Shown here in pieces: positions 1 to 39,015 of a stretch of DNA of 39,015 nucleotides; positions within the stretch are counted from its first letter, which is position 1, and each line of letters opens with the position of its first letter. The stretch is from Elusimicrobiota bacterium (GTDB lineage: Bacteria > Elusimicrobiota > UBA8919): assembly GCA_040757695.1 (NCBI GenBank), contig JBFLWK010000016.1:1-39015 (forward strand). Direction: 5' to 3'. A model generated the notes under the pieces. That model was not told the origin of the DNA. It saw only the letters and a program-made list of their open reading frames with translations, and made no database searches. The position numbers and the translations under genes were made by a program.

Positions 1-121
1 CATCCCAGCATCAGTTAGTTCGTTGCCTTATTAACTGTGGGATTTGGTGTTGGACTGGTCGCTACCCTTTATCCAGTTCGGACTTCCACCGACAAGAATT
101 CAAGGAACTTTCTTGGCACAC
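1..121 (-). mobile_element. 5' end of a group II intron (runs off the left edge)
   Basis: Read on the minus strand, this stretch begins at 121 with GTGTGCC, which fits the GUGYG 5' end of bacterial group II introns. It continues with a CGG-TGGAAGT-CCG hairpin, the counterpart of the common GGGTGAAAGTCCC element of domain I. Next comes GAAC and a second stem, ACTGG/CCAGT, around AAAGGGTAGC. This order of elements matches domain I of bacterial group II introns as I know them. Only about 120 nt are present, so neither the maturase gene nor domains V and VI can be seen. The insertion point lies just after the stop of a small broken reading frame. Confidence 0.55.
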
Positions 122-126
122 TCATA

Positions 127-272
127 TCATTCTCCATTTTTTATGTGTTCAATTGCACAATCATCATACAAAGGAGCCCATGCACTTTCTGTATAAAAAG
201 CATCATATTGATCATTGCCTTCTTTTTTGCTTCATCTTCATCCACATAACCGAACCTTACTTCTACAGCCAT
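127..272 (-). pseudogene. Small ORF, apparently frameshifted, next to the intron
   Basis: The ATG at 272 overlaps the stop of the restriction gene upstream (TAATG), as expected for translational coupling. The frame opens with MAVEVRFGYVDEDEAKK. At a run of six A's (about 215-225) the plausible protein moves to another frame, continuing with NDQYDAFYTESAWAPLYDDC and ending at TGA 127-129. One extra A would give a 48-residue protein. It could be a real frameshift, transcriptional slippage, an assembly error, or chance. I do not recognise the product. Confidence 0.3.
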
Positions 273-973
273 TAAAATTTGACTTCTAATAAAATATTTT
301 CTTTTTTATATAATTCTAAATTGTCAGTATTAAATTCTGGTTTCATTGATACCTTGATATTAAATAAATCAATAAGACACCATCCTGTAATTATGAATTC
401 TTTCTCTTTCTGTTCAAAAGTGTCAAAACATAGTAGTAAATGGTGTCCATCATTTTTAATTTTCTTCTTTGAATTTTTCAATGGAGAAAAGAAAAAATCT
501 CTTGGTGAACCTATATCGCGTCTTGAGGTTGTTTTTACTTCAAGATATGTAATTCCTCCATATTTGTCAGTAATCACTTCATCAGGGTAACCATTTAGAG
601 ATAATCTCTCAAAAGAGGTTATTATTTTGACTTTATCCTTATTTGTGTCAAAAAATAAAGGTATTACTTTATCAGCAAAAATTCCTATTTCATTATTGCA
701 AAAACTTTTCGGTTTTGGTGGATTAACCAATGATTTATAAATATCAAAAGTAATTGGAGTTTTATTATATTTTTTAGCAAAATCATTTACAATAATAGAA
801 ATATCACCCATTAAAAGTTTGTCATTTTCATCTTCTCTATTAATAGGGATAATTTTCTTGTGAATTGTAGATTCCACAACTATATGGAAGTCCAACAAGC
901 TAAACGCACCTATTATCTCTTTAATAATTCTTTCGTAATTGTCCATCCTTTTCTGCAATTCATTGTTTTCCAT
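272..973 (-). CDS. Type II restriction endonuclease, PD-(D/E)XK-like (R-M system 1)
   Basis: This 233-residue protein would cut DNA as the restriction partner of the methyltransferase gene that ends 3 bp upstream. Residues 130-131 (PD) and 145-147 (EVK, in YLEVKTTSR) form a PD...ExK pattern, the metal-binding core of PD-(D/E)XK nucleases, and the spacing is normal. No closer family is recognisable, so the recognition site is unknown. The gene starts with ATG after an AGGAAT ribosome site. The stop overlaps the next small reading frame. The nuclease role rests on the motif plus the methylase neighbour. Confidence 0.65.
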   Translation of the reverse strand: MENNELQKRMDNYERIIKEIIGAFSLLDFHIVVESTIHKKIIPINREDENDKLLMGDISIIVNDFAKKYNKTPITFDIYKSLVNPPKPKSFCNNEIGIFADKVIPLFFDTNKDKVKIITSFERLSLNGYPDEVITDKYGGITYLEVKTTSRRDIGSPRDFFFSPLKNSKKKIKNDGHHLLLCFDTFEQKEKEFIITGWCLIDLFNIKVSMKPEFNTDNLELYKKENILLEVKF

Positions 974-976
974 TTA

Positions 977-2242
977 TTATTCCTTTTTAAATATCAAAAT
1001 ATATTCTTTTTGCATCACATTATACAAACCAAAAATTATTTTTTCTATTTTCTGGTCTAAACAAAAACCGATACTCTGACAGTAGTCAATAACATTTCGG
1101 GCGGTATTAACTTCTTGTCCTTGATAGGTAACATTCCCAATAACAATTGCACAATATTTTTGTGGTTTTAGCACACGATACATTTCGCTGTATGCTTTTT
1201 CCATATCTTTTTCATAAAGTTCAAATTTTTCAAAACCGCTTCCACGGACACCAATAAAGTCATCTTTGACTTTTTTTAAATCATAGCCCAGTGCTTCTAA
1301 TGAATGTGCATCATTTTCAACATAATTAAGGGCAATTGAATAAGGCGGAGAAGTAATTATTCCGTCCATGCTATTGTTTTCTAATGGCAGATGCCGAGCA
1401 TCTTTTTTTTCTATTTTGACATTTCCGAGTTTTAACTCGAGTTTTTCCTTCACTCCAACAAAATCTTTTAGTGAATTTGTCATTTTTACAACATTTTCCT
1501 TAAATGCTTGATGGAATTGTTTTCCTCTTCTTGCAACATCACTATGAGCAATAAGTTCAGCAACTTTATAAAAATTTCTCACCTTCCCAACTCCCAATTT
1601 TTCTACTCTTTTCTCGCCAAATAAAATAGCATCTCTCATTTCAATTATTTCATCTGCCACATCAATTGACTCTGTTTTACTTTTGGAAACCAAAACACAA
1701 ACTGATGAAATATCATAACCAATACAATTTATTCCTAAAAGTATTGATTCTAACGCTGTCGTGCCACTGCCGATAAATGGATCTAAAACCGTTTCACCTT
1801 TTTTTATCTGTAAAATATTTAGTAATGCCCGAATCATCTGGGGATGAAATTTTCCTTTATACGGATAAAACCAGTGAGTTAAATACTGATTTACAGAACG
1901 GGTTTGATTTTTTTGTTGTATATAATAATAATCGCTTGTCTCTTCATTTACTTTTTCAAAATATGCTGTTCTTTGTCTTATGATTTCTGCTGTTTCAAAA
2001 TCACAGTTTGTCAAAATTTCTCTTAAACCATTTGTGATTTTTACATCTAATCCAAATGACTCTAATTCCAATTTTGCCAAATGCAACTCATAAATAAACT
2101 GTACATTATTGAAAAGTTGTAATTCAATCCCGCTCTTTCTGTTTTCTAGTTTGTTATATGTAGAAAGGGCGGAGTCAACAGTTTTAGTTTTTGATGGCGT
2201 TAATACAGTAGATATTTTTTCTTTTACTGTTTTGTATTTCAT
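977..2242 (-). CDS. DNA methyltransferase, N4-cytosine/N6-adenine type (R-M system 1)
   Basis: A 421-residue AdoMet-dependent DNA methylase. The AdoMet motif DPFIGSGTT lies at residues 154-162, preceded by the GKFHP signature seen in many site-specific methylases. The catalytic TSPPY lies at 297-301. Motif I therefore precedes motif IV, unlike the beta-class enzymes elsewhere in this window. SPPY favours N4-cytosine but does not prove it. The ATG overlaps the stop of the MNT gene upstream (ATGA), and the nuclease gene follows after 3 bp, so the two should be co-expressed. No specificity can be assigned. Confidence 0.85.
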   Translation of the reverse strand: MKYKTVKEKISTVLTPSKTKTVDSALSTYNKLENRKSGIELQLFNNVQFIYELHLAKLELESFGLDVKITNGLREILTNCDFETAEIIRQRTAYFEKVNEETSDYYYIQQKNQTRSVNQYLTHWFYPYKGKFHPQMIRALLNILQIKKGETVLDPFIGSGTTALESILLGINCIGYDISSVCVLVSKSKTESIDVADEIIEMRDAILFGEKRVEKLGVGKVRNFYKVAELIAHSDVARRGKQFHQAFKENVVKMTNSLKDFVGVKEKLELKLGNVKIEKKDARHLPLENNSMDGIITSPPYSIALNYVENDAHSLEALGYDLKKVKDDFIGVRGSGFEKFELYEKDMEKAYSEMYRVLKPQKYCAIVIGNVTYQGQEVNTARNVIDYCQSIGFCLDQKIEKIIFGLYNVMQKEYILIFKKE

Positions 2243-2727
2243 CTGTAATCAAATTTCTCGCCTGCTTTTATCGGGAATACCCAGCCGATATCTTTCTTTT
2301 TTACACCTCTACGAGTAAGCCATTCAATAAGTTCATCCCGTTTTTTTGTCAAGAAATTATCTTTCTCATATAGTATTACACCTTCATAAAGCGCATCCAT
2401 TATGAAACCTGTTTTTGAAAGAATATACCCTTCTAATTCTTTTGGTGTAATCCATACCGCTTCAATACCAAATTTTACACTGTGTTCTATCGGTACCTTC
2501 TGCTTACCACGTTCTCTAAAGTCAACAAGCCCCTCAATAATTACTAATAAATCAATATCATTTTCCCATGAAGAAAACGGTTTCGCAGTTCCCCGTCCTA
2601 CACTGCCGTAAAGAAGTAGCCCCAAAAAATTATCAGTGAAATATGAATAGACACGTTCAAAATATTTTTTTATTGGCGGAATATAATCCTGCTGTTTTAT
2701 CTTATCTAAGTTTTGTAATTCTATCAT
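2239..2727 (-). CDS. MNT-type nucleotidyltransferase, putative antitoxin of a HEPN/MNT pair
   Basis: A 162-residue minimal nucleotidyltransferase. The DNA polymerase-beta-like core is clear: GSVGRGTAKPFSSWENDIDL, with the Gly-Ser helix and the paired Asp residues (DID) that bind metal. In HEPN/MNT systems the MNT protein neutralises the HEPN RNase, in studied cases by nucleotidylating it. Here the gene overlaps the HEPN gene by 26 bp in another frame. Its own stop overlaps the methylase start of R-M system 1. Antitoxin function is inferred from family and pairing only. Confidence 0.75.
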   Translation of the reverse strand: MIELQNLDKIKQQDYIPPIKKYFERVYSYFTDNFLGLLLYGSVGRGTAKPFSSWENDIDLLVIIEGLVDFRERGKQKVPIEHSVKFGIEAVWITPKELEGYILSKTGFIMDALYEGVILYEKDNFLTKKRDELIEWLTRRGVKKKDIGWVFPIKAGEKFDYR

Positions 2728-2950
2728 ACAGATTTGTTAAACTTTCTTTTATAATTTCCTTTCCAGGATAATGCGTTTTTTTTATCTCAACACCCAAAAA
2801 ACAACCAACCGCTTTACAACATTTTTCTAAACACTGTTGTATATGATATACACTGGCATCATAATCTTCAATCTCATAAAGTTTAATTGCAGTGTCAAAA
2901 TCGTTAAAACTGAGTCTGAACCATTCTTTTGTTTCTATAAAATTGTTCAT
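2702..2950 (-). CDS. Short HEPN-domain protein, partner of the MNT gene
   Basis: An 82-residue protein with the HEPN pattern: an N-terminal helix around EWFRLSFNDFDTAIKLYE, then YHIQQCLEKCCKAVG and a KTHYPG turn. HEPN proteins usually have about 120-140 residues and, when toxic, an R(X)4-6H motif in the C-terminal half. This one stops early and shows no such motif, so it may be a truncated or non-catalytic member. It starts 3 bp after the methylase of R-M system 2 and overlaps the MNT gene. Confidence 0.65.
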   Translation of the reverse strand: MNNFIETKEWFRLSFNDFDTAIKLYEIEDYDASVYHIQQCLEKCCKAVGCFLGVEIKKTHYPGKEIIKESLTNLYDRITKLR

Positions 2951-2953
2951 TTC

Positions 2954-3898
2954 TTATATTGGAAAAGAAATTTTTGTCCCAAAATTAAATTTCCTTGGGT
3001 CAACTCTTTTGTCATTAAGCCGATACTGTTTTCGACTCTTTGTCCTTTTTGTAAAACCGGGTTTTTGAGTATTTTGAAAAATTATTTCGTAATTCTGACT
3101 TTTGTCAAACAATTCTTTTTGTTTTATTCCAAGTTTCTCTTTAATGACATCCAAAAAAGCAGGATTAACTTCATAACTAATTGAATTTCTATCAAGCAAA
3201 GCCGCAACTTTTGTTGTCGTTCCACTTCCTAAAAACGGGTCAAGAACAGTGTCTCCAACGAAACTATACATTTTTATCAAACGGCGAGGCAATTCCTCAG
3301 GGAACATTGCGAGATGCCCGTTTTGTTTTTCACCGGCAAAATTCCAATGTCCATAAAAATATTTCACCCATTCCTCATGACTCATTTTTGATTCTTCTTT
3401 TTGCTCCCTTGTTGGAACAGGCGATTTACCCAATTTTTTGAACAATAAAATAAATTCATAATCAATAGAAATCATTCCATTTCTTGGATAAGGATAGGAA
3501 CCCATCACCGTTGCACCACCAGTTGTTTTGCAGGTTGTAACTTTCTGCCAGATAATTGCACCCATATAATCAAAACCGATTTTTTCACAAAAATTCACAA
3601 TCGTTTCTCGTATAGGAATAATTTTATATCTGCCATAAATTACTGAGCGGGCAAATTGGTCACCAATGTTAACACATAACCTGCAACCTGGATGCAAAAC
3701 ACGATAACATTCAGCCCAAACTTTATTGAGTGAATCAACATATTCCTCATAGCTCTGGTGAAAACCAATCTGATTTTTACAACCATAATCCTTTAATTGC
3801 CAGTAGGGTGGTGATGTAACCACTAAATGAACCGATTCATCTTTCAGTTCTCTCATATTTCTAGAATCACCAATAATAATTTTGTGAGATGTTTTCAT
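2954..3898 (-). CDS. DNA methyltransferase, beta class, probably N4-cytosine (R-M system 2)
   Basis: A 314-residue site-specific methylase. The catalytic motif TSPPYW is at residues 28-33 and the AdoMet-binding DPFLGSGTT at 220-228, the beta-class order with the target-recognition region between them. SPPYW is typical of N4-cytosine enzymes. It follows, 7 bp downstream, the gene for an MjaI-like nuclease. MjaI cuts CTAG, so this enzyme probably protects CTAG or a related site. That specificity is inferred from the partner. The full motif set suggests an active enzyme. Confidence 0.85.
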   Translation of the reverse strand: MKTSHKIIIGDSRNMRELKDESVHLVVTSPPYWQLKDYGCKNQIGFHQSYEEYVDSLNKVWAECYRVLHPGCRLCVNIGDQFARSVIYGRYKIIPIRETIVNFCEKIGFDYMGAIIWQKVTTCKTTGGATVMGSYPYPRNGMISIDYEFILLFKKLGKSPVPTREQKEESKMSHEEWVKYFYGHWNFAGEKQNGHLAMFPEELPRRLIKMYSFVGDTVLDPFLGSGTTTKVAALLDRNSISYEVNPAFLDVIKEKLGIKQKELFDKSQNYEIIFQNTQKPGFTKRTKSRKQYRLNDKRVDPRKFNFGTKISFPI

Positions 3899-3905
3899 AA
3901 AATTA

Positions 3906-4505
3906 TCAAATTTCGCTTGCGTCTATTTCTAATCCTGTTTTTGTTTTTTTATAGTAGATTACTTTGACTTTAATTTCTTCACTTAAAGCATTTTTGGTTT
4001 TATATGTTATTGGTTTTATAGATATTGGAATGTTTCCCACAAAACCATCAATACCTTGTGATTCTTCTTTTGGTTCTGCTAATCTATAATCTACTTTCTT
4101 TATCTTTGCAATTTTCTTCAAAACTGCTTCCTGAAATCTTAACCCGATAAAAGTTTTTTCAAGCACTAAATCGTCTACCCATTTTTTTATCAATGGCTCA
4201 TCAATCAATTTAACGGCTTCCTGTAAATTTAATATCATTTCTTTTATTTTTTCTACAGCATCGTTGATAGCATCGGGATATTTTCTGAGATACCAATTTT
4301 TCCAGCCCATATATGTTCTTTCAGGACATTCTTTTATCAGTTCCGATAGTTGCCCTACTACTCTTGGTCTCGTTCCCTGAGCATTTTGATTGGCAAGATT
4401 TATTATTTGAGTTGTATATTTGGGAAAATCTTTTATTTCACCAATAAGTTCTTGTTTTAACTCATCATTTTTAATCTTGATAATATTTTTCATTTTCAAT
4501 GCCAT
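3906..4505 (-). CDS. MjaI-family type II restriction endonuclease (R-M system 2)
   Basis: A 199-residue protein that I recognise as MjaI-like from the segment NLANQNAQGTRPRVVGQLSE near residues 37-56. The family prototype from Methanocaldococcus jannaschii cuts CTAG. A C-terminal stretch (GIDGFVGNIPISIKP) may hold nuclease residues, with an acidic residue before a KP. The start overlaps the 3' end of the BMC pentamer gene by 10 bp, so the R-M pair is tied to BMC transcription. An alternative ATG lies four codons inside. Specificity here is untested. Confidence 0.75.
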   Translation of the reverse strand: MALKMKNIIKIKNDELKQELIGEIKDFPKYTTQIINLANQNAQGTRPRVVGQLSELIKECPERTYMGWKNWYLRKYPDAINDAVEKIKEMILNLQEAVKLIDEPLIKKWVDDLVLEKTFIGLRFQEAVLKKIAKIKKVDYRLAEPKEESQGIDGFVGNIPISIKPITYKTKNALSEEIKVKVIYYKKTKTGLEIDASEI

Positions 4506-4795
4506 TTTTTGGTCTGACCTTTGGAAAATACCGTGTCAATAATTCCGCAGATGATTGTTCTTACTGGTGCAACTTTGTCGTTTAATATCTGACGGGCAGA
4601 GTTGCCTTCGTCCATCACCAAAACGGTATTGCCAATCCCTGCGTCAATGTATTTGTCAACCGCAAGCATAATATCTTCGTCAATAAATTTCCCTGAAATA
4701 CCGTCAAGCCGTCTCACTAAAAGAAGTTTTGTGTTTTCTAATGATTTATGTTTTCTGGTCGCCCAGACATTTCCCACAACTCTTGCTATGAACAT
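4496..4795 (-). CDS. BMC pentameric vertex protein, EutN/CcmL family (copy 1)
   Basis: A 99-residue protein of the EutN/CcmL family (BMC-P), whose pentamers cap the vertices of the microcompartment shell. The family start, MFIARVVGNVWATRKH, is followed by NTKLLLVRRLDG, VDKYIDAGIGNTVLV and the closing IICGIIDTV. It is the most divergent of the three copies: it has AVDKYIDAG where the others have AVDVVGAG or AVDAVGAG. A GGGAG ribosome site precedes the ATG. It is the last BMC gene in the transcription direction and is followed at once by the MjaI-type nuclease. Confidence 0.88.
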   Translation of the reverse strand: MFIARVVGNVWATRKHKSLENTKLLLVRRLDGISGKFIDEDIMLAVDKYIDAGIGNTVLVMDEGNSARQILNDKVAPVRTIICGIIDTVFSKGQTKKWH

Positions 4796-4813
4796 TTTTG
4801 CTCCCTATTATGT

Positions 4814-5563
4814 TTATCTCTTCCAACTTTTATGCCTTAATATCTCAAGTTCTTTTATCAGTGGATGCCAGTATTTTTTATCTTTTTTTCGCTCTAATAA
4901 CTCTTCATCTTGCAACAATTCTGTCAATTTTGCTATATTTTTTTTAATCGCTGCAGCCAGAAGCGGTCTTTTTTTGATACATTCCCGTGCCAAATTTATA
5001 TTTTTATCTGTCAGTTCAATCAATTTATCAATACTCCGACATTCGCATAACCACCACTTAATTTTTTCGTCAGATGGTTTTCTTGTTAAAATTATATCAT
5101 TTTCAACGAGTCGGTTAAGCATTAGCCAATCTTTATCTCTCTGCGTTTTTTTGCTTTGCACCAAATCCGTTAATCCAATTATATCAATCCTTTTGTTTTC
5201 TACCAATTTGAGTGTATATCGTCGCTGCCATAATTTATCAAAATCATCACATCCTCGTAATTTTGCGATAATATCAATCCTCAAATTTTTTGCTGGTTCA
5301 GCATAACATCTGAAATGGCATGCATGTCCTTCTTCAAGAAATTCTTTTTTTAGCGGTGGTACATAGATATTTTTTGCTTTAAGTGCAGAAAGCACCTTTT
5401 TAAGTTTATTAAGATTTTGTGTATCACAAAAAATAACGAAATCAGAGTCCCTGCTAAACTCTGCGGCACCGTATATGATGCATGCCTGACCGCCTATTAA
5501 AAGACTTTTTACACCAAATTTCTGGAAAGTAAAAAGGACTTTTAGTATCGGGTTCCGGGTCAA
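4814..5563 (-). CDS. Nucleotidyltransferase-like protein with small overlapping partner (module A)
   Basis: A 249-residue protein. The N-terminal part has the nucleotidyltransferase core: GGQACIIYGAAEFSRDSDFV, with the Gly-Gly turn and the D-x-D metal pair. The C-terminal half is charged and helical, without a family I recognise. The likely start is a TTG at 5563, since no ATG precedes the core. It overlaps the upstream 72-residue gene by 110 bp. Related enzymes occur in AbiE-like and MNT toxin-antitoxin systems, so a selfish or defence module is plausible. It separates two eutN genes. Confidence 0.65.
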   Translation of the reverse strand: MTRNPILKVLFTFQKFGVKSLLIGGQACIIYGAAEFSRDSDFVIFCDTQNLNKLKKVLSALKAKNIYVPPLKKEFLEEGHACHFRCYAEPAKNLRIDIIAKLRGCDDFDKLWQRRYTLKLVENKRIDIIGLTDLVQSKKTQRDKDWLMLNRLVENDIILTRKPSDEKIKWWLCECRSIDKLIELTDKNINLARECIKKRPLLAAAIKKNIAKLTELLQDEELLERKKDKKYWHPLIKELEILRHKSWKR

Positions 5564-5672
5564 GATCCCCTCCGATAGCCAAGTATAATTCCCACAATTT
5601 ACCAGTTTCCAGCAATCTTTCTGCCGGTGTGAGTTTTAGCCATTCCATTTCTTCAGTTGTGTATTTCTTCAT
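5454..5672 (-). CDS. Small partner protein of nucleotidyltransferase module A
   Basis: A 72-residue protein of unknown function. Its first half is distinctive (EEMEWLKLTPAERLLETGKL, then WELYLAIGGDLDPEPD). The last third overlaps the nucleotidyltransferase start in another frame and may be less constrained. A second small gene with the same layout (11399-11596, LDYLMSLTTGQRFKMMHD) precedes the other nucleotidyltransferase. The paired arrangement suggests a two-gene cassette. An AGGA site precedes the ATG, which lies 2 bp after the eutN copy 2 stop. Confidence 0.6.
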   Translation of the reverse strand: MKKYTTEEMEWLKLTPAERLLETGKLWELYLAIGGDLDPEPDTKSPFYFPEIWCKKSFNRRSGMHHIRCRRV

Positions 5673-5674
5673 TC

Positions 5675-5956
5675 CTATATGACCAGATTTATTCCGTCAA
5701 TTATACCGACAATCGCAGCATCTACTGGAGGTGTATCAGCCAGAGATGTCCCGCCACAGGCAACCGCAGCTTCACGAGCACCAACATAAAAAACAAATTC
5801 AGAAGCGCCTGCACCGACGACATCTACAGCAACGAGAGGTTCACCTTTGGGCTTTTTATCCCATGTCAGCGGCTGAACAAGAAGCAGTTTTTTCCCTTCT
5901 AATGATCCATATTTTTGTGTTGCAACAACCCTGCCTATAATTTTCCCTGCAAACAT
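5675..5956 (-). CDS. BMC pentameric vertex protein, EutN/CcmL family (copy 2)
   Basis: A 93-residue BMC-P protein. It begins MFAGKIIGRVVATQKYGSLE, continues with GKKLLLVQPL and the family hallmark LVAVDVVGAGASEFVF, and ends with DAAIVGIIDGINLV. Such pentamers close the shell vertices. It lies between the lipoprotein gene, with palindromic repeats in the gap, and nucleotidyltransferase module A. No good ribosome site is visible. Three different pentamer genes in one locus could form alternative or mixed vertices. That is inference. Confidence 0.92.
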   Translation of the reverse strand: MFAGKIIGRVVATQKYGSLEGKKLLLVQPLTWDKKPKGEPLVAVDVVGAGASEFVFYVGAREAAVACGGTSLADTPPVDAAIVGIIDGINLVI

Positions 5957-5971
5957 TTTTCGCTTCGCTCT

Positions 5972-6076
5972 CCGAGAATGAATTCTCGGCTACAGTATGG
6001 TTTGAATTTTCATTCACTTCGTTCACCCCCGAATGAATTCGGGGGCTACATCATTGACGGCAGGTTGAAATCTGCC
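5972..6076. repeat. Cluster of short palindromes with a GA loop
   Basis: In the 138-bp gap between eutN copy 2 and the lipoprotein gene lie CCGAGAAT-GA-ATTCTCGG (5972-5989), CCCCCGAAT-GA-ATTCGGGGG (6026-6045) and a weaker GGCAG-GTTGAAAT-CTGCC (6059-6076). The first two are followed by GCTAC. The stem-GA-stem plus GCTA(C/A) design recurs at 34221-34242. They look like REP-type dispersed repeats. They are not followed by T-runs, so they are not clear terminators. Confidence 0.7.
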
Positions 6077-6094
6077 ATTCCACAAATTCTTTTT

Positions 6095-6721
6095 TTACTG
6101 TAATTCCTTCCAAAATGGCTTTAATGATTTTTTTAGCGAACTGACAACCAAGCCGACTGCTGTATTTATATCTAACGCTTCGTAACTTTTTGAATCGCTC
6201 CATACAACCTCGCCAGTTAAACCATCTGTAATTTTTGCCGAAATAGATACGGATGCGGATACTGTAAAAACATTGGCATCTTCAAGCCCGAATGCAGAAC
6301 CCGTCGGAAGAACAGTCGTTCCGCTTATCGGATATGCTTTATCTGATATTACAATTTTACCCTTTTCCTTAAACACCAACAATTTATTTGATGGATTAAA
6401 CTCAATTACATTCCCGGAAATTATTGCATCAACCCCAAGTGATTTTGTATCGCTGATATTCTGAATATCTGTTCTATCAATAACATTCAGTCCTGCGGAC
6501 AAAAACTGTCTTATGAACTCGTTGCTTACTGCATCACCACCATCACCTGAAAATTTTAAGACAGCGATTTTTTTTATACTTGAAAAATCATAACCCTTTT
6601 TAATAACTGTTTTTGTTGTTGCACAACCGAAAAAGGCAGGTAAAAGGTAAAAGGTAAAAGGTAAAAGGTAAAACCACTTCCAATAATTTTTAATTTTTAA
6701 TTTTACATTTTTAATTGTCAC
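6095..6721 (-). CDS. Lipoprotein with CsgG/penicillin-binding-activator-like fold
   Basis: A 208-residue predicted lipoprotein. A hydrophobic signal (WFYLLPFTFYLLPAFFGC) ends in a lipobox Cys near residue 33. The mature part (KKIAVLKFSGDGGDAVSNEF, DRTDIQNI, GVDAIISGNVIEF, TDGLTGEVVWSDSKSY) follows the pattern of CsgG-like or GNA1162-like envelope lipoproteins. The start is a GTG inside a GTGA overlap with the TPR gene. The signal peptide is encoded by a 7-bp tandem repeat. Why an envelope lipoprotein sits in a BMC operon is unclear. Confidence 0.7.
   Translation of the reverse strand: MTIKNVKLKIKNYWKWFYLLPFTFYLLPAFFGCATTKTVIKKGYDFSSIKKIAVLKFSGDGGDAVSNEFIRQFLSAGLNVIDRTDIQNISDTKSLGVDAIISGNVIEFNPSNKLLVFKEKGKIVISDKAYPISGTTVLPTGSAFGLEDANVFTVSASVSISAKITDGLTGEVVWSDSKSYEALDINTAVGLVVSSLKKSLKPFWKELQ
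6639..6673. repeat. Tandem 7-bp repeat (GGTAAAA x5) encoding a signal peptide
   Basis: Five perfect copies of GGTAAAA lie inside the lipoprotein gene. On the coding strand, TTTTACC repeats read F-Y-L-L-P-F-T in every frame, because 7 is not a multiple of 3. Any copy-number change leaves the peptide hydrophobic, but it alters the downstream frame unless it comes in threes. Further AT microrepeats (6686-6715) encode the residues before it. Confidence 0.9.
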
Positions 6722-7212
6722 TTTGCACCCCCTAAAAACTGAATATGTTTTTTTGCTATTTCTTTGAAATCAGAATTTTTTACAAGTTTAGTCCAGTATA
6801 AAATTGCATTTTCTTTTTCATCTTTTTTTTCATAAAGAACAGCGAGTGTATATTGTATTGCTGGAAGACTTTTATCTTCCTGCTTATTCTTTTTGGCTTC
6901 TTTTATTAAGTATTCTTCTGCTGCTTTTAAGTGGGCTTCGGCTTCCCATAAACTGTTTTTTTGCAAAAACATCATTCCGAGTGCGACATCGGGAAGCGGC
7001 GATTTTTCATCCAGCTTTTTTGCTTCAAGAAGTATCTTTACCGCTTCGTCGTATTTTTTCTCTTTAATAAGCTTGTTACCTTCTGCTACAAGTTGGTTCA
7101 CATCCTGTGCATTAAGTAAAGTGTAAAGTGTAAAGTAAAAAGTGTAAAGTAAAAACCATTTCCATGTTCCGCGTCGGTTCTGCGTTTTGTTTCGCGTCTG
7201 TTCTGCGTTCAT
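6718..7212 (-). CDS. Exported TPR-like protein
   Basis: A 164-residue protein with a signal-like hydrophobic stretch (WFLLYTFYFTLYTLLNAQ, about residues 18-35). Helical repeats follow, of tetratricopeptide type: NKLIKEKKYDEAVKILLEAK, LGMMFLQKNSLWEAEAHLKA and YTLAVLYEKKDEKENAILYW. Such proteins usually act as scaffolds in envelope complexes. The start overlaps the rpiB copy 1 stop and the end overlaps the lipoprotein start, so TPR protein and lipoprotein are probably partners. The whole N-terminus is encoded by microrepeats. Confidence 0.7.
   Translation of the reverse strand: MNAEQTRNKTQNRRGTWKWFLLYTFYFTLYTLLNAQDVNQLVAEGNKLIKEKKYDEAVKILLEAKKLDEKSPLPDVALGMMFLQKNSLWEAEAHLKAAEEYLIKEAKKNKQEDKSLPAIQYTLAVLYEKKDEKENAILYWTKLVKNSDFKEIAKKHIQFLGGAK
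7114..7211. repeat. Two microrepeat tracts covering the N-terminus of the TPR gene
   Basis: 7114-7157 is built from variants of GTAAA and GTGTAAA and encodes the hydrophobic signal. 7169-7211 is built from GCGTC(T/G)GTTCTGCGTT variants and encodes the residues before it. Both are degenerate direct repeats like those in the intergenic gaps, but here they lie in frame. Confidence 0.8.
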
Positions 7213-7646
7213 TTCCCCTCCTCAATTTTTTTTATTTTTTTAACTCTTCTTAAATGTCGACCTTTTTCAAATCTTGCTGAAAGAAATTTTTTTACTGCTT
7301 TTTTAATGTGAATAAGCGAAAAATCTTCTGAAAAACAGATAATGTTTGCATCGTTATGCCTGACTGAAAATTCTGCCGCTTTGGGTGAATAGCCAACGAC
7401 AGCCCTCGTGCCTTTAACCTTATTTGCGGCAATACATATACCATTGCCTGAACCACATACTAAAATCCCTCTGTCAAATCTTTTTGATACAACCGCTTTT
7501 GCGACGCTGTATGCAAAATCCGGATAATCGCAACTATTTTCAGAAAAAGTCCCGAAATCTTTTATCATATAATTTTTTGATAAATATTTTATCAGTTCTG
7601 TTTTATACCGGAATCCGCGATGGTCACTTCCGATTGCTATTTTCAT
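7209..7646 (-). CDS. Sugar-phosphate isomerase, RpiB/LacB-like subunit with catalytic Cys
   Basis: A 145-residue RpiB/LacAB-family protein. These enzymes interconvert aldose and ketose phosphates (ribose 5-phosphate, allose 6-phosphate or galactose 6-phosphate). IAIGSDHRGF at the N-terminus, Cys64 in LVCGSGNGICIAANK, HNDAN near residue 97 and GRH near the end are the family's phosphate-binding and catalytic residues. A second homologue without the Cys lies 37 bp upstream. RpiB homologues are typical of sugar-phosphate-utilising BMC loci. The exact substrate cannot be read from sequence. Its stop overlaps the TPR gene start. Confidence 0.88.
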   Translation of the reverse strand: MKIAIGSDHRGFRYKTELIKYLSKNYMIKDFGTFSENSCDYPDFAYSVAKAVVSKRFDRGILVCGSGNGICIAANKVKGTRAVVGYSPKAAEFSVRHNDANIICFSEDFSLIHIKKAVKKFLSARFEKGRHLRRVKKIKKIEEGK

Positions 7647-7683
7647 ATTTTTTCGTTCTCACATTCTCGCTAACGTGGAAACG

Positions 7684-8133
7684 TTATTTTAAATATTTTT
7701 TTTCTATTTCAGTAACTTTATCCAGCCGACGATAGTGTCTGCCACCTGCAAACTTTGTTTCAAGCCAGACTTTAATTATCTCCTGTGCTTCTAAATCGCC
7801 TATCATTCTTGCCCCGAGACACAAAATATTTGCATCGTCATGTTCAGACGCGAATTTTCCGGTAAGTTCGTTATATGCACATACAGCTCGGATACCCGGC
7901 ACTTTGTTCGCTGCAATAGGCATTGCCCCGCCGGTGCCATCTATCAAAATACCTTTTTCGTACTCCATTTTAGCGAGCGATTCTGCAACCAACAGTGCAA
8001 TATCAGGCCAATCAACCGCCTCTTCAGAATAGCAACCAAAATCAAAAACTGTATGACCTAACCCTTGCAAAAATTTTTTTAGTTTTTCTTTAAGTTGGAA
8101 ACCTGAATGATCAGAACCAATTACAATATTCAT
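7684..8133 (-). CDS. Sugar-phosphate isomerase, RpiB/LacA-like subunit lacking the catalytic Cys
   Basis: A 149-residue RpiB/LacAB-family protein (IVIGSDHSGF, DWPDIALLVA, HDDANILCLGARMIGD, GGRHYRR). The position of the usual catalytic Cys holds Asp65 (GILIDGTGGAMPIAANK). Asp at this position is also found in LacA of galactose-6-phosphate isomerase, where the Cys is supplied by LacB. It could therefore form a mixed enzyme with the downstream Cys-bearing homologue, or act on another substrate. A Mycobacterium-type Glu replacement is not evident either. Confidence 0.87.
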   Translation of the reverse strand: MNIVIGSDHSGFQLKEKLKKFLQGLGHTVFDFGCYSEEAVDWPDIALLVAESLAKMEYEKGILIDGTGGAMPIAANKVPGIRAVCAYNELTGKFASEHDDANILCLGARMIGDLEAQEIIKVWLETKFAGGRHYRRLDKVTEIEKKYLK

Positions 8134-8163
8134 TTTTTTGCCAATTTTGATCTTAGCTTTTTG

Positions 8164-8352
8164 TTATTTTTCCCAAAATCCTAACTCGTTATAGTTATAC
8201 TCTTTTTTTGTTCCGTCACTAAACTCTACAATTAAACAGCCATCCGCACTTTCGTGTATAACTTTTGCCGATTTAATCGTTTTTCCTTCCCAGTCTGTGA
8301 TTTCTTTTTCCTTCTCTTTTGTGTTGTAACCCACATCAAATTTTTCAGTCAT
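8164..8352 (-). CDS. Small conserved-looking protein of unknown function
   Basis: A 62-residue protein with a good ribosome site (AGGAGAG, 6 bp before the ATG). It is acidic and basic by turns, with a compact beta-rich look (KSAKVIHESADGCLIVEFSD, then GTKKEYNYNELGFWEK) that resembles a small SH3-like barrel. There is no signal peptide, transmembrane segment or encapsulation-like helix at the ends. It lies between the RpiB pair and the BMC-T gene. A BMC-associated role is suggested only by position. Confidence 0.6.
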   Translation of the reverse strand: MTEKFDVGYNTKEKEKEITDWEGKTIKSAKVIHESADGCLIVEFSDGTKKEYNYNELGFWEK

Positions 8353-8417
8353 AAAACTCTCCTGTGTTTAATTCTTTCAACTCAGAATTTTTCTACTGAG
8401 TTTTTCATTCCATCTTT

Positions 8418-8539
8418 GTTGAAAAAGTCCTCTGTTTGTCATTCTGAGCGGAGCGAAGAATCTCGCAGTTCGCCGGAATATGAAACCCTTCCCCCGAAAC
8501 AAGTTCGGGGTCAGGGTAGTTTTTGCTGACTTTTTCAGC
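8418..8539. repeat. MITE-like element with terminal inverted repeats
   Basis: A 122-bp element with near-perfect ends: GTTGAAAAAGTC (8418-8429) and GACTTTTTCAGC (8528-8539), one mismatch in 12. Inside are the widespread module CATTCTGAGCGGAGCGAAGA and a CCCCGAA-acaag-TTCGGGG hairpin. A 13-bp inverted repeat (8517-8529 with 8535-8547) overlaps the right end. The 276-bp gap between BMC-T and the 62-residue gene otherwise holds no gene that I see. Confidence 0.6.
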
Positions 8540-8628
8540 AAAAACTATTTATTAAGTTCGTATGCAACTTTATTTGCTAATTATTCTGCTTTATCGTCTA
8601 ATTGGTCAACAAACTTTGATAGATTTTT

Positions 8629-9183
8629 TCATAACAATGTTCTTTTAAGCTCTTCATGGGCTTTTGGGATAACGACCCGCTGAATTATTACGCCTTCATC
8701 TTTTATAATCTCGCAACCAGCATTTACCGCAGAGTGGACGGCGCCAACATCGTCGGAGCATAGCGTTACAAACGATTTCCCACCTAAACCTTTTGCAAGA
8801 CGGATCTCTATAAGTGAAATTTTTGCAGCTTTGGCAGCGGCATCAGCGGCACGGATACAGGAAGCAACTGTAAATGTTTCAATAATCCCAACTGCCTCAA
8901 AATTTGCTATTTCATTTGTGCCTAAAATCGCAGGAACAACTTGAGTATTGACATTCGGAATTATGAATTTATCAATAAGTGTCTCACCAGCAATCTCAAC
9001 GCCTTTTTCAACTGATGATTCAACATCAGCAAGAAGTCCCGTTATCAGAACCAGATATTTTCCAGGACAAATCGGATATGCATCTACAAGTTCAATCCCT
9101 GAAACTTTGCACATCGCATCAGATGCCTCTATCCCTTTGGCGATTGAATTTGTTTCAATAAAGCCTATCGTCGGTTGAATCAT
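8629..9183 (-). CDS. pduT: BMC trimeric shell protein, PduT-like, iron-sulfur type
   Basis: A 184-residue protein with two tandem BMC domains (about residues 1-92 and 93-184), forming pseudohexameric trimers in the shell facets. It matches PduT closely: the first domain has SIAKGIEASDAM and YPICPGKY, the second AVGIIETFTVASCIRAADAA. Cys39, in the ICPGK pore motif, corresponds to the PduT Cys that holds a [4Fe-4S] cluster in the central pore. With PduS nearby, electrons could cross the shell. An AGGA site overlapping the toxin stop precedes the ATG. Confidence 0.93.
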   Translation of the reverse strand: MIQPTIGFIETNSIAKGIEASDAMCKVSGIELVDAYPICPGKYLVLITGLLADVESSVEKGVEIAGETLIDKFIIPNVNTQVVPAILGTNEIANFEAVGIIETFTVASCIRAADAAAKAAKISLIEIRLAKGLGGKSFVTLCSDDVGAVHSAVNAGCEIIKDEGVIIQRVVIPKAHEELKRTLL

Positions 9184-9192
9184 AAAAATTCC

Positions 9193-9489
9193 TCACAACT
9201 TTTCGTACGCCTTTGAACGATGTTCTATTCTGAAAATCCATATTTTCTGCTTTTCATGAGAAATCCAGTAAAGATTTCGCCAGTCGCCACTATGAATTCT
9301 ACAAAGTCCTTTCAAGTCATTCGGCATTGAAGTCAACTGATGATGAGCGATACTTTCTGCGTTTTCAGCTAACTAATTTATTTTCTTATCAATTCTTTCA
9401 CGAACTGAAAAGTCAAGTTTGGATAAGTCATCAATTGCTTCTGGATAAGTATCTATTTGATACTTAATTTTTGCTTCACCTGTTCCCAT
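9193..9489 (-). pseudogene. RelE/ParE-type toxin interrupted by an in-frame TAG
   Basis: The frame from ATG 9489 to TGA 9193-9195 encodes a RelE/ParE-like toxin of about 98 residues: YPEAIDDLSKLDFSVRERI, HHQLTSMPNDLKGLCRIHSG and DWRNLYWISHEKQKIWIFRI, ending EHRSKAYEKL. A TAG at 9373-9375 breaks it after residue 38. Intact members are mRNA interferases or gyrase poisons. The antitoxin gene upstream overlaps its start and looks intact. Either the toxin is dead, or the TAG is read through or is a sequencing error. Confidence 0.75.
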
Positions 9490-9686
9490 GGAATAAATTT
9501 TCCAGCTTCCATATCTGCTTTTGCTTTTCTCATTCTTTTGATAAACTCTGGATCATGTGCCAGAAGCCAGTCCTCAATTTCTTCTTTTGTGTCTGCGGTT
9601 TCAAATACCTCAACAGGAATTGTAATAGTATTAGTTTTGTAATTTACACATTGTTCTTTAACAAACTGTGCTTTTTTCTTTTTCAT
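9453..9686 (-). CDS. Antitoxin of the RelE/ParE-like pair
   Basis: A 77-residue acidic protein, PVEVFETADTKEEIEDWLLA followed by RMRKAKADMEAGKFIPWEQV. The C-terminal part is typical of antitoxins whose tail wraps the RelE-type toxin. It overlaps the toxin frame by 37 bp and starts 2 bp after pduS. It separates pduS from the BMC-T gene, although those two are neighbours in classic pdu operons. The cassette is therefore an insertion into an ancestral pair. Confidence 0.75.
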   Translation of the reverse strand: MKKKKAQFVKEQCVNYKTNTITIPVEVFETADTKEEIEDWLLAHDPEFIKRMRKAKADMEAGKFIPWEQVKQKLSIK

Positions 9687-9688
9687 AA

Positions 9689-10990
9689 CTACCTCTCAAT
9701 TTTTATGAAATTGCTCACTCCTATAATTTTGCCATCAATTGAAGCGTGAATATTTGCCGATAATTTACCGTCGGGAATCTCTGCTATCAACTGACCTTTT
9801 TTTACTTTATCACCAACTTTCACAACCGGTTCTGCAGGTGCTCCTGTATGCTGTGAGAGTGGAATTTTTATTTCTGAAATTTCTATTGCTCTATCTGTAA
9901 AAGGTGCAGGCTTATCATATTGAATTAAATCAAGCCGACCCAAGATTCTGTGTAGAGGTACTCTACGATATTCACGCATTGGATGGACTTCAGACGGCAT
10001 TTTTTTATATGGATTCTTTTGCCCGTCTTTTATAAGTTTCTGTTTTATTGTCTGATTTATTTTTCTGGGTAAGAGTTTGCCTGGGCAAACCCAATCGCAA
10101 AGCCCACACTCAGAGCACATAAATGCTTGTGTGATATTTTCTGTTAAGCCACAAGCGGTTGAACGCTGAATTTTGTGACATTCTAGTGTATGTCCTAAAA
10201 GATACCTCGGACAAATCTCGGTGCAATCCTGACATTGTTCACAAGCGCTTTTTGATTGTTTTATAGCGTGCCTGTTGGATTTCTGGTAAACAACCTCGCT
10301 ATCCGACGGGAGAATGAGTATGCCTGATGTTTTTTTTGTAATTGCTGTGTCTTCAGAAATAATTGTTCCCATCATAGGCCCGCCGTCAAGAACAGTATAA
10401 TCGCTCGTAGTTGTCCCACCTGCAAAATTAATTACTTCCGCAACTGATGTTCCGATAGGAAAAAATGCAGTAACCGGATTTTTTACTGCACCGCAGACGG
10501 TCAAAGGCCTGTCAGTTACTGGTTGGCCGTCAACAGCATTTGCAATATTCATCAGAGTAACAACATTATCTACTACTATGCCGACATTCAGTGGGATTCC
10601 GCTTTCCGGTAGAATTTTTCCTGTAACCTCATAAACAAGAACAAACTCATCACCTGCGGGATAGAAATTATTTAAATAAAAAAGAGAAATTGGGAAATTG
10701 GGAAACTGGGAAATTGTTTTATTCAACGCATTTATTGCTGGTTGGTATTTTTCTTTCAGTGCGATAATGCCGTTTTTTGCGCCAGTTGACTCCATTGCCA
10801 ACTGCAATCCACGGACAACTCGTTCTGCATAAATGTCCATCATCTGTTGGTCTACTCTTAAAAGCGGTTCGCATTCCGCACCATTTGCAATAACGGTCTC
10901 AACTTTAGCAGAAAGTTTTATATGCGTTGGAAAACCCGCCCCACCCGCACCGACAACGCCAGCATTTTTAACAAGTTCAACTATATTCAT
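9689..10990 (-). CDS. pduS: PduS-like RnfC-domain flavo-iron-sulfur oxidoreductase
   Basis: A 433-residue PduS/RnfC-type protein that oxidises NADH by FMN and iron-sulfur clusters. The N-terminal Gly-rich loop is GVVGAGGAGFPTHIK (residues 11-25). A soluble-ligand-binding beta-grasp region lies around 170-190. Two [4Fe-4S] motifs follow, Cys250/253/256/260 and Cys292/295/298/302. A biotinyl-lipoyl-like C-terminal domain (VKVGDKVKKGQLIAEIPDG) ends it. In pdu BMCs PduS binds PduT. Here it could recycle NAD+ made by the aldehyde dehydrogenase. Residues 93-104 are encoded by a microrepeat. The ATG overlaps the nucleotidyltransferase stop (ATGA). Confidence 0.9.
   Translation of the reverse strand: MNIVELVKNAGVVGAGGAGFPTHIKLSAKVETVIANGAECEPLLRVDQQMMDIYAERVVRGLQLAMESTGAKNGIIALKEKYQPAINALNKTISQFPNFPISLFYLNNFYPAGDEFVLVYEVTGKILPESGIPLNVGIVVDNVVTLMNIANAVDGQPVTDRPLTVCGAVKNPVTAFFPIGTSVAEVINFAGGTTTSDYTVLDGGPMMGTIISEDTAITKKTSGILILPSDSEVVYQKSNRHAIKQSKSACEQCQDCTEICPRYLLGHTLECHKIQRSTACGLTENITQAFMCSECGLCDWVCPGKLLPRKINQTIKQKLIKDGQKNPYKKMPSEVHPMREYRRVPLHRILGRLDLIQYDKPAPFTDRAIEISEIKIPLSQHTGAPAEPVVKVGDKVKKGQLIAEIPDGKLSANIHASIDGKIIGVSNFIKIER
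10681..10716. repeat. In-frame microrepeat inside pduS
   Basis: Three to four copies of AAATTGGGA variants occur in the coding sequence, giving S-Q-F-P-N-F-P-I-S-L-F just before the conserved NNFYPAGDE. The reading frame is kept. Confidence 0.8.
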
Positions 10991-11439
10991 TTTTTCTTTT
11001 TTCTCTTTAAAATTGCTGTCAGATATTTTAAATCTTCTTTGTCTTTAACTCGTCCCGCTGCTTTCTTCATTTTTATCATATCTTTAAGCGCTGGAAAATA
11101 TACATAAGTATCACCTATTTTGGCACGGATTTTGTTTTTCCAGACCTCTTTAAAATTTATACCGGTAACGAATGGATGGATATCAGTCGGCAATACATAT
11201 TGGCGAATAAGTGTTTTTTTAGTAAGAAAATTTTCAAGTGTTGTGTCCTCAATAATATCATAACCAAATTCTTTTAGTGCTTTAATTGCTTTTTTGGCAT
11301 TTTCTTCAATTGGCTCAATAAAAATATCAATGTCAAATGTTGCACGAGCATATCCATATGCAGGAAATGCCTCGGCTCCTATAACAAGGAATTTAACATT
11401 ATGTTCTTTGAGTAATTTCAGGAGTTGTTCTATGTTCAT
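10987..11439 (-). CDS. Nucleotidyltransferase-like protein (module B)
   Basis: A 150-residue nucleotidyltransferase-fold protein. The core is VKFLVIGAEAFPAYGYARAT then FDIDIFIEP, with a D-x-D pair but GAE in place of the GGQ of module A. It is shorter than module A and ends in a Lys-rich tail. It overlaps the upstream 65-residue gene by 41 bp and the downstream pduS start by 4 bp, so the cassette sits in the BMC operon without breaking it. Antitoxin or toxin function is only suggested by the arrangement. Confidence 0.65.
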   Translation of the reverse strand: MNIEQLLKLLKEHNVKFLVIGAEAFPAYGYARATFDIDIFIEPIEENAKKAIKALKEFGYDIIEDTTLENFLTKKTLIRQYVLPTDIHPFVTGINFKEVWKNKIRAKIGDTYVYFPALKDMIKMKKAAGRVKDKEDLKYLTAILKRKKKK

Positions 11440-11596
11440 ATTTTTTAATTCTCTTCATTATTAGTAGAGATCTATCATGCATCATTTTGAATCTTTGACC
11501 CGTTGTAAGAGACATTAAATAATCTAACTCAAACTCAATTTCTTTTTTTTCGGCATTTTTGTCGTTTTTGCCAATCATTAAAATTTTTGTTTTCAT
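11399..11596 (-). CDS. Small partner protein of nucleotidyltransferase module B
   Basis: A 65-residue protein with a charged N-terminus and a central segment, LDYLMSLTTGQRFKMMHDRS. That segment echoes the WLKLTPAERLLETGKLWELY of the module A partner. Its start overlaps the aldehyde dehydrogenase stop (ATGA) and its end overlaps the nucleotidyltransferase start. No domain is recognised. The shared layout suggests a two-gene cassette in which the small protein is made first. Confidence 0.55.
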   Translation of the reverse strand: MKTKILMIGKNDKNAEKKEIEFELDYLMSLTTGQRFKMMHDRSLLIMKRIKKYEHRTTPEITQRT

Positions 11597-13020
11597 GCTA
11601 TTCTGAAATAATCAACTAAAACACAGCGGAGTGGGCGAGTGAAATTTTTTGCTTTAACTAATCCATCGCCTGTTGGGGTTGCGATTGAAAGCGCCGCATA
11701 ACCCTCACCCATTCCTAAACCCATATACGAAGGGCCGTTTTTCACAAAGATAGAACCCTGACATAGACGCGCCATTTTCGTTAAATTAGCAACATTCAGA
11801 GAATGCATAATAAATGTGTGATGATTATCGCCTTCAACCTCAATTCCGAATTCTATCGCGGAGTCAACATCCTTCATTTTTACAACAGGCATAACTGGCA
11901 TAAGTTGTTCAGTCCATACAAACGGATGGTTTTTTTCTACCGTACCCCAAAGCAGCCGTATATCGTCAGAAATATTCAATCCAAGCGCTTTAGCAATTAC
12001 TGATGCATTCCTTCCAACATAATCACGATTCATCACACCTTCTTTATATTTTCCGCCGGGCTCTTTGATAACAATTTTTGCAAGTTCATCCATCTGTTTT
12101 GCAGAAAGTTCATAGGTGCGATTATCTTTTCTTAAGGATGATAAAAACTGGTCAAAGACTTTTTCAACAACAAGTGTTTCTTTTTCGGCCGTGCATAAAA
12201 TCCCGTTATCAAAACTTGCACCTGATACCATATCTTGCGCGGCTTTTTCTATTATAGCAGTTTCATCAACTATACAGGGTGGATTACCTGGACCTGCAGC
12301 AATTGTTTTTTTACCAACGGACATCGCAATTTTTACAATTGCAGGTCCACCTGTAACAAGGTTCAGTTTTACTTTTGGATGTTTTAATAATGCTTGTGTG
12401 AACTCAACCGATGACGGATTTACTGTTGAAACAAGCGACAATGGCCCGCCGGCAGAAATAATTGCATCGTTCAAAATTTTGATTATCTGGTGCGAACATT
12501 TGTTCGCAGCTGGATGTGGCGCAAAAATCACAGAATTACCAGCTGCGATAATTGAAATAGCGTTATTTATAATAGTTGATACAGGATTTGTAGACGGTGT
12601 AACTGCTGCGATTATCCCGTAAGGCGCATTTTCTACAAGTGTAAGTCCGCGGTCGCCGGTAAAAGCAGTTGGTTGTAAATCTTCAACACCGGGAGTTTTC
12701 TCGGCAGCAAGAATATTTTTTTGAACCTTATCTTCCCACCTGCCCATTTTTGTTTCTTCAACAATCATTTTAGCGAGGTATTCTGCATTTTGGATTGCAG
12801 ATTCTCGTATTGCTTGAATAATTTTTTCTCGTTTTACAAGCCCTAAATCCCACAAAATCTTCTGGGCAGTTTCTGCAGCGTTCAAACATTCCTCAAAATT
12901 ATCAAAAACAGGACCGACAGAATCCGTTGTCGGAGTGATATTGATTTTTTCTTCGGTTTCTGATAGCCGTTTTATCACTTCTGCAACAATTTTAGAAATA
13001 TCATTTTCGTTTAGTTCCAT
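11593..13020 (-). CDS. pduP: CoA-acylating aldehyde dehydrogenase, PduP/EutE type
   Basis: A 475-residue aldehyde dehydrogenase that would turn an aldehyde, NAD+ and CoA into acyl-CoA and NADH inside the compartment. Residues 1-20 (MELNENDISKIVAEVIKRLS) form an amphipathic helix like the encapsulation peptides of BMC cargo, followed by a Pro/Thr linker. The substrate loop NAPYGIIAAVTPSTNP, GPGNPPC and catalytic Cys276 (DNGILCTAEK) match PduP and EutE. It lies between eutN copy 3 and nucleotidyltransferase module B. Whether the substrate is acetaldehyde or propanal is not decidable here. Confidence 0.93.
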   Translation of the reverse strand: MELNENDISKIVAEVIKRLSETEEKINITPTTDSVGPVFDNFEECLNAAETAQKILWDLGLVKREKIIQAIRESAIQNAEYLAKMIVEETKMGRWEDKVQKNILAAEKTPGVEDLQPTAFTGDRGLTLVENAPYGIIAAVTPSTNPVSTIINNAISIIAAGNSVIFAPHPAANKCSHQIIKILNDAIISAGGPLSLVSTVNPSSVEFTQALLKHPKVKLNLVTGGPAIVKIAMSVGKKTIAAGPGNPPCIVDETAIIEKAAQDMVSGASFDNGILCTAEKETLVVEKVFDQFLSSLRKDNRTYELSAKQMDELAKIVIKEPGGKYKEGVMNRDYVGRNASVIAKALGLNISDDIRLLWGTVEKNHPFVWTEQLMPVMPVVKMKDVDSAIEFGIEVEGDNHHTFIMHSLNVANLTKMARLCQGSIFVKNGPSYMGLGMGEGYAALSIATPTGDGLVKAKNFTRPLRCVLVDYFRIA

Positions 13021-13030
13021 AATAGAACCA

Positions 13031-13097
13031 GTGATTATGTGATTAAGTAATTAAGTGATTAAGTAAAACCTAACCACGTAACCACTTAGCCACTTAT
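13031..13097. repeat. Intergenic microrepeats before the aldehyde dehydrogenase gene
   Basis: Copies of GTGATTAAGTAATTAAGT and of AACCACGTAACCACTTAGCC fill the gap between eutN copy 3 and the aldehyde dehydrogenase gene and reach the eutN stop. No promoter is evident in it. Confidence 0.75.
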
Positions 13098-13405
13098 CTA
13101 CTGCCTTTTGTGTCTGCACTTTTCTTAAAAACAACCTTGCCGTCTTTCTCTATGTAGTCAATAATTGCCATTATCGTTGTATCAACAGGATTGCCTTCGG
13201 TGCGTTTGGTCTGACGAGCGGAAGAACCTTGAACTATTAAAACAAGCTCGCCTTCTCCAGCACCGACGGCATCCACAGCAACAAGTTGGTTTCCCTTGGG
13301 TTCTCCTTCAAGTGAAACCGGCTGGACCATTAAAAGTTTGGTGCCGACAAGTTTATCATCTTTTCGTGTGCAGACAACATTGCCTATAACACGGGCAAAT
13401 TGCAT
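13094..13405 (-). CDS. BMC pentameric vertex protein, EutN/CcmL family (copy 3)
   Basis: A BMC-P protein of 103 residues from the ATG at 13405. A GTG two codons earlier is possible, but GGAGTG is better placed for the ATG. It reads MQFARVIGNVVCTRKDDKLV, then LLMVQPVSLEGEPKGNQLVA, AVDAVGAGEGELVLI and TTIMAIIDYIE. It is the copy closest to PduN or EutN and lies directly downstream of the BMC-H gene. Vertex capping is the family role. The C-terminus carries a short charged tail absent from the other copies. Confidence 0.92.
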   Translation of the reverse strand: MQFARVIGNVVCTRKDDKLVGTKLLMVQPVSLEGEPKGNQLVAVDAVGAGEGELVLIVQGSSARQTKRTEGNPVDTTIMAIIDYIEKDGKVVFKKSADTKGSR

Positions 13406-13425
13406 AGTCACTCCACTCCTTATAT

Positions 13426-13522
13426 CACGAATATCTCCCGAATGTTAACCGAATATAAACGAATAAATTTAGACGGTTATTCGGTGTTTCTATTCGGTAT
13501 TTTTATTTGGTTGCTATTCGTG
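13426..13522. repeat. Microrepeats and inverted repeat 3' of the BMC-H gene
   Basis: Direct copies of CGAATGTTAACCGAATATAA and of TATTCGGT variants lie between BMC-H and eutN copy 3, bounded by CACGAATA (13426-13433) and TATTCGTG (13515-13522). The transcript could fold on itself here. The same CGAATGTTAACCGAAT unit lies on the other side of the BMC-H gene. Confidence 0.75.
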
Positions 13523-13524
13523 TA

Positions 13525-13815
13525 TTATTTCTTCTTGCTTTCTAATAAAGAGATTGGCATTGTGCCTTCCAAATCCTGATGTGGCTGCGGAATCACATGA
13601 ACGGCAACCAGTTCGCCGACTTTTTGTGCTGCTGCAGCACCTGCTTCACAAGATGATTTACAGGCTGCGACTTCTCCACGAAACAGAACCGTTACGAGTC
13701 CGCTTCCAATTTTTTCCCAGCCAACCAATTTCACATTCGCTGCTTTCACAGCAGCATCCGCGGATTCAATCAGAGCGATTAAACCGCGCGTCTCAATCAT
13801 TCCCAATGCTTCCAT
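13525..13815 (-). CDS. BMC hexameric shell protein, PduA/PduJ type
   Basis: A 96-residue single-domain BMC protein, the main facet tile of the shell. It reads [20 protein letters not shown], then [20 protein letters not shown] and [13 protein letters not shown]. The KIGSGLV pore loop is that of PduA and PduJ. It is the only single-domain BMC-H gene in the window, so it must form most of the facets unless others lie elsewhere. A strong GGAGGT site lies 4 bp before the ATG. Similar microrepeats flank it on both sides. Confidence 0.95.
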
Positions 13816-13828
13816 CCATACCTCCTTA

Positions 13829-13891
13829 AAACCCGAATGTAAACCAAATGTTAACCGAATTAAACCGAATTATTCGGTGCAGTCATTCGTG
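13829..13891. repeat. Microrepeats 5' of the BMC-H gene
   Basis: Variants of CGAATGTAAACCAAATGTTA and AACCGAATTATTCGGT lie between the response-regulator gene and BMC-H. The same unit occurs at 13438-13470. The last codons of the response-regulator gene fall inside the tract. Confidence 0.75.
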
Positions 13892-14833
13892 TTCTTCAAC
13901 CCTTCTTTCAAAAACATATCTATTACCACCTAAAGATTTGGCATGTTTTTTAAGTTCTGCAGATATTATAGAAAACTCTGCTTTATGTGTAATTTTTATT
14001 TTGTCTGTAGAAATGATAGCAATACTGATACTCATAAGCGGAAACTTTTCCAAATTCCCTACTCGGTTTTTTACTTCTATATTTCTGTTTTTCGCATCTT
14101 CAGGACTATAATACTTCTCTACTGATTTATTAAATTCATTCAAGATATAATTCGCAATTTTTTCAGCTGTCTGGCATTCTGTAAAAATAACAAAATCATC
14201 ACCACCAATATGTCCGACAATATCTTCGCTGTTTTCACAATTTCTACATGCATTTACACAGATAAATCCTACATTTTTGATTATCTCATCGCCATTTAAG
14301 AAACCGTATTTATCGTTATAAGATTTGAAATTATCAATATCCAAGTAAAGTGCGGCAAATGGTTTTTCAGCATTCATTCTGGCGTTGAGTTCATATTCAA
14401 TAGACTGGTTACCTGGTAATTTCGTTAACGGGTTAGCATCTAAATAACCTGCATGTCTTTTAAGCAGCCCTTTCACTCTTGCTACTAATTCGTAAGGATC
14501 CACAGGCTTATAGATATAGTCATCGCATCCGTATTCCATACCTTTTATTCTATCTTCTACTTTTTTCCTTGTTCCTGTTAAAAAGATTAACGGCAGATGT
14601 CTTAAAAAAGAGTCATTTCTTAAAGTTTGTAATACATCATATCCTGTGAGATTGGGCATATCAATATCTGAAATTACGATATCTGGTTTATGCTGGTATA
14701 TTTTTTCCAAAAGTTCTTTGCCGTCGGATGCTTTAAAAACCACAAAGCCATGTTTCTCTAAAGCAAAACTAAGAAATTCCAGAATATCCGGTTCGTCATC
14801 TGCTACTACAGTTTTTATTTCTTTTAGGTTCAT
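13883..14833 (-). CDS. Response regulator with diguanylate cyclase domain (REC-GGDEF)
   Basis: A 316-residue protein. An N-terminal receiver domain (residues 5-120) has the acidic pair ADDEPD, phospho-acceptor Asp56 (VISDIDMP), LTGTR and Lys109 (YKPVD). A GGDEF domain follows, with NPLTKLPGN, LDIDNFKSYND and the active-site variant GGDDF at 210-214. The inhibitory RxxD site is not kept (NSED at that position). It would make c-di-GMP when phosphorylated. It overlaps the pduL stop by 4 bp (ATGA) and precedes the BMC-H gene, so it belongs to the BMC operon. No histidine kinase gene is nearby. Confidence 0.85.
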   Translation of the reverse strand: MNLKEIKTVVADDEPDILEFLSFALEKHGFVVFKASDGKELLEKIYQHKPDIVISDIDMPNLTGYDVLQTLRNDSFLRHLPLIFLTGTRKKVEDRIKGMEYGCDDYIYKPVDPYELVARVKGLLKRHAGYLDANPLTKLPGNQSIEYELNARMNAEKPFAALYLDIDNFKSYNDKYGFLNGDEIIKNVGFICVNACRNCENSEDIVGHIGGDDFVIFTECQTAEKIANYILNEFNKSVEKYYSPEDAKNRNIEVKNRVGNLEKFPLMSISIAIISTDKIKITHKAEFSIISAELKKHAKSLGGNRYVFERRVEEHE

Positions 14834-15453
14834 AAAATTATTACTCTATCACCGTTTTTTATACCAGCGGCATTTGCTTCGTCAGTATCTATATGGAATT
14901 CTAACGCCATGTTTTCGCGAACACGTGCGACAACATTATCAAAAACAAGCCCTCGTTCGCTTTCAACTTTTACGCTTATATTTTCGCCATCTTTTACCTG
15001 AAAGAACTCGGCATCCTTCGGTGTAAAATGAACATGCCGTTTGGCAACGATACAACCTTCTTTCAGTTCAATTAGCCCATTTGGACTAATTACTGTTATC
15101 GGTGCAGAATTTTTTATATCACCTGATACTCGCAGCGGTGCATTTACACCGAGAATAAATGTATCCGTTTTAGAAATCTCTATCTGTGTAAATTTTCTTA
15201 CAGGACCAAGTACACGCACATTTTTTATCTCGTTTTTCGGTCCTTTAATAGAAACCGATTCTTTTGATGCGAACTCGCCTGGCTGCATAAGGTCTCTATC
15301 TTTCGTAAGTTTGTAACCAGTTCCAAAAAGTTTTTCCAAATCTTCCTGACAGAGATGTATATGTCTGTTAGAAACATTTGCAATCACAGGTTTCTGCGCC
15401 CTTTTTTCTCTCATTTTGATTTTTTCCGTAATTCTTTCCGTAAGTTCCGACAT
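14830..15453 (-). CDS. pduL: Phosphate acyltransferase PduL
   Basis: A 207-residue PduL, which converts acyl-CoA and phosphate to acyl-phosphate and frees CoA within the compartment. The family's metal-binding histidines are present: SNRHIHL (His31, His33), KRHVHFTP (His140, His142) and HIDTDEANA (His187). The first 20 or so residues (MSELTERITEKIKMREKRAQ) form an amphipathic helix suited to encapsulation. Its GGAGTGA ribosome site lies inside the last codons of the restriction gene upstream. It pairs functionally with the PduP-type dehydrogenase. Confidence 0.94.
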   Translation of the reverse strand: MSELTERITEKIKMREKRAQKPVIANVSNRHIHLCQEDLEKLFGTGYKLTKDRDLMQPGEFASKESVSIKGPKNEIKNVRVLGPVRKFTQIEISKTDTFILGVNAPLRVSGDIKNSAPITVISPNGLIELKEGCIVAKRHVHFTPKDAEFFQVKDGENISVKVESERGLVFDNVVARVRENMALEFHIDTDEANAAGIKNGDRVIIL

Positions 15454-15456
15454 AAA

Positions 15457-16173
15457 TCACTCCATTCTAAAACCAATAATTTTTTCTTGTGTAATTCTTC
15501 TATCTAAAAATAAAAACTTGATTCTGTATGGTTTATCATTCAATAACTTAAATTTTGGACTATTTTTATACTCGTAGCGGAATGCCTCACCTTTATTTTT
15601 ACTCGCACCAATAATTTTATCATCATAAATTATTTTTAACTCACCATTAGGAACAGCAATAAGTAAAATTGCCAATATTACAATATCTCCGTTTTTGTTA
15701 TACTCATAAACGATATTTATGACATAAGTTAAACAAATTTTTTCAGTTGGCTTGCCTTTATTATAAAAAGTGGGTAAATGAACTTCATAGTGCTTCCCAT
15801 AATAACTTGTTTGATTAGCACCAAGTGGAACTTTTCCTTTGTAGTCAGACGGATTATCAAATTTTGTTGTTTTAATATCTATATGAACAAAAGCATTGTG
15901 GGTTTCAAAAAACATATCTGCTCCAATAGGAGCAGAACTCGGTTTACCAAATTGACTGAATAGCCAATAATAAATTCTTTCTGCTCCACGACAAAAATCA
16001 GAATTTTGTTTTTTCTTATCAATTCTGTCAAAAAATTTTTTCCAGTCATTTTTAATTTTATCCTTTGAATTAAGACCATCTATCATTTTTTGTAAATCCT
16101 GACTTAAATCAAAATCAATCTTCTTGAAATAATCGTATTCTAACATTTCAATCTTTTTTAGTTTTGTATTCAT
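15457..16173 (-). CDS. Putative type II restriction endonuclease (R-M system 3)
   Basis: A 238-residue protein with a PD-(D/E)XK-like core: GADMFFE (Asp86) then FVHIDIKTTKF (Asp99-Ile-Lys101). It overlaps the methylase gene upstream by 4 bp, the usual layout of a type II R-M pair. No specific family is recognised, so the site is unknown. It ends 3 bp before pduL, and its last codons double as the pduL ribosome site. The nuclease call depends on the motif and the partner. Confidence 0.65.
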   Translation of the reverse strand: MNTKLKKIEMLEYDYFKKIDFDLSQDLQKMIDGLNSKDKIKNDWKKFFDRIDKKKQNSDFCRGAERIYYWLFSQFGKPSSAPIGADMFFETHNAFVHIDIKTTKFDNPSDYKGKVPLGANQTSYYGKHYEVHLPTFYNKGKPTEKICLTYVINIVYEYNKNGDIVILAILLIAVPNGELKIIYDDKIIGASKNKGEAFRYEYKNSPKFKLLNDKPYRIKFLFLDRRITQEKIIGFRME

Positions 16174-17387
16174 ATAATTTTTATTTCTCCACAGCGTTTT
16201 TTGATAATTTTTACAAATTTTGATTGTAATTCTATCAAAATTGATTTCCTATTTAATTCCAAAGCAACTTTTCCTGTTGTACCAGAGCCAGCAAACGGGT
16301 CTAAAACAATTCCATCTGAAGGACAACATGATTTTATTGCCATTTTCGGTATTTCTTCAGGAAAAACTGAGAAATGTTCGTAACCAGTTTTTGCTGTATT
16401 TATTATCCATAAATCCCCGGGGTTTTTTCCTTTAGGATGATTTTGAACAACTTGTAAGACCAAATGTGTTTCTGTCATTTCTTTATCATATCTGTCGTCA
16501 AAATTTAATATCTTTTTTAATTTTAACCAATCATTAGGGGTTGGAAGCGAACCACCAACATCTTTTCTGAACCAATGTCCTGCTGTATGTTTATACCCAA
16601 GAATTTTGTCAATTTCTTTCACACTAATTTCTTTTTTTTCTCGCCAATATCTTAAATAATCGCATATCTCACTCAATGATAATTCATGTTTCCGTTTAAG
16701 TGTATATCTGCCCTCTGAAATTGACATTCTAGCGCCGGGAGATGCACCAATATTTTTTTCATTACCTCGGAATTTGCCATTATACTTTTTGCCTTTTGGC
16801 ATTTGTATTTCTTTTTGTGTCTTATGCGGAATTCGTATAGAATCTATATCAAAACAGACATTTTTTTCCCAATCGTTTTTTGTGAAAAAGAAAACCGGTT
16901 CATATGTATTTGTAAATCTTGTTCTTACCGGTGATGGCATGTGGTCAGGTTTATACCATATAATTTGGTTTCTTAAAAGCCAACCCATATTTTGCATCCC
17001 GATTGCAATACGGGATGGAATCATCTGTAAATTTTTATCAACATATGTATCACCTATATTCAAAAAATATGCCCCATCATCTTTTAACACTCTTAAAATT
17101 TCATCACCAACCCTTATCATTTTTCCAACATATTCCTGTGGTGATTTTTCTCTGCCAATCTGATTTTCTATTTCATAATCCCTTAAATTCCAATATGGCG
17201 GCGAGGTCACAACCACTGAAATGCTTTTATCAGGTATCCGTCTTAATTGTTCAAAAACATCTCCCAAAAGCAAATGCGGTATTGTATTATTTGGTAATGA
17301 GATAGTATTATTCTCTATATTTTTATAGGTTTCTTTTTTTCTTTTAATTAATACATTAAAAGAATAATTTTGTGGAACTACCTGCAT
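16170..17387 (-). CDS. DNA methyltransferase, beta class, probably N4-cytosine (R-M system 3)
   Basis: A 405-residue methylase. TSPPYWNLRDY starts at residue 61 and the AdoMet motif DPFAGSGTTG lies near 363, the beta-class order. A large region between them includes a helix-turn-helix-like stretch (LSLSEICDYLRYWREKKEIS, then KEIDKILGYKHTAGHWFRK) that is probably the target-recognition domain. SPPYW favours N4-cytosine. It starts 2 bp after tpiA and overlaps the nuclease gene. The pair is wedged exactly between tpiA and pduL. Confidence 0.85.
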   Translation of the reverse strand: MQVVPQNYSFNVLIKRKKETYKNIENNTISLPNNTIPHLLLGDVFEQLRRIPDKSISVVVTSPPYWNLRDYEIENQIGREKSPQEYVGKMIRVGDEILRVLKDDGAYFLNIGDTYVDKNLQMIPSRIAIGMQNMGWLLRNQIIWYKPDHMPSPVRTRFTNTYEPVFFFTKNDWEKNVCFDIDSIRIPHKTQKEIQMPKGKKYNGKFRGNEKNIGASPGARMSISEGRYTLKRKHELSLSEICDYLRYWREKKEISVKEIDKILGYKHTAGHWFRKDVGGSLPTPNDWLKLKKILNFDDRYDKEMTETHLVLQVVQNHPKGKNPGDLWIINTAKTGYEHFSVFPEEIPKMAIKSCCPSDGIVLDPFAGSGTTGKVALELNRKSILIELQSKFVKIIKKRCGEIKII

Positions 17388-17389
17388 TT

Positions 17390-18145
17390 TTAATACCTCA
17401 CAAGTTTGATAAAGTCGTCAGCTTTAAGCGAAGCTCCGCCGACGAGTCCACCATCTATGTTTGGCTGTTTCATTATTTCAGCAAAATTATCAGGTTTAAT
17501 TGAGCCTCCGTATAAAATTCTAACAGCTTCGCCAGAATCTTTTCCATACATTTCACAATAGAGTTTTCTGATGAATGCGTGGATTTCTTCTGCCTGCTGA
17601 GGTGTTGCAGTTTTTCCCGTTCCTATAGCCCATACCGGCTCATATGCAATCACAAGCCGGTTCGCTTGTTCGCCGGTTAATCCTGTTAATCCTGTCTTAA
17701 CCTGTCTTTCTACTACTGAAAATGTTTCGTTTTGTTCGCGTTGTTGAAGTGTTTCACCGATACACACAATAGGTATCAATCCGTTCTCAAATGCGACCTT
17801 CATTTTTTTGTTGACGCTGTCATCGGTTTCGCCAAAATACTGCCGTCTTTCGGAATGCCCGATAATTACATATTCACAACCGACATCTTTAAGCATCACA
17901 GGCGATATTTCGCCGGTAAACGCACCTGATTTTTCAAAATACATATTTTGTGCACCTAATTTTATATTTGAATTTTTCACTATTTCTCTGACGATAACAA
18001 TCGCTACAAACGGCGGGCAGACAAGCATTTCCCGGTTTTTGACATCCGATAATTTCTGTTTCAGTTGTGTTACTAATTCAACCGCTTCGCCGACAGTTTT
18101 GTTCATCTTCCAATTCCCAGCCACAAGCGGAATTCTTTCGCTCAT
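17390..18145 (-). CDS. tpiA: Triosephosphate isomerase
   Basis: A 251-residue TIM-barrel enzyme that interconverts glyceraldehyde 3-phosphate and dihydroxyacetone phosphate. The catalytic residues are present: Lys in AGNWKMN, His in IIGHSERR, and Glu in AYEPVWAIGTG, then the phosphate-binding YGGSIKP. I place the start at 18145, where GGAG lies 7 bp upstream. An upstream extension lacks homology. In this setting it could handle glyceraldehyde 3-phosphate from a sugar-phosphate aldolase, but it may be ordinary glycolysis. Residues around TGLTGLTGEQ are encoded by a microrepeat. Confidence 0.95.
   Translation of the reverse strand: MSERIPLVAGNWKMNKTVGEAVELVTQLKQKLSDVKNREMLVCPPFVAIVIVREIVKNSNIKLGAQNMYFEKSGAFTGEISPVMLKDVGCEYVIIGHSERRQYFGETDDSVNKKMKVAFENGLIPIVCIGETLQQREQNETFSVVERQVKTGLTGLTGEQANRLVIAYEPVWAIGTGKTATPQQAEEIHAFIRKLYCEMYGKDSGEAVRILYGGSIKPDNFAEIMKQPNIDGGLVGGASLKADDFIKLVRY
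17674..17708. repeat. In-frame microrepeat inside tpiA
   Basis: On the coding strand, copies of ACAGGATTAACAGGATTAAC encode T-G-L-T-G-L-T-G, where other TpiA proteins have a helix of similar length and pattern (roughly KxGLxGLS). The same unit is a common intergenic repeat in other genomes. There is no obvious gain or loss of residues. Confidence 0.75.
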
Positions 18146-18192
18146 TTTATTCTCCATTCGGTTTATTATATTGTTTTGGAATTTAGCATTAT

Positions 18193-18221
18193 ATTTTATC
18201 AAAAAATTTACAAAAAATCAA
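18193..18221 (-). promoter_or_regulatory. Possible sigma-70 promoter for tpiA and the BMC operon
   Basis: On the minus strand, TTGATT (18216-18221) and TAAAAT (18193-18198) are 17 bp apart, with an overlapping TATAAT at 18188-18193. It lies 50 bp upstream of the tpiA start, in the only gap of any size between the GAF-GGDEF gene and the BMC run. The surroundings are very AT-rich, so chance matches are likely. Confidence 0.4.
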
Positions 18222-19363
18222 ATAAAATCTTCATTATATACGCGGACACGATTCCTACCTTCCCGTTTCGCTTTATAGAGTGCATCATCAGCCTGTTTTA
18301 TAAGTTTATCTTTATCAATTTTTTTCTCGCCATACCACGAAACTACACCGATACTGATGGTAATTTTGAGTTTTTTGTTGTTTATCTCAAGTGGTGTATT
18401 TTCAACATTACATCTTAACCGTTCTGCGATATTTTTCACCATCTCCGTTGTCTGCTCAATTTTAGGGTCCGGCACAAGTATTACAGCAAACTCTTCGCCA
18501 CCATACCGAGCAAGAATATCAGTTGAACGCATAGTTTTTTTTAATAATCTTGACAGATGAACCAGCGCAGCATCGCCTATTTGATGACCGTAAGTATCAT
18601 TAAAACTTTTGAAATGGTCAATATCAAACATTATCAGCGAAAGCACATGTTCAAATCTTCTTGCCCGTTCCATTTCCTTTTCAAGCCGATGATGAAAGTA
18701 TTTATGGATATAAAGTGCTGTCAGTCCGTCGGTAATTGCATTCTCATATGATTTCGCATTCTGTATAGCAACCGCTACTTGATTGGCGAGGATTGAACCA
18801 ATTTTGATATCATATTCTGAGAAATTTTTACCACCAACTTTTTTGTCAAGTGAAACAACTCCTAAAACATGCCCTTTAAACGCAAGTGGTAAGCATAGTA
18901 GTGTTTCTTTGGGCCTTGTTTTTTTAGGGTCAGATACAAAATCTACATATTCACTACTTTTAGTAGTATCAGGAATAATAAGATAAGGTTCGCAAGTCGC
19001 TGCAACAATACCGGCAATACCTTCAGCAAGTTTTGGACGGACAACCTCATATGCTCGTGCGGATAATCCAAGCCCGTATTTTATCTCAAGTATCTGTGTT
19101 TCTTCGTTCAGAAGCATAATAGAACCTTTGGTGACATTAACTGCTTTCGCAAATGCATTCATTATCTGTGGGAGTAATTCTCTCATTTCAAGAGTACTGG
19201 TTATTTCTTTGGATATGTTCTGTATTAATTGCAAATCGGTATTGAGGCGTTCAAGTTCTTTTGCTTTTCGCTTGAAATAACCAAGTAACCGCCATAACAG
19301 ATATGAGATTGAGGATGTTGCAAAGATAATAATAAAGATATTTAGCAGGTTGGTGGCGAACAT
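18218..19363 (-). CDS. Membrane-anchored GAF-GGDEF diguanylate cyclase
   Basis: A 381-residue protein. One N-terminal membrane segment (about residues 5-28) and a coiled-coil linker precede a GAF sensor domain (about 45-205). A GGDEF domain follows, with DGLTALYIHKYF, FDIDHFKSFNDTYGH and GGEEF at 288-292. The product-inhibition site RSTD (279-282) is present, so this cyclase should be feedback regulated. It overlaps folK by 22 bp. It is a second c-di-GMP gene close to the BMC operon. Confidence 0.88.
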   Translation of the reverse strand: MFATNLLNIFIIIFATSSISYLLWRLLGYFKRKAKELERLNTDLQLIQNISKEITSTLEMRELLPQIMNAFAKAVNVTKGSIMLLNEETQILEIKYGLGLSARAYEVVRPKLAEGIAGIVAATCEPYLIIPDTTKSSEYVDFVSDPKKTRPKETLLCLPLAFKGHVLGVVSLDKKVGGKNFSEYDIKIGSILANQVAVAIQNAKSYENAITDGLTALYIHKYFHHRLEKEMERARRFEHVLSLIMFDIDHFKSFNDTYGHQIGDAALVHLSRLLKKTMRSTDILARYGGEEFAVILVPDPKIEQTTEMVKNIAERLRCNVENTPLEINNKKLKITISIGVVSWYGEKKIDKDKLIKQADDALYKAKREGRNRVRVYNEDFI

Positions 19364-19800
19364 AATCTTTTGATTTGTTTTTTAACTACAGGATGAACAA
19401 AATTGGGCGCAATTTCCGTCAGTGGTTGTAGAACAAATGTTCTATTATGCAAATCCAAATGCGGGATTGTAAGATATTGATTTCTATAAACCTTTTTACC
19501 ATAAAACAAAATATCAAGGTCTATTTCACGCGGTCCCCATCTGAAACTATTGGTTCTACCAATTGCGGTTTCAACTTTTTTACAGAGTTTTAAAAGTGCT
19601 AATGGTGATAAATTCGTTTTCAGTTTCACAACGGCGTTCAAAAATTTTTTTTGTTTTTTGTAACCATATGGTTTTGTCTCGTATATTGACGATTTTTTCA
19701 GTATTTTCTGCCCATTCTTTTTTAGAAGTTCTATAGCGCTTAAAATATTCTTTTTCCTGTTGCCTTTGTTAGAACCTAACCCGATAAAAACAATTGTCAT
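19342..19800 (-). CDS. folK: 2-amino-4-hydroxy-6-hydroxymethyldihydropteridine pyrophosphokinase
   Basis: A 152-residue HPPK of folate synthesis, which transfers pyrophosphate from ATP to hydroxymethyldihydropterin. IGLGSNKGNR, the SSIYETKPYGY substrate loop, FLNAVVKL, and the signature RWGPREIDLDILFYG with the metal-binding Asp pair are all present, followed by IPHLDLHNRTFVLQPL. The length is normal. It lies between argD and the GAF-GGDEF gene, without other folate genes in view. Confidence 0.94.
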   Translation of the reverse strand: MTIVFIGLGSNKGNRKKNILSAIELLKKNGQKILKKSSIYETKPYGYKKQKKFLNAVVKLKTNLSPLALLKLCKKVETAIGRTNSFRWGPREIDLDILFYGKKVYRNQYLTIPHLDLHNRTFVLQPLTEIAPNFVHPVVKKQIKRLCSPPTC

Positions 19801-19810
19801 ATAATCTCGC

Positions 19811-19828
19811 TCGGCACTTAAGTGCCGA
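19811..19828. repeat. Perfect 18-bp palindrome between argD and folK
   Basis: TCGGCACTTAAGTGCCGA is self-complementary. It is followed by CTAAATGCCGACTAC, which partly repeats it and runs into the last codons of argD. It looks like another member of the dispersed palindromes in this window. Confidence 0.75.
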
Positions 19829-20998
19829 CTAAATGCCGACTACACCGTCAAGAATAGAAATCGCTGTATCTATATCTTTTTTTGTAACTATAAGCGGTGG
19901 CAGAAATCTCAAAATATTATCCTGTGTACAGTTTATAAGTAGCCCGTGATGTAAGCATTTGCTTACAATTTCTTTGCCGCTGGTTTTCAGTTCTATACCG
20001 AGCATTAAGCCAAGACCTCTGACATTTTTGATAATTTGATGTTTATTCTGGAGTTTTTTTAATTCTGACAAAAAATAATTTCCGAGTGTTCTAACATTTG
20101 CAATCAATTTTTTATCGCTGACAATTTTAAGCACCTCAATTGCAGCAGCACAGCAGACAGGATTCCCGCCAAAAGTAGAGCCGTGGTCACTATAACTGAA
20201 TGTTTTGGCAACACTATTTTTGGCAATTGTTGCAGCAATCGGGAGTCCACCACCAAGCGATTTAGCAAGTGTTATTATATCCGGTTCAACACCATAATTT
20301 TTATACGCAAAAATTTTGCCAGTTCTGCCAAGTCCACATTGGACTTCATCAAAAATCAAAAGTAATTTGTTTCTATTACAAATTTTTTTTAACCCGAGCA
20401 TAAACTCTTTCTGGGCAGAATAGATACCACCTTCACCTTGAACTGGTTCAACAATAATTGCACATGTTTTTGTTGTTATATTTTTTTTCACCGACCCTAA
20501 ACTATTAAATTCTGCAAACCTGAAACCCCGCAGAAGCGGCTTAAACCCTTTCTGGAATTTTTTCTGACCTGTCGCTGAAAGTGTTGCTAGAGTTCTGCCG
20601 TGAAATGAGTTCTTGAATGCTATAATTTCATATTTTCCACTACCGAATTTTCTTGCTAATTTTATTGCACATTCATTTGCTTCAGCACCTGAATTAGAAA
20701 AGAACACTTTCCCATTCTTACCGAAAGATATATCAGACAGCATTTTTGCAAGTTCTATCTGTGGTTTTGTGTAATAAAGATTTGATGTATGGATAATTTT
20801 TTTACTCTGGTTTTGAATTGCATTAACAACTTTTGGATGACAATGACCGACAGAACAGACTGAAAGCCCTGAAAAAAAATCAAGATATTTCTTTCCTTTA
20901 TCATCCCATAAATACTTACCATTCCCTTTGACAAACAAAACCGGATTTCGTCTATAGGTTTGAAAAATATACTTCTTCTCTAACTCGAAATAATTCAT
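19829..20998 (-). CDS. argD: Acetylornithine/succinyldiaminopimelate aminotransferase
   Basis: A 389-residue class III, PLP-dependent aminotransferase. It reads FFSGLSVCSVGHCHPKVV, then FFSNSGAEANECAIKLAR, KNSFHGRTLATLSATGQ, the Asp in LIFDEVQCGLGRTG, and the PLP lysine in ITLAKSLGGGLPIAA. In arginine synthesis it converts N-acetylglutamate semialdehyde to N-acetylornithine. The argB gene directly upstream overlaps its start (ATGA), which supports the arginine role over ornithine or GABA aminotransferases. The last codons merge into a repeat. Confidence 0.92.
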   Translation of the reverse strand: MNYFELEKKYIFQTYRRNPVLFVKGNGKYLWDDKGKKYLDFFSGLSVCSVGHCHPKVVNAIQNQSKKIIHTSNLYYTKPQIELAKMLSDISFGKNGKVFFSNSGAEANECAIKLARKFGSGKYEIIAFKNSFHGRTLATLSATGQKKFQKGFKPLLRGFRFAEFNSLGSVKKNITTKTCAIIVEPVQGEGGIYSAQKEFMLGLKKICNRNKLLLIFDEVQCGLGRTGKIFAYKNYGVEPDIITLAKSLGGGLPIAATIAKNSVAKTFSYSDHGSTFGGNPVCCAAAIEVLKIVSDKKLIANVRTLGNYFLSELKKLQNKHQIIKNVRGLGLMLGIELKTSGKEIVSKCLHHGLLINCTQDNILRFLPPLIVTKKDIDTAISILDGVVGI

Positions 20999-21705
20999 AA
21001 AATCCTCGTGCCGTTAAAATTTATATCAATGATATTCGCCTCAGAGACGCCGTTTTGTATCGCTTTTATACAACCTTGAATTTTTGGAATCATCCCGCCT
21101 CTAATAATTTTTTTGTTAATCAGATTTTTTATGGATTCTATCCGTATTGTCGGTATTGTTTTTTCACTATTATCCAAAACACCTGCTACATCTGTAAAAA
21201 ATACAAGTTTTTTTGCTTTTAATTGTGCTGCGATACCACTGGCAACCTCGTCAGCATTAAAGTTCAAAATCTGACTGTTTTTATTCTTACCGACGGGTGA
21301 AACGACTGCAATTGTACCTTCCCCAAGCACTTTTTCAATTTCTGACAACTTTGCAGATACGAACTTCCCAACATAACCAAGTTTTTTGACTCTGTTACCT
21401 GTAGCCACTTTTTTTAATGCTTTAGCATTTTTTAGTTTTTTAGCAAGTTGATTCTGGATTTTTTCAAGCACCTTTTCTACAATTTTTATTGATTTACCGT
21501 CAGTATAACGTAACCCGTTGACAAACCTTGTTTCTATTTTTGATTTTTTAAGTTCCTCTGTAATCTCTTTTCCACCACCGTGCACAACAACAACAGAGTT
21601 ATTTAGCGCAGTTTTTTTTACATACCTTAATATTTTTTTTTCGGCAGATTTATTATCCATCAAACTTCCACCGTATTTTATCACAATAATATCTTTGTGT
21701 CTCAT
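20995..21705 (-). CDS. argB: Acetylglutamate kinase
   Basis: A 236-residue amino-acid kinase that phosphorylates N-acetylglutamate in arginine synthesis. It has VIKYGGSLMDN, the substrate-binding VVVHGGGKEIT, LNFNADEVASGIAAQL, LVFFTDVAGVLD and GGMIPKIQGC. I choose the ATG at 21705, which overlaps the rsmD stop (ATGA) and gives MRHKDIIVIKYGG. An upstream in-frame extension exists. The protein is shorter than typical ArgB (about 290), as in compact versions. It is coupled to argD. Confidence 0.9.
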   Translation of the reverse strand: MRHKDIIVIKYGGSLMDNKSAEKKILRYVKKTALNNSVVVVHGGGKEITEELKKSKIETRFVNGLRYTDGKSIKIVEKVLEKIQNQLAKKLKNAKALKKVATGNRVKKLGYVGKFVSAKLSEIEKVLGEGTIAVVSPVGKNKNSQILNFNADEVASGIAAQLKAKKLVFFTDVAGVLDNSEKTIPTIRIESIKNLINKKIIRGGMIPKIQGCIKAIQNGVSEANIIDINFNGTRIL

Positions 21706-22241
21706 CTGTGTAAATAAAAAGAAAGCCACATATCGCCGTATTTCTGTCGTCTGTAAAGATGAAAATTACTAATTCGGTCCTGAAGCATTTCTTTGAAATA
21801 GTGTTGTGCGATTACAATTCCGTTCTTATTGATAATCCTCTCGCATTTGTAAATTATATCAGCAATGGATACTAAATTATACGGCGGACCTATAAAAATT
21901 ATATCAAATTTGCATTCTATCAAATCAGGTTGAATTGCATCTTTTTGGAATACTTTTACATTCTTAGAAATACCTAATTTCTCTAAATTTTCTTCAATAA
22001 TTTTGATACAGTTTCTGTCATTCTCCACGAATACAACTTTTTTGGCGCCACGGGAGAGTGCTTCAATTCCTACCGTTCCAAAACCAGCAAACAAATCCAA
22101 AAAAGTAGAACCAACAATTTTGTGTACTAGAATGTCAAAAAGCGATTTTTTTACTCTTGCCAGAAGCGGTCTGGTTTGAGTGCCTGGCAGTGTTTTAAGG
22201 ACCCGCCCACGAAATTTTCCAGCAATTATTTTGACTGACAT
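21702..22241 (-). CDS. rsmD: 16S rRNA (guanine-N2) methyltransferase RsmD family, GPPY variant
   Basis: A 179-residue RsmD-like enzyme, which methylates a guanine of 16S rRNA. The N-terminus, VKIIAGKFRGRVLKTLPGTQ then TRPLLARVKKSLFDIL, and FLDLFAGFGTVGIEALSRGA are typical. The catalytic motif is unusual: family members have (D/N)PPY, but here codons at about 21888-21899 give GPPY (IIFIGPPYN). Either activity is altered or the sequence has one changed base. The start overlaps the transporter stop (TAATG). Confidence 0.88.
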   Translation of the reverse strand: MSVKIIAGKFRGRVLKTLPGTQTRPLLARVKKSLFDILVHKIVGSTFLDLFAGFGTVGIEALSRGAKKVVFVENDRNCIKIIEENLEKLGISKNVKVFQKDAIQPDLIECKFDIIFIGPPYNLVSIADIIYKCERIINKNGIVIAQHYFKEMLQDRISNFHLYRRQKYGDMWLSFYLHR

Positions 22242-23539
22242 TATGTTAAAATACCTGCGATGGTTGCCGTCATAAAACAGGCAAGTGAACCGGCAAGCAC
22301 AGATCGTAAACCTAATTTTGCGAGGTCGTGTCGTCTGTTAGGTGCAATACCGCCAATACCACCTATCTGTATTGCAATTGACAAAAAATTAGAAAACCCA
22401 CATAATGCATATGTCGCAATAACCATTGACCGCTCGGCAAGCACGCCGGGATTCTGCTGTGCGAATTTTGCAAAATCAAAATAGGCAACAAATTCGTTCA
22501 GTGCAGTTTTTTCACCCATAAGATTACCAATAACAGCGCAATCCTTCCACGGCACACCCATAACCCAAGCAAGTGGTGAAAAAATCCAGCCAAAAATTTT
22601 CTGTAGCGAAAGTTGGGCATAACCCAGCCAGCCACCGAGCATTCCAAGACAGAAATTTATCATTGCAAGCAATGACATAAACGCTATCAGGCAGGCACCG
22701 ACATTCAGTGCGAGTTGAAGTCCGAGCGTCGCACCATTTGCAGCAGCATCTAAAATATTCGCATCCGTTTTTTCATAATGGATTTTTACAACACCAGCCG
22801 TCTTTGGCTCTTCGGTTTCAGGCAGAATTATTTTTGACATAACAAGTGCGGCGGGTGCTGACATAACCGATGCTGTTAGAAGATGACCTGCAATCATCGG
22901 AAAAAAATCTTTCAGCATCCCAACATACGCAGCCATCACACCGCCAGCAATTGTAGCCATCCCGCCTGTCATAACTGCTAAAAGTTCTGACATGGTCATT
23001 TCTGCAACGAACGGTCTAACTAAAAGTGGCGCTTCGGTTTGCCCGACAAAAATGTTCGCAGAACAGGAAAGCGATTCGGCACCCGATACACCCATAAATT
23101 TTGTCATCACTTTTGCAAATGCTAAAACTATCAACTGCATCACACCGAGATAATAGAGTACCGCCATCAGCGATGAAAAGAAAATAATTGTTGGTAGAAC
23201 CGAAAATGCAAAAAAAGCGCCTGCATATGCGATTGACTGTGCAGTTTGAACGAAATTGCCATTTTCTAAAATTCCAACCGGGATGTAATTGGCTACAAGG
23301 TTACCAAATAAAAACCGTGCGCCATCTTCTGAAAACGAAAGCAGTTTCACAATAACATCGTTCATTTTGACGAAAAACCATCTACCAGGCGGCGATACCA
23401 AAACAATTATTGCCAGAACAACCTGTAACATAGTTCCTACAACAACCGTTTTCCAGTTGATTTTTTTCTTGTTAATTGAACACATCCATGCAATCCCGAC
23501 AAGCACAAAAGTTCCTAAAATACTTAATAATCTCTCCAC
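22241..23539 (-). CDS. Concentrative nucleoside transporter (CNT family)
   Basis: A 432-residue inner-membrane transporter with about ten hydrophobic segments. Family marks are GARFLFGNL, SCSANIFVGQTEAPLLVRPF (the conserved Gln-Thr-Glu of the nucleoside site), AGGVMAAYVG and ALCGFSNFLSIAIQIGGIG. CNT proteins import nucleosides with H+ or Na+. Nucleosides yield ribose or deoxyribose phosphates, possible feed for the BMC downstream, but nucleoside phosphorylases are not seen here. The start is GTG at 23539 after a G-rich ribosome site. Confidence 0.92.
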   Translation of the reverse strand: MERLLSILGTFVLVGIAWMCSINKKKINWKTVVVGTMLQVVLAIIVLVSPPGRWFFVKMNDVIVKLLSFSEDGARFLFGNLVANYIPVGILENGNFVQTAQSIAYAGAFFAFSVLPTIIFFSSLMAVLYYLGVMQLIVLAFAKVMTKFMGVSGAESLSCSANIFVGQTEAPLLVRPFVAEMTMSELLAVMTGGMATIAGGVMAAYVGMLKDFFPMIAGHLLTASVMSAPAALVMSKIILPETEEPKTAGVVKIHYEKTDANILDAAANGATLGLQLALNVGACLIAFMSLLAMINFCLGMLGGWLGYAQLSLQKIFGWIFSPLAWVMGVPWKDCAVIGNLMGEKTALNEFVAYFDFAKFAQQNPGVLAERSMVIATYALCGFSNFLSIAIQIGGIGGIAPNRRHDLAKLGLRSVLAGSLACFMTATIAGILT

Positions 23540-23596
23540 TTCCCACCCCCGCCCCCTGTATGATTTTACTTTATTGTATTGTTAAGCATATTATAA

Positions 23597-23668
23597 AGCC
23601 GATGGTCGGTTTCGAACCGACAACCTATCGCTTACGAAGCGATTGCTCTACCATTGAGCTACATCGGC
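23597..23668 (-). tRNA. tRNA-Thr (anticodon CGT)
   Basis: The minus strand folds as a cloverleaf: acceptor GCCGATG/CATCGGC, D stem GCTC/GAGC, anticodon stem ATCGC/GCGAT with loop TTCGTAA (anticodon CGT, reads ACG), and T stem GTCGG/CCGAC with TTCGAAA. The 3' CCA is not encoded. It lies upstream of the nucleoside transporter. Confidence 0.95.
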
Positions 23669-23708
23669 ATAAAATTAATCAAAAATTGTCATTTCAAGAA
23701 GACCTCTT

Positions 23709-23792
23709 AACCACGAAATCACGAAATCACGAAAAAATAACTTTAAAGTTTTTTGTTCTATTTCATGTTTTCTAAGTTTCGTGTTTTCGCGG
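23709..23792. repeat. CACGAAAT microrepeats between two tRNA genes
   Basis: AACCACGAAATCACGAAATC and continuing copies (23709-23738) face a complementary TTTCGTGTTTTCGCGG (23777-23792), so the spacer between tRNA-Phe and tRNA-Thr can fold. No gene is credible here. Confidence 0.75.
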
Positions 23793-23826
23793 TAATGTTT
23801 TATAATTTCCTGAGGATGTATAAAAT

Positions 23827-23899
23827 TGCCACGGGACGGAATCGAACCGCCGACGCAGGGATTTTCAGTCCCTCGCTCTACCGACTGAGCTACCGTGGC
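23827..23899 (-). tRNA. tRNA-Phe (anticodon GAA)
   Basis: A complete minus-strand cloverleaf: acceptor GCCACGG/CCGTGGC with discriminator A, D stem GCTC/GAGC, anticodon stem AGGGA/TCCCT with loop CTGAAAA (anticodon GAA), and T arm GGCGG-TTCGATT-CCGTC. The 3' CCA is not encoded. Confidence 0.97.
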
Positions 23900-23910
23900 A
23901 TTACTTTTAG

Positions 23911-23939
23911 ATTTTACCAAATTTTTTCAGGTTAGTCAA
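23911..23939 (-). promoter_or_regulatory. Sigma-70-type promoter for tRNA-Phe
   Basis: On the minus strand TTGACT (23934-23939) and TAAAAT (23911-23916) are 17 bp apart. The -10 box ends 11 bp before the tRNA 5' end, a normal distance for a tRNA promoter. It may also serve tRNA-Thr and the transporter downstream. Confidence 0.65.
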
Positions 23940-23950
23940 GTTTTTTTTAC

Positions 23951-24517
23951 TTAACCGTGCAGCATTACAGATGCAGAAGCAATCGGAATAAGAAAATTAT
24001 CTTTAACGGGCAGGATTTCAATAACTGTTGCAGTGATTGAGCCTAAAATTATTTGCAATGGTGTTATTCTGAAAAATACAGAAAAGATAAAACCAACAAT
24101 CAGGCAGGTTAAGAGATTTGTAATTGTACCTTCTAAACTTTTTTGTTTGAAAATTTTATGTCTGCCATATTTTTCACCGACCAGTGCTGCAAAACCATCG
24201 CCAAATGTAAGAAAAAGTATAGAAAGTATTGCAATTTCTTGTTTAAAAAAAAGAATTGTAAAAAACAGACCTGACAGTGTAAATATAAGTGTAGAAACTT
24301 TATTTACTTCTTCATCTCTATAGACGCTTCTGAAAATTTTTAGAATCTGCTGATTAAACTTCTCATTTTTAAGTCGGTTATATTCAATAATAATATCAAG
24401 AATCATTACAATAGCAAGCAATAATAGAACTGTTTTACGTCTGAACAAAAAAATATAACAAACTGGAACCAACAATATGAACCAATGTGTTATTTTTCGT
24501 TTTGCTTCAGGTGTCAT
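23951..24517 (-). CDS. CTP-dependent diacylglycerol/dolichol/phytol kinase-like membrane protein
   Basis: A 188-residue integral membrane protein with about five to six hydrophobic segments. The family signature is LTFGDGFAALVGEKYGRHKI followed by KSLEGT, as in SEC59, DGK1 and phytol kinases, which phosphorylate lipid alcohols with CTP. The bacterial substrate is unknown, with diacylglycerol or a polyprenol likely. It overlaps the RNase G gene by 4 bp. Confidence 0.75.
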   Translation of the reverse strand: MTPEAKRKITHWFILLVPVCYIFLFRRKTVLLLLAIVMILDIIIEYNRLKNEKFNQQILKIFRSVYRDEEVNKVSTLIFTLSGLFFTILFFKQEIAILSILFLTFGDGFAALVGEKYGRHKIFKQKSLEGTITNLLTCLIVGFIFSVFFRITPLQIILGSITATVIEILPVKDNFLIPIASASVMLHG

Positions 24518-25926
24518 AGTATTATCTTGTAATCCTCACGATGAACCTGCGGGTTTGTTTCAATAATTATTTTTCTATTTATTTTGGTCTCTATTTTTTT
24601 TGTGTAATTCTTATCAAATACTTCTGCAATATCGGGATGGATTATGATTCTAACCGGCTGTTCGCCACTGCGAGTAATCAGTTTTAGTATTTCTTTTTTT
24701 ATTTTTATCGACATTGTCTCACGTGATAAAACTTTGCCACTACCTTCACAATACGGGCAGATTTCTGATAAAAAATTAACCATACTTTCTGTTTTTCGCT
24801 GTCTTGTCATTTCAATCAGTCCGAGTTTTGTAACAGGCAGTATTTCAGTTTTTGCTTTATCTTTCTTAACCAGTTCACACAGAAGTTTAAATACCTTTTT
24901 TCTATCAGCAGAATGTTTCATATCTATTAAATCTATGACGATGATACCGCCGATATTTCGCAGTTGCAATTGCGTTGCTATCTCATAAATTGCTTCTATA
25001 TTTGTTTTCAGAATGATTTCATCAAGCGAATCCGCTTTTGTAAATTTACCGCTGTTGACATCAATTGCACAGAGTGTTTCGGCTTCCTGAATTATAATAT
25101 AGCCACCTGATGGCAGTTTGATTTTCTGTTTTTGCATATTTGTAATTTGCTGTTCTATATTGTTTATCTCAAAAATTGGCGTTTTATTTTTATAAAACTG
25201 GATTTTATCTTTGAATCGGGGCGAAACCATTTCCACAAAATTAATTGTATCTTCGTATTCATCTTTTGAATCAATAAAAAATACGCTGACTTCTTCGTTC
25301 AAATAATCTCTTACTATTCTAAAAACCAGTCCTAAATCCCTGTGTAAAAGTGCGATATTATTGCCGCCTTTCACCGAGTCAAATTTTTTGTTGATTGTTT
25401 CCCATAACCGTGTCAGGTATTTTATTTCTCGTCTAAAAACATCTTTCTCATTTCCTTCGCCTTCACTTCGGACTATCAATCCACCTGTTGATGGTTTGAT
25501 TTCTTCAATTATAGATTTTAATCGGAATCGTTCTTTTTCGTCAGTAACATTTTTTGAGATACCGATATGTGAAGAACCGGGTATATATACAAGGTAATGT
25601 CCCGGGAGTGAAACCTGCTGGCTAAGTTTGGGCCCTTTTGTACCAAGCGACGCTTTTGTAACCTGGACGAGTATAAACTTCATTTCAGCCAATTTTGACT
25701 TGTCAATTATCAGTTCTGAAAAAGGCAGATAACCGTTTCTGGAAACACCTATATTCACAAATACAGCCTGAATACTATCAATTACTGATACAATTTTACC
25801 TTTATAGATGTTGCCGACGATATTTTCTTCACTATGTCTTTCTACAAAAAAATTAGTGAGATGCCCGTCTTCTACAACTGCGACTCTTGTTTCATCGTCA
25901 GAACAGTTTGCCAGAATTTCTTTCAT
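24514..25926 (-). CDS. rng: Ribonuclease G (RNase E/G family)
   Basis: A 470-residue endoribonuclease for rRNA and mRNA processing. An S1-like domain at the start (ENIVGNIYKGKIVSVIDSIQ, then AVFVNIG and GYLPFSEL), catalytic-domain motifs (CAIDVNSGKF, GGIIVIDLIDM with metal-binding Asp residues) and a zinc-link CPYCEGSGK show the family. It lacks the long RNase E tail. I place the start at ATG 25926 (MKEILANCS). An in-frame TTG four codons earlier is less likely. It follows the DUF2344 gene. Confidence 0.93.
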   Translation of the reverse strand: MKEILANCSDDETRVAVVEDGHLTNFFVERHSEENIVGNIYKGKIVSVIDSIQAVFVNIGVSRNGYLPFSELIIDKSKLAEMKFILVQVTKASLGTKGPKLSQQVSLPGHYLVYIPGSSHIGISKNVTDEKERFRLKSIIEEIKPSTGGLIVRSEGEGNEKDVFRREIKYLTRLWETINKKFDSVKGGNNIALLHRDLGLVFRIVRDYLNEEVSVFFIDSKDEYEDTINFVEMVSPRFKDKIQFYKNKTPIFEINNIEQQITNMQKQKIKLPSGGYIIIQEAETLCAIDVNSGKFTKADSLDEIILKTNIEAIYEIATQLQLRNIGGIIVIDLIDMKHSADRKKVFKLLCELVKKDKAKTEILPVTKLGLIEMTRQRKTESMVNFLSEICPYCEGSGKVLSRETMSIKIKKEILKLITRSGEQPVRIIIHPDIAEVFDKNYTKKIETKINRKIIIETNPQVHREDYKIIL

Positions 25927-25954
25927 ATCATATTCCAATGCGGGTTTGGAACTT

Positions 25955-26623
25955 CTATATATCTCTTAAACTGCCAGTTTCCATCTCACAAAAAAACTTA
26001 TCCCGATTTATTCTTAATGTTAATTTTTGTTCATTACTTAACCCAAACATTTTTTGAATTATTACATCCGGCTTGGCTGTTTTTTTAGGACCAAACCGCA
26101 AAATCATTTCAAGTATGTTATCAGTTTGTTTCATATTTATAACAAGCGGGCGGACATCAATGATTCTTTTACTCTTATCTGTAAGCCGTTCTATAAGAAA
26201 CTCTTTTGTAGCAAAAAACTCATTTATTTTTATCTCACCCGTTTCTCGCTGCCATATCATCTCAACAGAATACTTTGCTACATTCACAAGTAATTCTATC
26301 GGTTTTGTAATCACTGGCACACTTGATATAGATATAACTTCAAATCCAGCAGGCAGGTTATCTGATAATACTTTATGGATATCCTCCGGTAAAACCCTGC
26401 GTGACATTTCTATATCAAAAAGTTCACAGGTAGATGTGTAACCAACCGGCAGTGGTGGACCGAAAGAGATTTTTAACTGAGGACTGAACCCGAAAGATGT
26501 ACAGACAGGCAAATTAGCACGGCGAACCGCTTGTCTTATTGCAGATACAACTTCAATATGGGATAAGAATCTCAGGGTTTGTTTCTTAGCGTATTTAACT
26601 CTGATTCTGGCTATTGCCTTCAC
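25955..26623 (-). CDS. Radical-SAM-linked protein, DUF2344/TIGR03936 family
   Basis: A 222-residue protein recognised from IRVKYAKKQTLRFLSHIEVV, then RQAVRRANLPVCTSFGFSPQ and KISFGPPLPVGYTSTCELFD. The family is normally encoded next to, or fused to, a B12-binding radical SAM protein and next to RNase G. Here RNase G follows, but the radical SAM gene does not precede. Its biochemical role is not established as far as I know. Confidence 0.85.
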   Translation of the reverse strand: MKAIARIRVKYAKKQTLRFLSHIEVVSAIRQAVRRANLPVCTSFGFSPQLKISFGPPLPVGYTSTCELFDIEMSRRVLPEDIHKVLSDNLPAGFEVISISSVPVITKPIELLVNVAKYSVEMIWQRETGEIKINEFFATKEFLIERLTDKSKRIIDVRPLVINMKQTDNILEMILRFGPKKTAKPDVIIQKMFGLSNEQKLTLRINRDKFFCEMETGSLRDI

Positions 26624-26631
26624 AAATTAAG

Positions 26632-26714
26632 CCACAGATTAACACAGATTAACACAGATTTTAATTCTTAATTCTTAATTCTTAATTCTAAGTTTTTTCA
26701 GTGTCCATCTGTGG
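26632..26714. repeat. Microrepeat hairpin between the response regulator and DUF2344 genes
   Basis: CCACAGATTAACACAGATTA repeats and four copies of TTAATTC are closed by CCACAGAT (26632-26639) against ATCTGTGG (26707-26714). A 68-nt loop separates the arms. It lacks the T-run of a terminator. Confidence 0.75.
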
Positions 26715-26740
26715 TTCGTTTTATAATTTCTTTTTTAAAA

Positions 26741-27100
26741 CTACACCTTTCTTGCCCGACTTAAAATACTGGATTTCAGATATTCAAAATTCAGCGGTTT
26801 TAATACACAATCTACCGCACCTTCGCGGAAAGACGAGATTACTTTTTCAGCTTCTTTGAAACCGGTAATCATCATCACGGGCAATTCTGAATCAACCTTA
26901 CGAATTTTCTTTAGCAGTTCAATCCCGTCTATATCCGGTAGATTAATATCTAAAAGAACCAATGCAAACGGCTCCTGAAGAACTGTTTTAACCACCGCTT
27001 CGCCTTTTTCAAGCAGAACAACACTATAACCTTCGGACTCCAAAAATACTTTTAATAACTCTCTTGCTTCCGCATCGTCATCAACAACAAGTATCTTCAT
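26741..27100 (-). CDS. Single-domain response regulator (CheY-like)
   Basis: A 119-residue receiver domain with no output domain. The acidic pair is VVDDDAEARE, the phospho-acceptor Asp lies in LVLLDINLPDIDG, Thr/Gly in MMITGFKEA, and the conserved Lys in CVLKPLNFEYL. It overlaps the exbD gene by 4 bp, so it is co-translated with ExbB/ExbD and the 370-residue membrane protein. That suggests a phospho-signal linked to the ion-driven motor complex. Its kinase is not in view. Confidence 0.9.
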   Translation of the reverse strand: MKILVVDDDAEARELLKVFLESEGYSVVLLEKGEAVVKTVLQEPFALVLLDINLPDIDGIELLKKIRKVDSELPVMMITGFKEAEKVISSFREGAVDCVLKPLNFEYLKSSILSRARKV

Positions 27101-27549
27101 TTCTTGTTCACCCCCTTTTCTCTGCTACTTCTTTTTTCATTTCCTATCTCTTTGGATTGTGTCGCTATAGCAAGCCGTTTTACACCGACCGATTTTGCAA
27201 TATCCAAAATTTCAACTACTTTGCCGTGATACGATAGTGTATCTGCTTTTATTATTACAAGCAGAGCGGGGTCATTAAGAACCCTGTTTCTAAGCGAATT
27301 TTCTAAATTGTTTTTGCTGATTTCAACATCATTAAAATAAATTTTATTATCTGTGGTTAATGTAATTGTAAGCCCTGCATCGGAAACATCCTGAATCGTT
27401 TGGGTTTTAGGCAGTTTCACGGGTATCCCTGCCTGCATAATCAACGGTGTAGTCACCATAAAAATAATAAGCAGTACCAGCACGACATCAGTAAATGGTG
27501 TGATATTTATTTCTGACATTATTCTTTTCTGGTTGTTACTTATTGCCAT
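27097..27549 (-). CDS. ExbD/TolR-type biopolymer transport protein
   Basis: A 150-residue protein with one N-terminal membrane helix. The family signature is SEINITPFTDVVLVLLIIFM, with the Asp that conducts protons, followed by IQAGIPVKLP-like residues (MQAGIPVKLPKT) and a periplasmic domain (LVIIKADTLSYHGKVVEILD). With ExbB it couples the proton gradient to work on the envelope. It overlaps exbB by 14 bp. The C-terminus is highly charged. Whether it serves TonB, Tol or another partner is open. Confidence 0.92.
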   Translation of the reverse strand: MAISNNQKRIMSEINITPFTDVVLVLLIIFMVTTPLIMQAGIPVKLPKTQTIQDVSDAGLTITLTTDNKIYFNDVEISKNNLENSLRNRVLNDPALLVIIKADTLSYHGKVVEILDIAKSVGVKRLAIATQSKEIGNEKRSSREKGVNKK

Positions 27550-28165
27550 AAATTAACGGATTCAAAATTTCAAATGCTGAATTTTCTAGCTCTGACATAA
27601 AACGGTTTATTCTTTTAGAAAAATAATTGTAAAGTATAACTGACGGGATAGCGACTAAAAGCCCCGCGGCGGTGGCAATAAGTGCCTCGGCGATTCCAGC
27701 GGAGACGATTGACGGATTTCCAACGCCATATTTTCCTAAATCATGAAACGCACGCATAATCCCGATAACAGTTCCTAAAAGCCCGATAAATGGTGTAATC
27801 GCACCAATAGTACCGACGGCAGACAGATACTTTTCAAGCATGAGTGTCTGCTGAGAAATTTTTCTTAACACCATTTCTTTAATCGCTATACCGTTTTTAG
27901 TCCCCCTCCCTTTCAGCCCTTCTGATACTATTTCACCGAGCAATGTTCGGCTTCTTAATGCGCTTTCTATCGCACCACTTATATCTTCTTTTTCAACTGC
28001 TTTTTTTATATCTTCAATTTCTTTTGTAGACGGTGATTTTAATTTTGCAAATTCTATAAACTTCTGGATTGCAACCGCAACTGAAATTATTGAACATATA
28101 ATCAACACAATAATAGTATACCCGCCCTTAGAAACTAATTGAAAAAAATCCAGTGATTCAAACAT
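27536..28165 (-). CDS. ExbB/TolQ/MotA-type proton channel protein
   Basis: A 209-residue inner-membrane protein with three membrane segments (about 13-33, 115-135 and 150-175). It has KYLSAVGTIGAITPFIGLLG, then TVIGIMRAFHDLG and AEALIATAAGLLVAIPSVIL, which are hallmark ExbB/TolQ sequences. It forms a pentamer around the ExbD dimer. It is followed by exbD with overlap and preceded by the 370-residue protein, whose gene ends 12 bp upstream. Confidence 0.93.
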   Translation of the reverse strand: MFESLDFFQLVSKGGYTIIVLIICSIISVAVAIQKFIEFAKLKSPSTKEIEDIKKAVEKEDISGAIESALRSRTLLGEIVSEGLKGRGTKNGIAIKEMVLRKISQQTLMLEKYLSAVGTIGAITPFIGLLGTVIGIMRAFHDLGKYGVGNPSIVSAGIAEALIATAAGLLVAIPSVILYNYFSKRINRFMSELENSAFEILNPLIYGNK

Positions 28166-28177
28166 ATTATCTCCTTA

Positions 28178-29290
28178 TCATTTTGCTGATATTTTCCATA
28201 AAAGCAGTGTATCAAAAACGCTCCAGGCAAGTGATAGAAAAAATATGATATCTAACAGTATAAAAAAGTTGGTTGATAGAAAATCTCTGGCATTCTCATA
28301 TGAATCCTCAATCCGTGTAATTTTTGTTTCAACCCATTTTTCTAATTCTTCGGTATTAAAAATTTTATTTATATTCGTATAAAGCATCTTTAAGTGCCAG
28401 TCGTTTTCTATCTCCGGAATGCCGGTGTGTATGTCGGATATAATTTCAAGTTTATCCCTGTCAAAATCCAGCGAGTCCTTGCTGAATTTATTATACTGCG
28501 TAAATGTTTTAAGAATCTTGAAGCCCGATGGAATATCTGCAAGATGTTTCTGCGCATCATCAAGTTCTTTCTGCAAAATATAATCATATGATTTTAAGAC
28601 CCACCATTGCACAAGTGTAAGTTTGATTATATCAACAATCGTATCCGCTTCTTCTGACGATATAAATGCGCCGAACCGTTTAATCAGAATTATTTCGTCT
28701 TCATAATATCCATAATTAGCGAGCGGTTCTGCCTGGATTACAAACTCTGAAAGTTTTTCATAGTTTGTTTCTGCTGAGACAATTCCGTAAAGTGTTTTCA
28801 GGTTTCTGGTGATAAATGTGTCTGCAGAAGATGTAAGCCGGTCCATAACAAAAACAGGAAAAATTTCTGTCTCTTCAAGTTTGCGGTCATATCTATGGAC
28901 TGCATACTGCTGTGCTTGGGCAATCATATTCTGTGCAAGTTTCTGGCAGTATGAAATTATTTCTATTCCATTTATTTTTATTTGAGACGACAAACAGGAA
29001 ATCTGCGTACAGGTTGAAAGTGTTTCATCACTATAAACATTAAATGTTATAGAGATTAGCCCACAACCATATCTATAAAGTTGTACTTCTGTATTAGCAT
29101 TTTCGTATTGTGTCTCAAAAAAAGTTAAAGTTGTAAGTTTTTCGCGATGTAATACTTTGAAAATAGCCGACTCATCATAGAAATCCAAATCTAGTCCCAT
29201 ATCAAACGGGAACAAAAGCGTACAAATCATAATAAAACCAGCGGATAAGCGAATAAGCGGGACAGCGGATATATGTAAAACCGATTTCAT
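28178..29290 (-). CDS. Unrecognised envelope protein upstream of exbB
   Basis: A 370-residue protein of no family I can name. A hydrophobic signal or anchor lies near residues 8-28 (LIRLSAGFIMICTLLFPF) and a second membrane segment near residues 342-362 (FFILLDIIFFLSLAWSVF). The region between is acidic and probably periplasmic, with helical stretches. The gene order puts it in one unit with ExbB, ExbD and a response regulator, so it may be the effector or sensor of that motor. Its N-terminus is encoded by a microrepeat. Confidence 0.6.
   Translation of the reverse strand: MKSVLHISAVPLIRLSAGFIMICTLLFPFDMGLDLDFYDESAIFKVLHREKLTTLTFFETQYENANTEVQLYRYGCGLISITFNVYSDETLSTCTQISCLSSQIKINGIEIISYCQKLAQNMIAQAQQYAVHRYDRKLEETEIFPVFVMDRLTSSADTFITRNLKTLYGIVSAETNYEKLSEFVIQAEPLANYGYYEDEIILIKRFGAFISSEEADTIVDIIKLTLVQWWVLKSYDYILQKELDDAQKHLADIPSGFKILKTFTQYNKFSKDSLDFDRDKLEIISDIHTGIPEIENDWHLKMLYTNINKIFNTEELEKWVETKITRIEDSYENARDFLSTNFFILLDIIFFLSLAWSVFDTLLLWKISAK
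29240..29270. repeat. Microrepeat encoding the signal segment of the 370-residue protein
   Basis: GCGGATAAGCGAATAAGCGG and GACAGCGGAT are tandem variants. On the coding strand they give S-A-V-P-L-I-R-L-S-A-G, the start of the hydrophobic signal. The gap upstream (29291-29333) carries another such repeat, CTTACCTGCTTACCTGCCCA. Confidence 0.75.
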
Positions 29291-29333
29291 TCACACTTAC
29301 CTGCTTACCTGCCCACCTGCTTACCCGCTACAG

Positions 29334-29516
29334 TTATGCCAAATCTTCGGCACCTATTGTTTTCTTTTTTCCGTCTGCTTTTACTTTCTCAATAGATGCT
29401 TTGACCATACTGTCAACTTTTGCAGACAACGCCTCAATATAGTCCTTACCAGTTCGCAAGCCCGCTTCCTTCGCCATCTTCTTTACCTTTGAAACAACAA
29501 CCAGTATCTCAGCCAC
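29334..29516 (-). CDS. Bacterial histone-fold protein
   Basis: A 60-residue protein. Helix 1 (SKVKKMAKEAGL), a long helix 2 (KDYIEALSAKVDSMVKASIE then KVKADG) and KKKTIGAEDLA match the histone fold, the last part recalling the RKTIKAEDI of archaeal histones. It resembles the short histone of Bdellovibrio (Bd0055), a DNA-coating protein, and like it has a shortened third helix. The start is GTG, preceded by the best ribosome site in the window (AAGGAGGTGA), suggesting high expression. It stands apart from its neighbours functionally. Confidence 0.8.
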   Translation of the reverse strand: MAEILVVVSKVKKMAKEAGLRTGKDYIEALSAKVDSMVKASIEKVKADGKKKTIGAEDLA

Positions 29517-29538
29517 TTTTTCTCACCTCCTTAACGAC

Positions 29539-29617
29539 AATTAAAAATTAAAAATTAAAAGTTAAAAATGTATTTTATTTACCATAATTTTTAATTTTAC
29601 ATTTTACATTTTTAATT
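29539..29617. repeat. TTAAAAA microrepeats upstream of the histone gene
   Basis: AATTAAAAATTAAAAATTAA variants (29539-29570) face TTTTTAATTTTACATTTTAC variants (29586-29617) in inverted order. They fill the leader of the histone gene and may fold. The same unit occurs at 6686-6715. Confidence 0.75.
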
Positions 29618-29624
29618 ACCCTTA

Positions 29625-30380
29625 TTAGAATTCCTTTTTTGTAAAAAGTATCATACACAAAATTATGCAGACTATTGAGTAAACAACGGTATATCCAACA
29701 GGCACTATTAATGACAAACTGCTTGTATCCGGATAATCTCTGAAATTCATATACTGAAAATTAGGGACTATGTAGAAGAAAAGTTTTGCAAGCGCTTTTA
29801 AGAAGATATTGCTAATTTTAGATGATAAGAACTTCAATTCGGTTGAGAAATGCCCCAGTATCCAGAAAAAAATAGTGAACACAATTGAAGCAACTGCAGA
29901 AGTTGAAAAAAGCGAGAAGAAAAGTGCAACTGTAGAAATCAAAATTATTTTAAGAATGATTCCAAAAATAGCTACAAAATATGAGATGCTCATTCCCCAG
30001 CCGATAGCAACCAAGAACACCAGATGAATCACAACCATAATTAAAAGCCCCAAAACTACCGTTAGAATCATTCCCAAATATCTGCCTATAATATAGTCGG
30101 TCTTTTTCAATGGTCTGGATAGTAAAAGATAAATTGTTTTAGATTCTATCTCTTCAAGGACGAGTGACACTGCAACAAAAATTGCAACTAACAGCCCAAA
30201 AATTTCAATTGCACCAAGCCCTAAATCTAAAAGAAGCCGAACCTGCTCATCGCCGGCAAGCACACCAAAAAGTATATCGGCGCCGATAATAGCAATTGCA
30301 AACAAGACCAACACATAAAAAATTTTATGTCTGATGTTTTCTTTTACTGTGTAGCGAATAATTGGAATTATATTTTTCAT
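29625..30380 (-). CDS. ABC-2-type transporter permease
   Basis: A 251-residue membrane protein with six predicted hydrophobic segments. It reads MKNIIPIIRYTVKENIRHKI, then LEEIESKTIYLLLSRPLKKT and DYIIGRYLGMILTVV, as in ABC-2 export permeases of the NosY type. I start it at ATG 30380. Fourteen more upstream codons come from a microrepeat and have no family match. It follows its ATPase gene. The cargo is unknown. Confidence 0.82.
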   Translation of the reverse strand: MKNIIPIIRYTVKENIRHKIFYVLVLFAIAIIGADILFGVLAGDEQVRLLLDLGLGAIEIFGLLVAIFVAVSLVLEEIESKTIYLLLSRPLKKTDYIIGRYLGMILTVVLGLLIMVVIHLVFLVAIGWGMSISYFVAIFGIILKIILISTVALFFSLFSTSAVASIVFTIFFWILGHFSTELKFLSSKISNIFLKALAKLFFYIVPNFQYMNFRDYPDTSSLSLIVPVGYTVVYSIVCIILCMILFTKKEF

Positions 30381-30448
30381 AATAATGTGTCGCAGATTAC
30401 CGCTGATAACATCTATGGTCATCTATGTTTTTATCTGCGGCCTTCTGC
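30381..30448. repeat. Microrepeats at the ATPase/permease junction
   Basis: CGCAGATTACCGCTGATAAC, ATCTATGGTCATCTATG and ATCTGCGGCCTTCTGCG form direct and inverted variants. The last codons of the ATPase gene (AEGRR-stop) lie inside it. Confidence 0.65.
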
Positions 30449-31168
30449 GATTTCTGAAATAAAAACAGTTTCAAGCGAACCTGGTTTTAGTTCGTTCATC
30501 TTAACTATTTTCAAGAGTTTGCCTTTGTAAATTATTGCAACACGATCGCATATCTTTTCTGCTTCTGAAATTATATGTGATGAGAAAAACACCGTTTTGC
30601 CTTCGGCTTTGAGTTGTAAAATTATATCCCGCATATCTTTAAGTCCTAAAGGGTCAAGCCCGGTGAATGGCTCGTCTAAAATTAAAAGTTGCGGTTTATG
30701 TATAAGCGCCTGCGCAACACCTACCCGCTGAAGCATCCCTTTTGAGAACTCGCCAAGTCGTGTATCTTTTTCGGTTTTTAACTTGACTGTCTCCAAAATT
30801 TCGTCAATCCGATTTTTGAGTATGTTTTCTGTCAAACCGGATATGGAACCGTAAAGCATCAGAATTTCTTCTGCGGTAAGATATTTGTAAAGATACGGTA
30901 TTTCAGGCAGATAGCCGATTTTTGATGCGGCTGAAAGTGATGGTATTTTTTCGCCAAAGATAAAGCATTCGCCTGCCGTTGGAAACAGCAGTCCTAATAG
31001 TATTTTTATGGTTGTGGTTTTTCCAGAACCATTAGGTCCTAAAAAACCGAATATCTCATTATCGGCGACCTCAAAACTTAAATTATCAACTGCAAGAAAT
31101 TTCTTGTTTTTCAGCAACCGTTTTTTAATATAAACCTTCGTCAGATTTTTTATCTCAATTGCATTCAT
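30431..31168 (-). CDS. ABC transporter ATPase
   Basis: A 245-residue ATP-binding protein that powers the permease encoded 50 bp downstream. Walker A is GPNGSGKTTT (about residues 44-53), the signature is FSKGMLQRVG in place of the LSGGQ consensus, Walker B is LLILDEPFTGLDP, and the switch His lies in FFSSHIISEAEKICD. The pattern is that of ABC-2 exporters (NosF or CcmA-like). The substrate cannot be told. Confidence 0.93.
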   Translation of the reverse strand: MNAIEIKNLTKVYIKKRLLKNKKFLAVDNLSFEVADNEIFGFLGPNGSGKTTTIKILLGLLFPTAGECFIFGEKIPSLSAASKIGYLPEIPYLYKYLTAEEILMLYGSISGLTENILKNRIDEILETVKLKTEKDTRLGEFSKGMLQRVGVAQALIHKPQLLILDEPFTGLDPLGLKDMRDIILQLKAEGKTVFFSSHIISEAEKICDRVAIIYKGKLLKIVKMNELKPGSLETVFISEIAEGRR

Positions 31169-31207
31169 AATTTCTTAAATATGAACCATTTCTTCAACTG
31201 TCCATTC

Positions 31208-31813
31208 TTATTCTTTCTCTCGGAAATAAAAACTTCCTCTATTAAATTTATTACCTTCACCGTCATTATATAAATATGTCTTATTAAGTTTACCAAACAT
31301 TGCAACAGTTACTACCCTATCTAATATGGAAGAATTATCCGCAAAATCACAGCCGTAACCAAAACAAACAAACGGAAAAATAGATTCTTTTAACAAAGCA
31401 GTCCTTAATCCAATTACATTTTTACCTAATCTTTCTACGGCATTTCCTTTTGATTGCCACGGAAGCCCTTCTTTTTGTCGCAACACATTTGTTCCTTGAT
31501 TTTTGACTTCCGCTATTAAAATAGGATACATATTCCCCTTTTTATCTTCTAAAAATAAAATTCCCCCGTCAGGTTGTATATTACTTTTACTAAAAAAATA
31601 ATGAAACTCAACATCTGCGAAGTGCTTTCTTAATTCTTCAACAATATCTTTCAGGAACCATTTTGTTTCATGCCGAAGTTTTACTTGGAATTTCTTGTTT
31701 ATTTCCATAACAACACGGTTTAATGCTTTAATAACACCTGTTTCTTGCTTTTTGGAAGTTACATTTATAATTAGCCCTTGTCGGGTTTTTCGTAATAGAT
31801 ATTTATCAGCCAT
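31208..31813 (-). CDS. EcoRI-like type II restriction endonuclease (R-M system 4)
   Basis: A 201-residue nuclease related to EcoRI. It shares SNIQPDGGILFLEDKKG (Pro81-Asp82), LIAEVKNQGTNVL (Glu102, Lys104) and GNAVERLGKNV then FPFVCFGYGCDF, matching EcoRI's SNIKPDGGI, AEAKHQGKD and GNAIERSHKN. EcoRI cuts GAATTC. The protein is shorter than EcoRI (277) and lacks its C-terminal part. Its methylase gene lies 17 bp upstream. GAATTC occurs in the window, so methylation would be needed if the site is the same. Confidence 0.85.
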   Translation of the reverse strand: MADKYLLRKTRQGLIINVTSKKQETGVIKALNRVVMEINKKFQVKLRHETKWFLKDIVEELRKHFADVEFHYFFSKSNIQPDGGILFLEDKKGNMYPILIAEVKNQGTNVLRQKEGLPWQSKGNAVERLGKNVIGLRTALLKESIFPFVCFGYGCDFADNSSILDRVVTVAMFGKLNKTYLYNDGEGNKFNRGSFYFREKE

Positions 31814-31830
31814 TCTGTTGCCTCACATTT

Positions 31831-33063
31831 CTACTTTTTCTCCAATATCCACAGCAATTCCTGAACTTTTATATTTCTATCGCGAAGGTTTCTGGAACCA
31901 CGATAAGTATTATATTCTTTTTTCTGCAATTCAACCTTCCCATATTTTGTAAGTATTAGCTTTATTTTGTCAGTAGGGATTAAACCTTCGTTGTTATACG
32001 AAAGCAAAATATATTTTGCAGGAGTGTTTTCAATCAAATTGCCAAGTGACTCTTCAGCTGTTTTTCTTTTATTGTATTGAGACCTTTTCCAATTTTTAGC
32101 AATACCACTGATGCCATTTTGTATCTCAATTTCCTCTGATTCATTTGCAATGATATTCAGCATAAAATAGTTTGAACCATATGGATGCTGGTTATATGGC
32201 GGATCATAATAAACCAAATCAAATTGATTTATCAAGGAAGATTTTATTAGTTCATTCACATCTTCTTTGAAAATATTTACTTCACACTCAACCCCACTAA
32301 AAAGTGGCATTTCTAAATTGATTTCCCCTTTTATTCTCGTAAGCGCATTTTCACCCATGCCACCAAACCAGCCATTACCATTTTTTTTATGAAAACCCTT
32401 AAATACTCCAGAAGTATTTGTATGGATAGATGCTTCTACAATCAATGGTGCAAGAAAAAAATGTCTATAGGATTTATCTATTTTTGAATAAATTAGATAT
32501 TTCAAATTATCAATTATTTTAGCATTGCGATTGGTATAAAATACTCTCTCGCATGGCTTGATATCATTATCGTTTTTAGGTGCATAATTCTTTTCAATAA
32601 AACCGGGTATTTTTTGCAAGAACTTAAGTTTATTTTGATTTAACCATTGTATTGTTTCAGATATAAAGTTTAAATCGGTTTCTGATTTGTTTACTAAATA
32701 ACATTTACTTAAAATTTCACAATAATCTTCCATATCGTTTACAAAAAGTTGTGATGCGTGATATTTAAGCAAACGCGAGACCGCACCACTTCCTGAAAAT
32801 CCTTCAAAAATACATAGTTTATCTTTTTTTAACATGCGTTTTATATCAGTAATAGTTTTATTTAAGAACGGTAGTAAACTTCTCTTGTTCCCGATATATG
32901 TTATAAGTTGAGTGGTAAAGTATGGATTTCTGAAATCCATTAGTTCGGGAAACATATCAATAGTAGTAGTGGTACTATAACTGTGATATGACGGTTCCAT
33001 TATTATTGAGTGGTTCTGATAGTTCTTGGTTTTATACTTCGTATTTATTTTTTTTTGATTCAT
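31831..33063 (-). CDS. N6-adenine DNA methyltransferase, D12 class (R-M system 4)
   Basis: A 410-residue adenine methylase of the Dam/FokI (D12) class. It has YIGNKRSLLPFL (IGNKR at 57-61), the AdoMet site FEGFSGSGAVSR (about 86-97) and DPPYNQHPYG (DPPY at 287-290). This is an alpha-type order, distinct from M.EcoRI and the beta-class M.RsrI. The next gene downstream is an EcoRI-like nuclease. A second ATG 21 codons in may be the true start. It follows the aminotransferase by 14 bp. Confidence 0.88.
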   Translation of the reverse strand: MNQKKINTKYKTKNYQNHSIIMEPSYHSYSTTTTIDMFPELMDFRNPYFTTQLITYIGNKRSLLPFLNKTITDIKRMLKKDKLCIFEGFSGSGAVSRLLKYHASQLFVNDMEDYCEILSKCYLVNKSETDLNFISETIQWLNQNKLKFLQKIPGFIEKNYAPKNDNDIKPCERVFYTNRNAKIIDNLKYLIYSKIDKSYRHFFLAPLIVEASIHTNTSGVFKGFHKKNGNGWFGGMGENALTRIKGEINLEMPLFSGVECEVNIFKEDVNELIKSSLINQFDLVYYDPPYNQHPYGSNYFMLNIIANESEEIEIQNGISGIAKNWKRSQYNKRKTAEESLGNLIENTPAKYILLSYNNEGLIPTDKIKLILTKYGKVELQKKEYNTYRGSRNLRDRNIKVQELLWILEKK

Positions 33064-33077
33064 TTTTTATTTACATT

Positions 33078-34151
33078 TTACAGACATTTTGAGATAGCAT
33101 CAAGTGAAACCATTATATCGGTTTCGGTGCAATATCCGAGATGGCCGATACGGAAAATTTTGCCTTTTAATTCTTCCTGACCACCAGCTAAAACAACACC
33201 ATAATTCTGTTTAACTTTTTTTCTTAAATCGTCAGCGGCAACATTTTCAGGCGGGAAAACAGCAGTTACTGCGCAGGAAGCGATTTCATCAGATGCCAAA
33301 AGTTTTAAGCCGATTTTTTTTAGCCCATTTCTTGCCAAATCTTTCAATTTTTTATGTCGGTCAAAAACATTCTCAAGCCCTTCTTCTTCCAACATTTTCA
33401 GTGATTCTTCCAATCCATAATAGAGAGAAACAGGCGGAGTTACCGGGTTCTGTCCTTTATCAGCGAAGTCCTTCATCAACTTAAAATCCCAGTAAAACTT
33501 TGGCATTTTTGATTTCTCATAATACTGCCATGCTTTCTTTGAGAATGAAACAAACGAAAGACCGGGTGGCAGCATAAACGCTTTTTGTGATGCCGCAACG
33601 ACAACATCAAGTCCCCATTCGTCTGTCTTCAAATCAGCAGTTAAAAGTCCTGAGACAGCATCTACAACAATTAACGCATCATATTTTTTTATTATTTCTG
33701 CAACTGATTTTACATGATTTAGAACACCAGTTGAGGTCTCATTTTGTTGGAAGAAAACTGCTTTGTACTTTTTTTCTTTAAGTTTGCTTTCAATGGTTTC
33801 AATATCTGCAGATTTGCCTCTTTCAAATTTTAGTTCATCAACATTTGCACGAAATGCTTTTAATATTTTCGTCCATCGTGAGCCAAATGCGCCGATATTT
33901 AGTACCAAAACATCGTCACCTTCGGATAGAATATTTACAACTGCTGCCTCCATCCCGCCAGTGCCTGACGATGGAATAATAAATAAATCGTTTTCCGTCT
34001 TGAAACATTTTTTTACACCATCAGTAACTTTTAACAGAAGTTCCTTAAATTCAGGGCCTCTGTGGTTTATCATCTCCCTAACCATCGCTCTTAAAATCCG
34101 CTCCGGAACCATCGTCGGTCCCGGTATCATCAGGTACTGTTTCATTAGCAT
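33078..34151 (-). CDS. Class V aminotransferase (alanine-glyoxylate/serine-pyruvate type)
   Basis: A 357-residue PLP enzyme. It reads MIPGPTMVPERILRAMVREM, then INHRGPEF, IIPSSGTGGMEAAVVNILS, NIGAFGSRW, VVDAVSGLL and the PLP lysine in AASQKAFMLPPGL, followed by RIGHLGY. Members move amino groups among alanine, serine, glyoxylate and related acids, and many archaeal and deep-branching forms make serine or glycine. A GGAGAGAG site precedes the ATG. The substrate cannot be assigned. Confidence 0.88.
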   Translation of the reverse strand: MLMKQYLMIPGPTMVPERILRAMVREMINHRGPEFKELLLKVTDGVKKCFKTENDLFIIPSSGTGGMEAAVVNILSEGDDVLVLNIGAFGSRWTKILKAFRANVDELKFERGKSADIETIESKLKEKKYKAVFFQQNETSTGVLNHVKSVAEIIKKYDALIVVDAVSGLLTADLKTDEWGLDVVVAASQKAFMLPPGLSFVSFSKKAWQYYEKSKMPKFYWDFKLMKDFADKGQNPVTPPVSLYYGLEESLKMLEEEGLENVFDRHKKLKDLARNGLKKIGLKLLASDEIASCAVTAVFPPENVAADDLRKKVKQNYGVVLAGGQEELKGKIFRIGHLGYCTETDIMVSLDAISKCL

Positions 34152-34205
34152 ACTCTCTCTCCTATAAAAGAAAAAAATGAATAAGTAGTTTTTTACGTCA
34201 CTTTA

Positions 34206-34242
34206 GTGGCGGTTCTAACCGCCACCAGTTGAAACTGGTGGC
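34206..34242. repeat. Overlapping palindromes upstream of the aminotransferase gene
   Basis: GTGGCGGTT-CT-AACCGCCAC (34206-34225) overlaps GCCACCAGTT-GA-AACTGGTGGC (34221-34242), so the two hairpins exclude each other. The second has the GA loop and is followed by TAAG, like the palindromes near 6 kb. Confidence 0.8.
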
Positions 34243-34266
34243 TAAGTTTCGTAGAAAAAGGCAAAT

Positions 34267-34298
34267 TTCAAGGCTACCCCTTAAGGGGTAGCCTTGAA
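34267..34298 (-). terminator. Perfect 32-bp palindrome after lon, possible terminator
   Basis: TTCAAGGCTACCCC (34267-34280) followed by TTAA and GGGGTAGCCTTGAA is fully self-complementary over 32 bp. It lies 37 bp past the lon stop. On the minus strand it is followed by ATTTGCCTTTTTC, a weak T-run, so it may end the tig-clpP-lon transcript. It could instead be one of the dispersed palindromes. The 183-bp gap holds no gene. Confidence 0.5.
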
Positions 34299-34334
34299 GG
34301 TAAGCACTTTGTGCACTTTTTGAATTCACTGAAT

Positions 34335-36680
34335 TTACTGTTTTGCCTCCAGGGTTTTTTCTATGACTTCGTCCATTGTTTTTACTGTTACAAATTTTAT
34401 TTTTTCTTTTACCTCTTTCGGCATCTCTTCCATATCTTTCTGATTCTCTTCCGGGAATAGCACTGTTTTTATACCGCTTCGGTATGCAGCCAGTGCTTTC
34501 TCTTTGAACCCACCTATTGATAACACCCGACCTCGCAGAGTTATCTCGCCGGTCATTGCGATATCTTTTTTGACGGGCTTATTTGTAATTGCAGACAGCA
34601 TTGCGGTTGCAATTGTAATCCCTGCAGAAGGACCGTCTTTCGGTATTGCACCTTCGGGCACATGAACATGGATATCTTTATCTTTAAAAAAGTCATCTTT
34701 TATCCTGAATTTTTTGGCATTAGAACGAATAAAAGTAAGCGCCGCTTGTGCGGATTCTTTCATCACATCACCAAGTTTACCTGTTAGCGTTAATACCCCT
34801 TTGCCTTTCATCACAGAAACCTCAATAGACATCGTATCACCGCCAACCTCAGTCCATGCAAGCCCTGTCGCGATACCAACTTGGTTTTCTGATTTTTTAT
34901 CAGTATGAAATTTAGGTATCCCGAGATATTTCCCGACATTTTTGTCGGTGATACTAACCGTTCCTTTTTTCTTTTCAGCGACAATCTCTTTTACTACTTT
35001 TCTTGTGATATTAGCGATTTCGCGTTCAAGATTTCGTACACCCGCTTCTAATGTATATTCTTTGATAATATAATTTATTGCCTCGTCTGAAAAATTGATT
35101 TGCTTCTCAGTTACTCCGTGTTCTTTCAGTTGTTTTGGGATAAGGAATTTTTTTGCGATATGTATTTTTTCTTCTTTTGTATAGCCTGAAAATTTCAAAA
35201 CCTCCATTCGGTCTTGAAGCGCTGGCGGGACTGGATAAAGCGTATTAGCGGTTGTTATAAACATCACATCAGACAGGTCAAAATCTACTTCCAGATAATG
35301 GTCTGAGAATGTAGAGTTCTGTTCAGGGTCTAAAACTTCCAGAAGCGCGGATGCCGGGTCGCCTCTGAAATCCTGCCCCAGTTTATCAATCTCATCCATA
35401 AGAAATACTGGGTTTTTAGATTTCGCTTTTTTGAGTGATTGGATAATCCTGCCGGGTAATGCACCGATATATGTTCGGCGATGCCCACGGATTTCTGCTT
35501 CATCTCGGACACCACCTAACGAGATACGAATAAACTTCCTGCCAAGTGCACGCGCTATTGATTTTCCGATAGATGTCTTACCTGTTCCTGGCGGACCTAC
35601 AAAACACAGAATCGGCCCTTTTAATTTCTGTGTCATTTTACAGACTGCGAGATATTCTACAACACGCTCTTTAATTTTTTCAAGCCCGTAATGGTCATCT
35701 TCCAAAATCGTTTCCGCATGCTCTAAGTCAAGATTATCTTCTGTCTTTGCTGACCACGGTAAAGAAATCAGCCAGTCAATATAGGTTCTGATAACAGTTG
35801 CTTCAGGTGAAAACGGCATCATCTTTTCCATTCGTGCGAGTTCTTTTAAGGCGATAGTTTCCGCTTCTTTTGTCATTTTCGTTTCTTTTATTTTTGTACG
35901 GAGTTCATCAATCTCTCGGGCGGTATCATCTTTCTGTTTCAGTTCTTTCTGGATTGCCTTCATCTGCTCAGTAAGATAGTATTCTTTTTGCGATTTTTCA
36001 ATCTGGCTACGTACTCTGGATTGGATTTTTTTCTCAATACTTAAAATTTCTAACTCGCTGTTTAGTAACTCAATAATTTTTTCAAGCCGTAATGCAGGAT
36101 TGATTGTCTCAAGTATCTGTTGTTTCTGTAAATTTTTTATAACAAGATGCGCACCTATCATATCTGCAAGCCGACCAGGTTCCTCAATTGAACTTAATGC
36201 TGTGATTGTCTCAAACGGCAATCGCGGATTCAAGCCGATATACTGCTCAAAAAGATTGATTGTCTGCCGCATCAGTGCTTCAATCTGTGGTGTTTTTTCA
36301 ATTAACATCTCAAGCACTTCAATATCAACCTGAACATAACCTTTTTGTGGCAGATACTTAAAATTACTCTGTCTTGCACGAACAATTCCTTCAATCAGTA
36401 TTTTAGCAGACCCATCAGGCATCTTCAAAAGTTGTAACACCTCTGCAACAACACCTATTTCATAAATATCGGCAGGTTGCGGGTCTTCTGTTTGCATTCT
36501 TTTCTGTGTTACAAGAAGTATCAGCCGATTCCCAGCCATCGCCTCTGATAATGCTTTCTGCGATTTCTCTCTGCCAACAACTAATGGTAAAACCATATAC
36601 GGAAATACTACAACATCTCGTACCGGTAGAAGCGGTAATGTTCTCGGAATAATCAAACTGTTTCTATTGTTCTGTGCCAT
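34335..36680 (-). CDS. lon: ATP-dependent protease Lon
   Basis: A 781-residue Lon protease of normal length, degrading misfolded and regulatory proteins in the cytoplasm. The N-terminal substrate domain begins [19 protein letters not shown]. The AAA+ module has Walker [16 protein letters not shown] and Walker [11 protein letters not shown]. The protease domain has the catalytic Ser in [14 protein letters not shown] and the Lys further on ([20 protein letters not shown]). It follows clpP by 3 bp, in a tig-clpP-lon cluster. Confidence 0.97.
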
Positions 36681-36683
36681 ATT

Positions 36684-37280
36684 TCATTTCCTTTTTTCAA
36701 TCACTTCATCTATTATACCATAATTTTGGGATTCTTCAGCAGTCATAAAAAAATCACGGTCGGTATCTTTTTCTACCTTTTCAAACAACTGCCCTGTATG
36801 TTTAGCGAGGATTTCGTTAAGCCGTTTTTTTACTCGTAAAATCTCATTTGCCTGAATCCCGATATCCGTCGCCTGACCTTGAACACCACCAAGCGGCTGA
36901 TGAATCATTATCCGCGAATTAGGCAATGCATATCGTTTACCTTTTGCGCCGGCAGAAAGAATAATTGCCGCCATTGATGTCGCCTGACCTAAACAGATGG
37001 TTGAAATTCTGGATTTAATAAATTGCATTGTATCGTAAATTGCAAGCCCTGCGGTAACAAACCCGCCAGGACAGTTGATATACAGCGAAATTTCTTTCTC
37101 GGTACTTTCTGATTCCAGAAACAACAACTGGGCAATAATGATATTCGCAAAATCGTCATCTATCGGTGAACCAATAAAAATAATTCGGTCTTTTAGCAGT
37201 CGGGAATAAATATCATACACGCGTTCTCCACGAGAGGATTGCTCAACAACCATCGGTACAAGGTTCGCTTTTGGGTTCAT
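36684..37280 (-). CDS. clpP: ATP-dependent Clp protease proteolytic subunit
   Basis: A 198-residue ClpP. Catalytic Ser lies in [20 protein letters not shown], His in [10 protein letters not shown], and Asp in the segment [15 protein letters not shown]. It forms the barrel used by ClpX or ClpA. A clear AAGGAGG site precedes the ATG, and the start overlaps the tig stop. The clpX gene that usually follows is absent: lon comes next. Confidence 0.97.
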
Positions 37281-38524
37281 TTTGTAACCTCCTTGATTTT
37301 TGCGTTTGCTAACAGTAAATCAAATAGTTTCTGCTCTTTGAGCCGCAGCGAAAGATACTCACGGTGTTTCTGGTAACCTTCTGTATTTTTTTTATCGCCA
37401 CCAGCAAGTTCTTCAATTTTTTTGTCTATTTCCTCATCGGTAACTGTTATGTTTTCATTCTTTGCTATTCGTGATAGAATATATGAAATTTTCACAGTTT
37501 TTTCAGCATCTGATTTGTATCTATCACGCATCGCAGGAATAGATTTTGTAAATTCGTCCTCGTTATAACTGCGGTTTGAAATAAGATACTGCTTTGTTCT
37601 TTCTATACTGCTGTTAATCTCTTCCTCAACCAATGTTTCAGGCACAGGGAAATCGTTTGACTTCAAGAGCGTTTCAACAATCTGGTTTTCTAAATCCTGG
37701 CGGCTTTTTTCTTCATCTGCTTTTATAAGTTCCGTTTTTATTCTCTCTTTAAGTTGTTTAATATTTTCGTGTCCTAAATCTTTCGCAAATTCATCGTCAA
37801 TTTCAGGCAGAACCTTCTTTTTTATTGATTTTAATTTGACATCAAATTGGGCTGGCTTATCTGCGATTTTTGTTTCTATTGTTTTGCTTTCGCCAACTTT
37901 CATTCCGATAAGACCTGTTGCAAAACCGGCAGGAAGTGATTGGTGTGATAAATCAATTATCTGGTTTTCAGCAGGTTTTTCTATTTTTTTACCGTCAATA
38001 GTGCCCTCATAATCAGCAACAAGGAAATGATGCGGTTCTACTGCTACATTCCCTTCATCTACAAGAGTTGACTGCCGTTCCTGTAGGTTTTTTATTACCT
38101 CATGGATTTCTTTTTCAGTAATTTTTTTTATCTTTTTTATAAGTTTCAGTTTTTTGTAGTCCTTTACTTCAAACTCGGGTATCTGTTCTATTTTTAATTT
38201 GAATGAAAATGGTTTGCCATCTTCAATATCAGAAGGCTCTACAACAGGTGCTGATACAAGTTGATAATTGTGTTGTTTGATAATTTGTTCTGTTGCAGAG
38301 TTGAGCAAGTTTTGAACCGTTTTCGTGATAGCAGTTTTAGCAAATTCTTTTTTAACAAATTCTATTGGCACACGCCCTTTTCTGAACCCATCAATAGCTG
38401 CATTTTTCTGAATATCATTATAAACTGCATCAAGTTCTTTTTTAAACTCGTCAGCAGAAATTTCAACCTTAAGTTCAGTTGTACAACCTTTTTTTTCTAA
38501 AACATTAACCTTTATATTTTCCAT
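37277..38524 (-). CDS. tig: Trigger factor, ribosome-associated chaperone and prolyl isomerase
   Basis: A 415-residue trigger factor. The ribosome-binding domain contains the GFRKGRVP signature ([17 protein letters not shown], about residue 48-64). A PPIase domain lies near 150-240 ([26 protein letters not shown]). A helical C-terminal chaperone domain completes it. I choose ATG 38524 ([13 protein letters not shown]). An in-frame ATG nine codons earlier is possible. It heads tig-clpP-lon, a common protein-quality cluster. Confidence 0.94.
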
Positions 38525-38604
38525 TCGCTTTGCTTTAACGCGAATTTTCACAAATCTAACGCTAATATTCGCTAATTATTCGCGTGTATTCGCGTGTTTC
38601 AAAT

Positions 38605-38685
38605 TGCCGCGGGAGGGAGTTGAACCCACACCCGAAAAGGACACGGTCCTAAGCCGTGCGCGTCTGCCAGTTCCGCCACCGCGGC
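38605..38685 (-). tRNA. tRNA-Leu (anticodon TAG)
   Basis: Minus strand: acceptor GCCGCGG/CCGCGGC with discriminator A, anticodon stem CACGG/CCGTG with loop CTTAGGA (anticodon TAG), a long variable arm (TCCTTTTCGGGT region) as in Leu tRNAs, and T loop TTCAACT. It lies 81 bp upstream of tig. CCA is not encoded. Confidence 0.95.
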
Positions 38686-38686
38686 A

Positions 38687-39015
38687 CTTTCGTTCTAATC
38701 CTCATTTTTTTACCATTTTGTCGTCAACAAAACTCACTTTTTGGCATTTGGTATTAAATGGTATCTAATTGTATCTAAAAGTATCAATTTGTCTACAATC
38801 CATTATACAAACCTATCATTATTCTTTAATAATGGTTTTATTTTACAAAATTATTTCTGTTTGTCAAGTTTTTTTGTGTCTCATTACTACATTTTATCTC
38901 TGCCTTGTAATTCATACAGTAAAATGTATATCTTTCAAGCCGCTTATACTTACACTTTTTCCCTCGCCGGTTACAGATGAGATGGAATTTGTATTTCATC
39001 TTTTATTTTTTGCTA
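38687..39015. other. Gene-free stretch with microrepeats
   Basis: No credible gene on either strand in this 329-bp end region. It holds a promoter (38840-38867) and microrepeats of GTATCTAA (38751-38790: GGTATTAAATGGTATCTAAT and continuing). The rest is AT-rich and unassigned. Confidence 0.6.
38840..38867 (-). promoter_or_regulatory. Sigma-70-type promoter for tRNA-Leu and tig-clpP-lon
   Basis: On the minus strand a perfect TTGACA (38862-38867) is followed after 16 bp by TAAAAT (38840-38845). It is the best promoter match I see. It lies about 155 bp upstream of tRNA-Leu, leaving a leader that contains the GTATCTAA repeats. Confidence 0.6.

Follow-up and report, generated by a model that had tools for sequence, protein, structure and literature searches.

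Gene junctions inside operons of an Elusimicrobiota family probably serve as slots resembling minimal mobile elements, unusually numerous in this family. A microcompartment (BMC) operon with R-M, nucleotidyltransferase, RelB/E-like and HEPN/MNT cassettes at five or more of its junctions is an unusually full example among many. Accessory modules (mostly type II R-M systems, with nucleotidyltransferase-, RelBE- and HEPN/MNT-type TA-like pairs) would lodge in operon junctions without an integrase, settling one or a few at a time, and the slots would behave as minimal mobile elements do, with conserved host flanks and, in each relative, a differing whole-gene cassette or none.

The microcompartment operon and its cassettes

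The window, by which we mean the whole 39,015-nucleotide stretch analysed from an Elusimicrobiota bacterium, carries an SPU-type (sugar-phosphate) BMC operon; aldehyde dehydrogenase, PduL, RpiB and TIM are present together with shell proteins, and DERA lies on the contig where the operon continues (see below). A first-pass annotation had placed cassettes between BMC genes on a single strand, and this was borne out: all genes that it named were found on the minus strand, with Pfam or PADLOC support. The operon features in the window are as follows.

1..86, minus strand, group II intron 5′ end (domains I–IV), cut by the contig end (RF02005, E 2.6e-8, cut 3′)
4496..4795, minus strand, EutN/CcmL vertex protein 3 (PF03319, E 6e-23)
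5675..5956, minus strand, EutN/CcmL vertex protein 2 (PF03319, E 6.6e-26)
6095..6721, minus strand, CsgG-like lipoprotein gene, conserved in the relatives' locus
6718..7212, minus strand, TPR protein (weak TPR matches), conserved in the relatives' locus
7209..7646, minus strand, RpiB 2 (PF02502, E 4e-49)
7684..8133, minus strand, RpiB 1 (PF02502, E 7e-50)
8629..9183, minus strand, PduT with two BMC domains (PF00936, E 1e-40)
9689..10990, minus strand, PduS (PF01512, E 6e-43)
11593..13020, minus strand, PduP aldehyde dehydrogenase (PF00171, E 7e-30)
13094..13411, minus strand, EutN/CcmL vertex protein 1 (PF03319, E 2e-33)
13525..13815, minus strand, PduA shell hexamer (PF00936, E 1e-27)
14830..15453, minus strand, PduL (PF06130, E 2e-77)
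17390..18202, minus strand, TpiA (PF00121, E 3e-105)

The 3′ part of the group II intron forms the start of another contig of the same genome, C7 (RF00029, E 1.1e-7, C7:23-122), where it is followed by a DUF4139 gene and then by DERA, recognised by eye, and a second PduA, recognised by similarity. Because the operon resumes on C7 beyond the intron, the R1 and R2 systems listed below lie inside the operon and not past its end; the split intron thus rules out the low end of the window as the operon terminus. Cassettes and other intruders, including one R-M system outside the BMC operon, are listed next.

272..973, minus strand, R1 restriction endonuclease, 233 aa (PADLOC REase_II, E 7e-18)
977..2242, minus strand, R1 DNA methyltransferase, 421 aa (PF01555, E 1.4e-19)
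2239..2727, minus strand, MNT nucleotidyltransferase, HEPN partner (PF01909, E 1.9e-4; PADLOC PDC-S09)
2702..2950, minus strand, HEPN protein, truncated, 82 aa (PF05168, E 4e-11, profile positions 2-55 of 117)
2954..3898, minus strand, R2 DNA methyltransferase (PF01555, E 2.3e-44)
3906..4505, minus strand, R2 MjaI-type restriction endonuclease (PF09568, E 7.5e-68), 10 bp overlap with eutN
4814..5563, minus strand, module A nucleotidyltransferase-like protein, 249 aa (GG...DSD motif, no Pfam match)
5454..5672, minus strand, module A partner ORF, 72 aa (ORF list and translation), 2 bp after eutN 2
8164..8352, minus strand, 62-aa ORF at the pduT/rpiB junction, beside a repeat-like stretch (from sequence)
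9193..9489, minus strand, RelE/ParE-like toxin gene (PF05016, E 2.2e-6 with one TAG), in-frame TAG at 9375-9373
9453..9686, minus strand, RelB-like antitoxin, 77 aa (weak DUF2683 match), overlapping the RelE-like frame
10987..11439, minus strand, module B nucleotidyltransferase, 150 aa (PF19502 DUF6036, E 2.6e-5), ATGA overlap with pduS
11399..11596, minus strand, module B partner ORF, 65 aa (from sequence), its ATG overlapping the pduP stop as ATGA
13883..14833, minus strand, response regulator-GGDEF protein at the pduL/pduA junction, a non-defence intruder (PF00072, PF00990)
15457..16173, minus strand, R3 restriction endonuclease at the tpiA/pduL junction (PADLOC REase_II, E 1e-21)
16170..17387, minus strand, R3 DNA methyltransferase at the tpiA/pduL junction (PF01555, E 3e-50)
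31208..31813, minus strand, R4 EcoRI-type endonuclease, outside the BMC operon (PF02963, E 2.3e-15)
31831..33063, minus strand, R4 D12-class methyltransferase, outside the BMC operon (PF02086, E 2e-18)

For R1, R2, R3 and R4 (the fourth R-M system of the window, of EcoRI type), the methyltransferase adjoins the endonuclease and both genes are intact, and all four are predicted to be type II R-M systems. The remaining modules named in the first-pass annotation stood in part. Both genes of its RelE-type pair at pduS/pduT are present, but the toxin frame is broken by a TAG and the RelB-like partner matched weakly, so that the cassette lacks the intact toxin beside an antitoxin that defines a RelBE/ParDE pair, and the broken toxin rules it out as a working TA. 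The MNT of its HEPN/MNT module is likewise present, but its HEPN is truncated rather than a full protein with the catalytic region. Modules A and B contain the nucleotidyltransferase-like genes described (putatively so for module A, on the basis of its GG...DSD motif), but each also has a small partner ORF. These 65-aa and 72-aa ORFs occupy what had appeared to be long gaps (153 bp before module B and 111 bp before module A). The claimed gaps, for most cassettes 2–20 bp or ATGA overlaps, are as stated or tighter. The cassettes fit tightly, no neighbouring gene being broken. Reading through R3, modules A and B and the RelBE cassette revealed no mobility genes; the eutN/DUF4139 slot includes the group II intron.

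The same junctions in related genomes

The gene order of the BMC operon is conserved, and the junctions are clean in most of approximately 30 related loci. The annotation's claim that the pduS/pduT cassette is an insertion agrees with this and with the adjacency of pduS and pduT in G004 and G008, where pduP and pduS are also adjacent; the cassettes have been inserted into a gene order that is otherwise conserved. In G004 and G008 the pduP/pduS, pduS/pduT and eutN/eutN junctions are empty, and none of the available relatives has modules A and B or RelB/E at these positions. The response regulator-GGDEF gene is missing from the pduL/pduA junction in G004, G006 and G008. These comparisons were made among fragmented metagenome assemblies (the operon is split over two contigs each in G004 and G006) of different genera rather than strains, in which cassette swaps are visible coarsely.

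Not every cassette is a recent insertion: both genes of R3 are intact at tpiA/pduL in the source genome (G000), G004 and G006, the latter two belonging to a second genus; the methyltransferase is also found in G007, where it is visible alone, the contig ending there. Across G000, G004 and G006, the R3 genes are 82–92% identical with dN/dS of about 0.04–0.09, a conservation on par with that of TpiA, PduL, PduP and PduS. The sequences indicate that R3 is an old resident of tpiA/pduL, kept under purifying selection; since G004 and G006 also have it intact there, a recent insertion is rejected. For R2, too, recent insertion is in part wrong, as G006 carries an ortholog of its methyltransferase (88.5% identical) in that slot. 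Occupants of the stretch from the last eutN to DUF4139 differ among genomes: G000 has the MjaI-type R2 and R1, G006 and G008 share an HNH-type R-M (methyltransferase 86%, HNH 88.5%) and G004 has yet another R-M. Some residents are held by descent under purifying selection, and others are lost or decaying.

Cassettes in other operons and their fit

Cassettes of similar kinds occur in G000 at gyrB/gyrA, argC/argJ, thrC/thrB, adeC/deoB, aroF, secA and rfbC/rfbB, and relatives likewise carry such kinds in core operons, so that the first-pass view of the BMC operon as a special host is not supported. Several sites could be compared in both states. The adeC/deoB pair is ATGA-adjacent in G006 and holds different R-M systems in G000 and G007; argC/argJ is ATGA-adjacent in G001, G002 and G004 and filled in G000 and G007; hisC/aroF is ATGA-adjacent in G001, G003, G004, G005 and G006 and filled in G002, with an R-M upstream of aroF in G000 (the name hisC/aroF there comes from the relatives, the contig starting too late to show the gene upstream of that cassette); and gyrB/gyrA is empty in G001, G002 and G005 and filled in G000, G004 and G006, while in G011, too, gyrA is preceded by an AbiEii-like gene (62% identical). 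Related R-M systems were found in different slots: G007 adeC/deoB versus G003 pyrK/pyrD (methyltransferase 75%, nuclease 62%), and G007 argC/argJ versus a site beside the phosphoglycerate mutase gene in G004 and G006 (59–61%). Two consecutive ORFs at pyrK/pyrD in G003 resemble, by eye, an IS3-type transposase. Five slots (tpiA/pduL, eutN/DUF4139, gyrB/gyrA, argC/argJ and adeC/deoB) are regions between two conserved genes, and single slots hold varying whole-gene cassettes or none, as seen between genera.

Could the BMC operon nonetheless be a preferred home, in which selfish modules are stably expressed or help to keep a costly operon from being lost? Of the genome's 33 profile-detected R-M/HEPN/RelE modules, five fall within its 17.1 kb, where 0.19 would be expected (scan P 0.0016), and the same operon in distant relatives also houses unrelated TA/defence genes (HicAB in L150; HEPN/MNT and a ParE-like pair in L036). 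However, the BMC-specific enrichment, significant per module, is lost per independent insertion site (3 of 28; scan P 0.25), core operons elsewhere in the genome are equally full and most BMC (SPU) operons of the phylum lack such cassettes. Nor is protection of the BMC favoured by G003, whose locus has no shell genes, PduP, PduS or PduT although an R3-like R-M pair remains in what is left of it. We consider a preferred home very unlikely. Functional integration, whereby R-M nucleases would release nucleotides feeding DERA in SPU-type DNA-sugar catabolism, is disfavoured as extremely improbable: SPU loci have been assigned to deoxyribose phosphate breakdown (PMC4207490) and the nucleoside operon with adeC/deoB contains an R-M as well, but the R-M types are non-homologous, each with its own methyltransferase, the same cassette kinds occur in unrelated operons (gyr, arg, thr and sec) and most SPU operons of the phylum are without R-M.

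Chance placement has more in its favour, although we regard it as unlikely. It holds that modules land anywhere in an R-M-rich, densely operonic genome, with no slot preference or benefit of location, and would often be embedded in operons because nearly every junction sits in a colinear run. A census based on profile searches and the neighbourhoods of matches gave 33 PF01555 matches and approximately 20 methyltransferase loci across 2.9 Mb. Where the genome was sampled, 94% of adjacent genes are codirectional, and 46% of pairs both share direction and have a gap of ≤30 bp, so cassette colinearity requires no special mechanism and the tight fit looks less exceptional than at first. The non-significant clustering by sites also fits chance. 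Against it, the same junctions are refilled by different cassettes in different genera, the reuse of gyrB/gyrA and eutN/DUF4139 in this sample points towards reoccupation above random placement, and R3 is under purifying selection. Cassette boundaries are also tighter than host pairs (84% versus 48% at ≤30 bp), with a P value that is no more than indicative, the cassettes having been hand-picked from methyltransferase neighbourhoods and the null ignoring genes <120 aa.

On the favoured reading of the junctions as reusable slots, the entry of a cassette would be a rare event of illegitimate or short-homology recombination and, because the flanking genes matter, the surviving insertions would be just those that are seamless and colinear. 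Once a slot was filled, homologous recombination between the conserved flanks could spread or swap the cassette (ComEC is encoded, which is permissive for homologous recombination and no more), which would be read from the promoter of the host operon; a complete R-M pair may then persist because its loss is punished (post-segregational killing), because restriction pays, or both. At five cassettes searched for target duplications, the longest shared repeat was 6–10 bp, not clearly beyond chance, with module B alone (an A-rich 10-mer repeat) slightly above its 95% null. ATGA overlaps at both ends were found in 4 of 22 cassettes (module B, the adeC/deoB cassettes of G000 and G007, and the argC/argJ cassette of G007) versus 0.4 expected. 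Where adeC/deoB, argC/argJ and hisC/aroF are unoccupied, the two host genes often meet in an ATGA overlap too. It is conceivable, if quite unlikely, that ATGA stop-start overlaps are seamless docking sites, with ATGA-to-ATGA modules exchangeable via very short homology and their neighbours undisturbed; if so, defence modules could pass through core operons without any mobility enzyme.

Implications and known systems

The usual picture places R-M and toxin modules in defence islands or on mobile elements. Here, in an uncultured lineage, they are spread through core operons (gyrase, arginine, threonine, aromatic and nucleoside metabolism, and the microcompartment), in reused slots, and one R-M pair or more has stayed intact in different genera. 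The lineage thereby offers a natural system for asking how modules enter operons without breakage and whether being linked to essential genes prevents their loss from the chromosome, and it carries a caution that operon neighbours in such genomes are not safely read as functional partners.

The operon has the same enzyme and shell genes as the described SPU BMC locus (DERA, aldehyde dehydrogenase, PduL, RpiB, TIM and shell genes; PMC4207490), but R-M/TA cassettes and a group II intron break up the copy described here, whereas most related copies are uninterrupted. As in defence islands, R-M, TA and abortive-infection-like genes cluster, but with one or a few per junction between conserved metabolic genes rather than in one accessory block. 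Type II R-M pairs have also been viewed as selfish gene complexes (Kobayashi), mobile and possibly addictive; unlike these, the five cassettes tested here showed no long target duplication. IS-linked movement of R-M has been described (PMC3031569). Oliveira, Touchon and Rocha (2014; PMC4176335) found acquired R-M regions to be mostly small, suggested small genomic integration hotspots and reported approximately two R-M systems per genome >2 Mb, in contrast to the many methyltransferase loci in operon junctions of this 2.9-Mb genome. Minimal mobile elements are known from Neisseria (definition in PMC3898611), where the pheS/pheT locus carries a type II R-M (PMC3082526). As there, two conserved genes enclose whole-gene cassettes that vary from genome to genome and are often R-M, or enclose nothing, and the slots described here would likewise do without an integrase. 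They differ in that many lie inside operons, with a few bp or an ATGA overlap at the joins, that several cassette types share one operon and that the comparison is between genera.

Operon make-up and contig break

The genome assembly (2.89 Mb, 264 contigs, 99% complete) holds the window as a complete contig (C16, 39,015 bp), with all main genes on the minus strand. The first-pass annotation had placed R-M and toxin–antitoxin-like cassettes on one strand in the junctions of the microcompartment (BMC) operon, and Pfam and PADLOC bear this out for the BMC, R-M, HEPN and MNT genes. Cassettes of the window:

272-2242, minus: R-M system R1
2239-2950, minus: HEPN/MNT cassette
2954-4505, minus: MjaI-type R-M system R2
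4814-5563, minus: module A, eutN/eutN
9193-9686, minus: RelB/RelE-like pair, pduS/pduT
10987-11439, minus: module B, pduP/pduS
15457-17387, minus: R-M system R3, tpiA/pduL
31208-33063, minus: R4, EcoRI-family endonuclease and D12 methyltransferase, between aminotransferase and ABC transporter genes, outside the BMC operon

Several details required correction: the RelE-like toxin gene carries an in-frame TAG, the HEPN gene is truncated, a small upstream ORF fills the apparent gap in each of modules A and B (the partner ORF of module B overlapping pduP by ATGA), and the pduT/rpiB junction holds a 62-aa ORF and a repeat-like stretch. A response regulator–GGDEF gene occupies the pduL/pduA junction (13883-14833); in the relative G006, a 135-aa gene there resembles an 84-aa gene of another relative, G034.

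The enzyme set (PduP, PduL, PduS, RpiB and TpiA in the window, with DERA on contig C7) agrees with the sugar-phosphate-utilising (SPU) locus type (PMC4207490), and the closest records to PduP come from assemblies of Elusimicrobia metagenomes (UBA4817, ADurb.Bin231 and NC_groundwater_1671). RF02005 identifies positions 1-86 as a 5′ segment of a group II intron, and C7 starts with group II D5/D6 (RF00029; L044 23-122); a DUF4139 gene, DERA and another PduA come next on C7. The two intron halves explain the contig break: the low end of the region is an assembly break and not the operon end; from these halves and synteny with G006, we infer that C16 adjoins C7. The order in relatives is eutN–(R-M)–DUF4139–DERA, so R1, HEPN/MNT and R2 would lie inside the operon.

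Insertions and old residents

Throughout the phylum the gene order (tpiA pduL pduA eutN pduP (pduS) pduT rpiB eutN eutN DERA) is conserved and seldom interrupted, and comparison with relatives indicates that the BMC cassettes are a mix of insertions and old residents. The pduP/pduS, pduS/pduT and eutN/eutN junctions are cassette-free in G004 and G008, which upholds the earlier claim of an insertion between pduS and pduT; the same reading does not extend to R3, which also occupies tpiA/pduL in G004 and G006 (and, as its methyltransferase, in G007). Both R3 genes are intact in this genome, G004 and G006 (82-92% identity), with dN of 0.04-0.11 and dS of 0.5-2.3, the same range as TpiA, PduL, PduS and PduP; addiction, defence or the two together may account for its retention. 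The G003 locus (L222 1156-9798) is without shell genes, PduP, PduS and PduT (PduP was not found in the whole G003 assembly) and retains TpiA, PduL, RpiB, DUF4139, DERA and, before DUF4139, an R3-like pair (59% and 70%). The R2 methyltransferase is 88.5% identical to its G006 counterpart in the same slot (a junction of two conserved host genes, empty or filled); the eutN/DUF4139 slot also holds an HNH-type R-M common to G006 and G008 (86-88%) and a different R-M in G004.

By eye, pduP/pduS of G034 contains HEPN/MNT and a type I restriction-like N-terminal protein (L036 11542-13811), and its pduT/rpiB junction a ParE-like pair (L036 15761-16272); in a distant SPU locus, from a MAG that bears the name Caldiserica B21_G15, pduT/rpiB contains a HicB/HicA-like pair (L150 7105-7517).

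Slots in other operons

The first-pass view of the BMC operon as a special home was not supported, and the first-pass interpretation as a whole is partly supported: as far as tested, the operon is not special. In this genome, gyrB/gyrA (C21, L170 4888-14413) holds, with few-bp gaps, an AbiEii-like pair, a methyltransferase, small genes and two MNT/HEPN pairs, and the same cassette kinds occur at argC/argJ, thrC/thrB, adeC/deoB, rfbC/rfbB, before aroF and after secA (host genes named by Pfam, rfb genes by eye; nucleases by PADLOC where matched). Phage-like stretches on C36 and C5, with more methyltransferases, were left out of this census.

Among relatives, G001, G002 and G005 have no cassette in gyrB/gyrA, which is differently filled in G004 (HNH and YhcG nucleases) and G006; in G011, an AbiEii-like gene (62% identity to ours) precedes gyrA. 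Four-bp overlaps mark argC/argJ in G001, G002 and G004, adeC/deoB in G006 and hisC-like/aroF in G001 and G003-G006. Mutually unrelated R-M systems fill argC/argJ here and in G007, and adeC/deoB holds two differing ones in the same two genomes; an R-M lies between hisC-like and aroF in G002 and immediately upstream of aroF here. Different genera hold related R-M in unlike slots.

Placement and precedents

In sampled stretches of this genome, adjacent genes run in the same direction in 94% of cases, and 46% of pairs do so with gaps ≤30 bp; colinear cassette placement is therefore expected. Cassette boundaries are tighter: such gaps occur at 84% of them versus 48% of codirectional pairs, in an indicative test with hand-picked cassettes and a null that ignores genes <120 aa. 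BMC enrichment was significant in a scan by module (P = 0.0016) but not by site (P = 0.25), and no target duplication clearly above chance was found at cassette ends.

What is striking is how many slots this family has, that they lie inside operons and how long R3 has been resident; the BMC itself is not the striking part. Oliveira et al. (PMC4176335) had already inferred that R-M systems integrate at small hotspots, and that genomes above 2 Mb have about two such systems each. In a minimal mobile element, as defined in PMC3898611, conserved genes flank cassettes that differ and that enter by homologous recombination; our slots fit in their conserved flanks and varying cassettes, with homologous recombination as the presumed route of entry. 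The Neisseria pheS/pheT R-M locus (PMC3082526) is the direct precedent.

Follow-up and report, generated by a model that had tools for sequence, protein, structure and literature searches.

Dispersed arrays of 7- and 8-bp repeats as a probable source of signal peptides in an Elusimicrobiota genome

In the genome of an uncultured Elusimicrobiota bacterium, roughly one in five of the predicted secreted proteins has its export signal encoded by a member of a family of tandem arrays with repeat units of 7 or 8 bp. Our preferred interpretation, which we regard as probable, is that a dispersed pool of such repeats overwrites the signal peptide segments of exported-protein genes, and that the signal peptides consequently evolve in concert within the genome. 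The stretch of DNA analyzed (hereafter the window) is 39,015 nucleotides long and represents contig C16 of a 2.89-Mb genome assembled in 264 contigs (genome G000).

Two neighboring genes of the window, coding for a predicted lipoprotein and an exported TPR protein, have signals encoded by repeats (Table 1), as the first-pass annotation had proposed for both. The lipoprotein array is perfect (100% match, TRF score 72), and the two arrays read on the minus strand from the GTG at 6721 code VTIKNVKLKIKNYWKWFYLLPFTFYLLPAFFGC, which comprises the n-region, h-region and lipobox and therefore the whole lipoprotein signal peptide. The gene has no match among curated families and only a weak GNA1162-like hit below the cutoff; its orthologs were found in 7 of 7 genomes searched within the family and in G008, a genome of the same order. 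In the TPR protein, the h-region is supplied by a heptamer array and the n-region by a 23-bp repeat. This n-module recurs in unrelated genes at C8:30525 and C38:8463, the former of which combines it with the h-module of the lipoprotein; the n- and h-modules are partly independent of each other.

Table 1. Repeat arrays and associated genes in the window
Feature	Position	Strand	Remarks
Predicted lipoprotein gene, 208 aa	6095..6721	-	GTG start (6721) overlaps TGA of upstream TPR gene
Lipobox F-F-G-C, predicted lipidated Cys33	6623..6634	-	Lipobox-like motif with final G-C at this point in family orthologs
TTTTACC x5.1 array (+ strand GGTAAAA)	6638..6673	-	Codes lipoprotein h-region FYLLPFTFYLLP
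AAAAATT-type array (TAATTTT on + strand)	6684..6716	-	Codes lysine-rich n-region IKNVKLKIKNY
Exported TPR protein gene, 164 aa	6718..7212	-	ATG at 7212, Shine-Dalgarno GAGGAGG
ACTTTAC/ACTTTTT array	7116..7155	-	Codes TPR protein h-region LLYTFYFTLYT
23-bp repeat x2 (AACGCAGAACAGACG type)	7165..7209	-	Codes TPR protein n-region NAEQTRNKTQNRR
Intergenic inverted pair AGTGATTA / TAACCACT	13030..13096	.	Type as in KWLSGYVVKW...TYSLIH cassettes
Adjoining intergenic arrays CACAGATTAA + TTAATTC	26633..26689	.	
350-aa gene, no family	28178..29230	-	Start moved from 29290 to 29230 on orthologs
Octamer arrays TATCCGCT / AGCAGGTA	29240..29329	.	Hairpin 5' of gene 28178-29230, noncoding after start correction
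Intergenic palindromic element, AATTAAA/TAATTTT arrays	29539..29617 (blastn match 29536-29620)	.	Fold z -3.05

A third signal peptide had been proposed to arise from a AAGCGGAT-type repeat at 29240-29270. The repeat exists, but orthologs of the adjacent gene in three genera begin at a Met that corresponds to position 29230 of the window (MICTLL[FY]PFDMGLDLD; for example, ...NYFF-MICTLLF in G001) and have no start codon upstream of it. The repeat is therefore located upstream of the gene, in noncoding DNA, which rules out a signal peptide at this site; together with the repeat at 29296-29329 it makes an intergenic hairpin (z -2.1). This case illustrates a rival explanation for the arrays in general, namely that the genes are misannotated, with true starts downstream of the repeats and the arrays representing 5' untranslated regions. 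The possibility had been raised in the first-pass annotation; it is correct for the third case and fails for the lipoprotein and the TPR protein. The lipoprotein start is preceded by AGGGGGTG, and the reading frame contains no in-frame start codon near the lipobox, 3' of the array; the TPR gene has its own ribosome-binding motif (GAGGAGG); and the signal peptides of the orthologs of both proteins end at the same point. The arrays moreover hold the h-region and adjoin the cleavage or lipobox residues, and as a general explanation misannotation is hardly credible.

Among the intergenic repeats of the window, the element at 29539-29617 matches cassettes that code for signal peptides on contigs C2 and C10 (74-80% identity over about 90-135 bp). 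The intergenic segment at 8437-8530 carries a GTCATTCTGAGCGGAGCGAAGAATCTC-type sequence, which we take to be a dispersed bacterial repeat; the related TGTCATTGCGAGC type is located within signal peptides at C2:42531 and in locus L130.

The unit TTTTACC is translated into the cycle F-Y-L-L-P-F-T identically in all three frames, and all three frames of its complement, GGTAAAA, are interrupted by stops. The frame independence pointed out earlier for this unit is thus correct, and it extends beyond TTTTACC, being a property of any stop-free unit with a length not divisible by 3. The pyrimidine strand is free of stops in all frames in 78% of the arrays in signal peptides compared to 36% of the intergenic arrays, an excess that is as expected if selection filters the coding copies. 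The proposal that repeats could seed export signals in any frame fits both this analysis and the sharing of cassettes between unrelated genes and intergenic DNA described below.

The abundance of arrays was assessed in the largest contigs, C1-C16 (1.017 Mb, some contigs in part, excluding those picked for GGTAAAA). TRF reported 183 arrays of period 7 and 72 of period 8 in this sample, 255 in total, compared with none in a sequence of equal length generated by a 4th-order Markov model. With periods 14, 16, 21 and 24 included, 102 arrays fall within the first 40 codons, 87 in other parts of genes, and 95 in intergenic DNA, which corresponds to densities per kb of 1.03, about 0.10 and about 1.2, respectively. 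Coverage is highest just 5' of start codons and at nucleotides 20-80 of genes. The elements are short (about 30-110 bp), dispersed, partly palindromic, and common to genes and intergenic DNA, a feature that the first-pass annotation had overlooked. Their distribution along the contigs is uneven, with no arrays of period 7 or 8 in C5 (73 kb) and in C1:30000-80000 and about 47 in 95 kb of C2. Arrays of non-triplet units also occur within the conserved cytosolic enzymes RuvC (C3:33945-34424) and riboflavin synthase (C9:40322-40918), the latter with its unit unchanged in the sister genus (G004), and inverted pairs of arrays in proteins with multiple membrane spans (C18:7824-7894, C18:10236-10308, C4:54801-56645) code for a charged loop and then a hydrophobic stretch, as in signal peptides.

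Could such arrays arise locally, by microsatellite birth and slippage that expand low-complexity hydrophobic codons in place, without any movement of elements? Signal peptides are of low complexity and weakly constrained, and the arrays comprise 3-9 units, both of which suit this explanation. However, periods 6 and 9 together account for only 20 arrays compared with the 255 of periods 7 and 8, unlike slippage under coding selection, and the comparisons among genes and orthologs presented below provide further arguments against it.

Arrays are concentrated in genes for exported proteins. Of 310 exported-looking genes, 67 had an array within the first 40 codons, compared with 8 of 517 others (OR 17.5, p = 1.6e-22), a contrast that is partly circular because gene calls and signal peptide classes derive from our own heuristics, not SignalP, and a hydrophobic array favors the call "exported". 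The array-bearing fraction was 12/17 for lipoproteins, 46/203 for Sec-like signals, 4/8 for prepilins, and 5/82 for the class of signal peptides or transmembrane segments. In G004, where contigs were picked regardless of arrays, the counts were 11 of 122 versus 4 of 321 (OR 7.9, p = 2e-4), so the proposed genome-wide test, which asked whether microrepeats within genes are more frequent in predicted signal peptides, came out positive in both genomes; 100-kb samples of two further relatives are too small for the enrichment to show. The families assigned by Pfam to the mature parts lend partial independent backing: behind array-coded signals they include solute-binding proteins, secretins, N-methyl pilins, amidase, subtilase, BatD, FecR and TolC, and the proteins with internal arrays include ferredoxin-type, AIR synthase and other cytosolic families. 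By heuristic prediction, the proteins with array-coded signals fit the Sec or lipoprotein pattern of a charged n-region, a hydrophobic h-region, and a cleavage or lipobox motif. Leaders resembling those of type IV prepilins, located before G-F-T-L-I-E, are also array-coded at C2:8067-10751 and C13:7492-9912.

The cassettes are shared among unrelated genes well beyond the repeat units. Signal peptide cassettes of unrelated genes have 85-119 bp in common at 88-97% identity, with one pair reaching 99% over 101 bp, and the shared sequence includes non-repetitive centers and borders along with the arrays. When used as blastn queries, the cassettes also match intergenic elements, such as C10:14052-14161, C14:16279-16379 and 29536-29620 of the window. 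In a 5.3-kb segment at C10:44560-49866, three genes are 94-99% identical in the first ~100-115 nt (ILKAIKNYKLKIKNCGLFLTFIFHFSFFIFHCLY) and differ in their mature proteins. The motif GCCTTT is enriched 3' of the pyrimidine-rich strand (24 of 114 arrays in signal peptides, 11 of 100 intergenic arrays), and as the border GCCTTTA in signal peptides it codes for a recurrent C-L-Y ahead of the cleavage site. Neighboring arrays are inverted relative to each other more often than shuffled pairs, both in signal peptides (0.386 vs. 0.242 +- 0.023) and in intergenic DNA (0.469 vs. 0.323 +- 0.039). In signal peptides the first array is purine-rich (65%) and supplies the charged residues, and the second is pyrimidine-rich (24% purine) and supplies the hydrophobic ones.

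Intergenic copies fold better than controls, with 39% at z < -2 (p = 6e-6). In-gene copies fold no better than the 5' ends of other genes (mean z -0.57 vs. -0.52, p = 0.65), which leaves the retention of a hairpin in the signal peptide copies unsupported; the palindrome is clear only in intergenic copies and a subset of signal peptides. Genes for Y1 (RAYT-type) transposases are present in the family f1 (G000-G007) and in G011 and absent from most other relatives sampled. Copies of Y1_Tnp number six in G000, one to seven in the family genomes, and none in G008, and three copies that were inspected had no directly flanking arrays. The transposase as a mover of the elements is a lead only.

Comparisons of orthologs show that the arrays turn over. 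Lipoprotein orthologs within the family, 61-85% identical, have differing signal peptide arrays (TTTTACC, CTACTTG-like or TTTTTAA-type) or an ordinary signal peptide, the latter in G001 and in G008 of the same order, and the TPR protein orthologs exhibit a similar pattern. No clean empty site was seen beside the ordinary signal peptides of the G001 and G008 orthologs at the loci inspected. Of 116 ortholog pairs between G000 and G004, 17 have N-terminal arrays in both genomes, seven in one (4 + 3), and 92 in neither. The units differ in 15 of the 17 pairs with arrays in both; some contigs of both genomes were picked for GGTAAAA hits, a bias that should favor shared rather than differing units. 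This result runs counter to the earlier suggestion that the repeats would let the signal vary easily in length, as the unit is replaced and not re-counted, and gain or loss of one unit of 7 or 8 bp would alter the reading frame. In 13 of the 17 array-bearing pairs the signal peptide DNA was closer to a non-homologous gene of its own genome than to its ortholog, compared to 4 of 34 array-free genes with SP-like N-termini (p = 1e-6). Mean scores against the own-genome non-homolog and the ortholog were 45.6 and 24.1 for array-coded signals and 19.1 and 46.2 for the 34 array-free genes, although mature identity was equal (71%) in both sets.

The replacement of units in orthologs, which goes beyond copy number, and the centers and borders common to unrelated genes lead us to reject local slippage as the main cause; it is very improbable. 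We consider it slightly less probable still that the arrays are contingency loci, in which 7- or 8-bp units in signal peptides switch export genes by frameshift. A change by one unit does shift the frame, and heptanucleotide repeats underlie phase variation of Haemophilus hmw1A (PMC8262952). However, the arrays are short, often degenerate, equally dense in intergenic DNA, and present in exporters with probable housekeeping roles (secretin, TolC, solute-binding proteins), and the difference in unit in 15 of 17 ortholog pairs is again at odds with switching by copy number. A stronger, though still unlikely, competitor holds that selfish palindromic elements insert everywhere and that signal peptides are merely the surviving in-frame sites, with no role of the elements in making or replacing signals. 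Signal peptides tolerate nearly any combination of n- and h-region patterns, the elements also occur in intergenic DNA and in loops of the cytosolic RuvC and riboflavin synthase, and other dispersed repeats (the TGTCATTGCGAGC type) are likewise found within signal peptides. On the other hand, 17 of the 24 pairs with any array have one in both species, nearly always with another unit, and independent insertion alone would yield more empty sites; in addition, the arrays constitute the h-region and do not interrupt an existing one.

These results lead us to propose that signal peptides are overwritten from a dispersed repeat pool in the following way. The elements consist of tandem 7- or 8-bp units, often in two inverted arrays (purine-rich, then pyrimidine-rich) with an enriched 3' border GCCTTTA, and are found in intergenic DNA as well as in frame at the 5' ends of exported-protein genes. 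In signal peptides, the charged n-region is encoded by the purine-rich array, the h-region by the pyrimidine-rich array, and the C-L-Y by GCCTTTA. Since neither 7 nor 8 is divisible by 3, the same peptide appears in every frame, and the pyrimidine-rich strand is by nature poor in stops and hydrophobic; if a copy lands close to a start codon, it could therefore serve as a signal peptide. Signal peptide segments would be overwritten repeatedly from the pool of the same genome while the mature proteins evolve normally. We infer that the array-coded signals function in export. Dispersed arrays probably recombine or undergo gene conversion with one another, a route of copying that we favor over transposition, and signal peptides may be hit because they are tolerant of overwriting. 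A bolder version, which we find conceivable but somewhat doubtful, is that the signal peptides of the whole secretome represent a pool resembling a gene family, with active copying that moves modular n- and h-cassettes, elsewhere present as hairpin repeat DNA, into the 5' ends of export genes, so that export signals would evolve in concert and independently of the proteins they carry.

Arrays of period 7 or 8 occur at 25 per 100 kb in G000, 20 in G004, 22 in G002, and 7-11 in G001, G003 and G005, compared with 1.4 for the other families of the phylum, based on 74 kb of loci. Of 295 genomes in the phylum, nine matched an AAGTGAAT-type array pattern, the majority of them from family f1, and one contig scan with a narrow pattern gave three hits, which under-samples the taxonomic spread. 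A plasmid search with the signal peptide gave no match. In a Gemmataceae MAG (66% GC), inverted (GGTAAAA)n...(TTTTACC)n pairs are numerous, and one lies within an apparent signal peptide. In this MAG (G061; loci L129, L131, L173-L187) the palindromes are of the form GAATAAGAAAGGTAAAA...TTTTACCTTTCTTATTC on a GGTAAAA-type heptamer and are apparently independent.

The data bear on the long-standing questions of the origin of export signals and of the rapid divergence of signal peptides, and offer a large natural set in which repeat DNA was turned into signal peptides repeatedly. The rationale is simple: non-triplet units read the same in each frame, and charge followed by hydrophobicity results when a pyrimidine array comes after a purine one. 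If our interpretation is true, the genome offers a clear example of a protein targeting signal that evolves in concert. On the bolder version, the hairpin heptamer arrays of the planctomycete, with one apparent use as a signal peptide, might point to a general route from simple repeats to export signals. There is also a practical warning, in that such N-termini cause unrelated proteins to be linked in homology searches.

A literature search on signal peptides made of repeats yielded no near precedents beyond the Delihas and Borg papers, and none of the nearest precedents joins non-triplet arrays, genome-wide use in signal peptides and concerted evolution. The STRR repeats of filamentous cyanobacteria are dispersed tandem heptanucleotides of many unit types located between genes, and to our knowledge they have no role in signal peptides. 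The arrays described here are likewise dispersed and degenerate heptanucleotides, in a different phylum and with period-8 arrays in addition; unlike the intergenic STRR, they are intergenic in 95 cases, within the first 40 codons in 102, and elsewhere in genes in 87. The Haemophilus hmw1A contingency loci also have 7-bp tandem units near gene starts (PMC8262952); the arrays described here gave no evidence of copy-number switching, and orthologs differ in unit. The protein-coding palindromes of Rickettsia (RPEs), Wolbachia and Methanocaldococcus jannaschii are small dispersed palindromic DNA that, like the elements described here, is located in intergenic regions and in frame in unrelated genes (PMC2996958). 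Here, in contrast, in-gene copies at 5' ends mostly constitute the signal peptide itself, the arms are tandem 7/8-mers of many units, and orthologs show replacement, not presence or absence. In Yersinia, fusions with the MITEs RU-2 and RU-1f include a single MITE-derived signal peptide (Delihas 2007, PMC2759123; PMC2229807); these fusions involve few loci, compared with about a fifth of predicted exported genes, tandem arrays, and concerted evolution here. Finally, the tandem repeats of Borgs are genome-specific, turn over rapidly, and are enriched in proteins with signal peptides, but those in open reading frames all have units divisible by three and form disordered regions (PMC9879509), whereas the units of 7 or 8 in the present genome form the signal itself.

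Follow-up and report, generated by a model that had tools for sequence, protein, structure and literature searches.

Histones are rare in bacteria and have been tested in few species. The closest described system is HBb (Bd0055) of Bdellovibrio bacteriovorus, a DNA-binding and DNA-bending protein that outnumbers all others in the nucleoid fraction of Bdellovibrio, where HU is also found, in lesser amount (PMC10627809, PMC11317129). N22 of HBb is its top-ranked DNA contact and R57 the second-ranked in simulation, while R51 and D58 form what is called the RD clamp (PMC11317129). Clustering by sequence with HBb/Bd0055 defines the 'bacterial dimer' histones (PMC11390915), and the alpha3 histone architecture is described in that study and in PMC12701072. 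In face-to-face histones, dimers are joined to one another by residues R48 and N52 (PMC11390915). 'Bacterial dimer' histones of the Elusimicrobiota have already been listed (PMC11390915) and are mentioned in two further studies (PMC10627809, PMC11317129).

Here we describe such a gene from an Elusimicrobiota bacterium, in a stretch of 39,015 nucleotides which is called the window below. The first-pass annotation had proposed a short bacterial protein with a histone fold, akin to that of Bdellovibrio, and sequence, profile and predicted fold all support this; its coordinates for the open reading frame are exact, and the strand, which it did not give, is minus (Table 1). The encoded protein, MAEILVVVSKVKKMAKEAGLRTGKDYIEALSAKVDSMVKASIEKVKADGKKKTIGAEDLA (60 codons), has a pI of 9.5. 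Its best match in the PDB, searched with the single sequence (phmmer), is HBb/Bd0055 (8fvx/8cmp, E=1.6e-8), and a profile built from 26 relatives again places HBb first (1.4e-12), followed by 9f2c (4.6e-8) and 9qt0 (1.7e-7), which Foldseek identifies as Thermococcus kodakarensis HTkC and Leptospira perolatii HLp. The protein itself is matched by no model of Pfam or NCBIfam; PF00808 is matched weakly by 6 of the 26 relatives. The AlphaFold2 model of a single chain (50-sequence alignment; pLDDT 83.7, pTM 0.57) is a histone fold and not another fold, with helices at residues 2-17 and 24-48 and a third helix of one turn (three residues, 56-58). This agrees with the shortened alpha2 and the alpha3 of 3-4 residues by which the alpha3 class is recognised, and the best Foldseek matches are alpha3 histones, the HBb entries leading (TM 0.79-0.81, probability 1.0, identity 41-44%).

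Table 1. Features of the histone gene and protein, of the microcompartment locus and of the phage relative (window positions, except for the phage gene)
Feature	Position	Strand	Details
Histone coding sequence, 60 aa	29334..29516	minus	GTG start 29516-29514, stop 29336-29334
Shine-Dalgarno TAAGGAGGTGA, 11 nt	29523..29533	minus	6 nt 5' of GTG
Helix alpha1, residues 2-17	29466..29513	minus	AlphaFold2; invariant S9, K10, K12, K13, K16
Helix alpha2, residues 24-48	29373..29447	minus	AlphaFold2; preceded by loop 1 with R21 invariant, T22/G23 conserved
Loop 2 and one-turn alpha3, residues 49-58, GKKKTIGAED	29343..29372	minus	AlphaFold2, conservation, HBb residues (PMC11317129)
BMC shell proteins	8629-9183, 13525-13815	minus	
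EutN/CcmL vertex protein	13094-13411	minus	
Aldehyde dehydrogenase	11593-13020	minus	
PduL-type phosphotransacylase	14830-15453	minus	
Apparent second vertex protein	5675-5956	minus	read by eye
Phage histone gene	L136:10001-10177		contig IMGVR_UViG_3300032401_001693; about 3.5 kb after terminase gene

We put at about 85% the probability that the gene encodes an alpha3 nucleoid-associated histone of the 'bacterial dimer' class, which would act as a dimer, bind and bend DNA independently of sequence, and share the nucleoid with HU. Two chains would pair via the histone fold, and the dimer would hold DNA by its backbone, at the minor groove and with no sequence preference, the paired L1-L2 loops (R21/T22 from one chain with K52/T53 from its partner) serving as the grip together with the beginning of alpha1 (S9, K10, K12, K16); the DNA would then be bent much as it is by HBb. 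A search for HU or IHF genes, proposed as a check in the first-pass annotation, found one HU/IHF-family protein encoded in the window's genome, and the family was found in 98 of 100 relatives. We therefore reject a replacement of HU by the histone, and because histone and HU also coexist in Bdellovibrio, the likeliest role is that of a dimeric, DNA-bending packing protein which works beside HU and does not displace it. The suggestion that this is a principal nucleoid protein is plausible by analogy with Bdellovibrio, but it is left unproven since HU is encoded in the same genome.

Expression gives mixed indications. The sequence AAGGAGGTGA lies six bases 5' of the GTG start as claimed, and the description of a very strong ribosome site holds well: the contiguous anti-Shine-Dalgarno match of the histone gene, 11 nt, is unequalled in a sample of 337 ORFs from this genome, where the runner-up has 9 nt (these and the codon statistics are drawn from about 0.4 Mb of the genome). 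Among 68 relatives the match is mostly of 5-7 nt; thus the ribosome site is conserved, but the extreme strength seen in the window is not. Codon adaptation to ribosomal genes is 0.53, as against 0.69 for typical 60-codon stretches, a result given little weight since four ribosomal genes (726 codons) are the reference and the histone has 60 codons. This low value points away from high expression and was rejected as support for it; the Shine-Dalgarno sequence argues for strong translation, which codon usage does not. Scans for promoters and terminators around the gene gave no signal above chance. Short tandem repeats lie on both sides of it (29296-29329, 29539-29569 and 29585-29617), the downstream unit being 8 bp long (CTTACCTG) and the upstream units 7 bp and AT-rich; the GC-rich downstream repeat was sought in all related loci retrieved and is present at the window locus only. 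The GC content at third codon positions is 0.42 in the histone gene and 0.29 (sd 0.05) in the sampled ORFs, which is odd for a vertically inherited gene.

Elsewhere in the phylum, the histone gene keeps a particular company. Among 68 named Elusimicrobia loci (L033-L100, with the histone at about 3001-3180 in most and nuoA to nuoD read where the contig allows), nuo genes follow it closely on the same strand in 49, and several of the remainder are cut by contig ends. The commonest order is histone, a methyltransferase gene of MidA type (PF02636) or UbiE type (PF01209), then nuoA, nuoB, nuoC and nuoD. In 32 loci the MidA-type gene is the histone's immediate neighbour, overlapping it slightly in two, and the UbiE-type gene occurs in 16. 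We found no published report of this linkage in the literature searched, which covers few subscription papers. Such an arrangement, together with the Rex-type redox repressor gene that precedes the histone in 6 loci, could mean that this histone-fold protein serves a specialised role in regulation, linked for instance to respiration, in place of global packing. We consider this improbable: in the window's family the histone is instead flanked by an ABC-2 permease/ATPase pair on one side and ExbB/ExbD genes on the other, nuoA is not detectable in the window's genome, the linkage is missing from several Endomicrobia loci too, and a gene order may be inherited even where no functional link exists. 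The linkage has been lost in the window's family, and an obligate tie between histone and complex I is rejected, as several other histone carriers also have no detectable nuoA.

Returning to the packing protein that we favour, it might alternatively be a face-to-face histone that forms tetramers and wraps DNA, like HLp or HTkC. These two are its next-best matches by profile and by fold, and its invariant loop-1 arginine aligns with an arginine of HTkC. HBb, however, is nearest in sequence, and the positions of R48 and N52 (PMC11390915) are occupied by K44 and D48 in the window histone, in an alignment read by eye. An RxxxN pattern like that of face-to-face histones, with an RKT motif, is found rather in a second, more divergent histone which some relatives possess (L031, L032); a search for a second histone in the window's genome found none, leaving one in total. 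A wrapping mode is thus very unlikely for this protein. The 'bacterial dimer' class has further marks besides clustering, which we judged from the best match, by sequence and by profile, being HBb. The alpha1 lysines are present as K10, K12, K13 and K16 in all of 69 Elusimicrobiota sequences, and R48 and N52, whose absence is another mark of the class, are replaced as described above. The RKTxxxD motif is retained in part, as K51-K52-T53 and D58, but its arginine is lysine here and in 66 of the 69. The gene evidently belongs to the Elusimicrobiota 'bacterial dimer' group already described.

Selection on the gene is readily seen within the family, where relatives are 81-87% identical to the window histone in protein and 76-83% in DNA. 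Against three of them pS is 0.48-0.81 and pN 0.06-0.08 (pN/pS 0.07-0.17); the gene is under strong purifying selection, and the gap between pS and pN rules out a chance ORF. The idea of a chance or decayed ORF, for which short length, the want of a Pfam match and unusual codon usage might be cited, is already refuted by conservation, given this ratio, the conserved ribosome site and the match found in 98 of the 341 genomes surveyed across the phylum.

Named relatives with at least 61% identity come nearly all from metagenome-assembled genomes of Elusimicrobia or Endomicrobia. Among the 100 nearest genomes, a tally by family finds the histone in 26 of 40 (the window's own counted) and absent from all 60 that belong to two other families, whose listed genomes are of 0.6-2.2 Mb; these two small-genome families are presumably gut-associated lineages. 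A relative is also encoded outside the bacteria, on the 101.8-kb IMG/VR contig IMGVR_UViG_3300032401_001693, where a histone 63% identical to that of the window has a comparable ending, KKTLGSED. This contig is a tailed phage, as seen from its genes for terminase, portal, major head protein and head maturation protease and from its 72 ORFs of at least 150 codons, of which 70 share one direction. The phage copy probably derives from an Elusimicrobiota host; a search of INPHARED found no relative of it.

A wider scenario would have the Elusimicrobiota histones form a distinct sub-class which contacts DNA unlike HBb, through the glutamate at the R57 position, the lysine clamp and the invariant loop-1 arginine. 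Its gene would have kept its place beside the complex I genes from an early stage of the phylum, would have been lost in small-genome families, and would have been taken up by a phage. Taken as a whole this is rather unlikely in our estimation. If true, it would mean that the dosage of a chromatin protein may follow respiratory state. The nuo linkage and the phage copy offer leads on regulation and spread that can be tested.

The window holds other loci, all on the minus strand. A bacterial microcompartment locus occupies 5675-15453 (Table 1). At 31208-33063 is a restriction-modification pair, in which an EcoRI-family restriction enzyme adjoins a D12-class adenine methyltransferase. Three further N6/N4 DNA methyltransferase genes lie at 977-2242, 2954-3898 and 16170-17387, and the uncharacterised ORFs beside them may be restriction enzymes.

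Compared with described systems, the window histone is an ordinary member of its class; what this analysis adds is the residue signature, the nuo linkage and the phage copy. Nine residues are invariant in all 69 Elusimicrobiota sequences (S9, K10, K12, K13, K16, R21, K52, T53 and D58), while position 57 is glutamate in 68 and position 51 lysine in 66. Of the invariant residues, S9, K10, K12, K16, K52 and T53 align with DNA contacts of HBb, and R21 aligns with HBb N22. Loop 2 and alpha3 thus retain the KT contact motif and D58, with K51 in place of the RD-clamp arginine and E57 in place of HBb R57. Because of these two replacements, DNA affinity or geometry may differ from those of HBb, and the invariant R21 might compensate for the changed contacts. 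A version so strongly conserved across a phylum, with altered DNA-contact positions, can be set beside HBb as a clean natural experiment on the way in which bacterial histones grip DNA.

The likeness to HBb/Bd0055 (8fvx, 8cmp, 9ezz, 9f0e) extends over length (60 as against 64 residues), the MAE.LVV.SKVKK start, the alpha1 lysines, the loop-2 KT motif, D58 and the short alpha3. The differences from HBb are R51 to Lys, R57 to Glu, N22 to Arg and D49 to Gly, a stretch before alpha2 that is shorter by one residue, one before the KT motif that is longer by one, and the missing C-terminal VIDHL extension. The Elusimicrobiota histones of PMC11390915, PMC10627809 and PMC11317129 share phylum and class with the window gene, but where PMC11317129 reports the DNA-contact residues to be conserved in Elusimicrobiota, R57 is not conserved in our 69 sequences. 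The face-to-face histones HLp (9qt0) and HTkC (9f2c) have the same alpha3 histone fold, HTkC sharing the loop-1 arginine too, but are less similar and differ from the window histone at the dimer-dimer residues. Finally, the HU/IHF family (PF00216) resembles it in its proposed architectural role, but has an unrelated fold and is encoded by a separate gene in the same genome.
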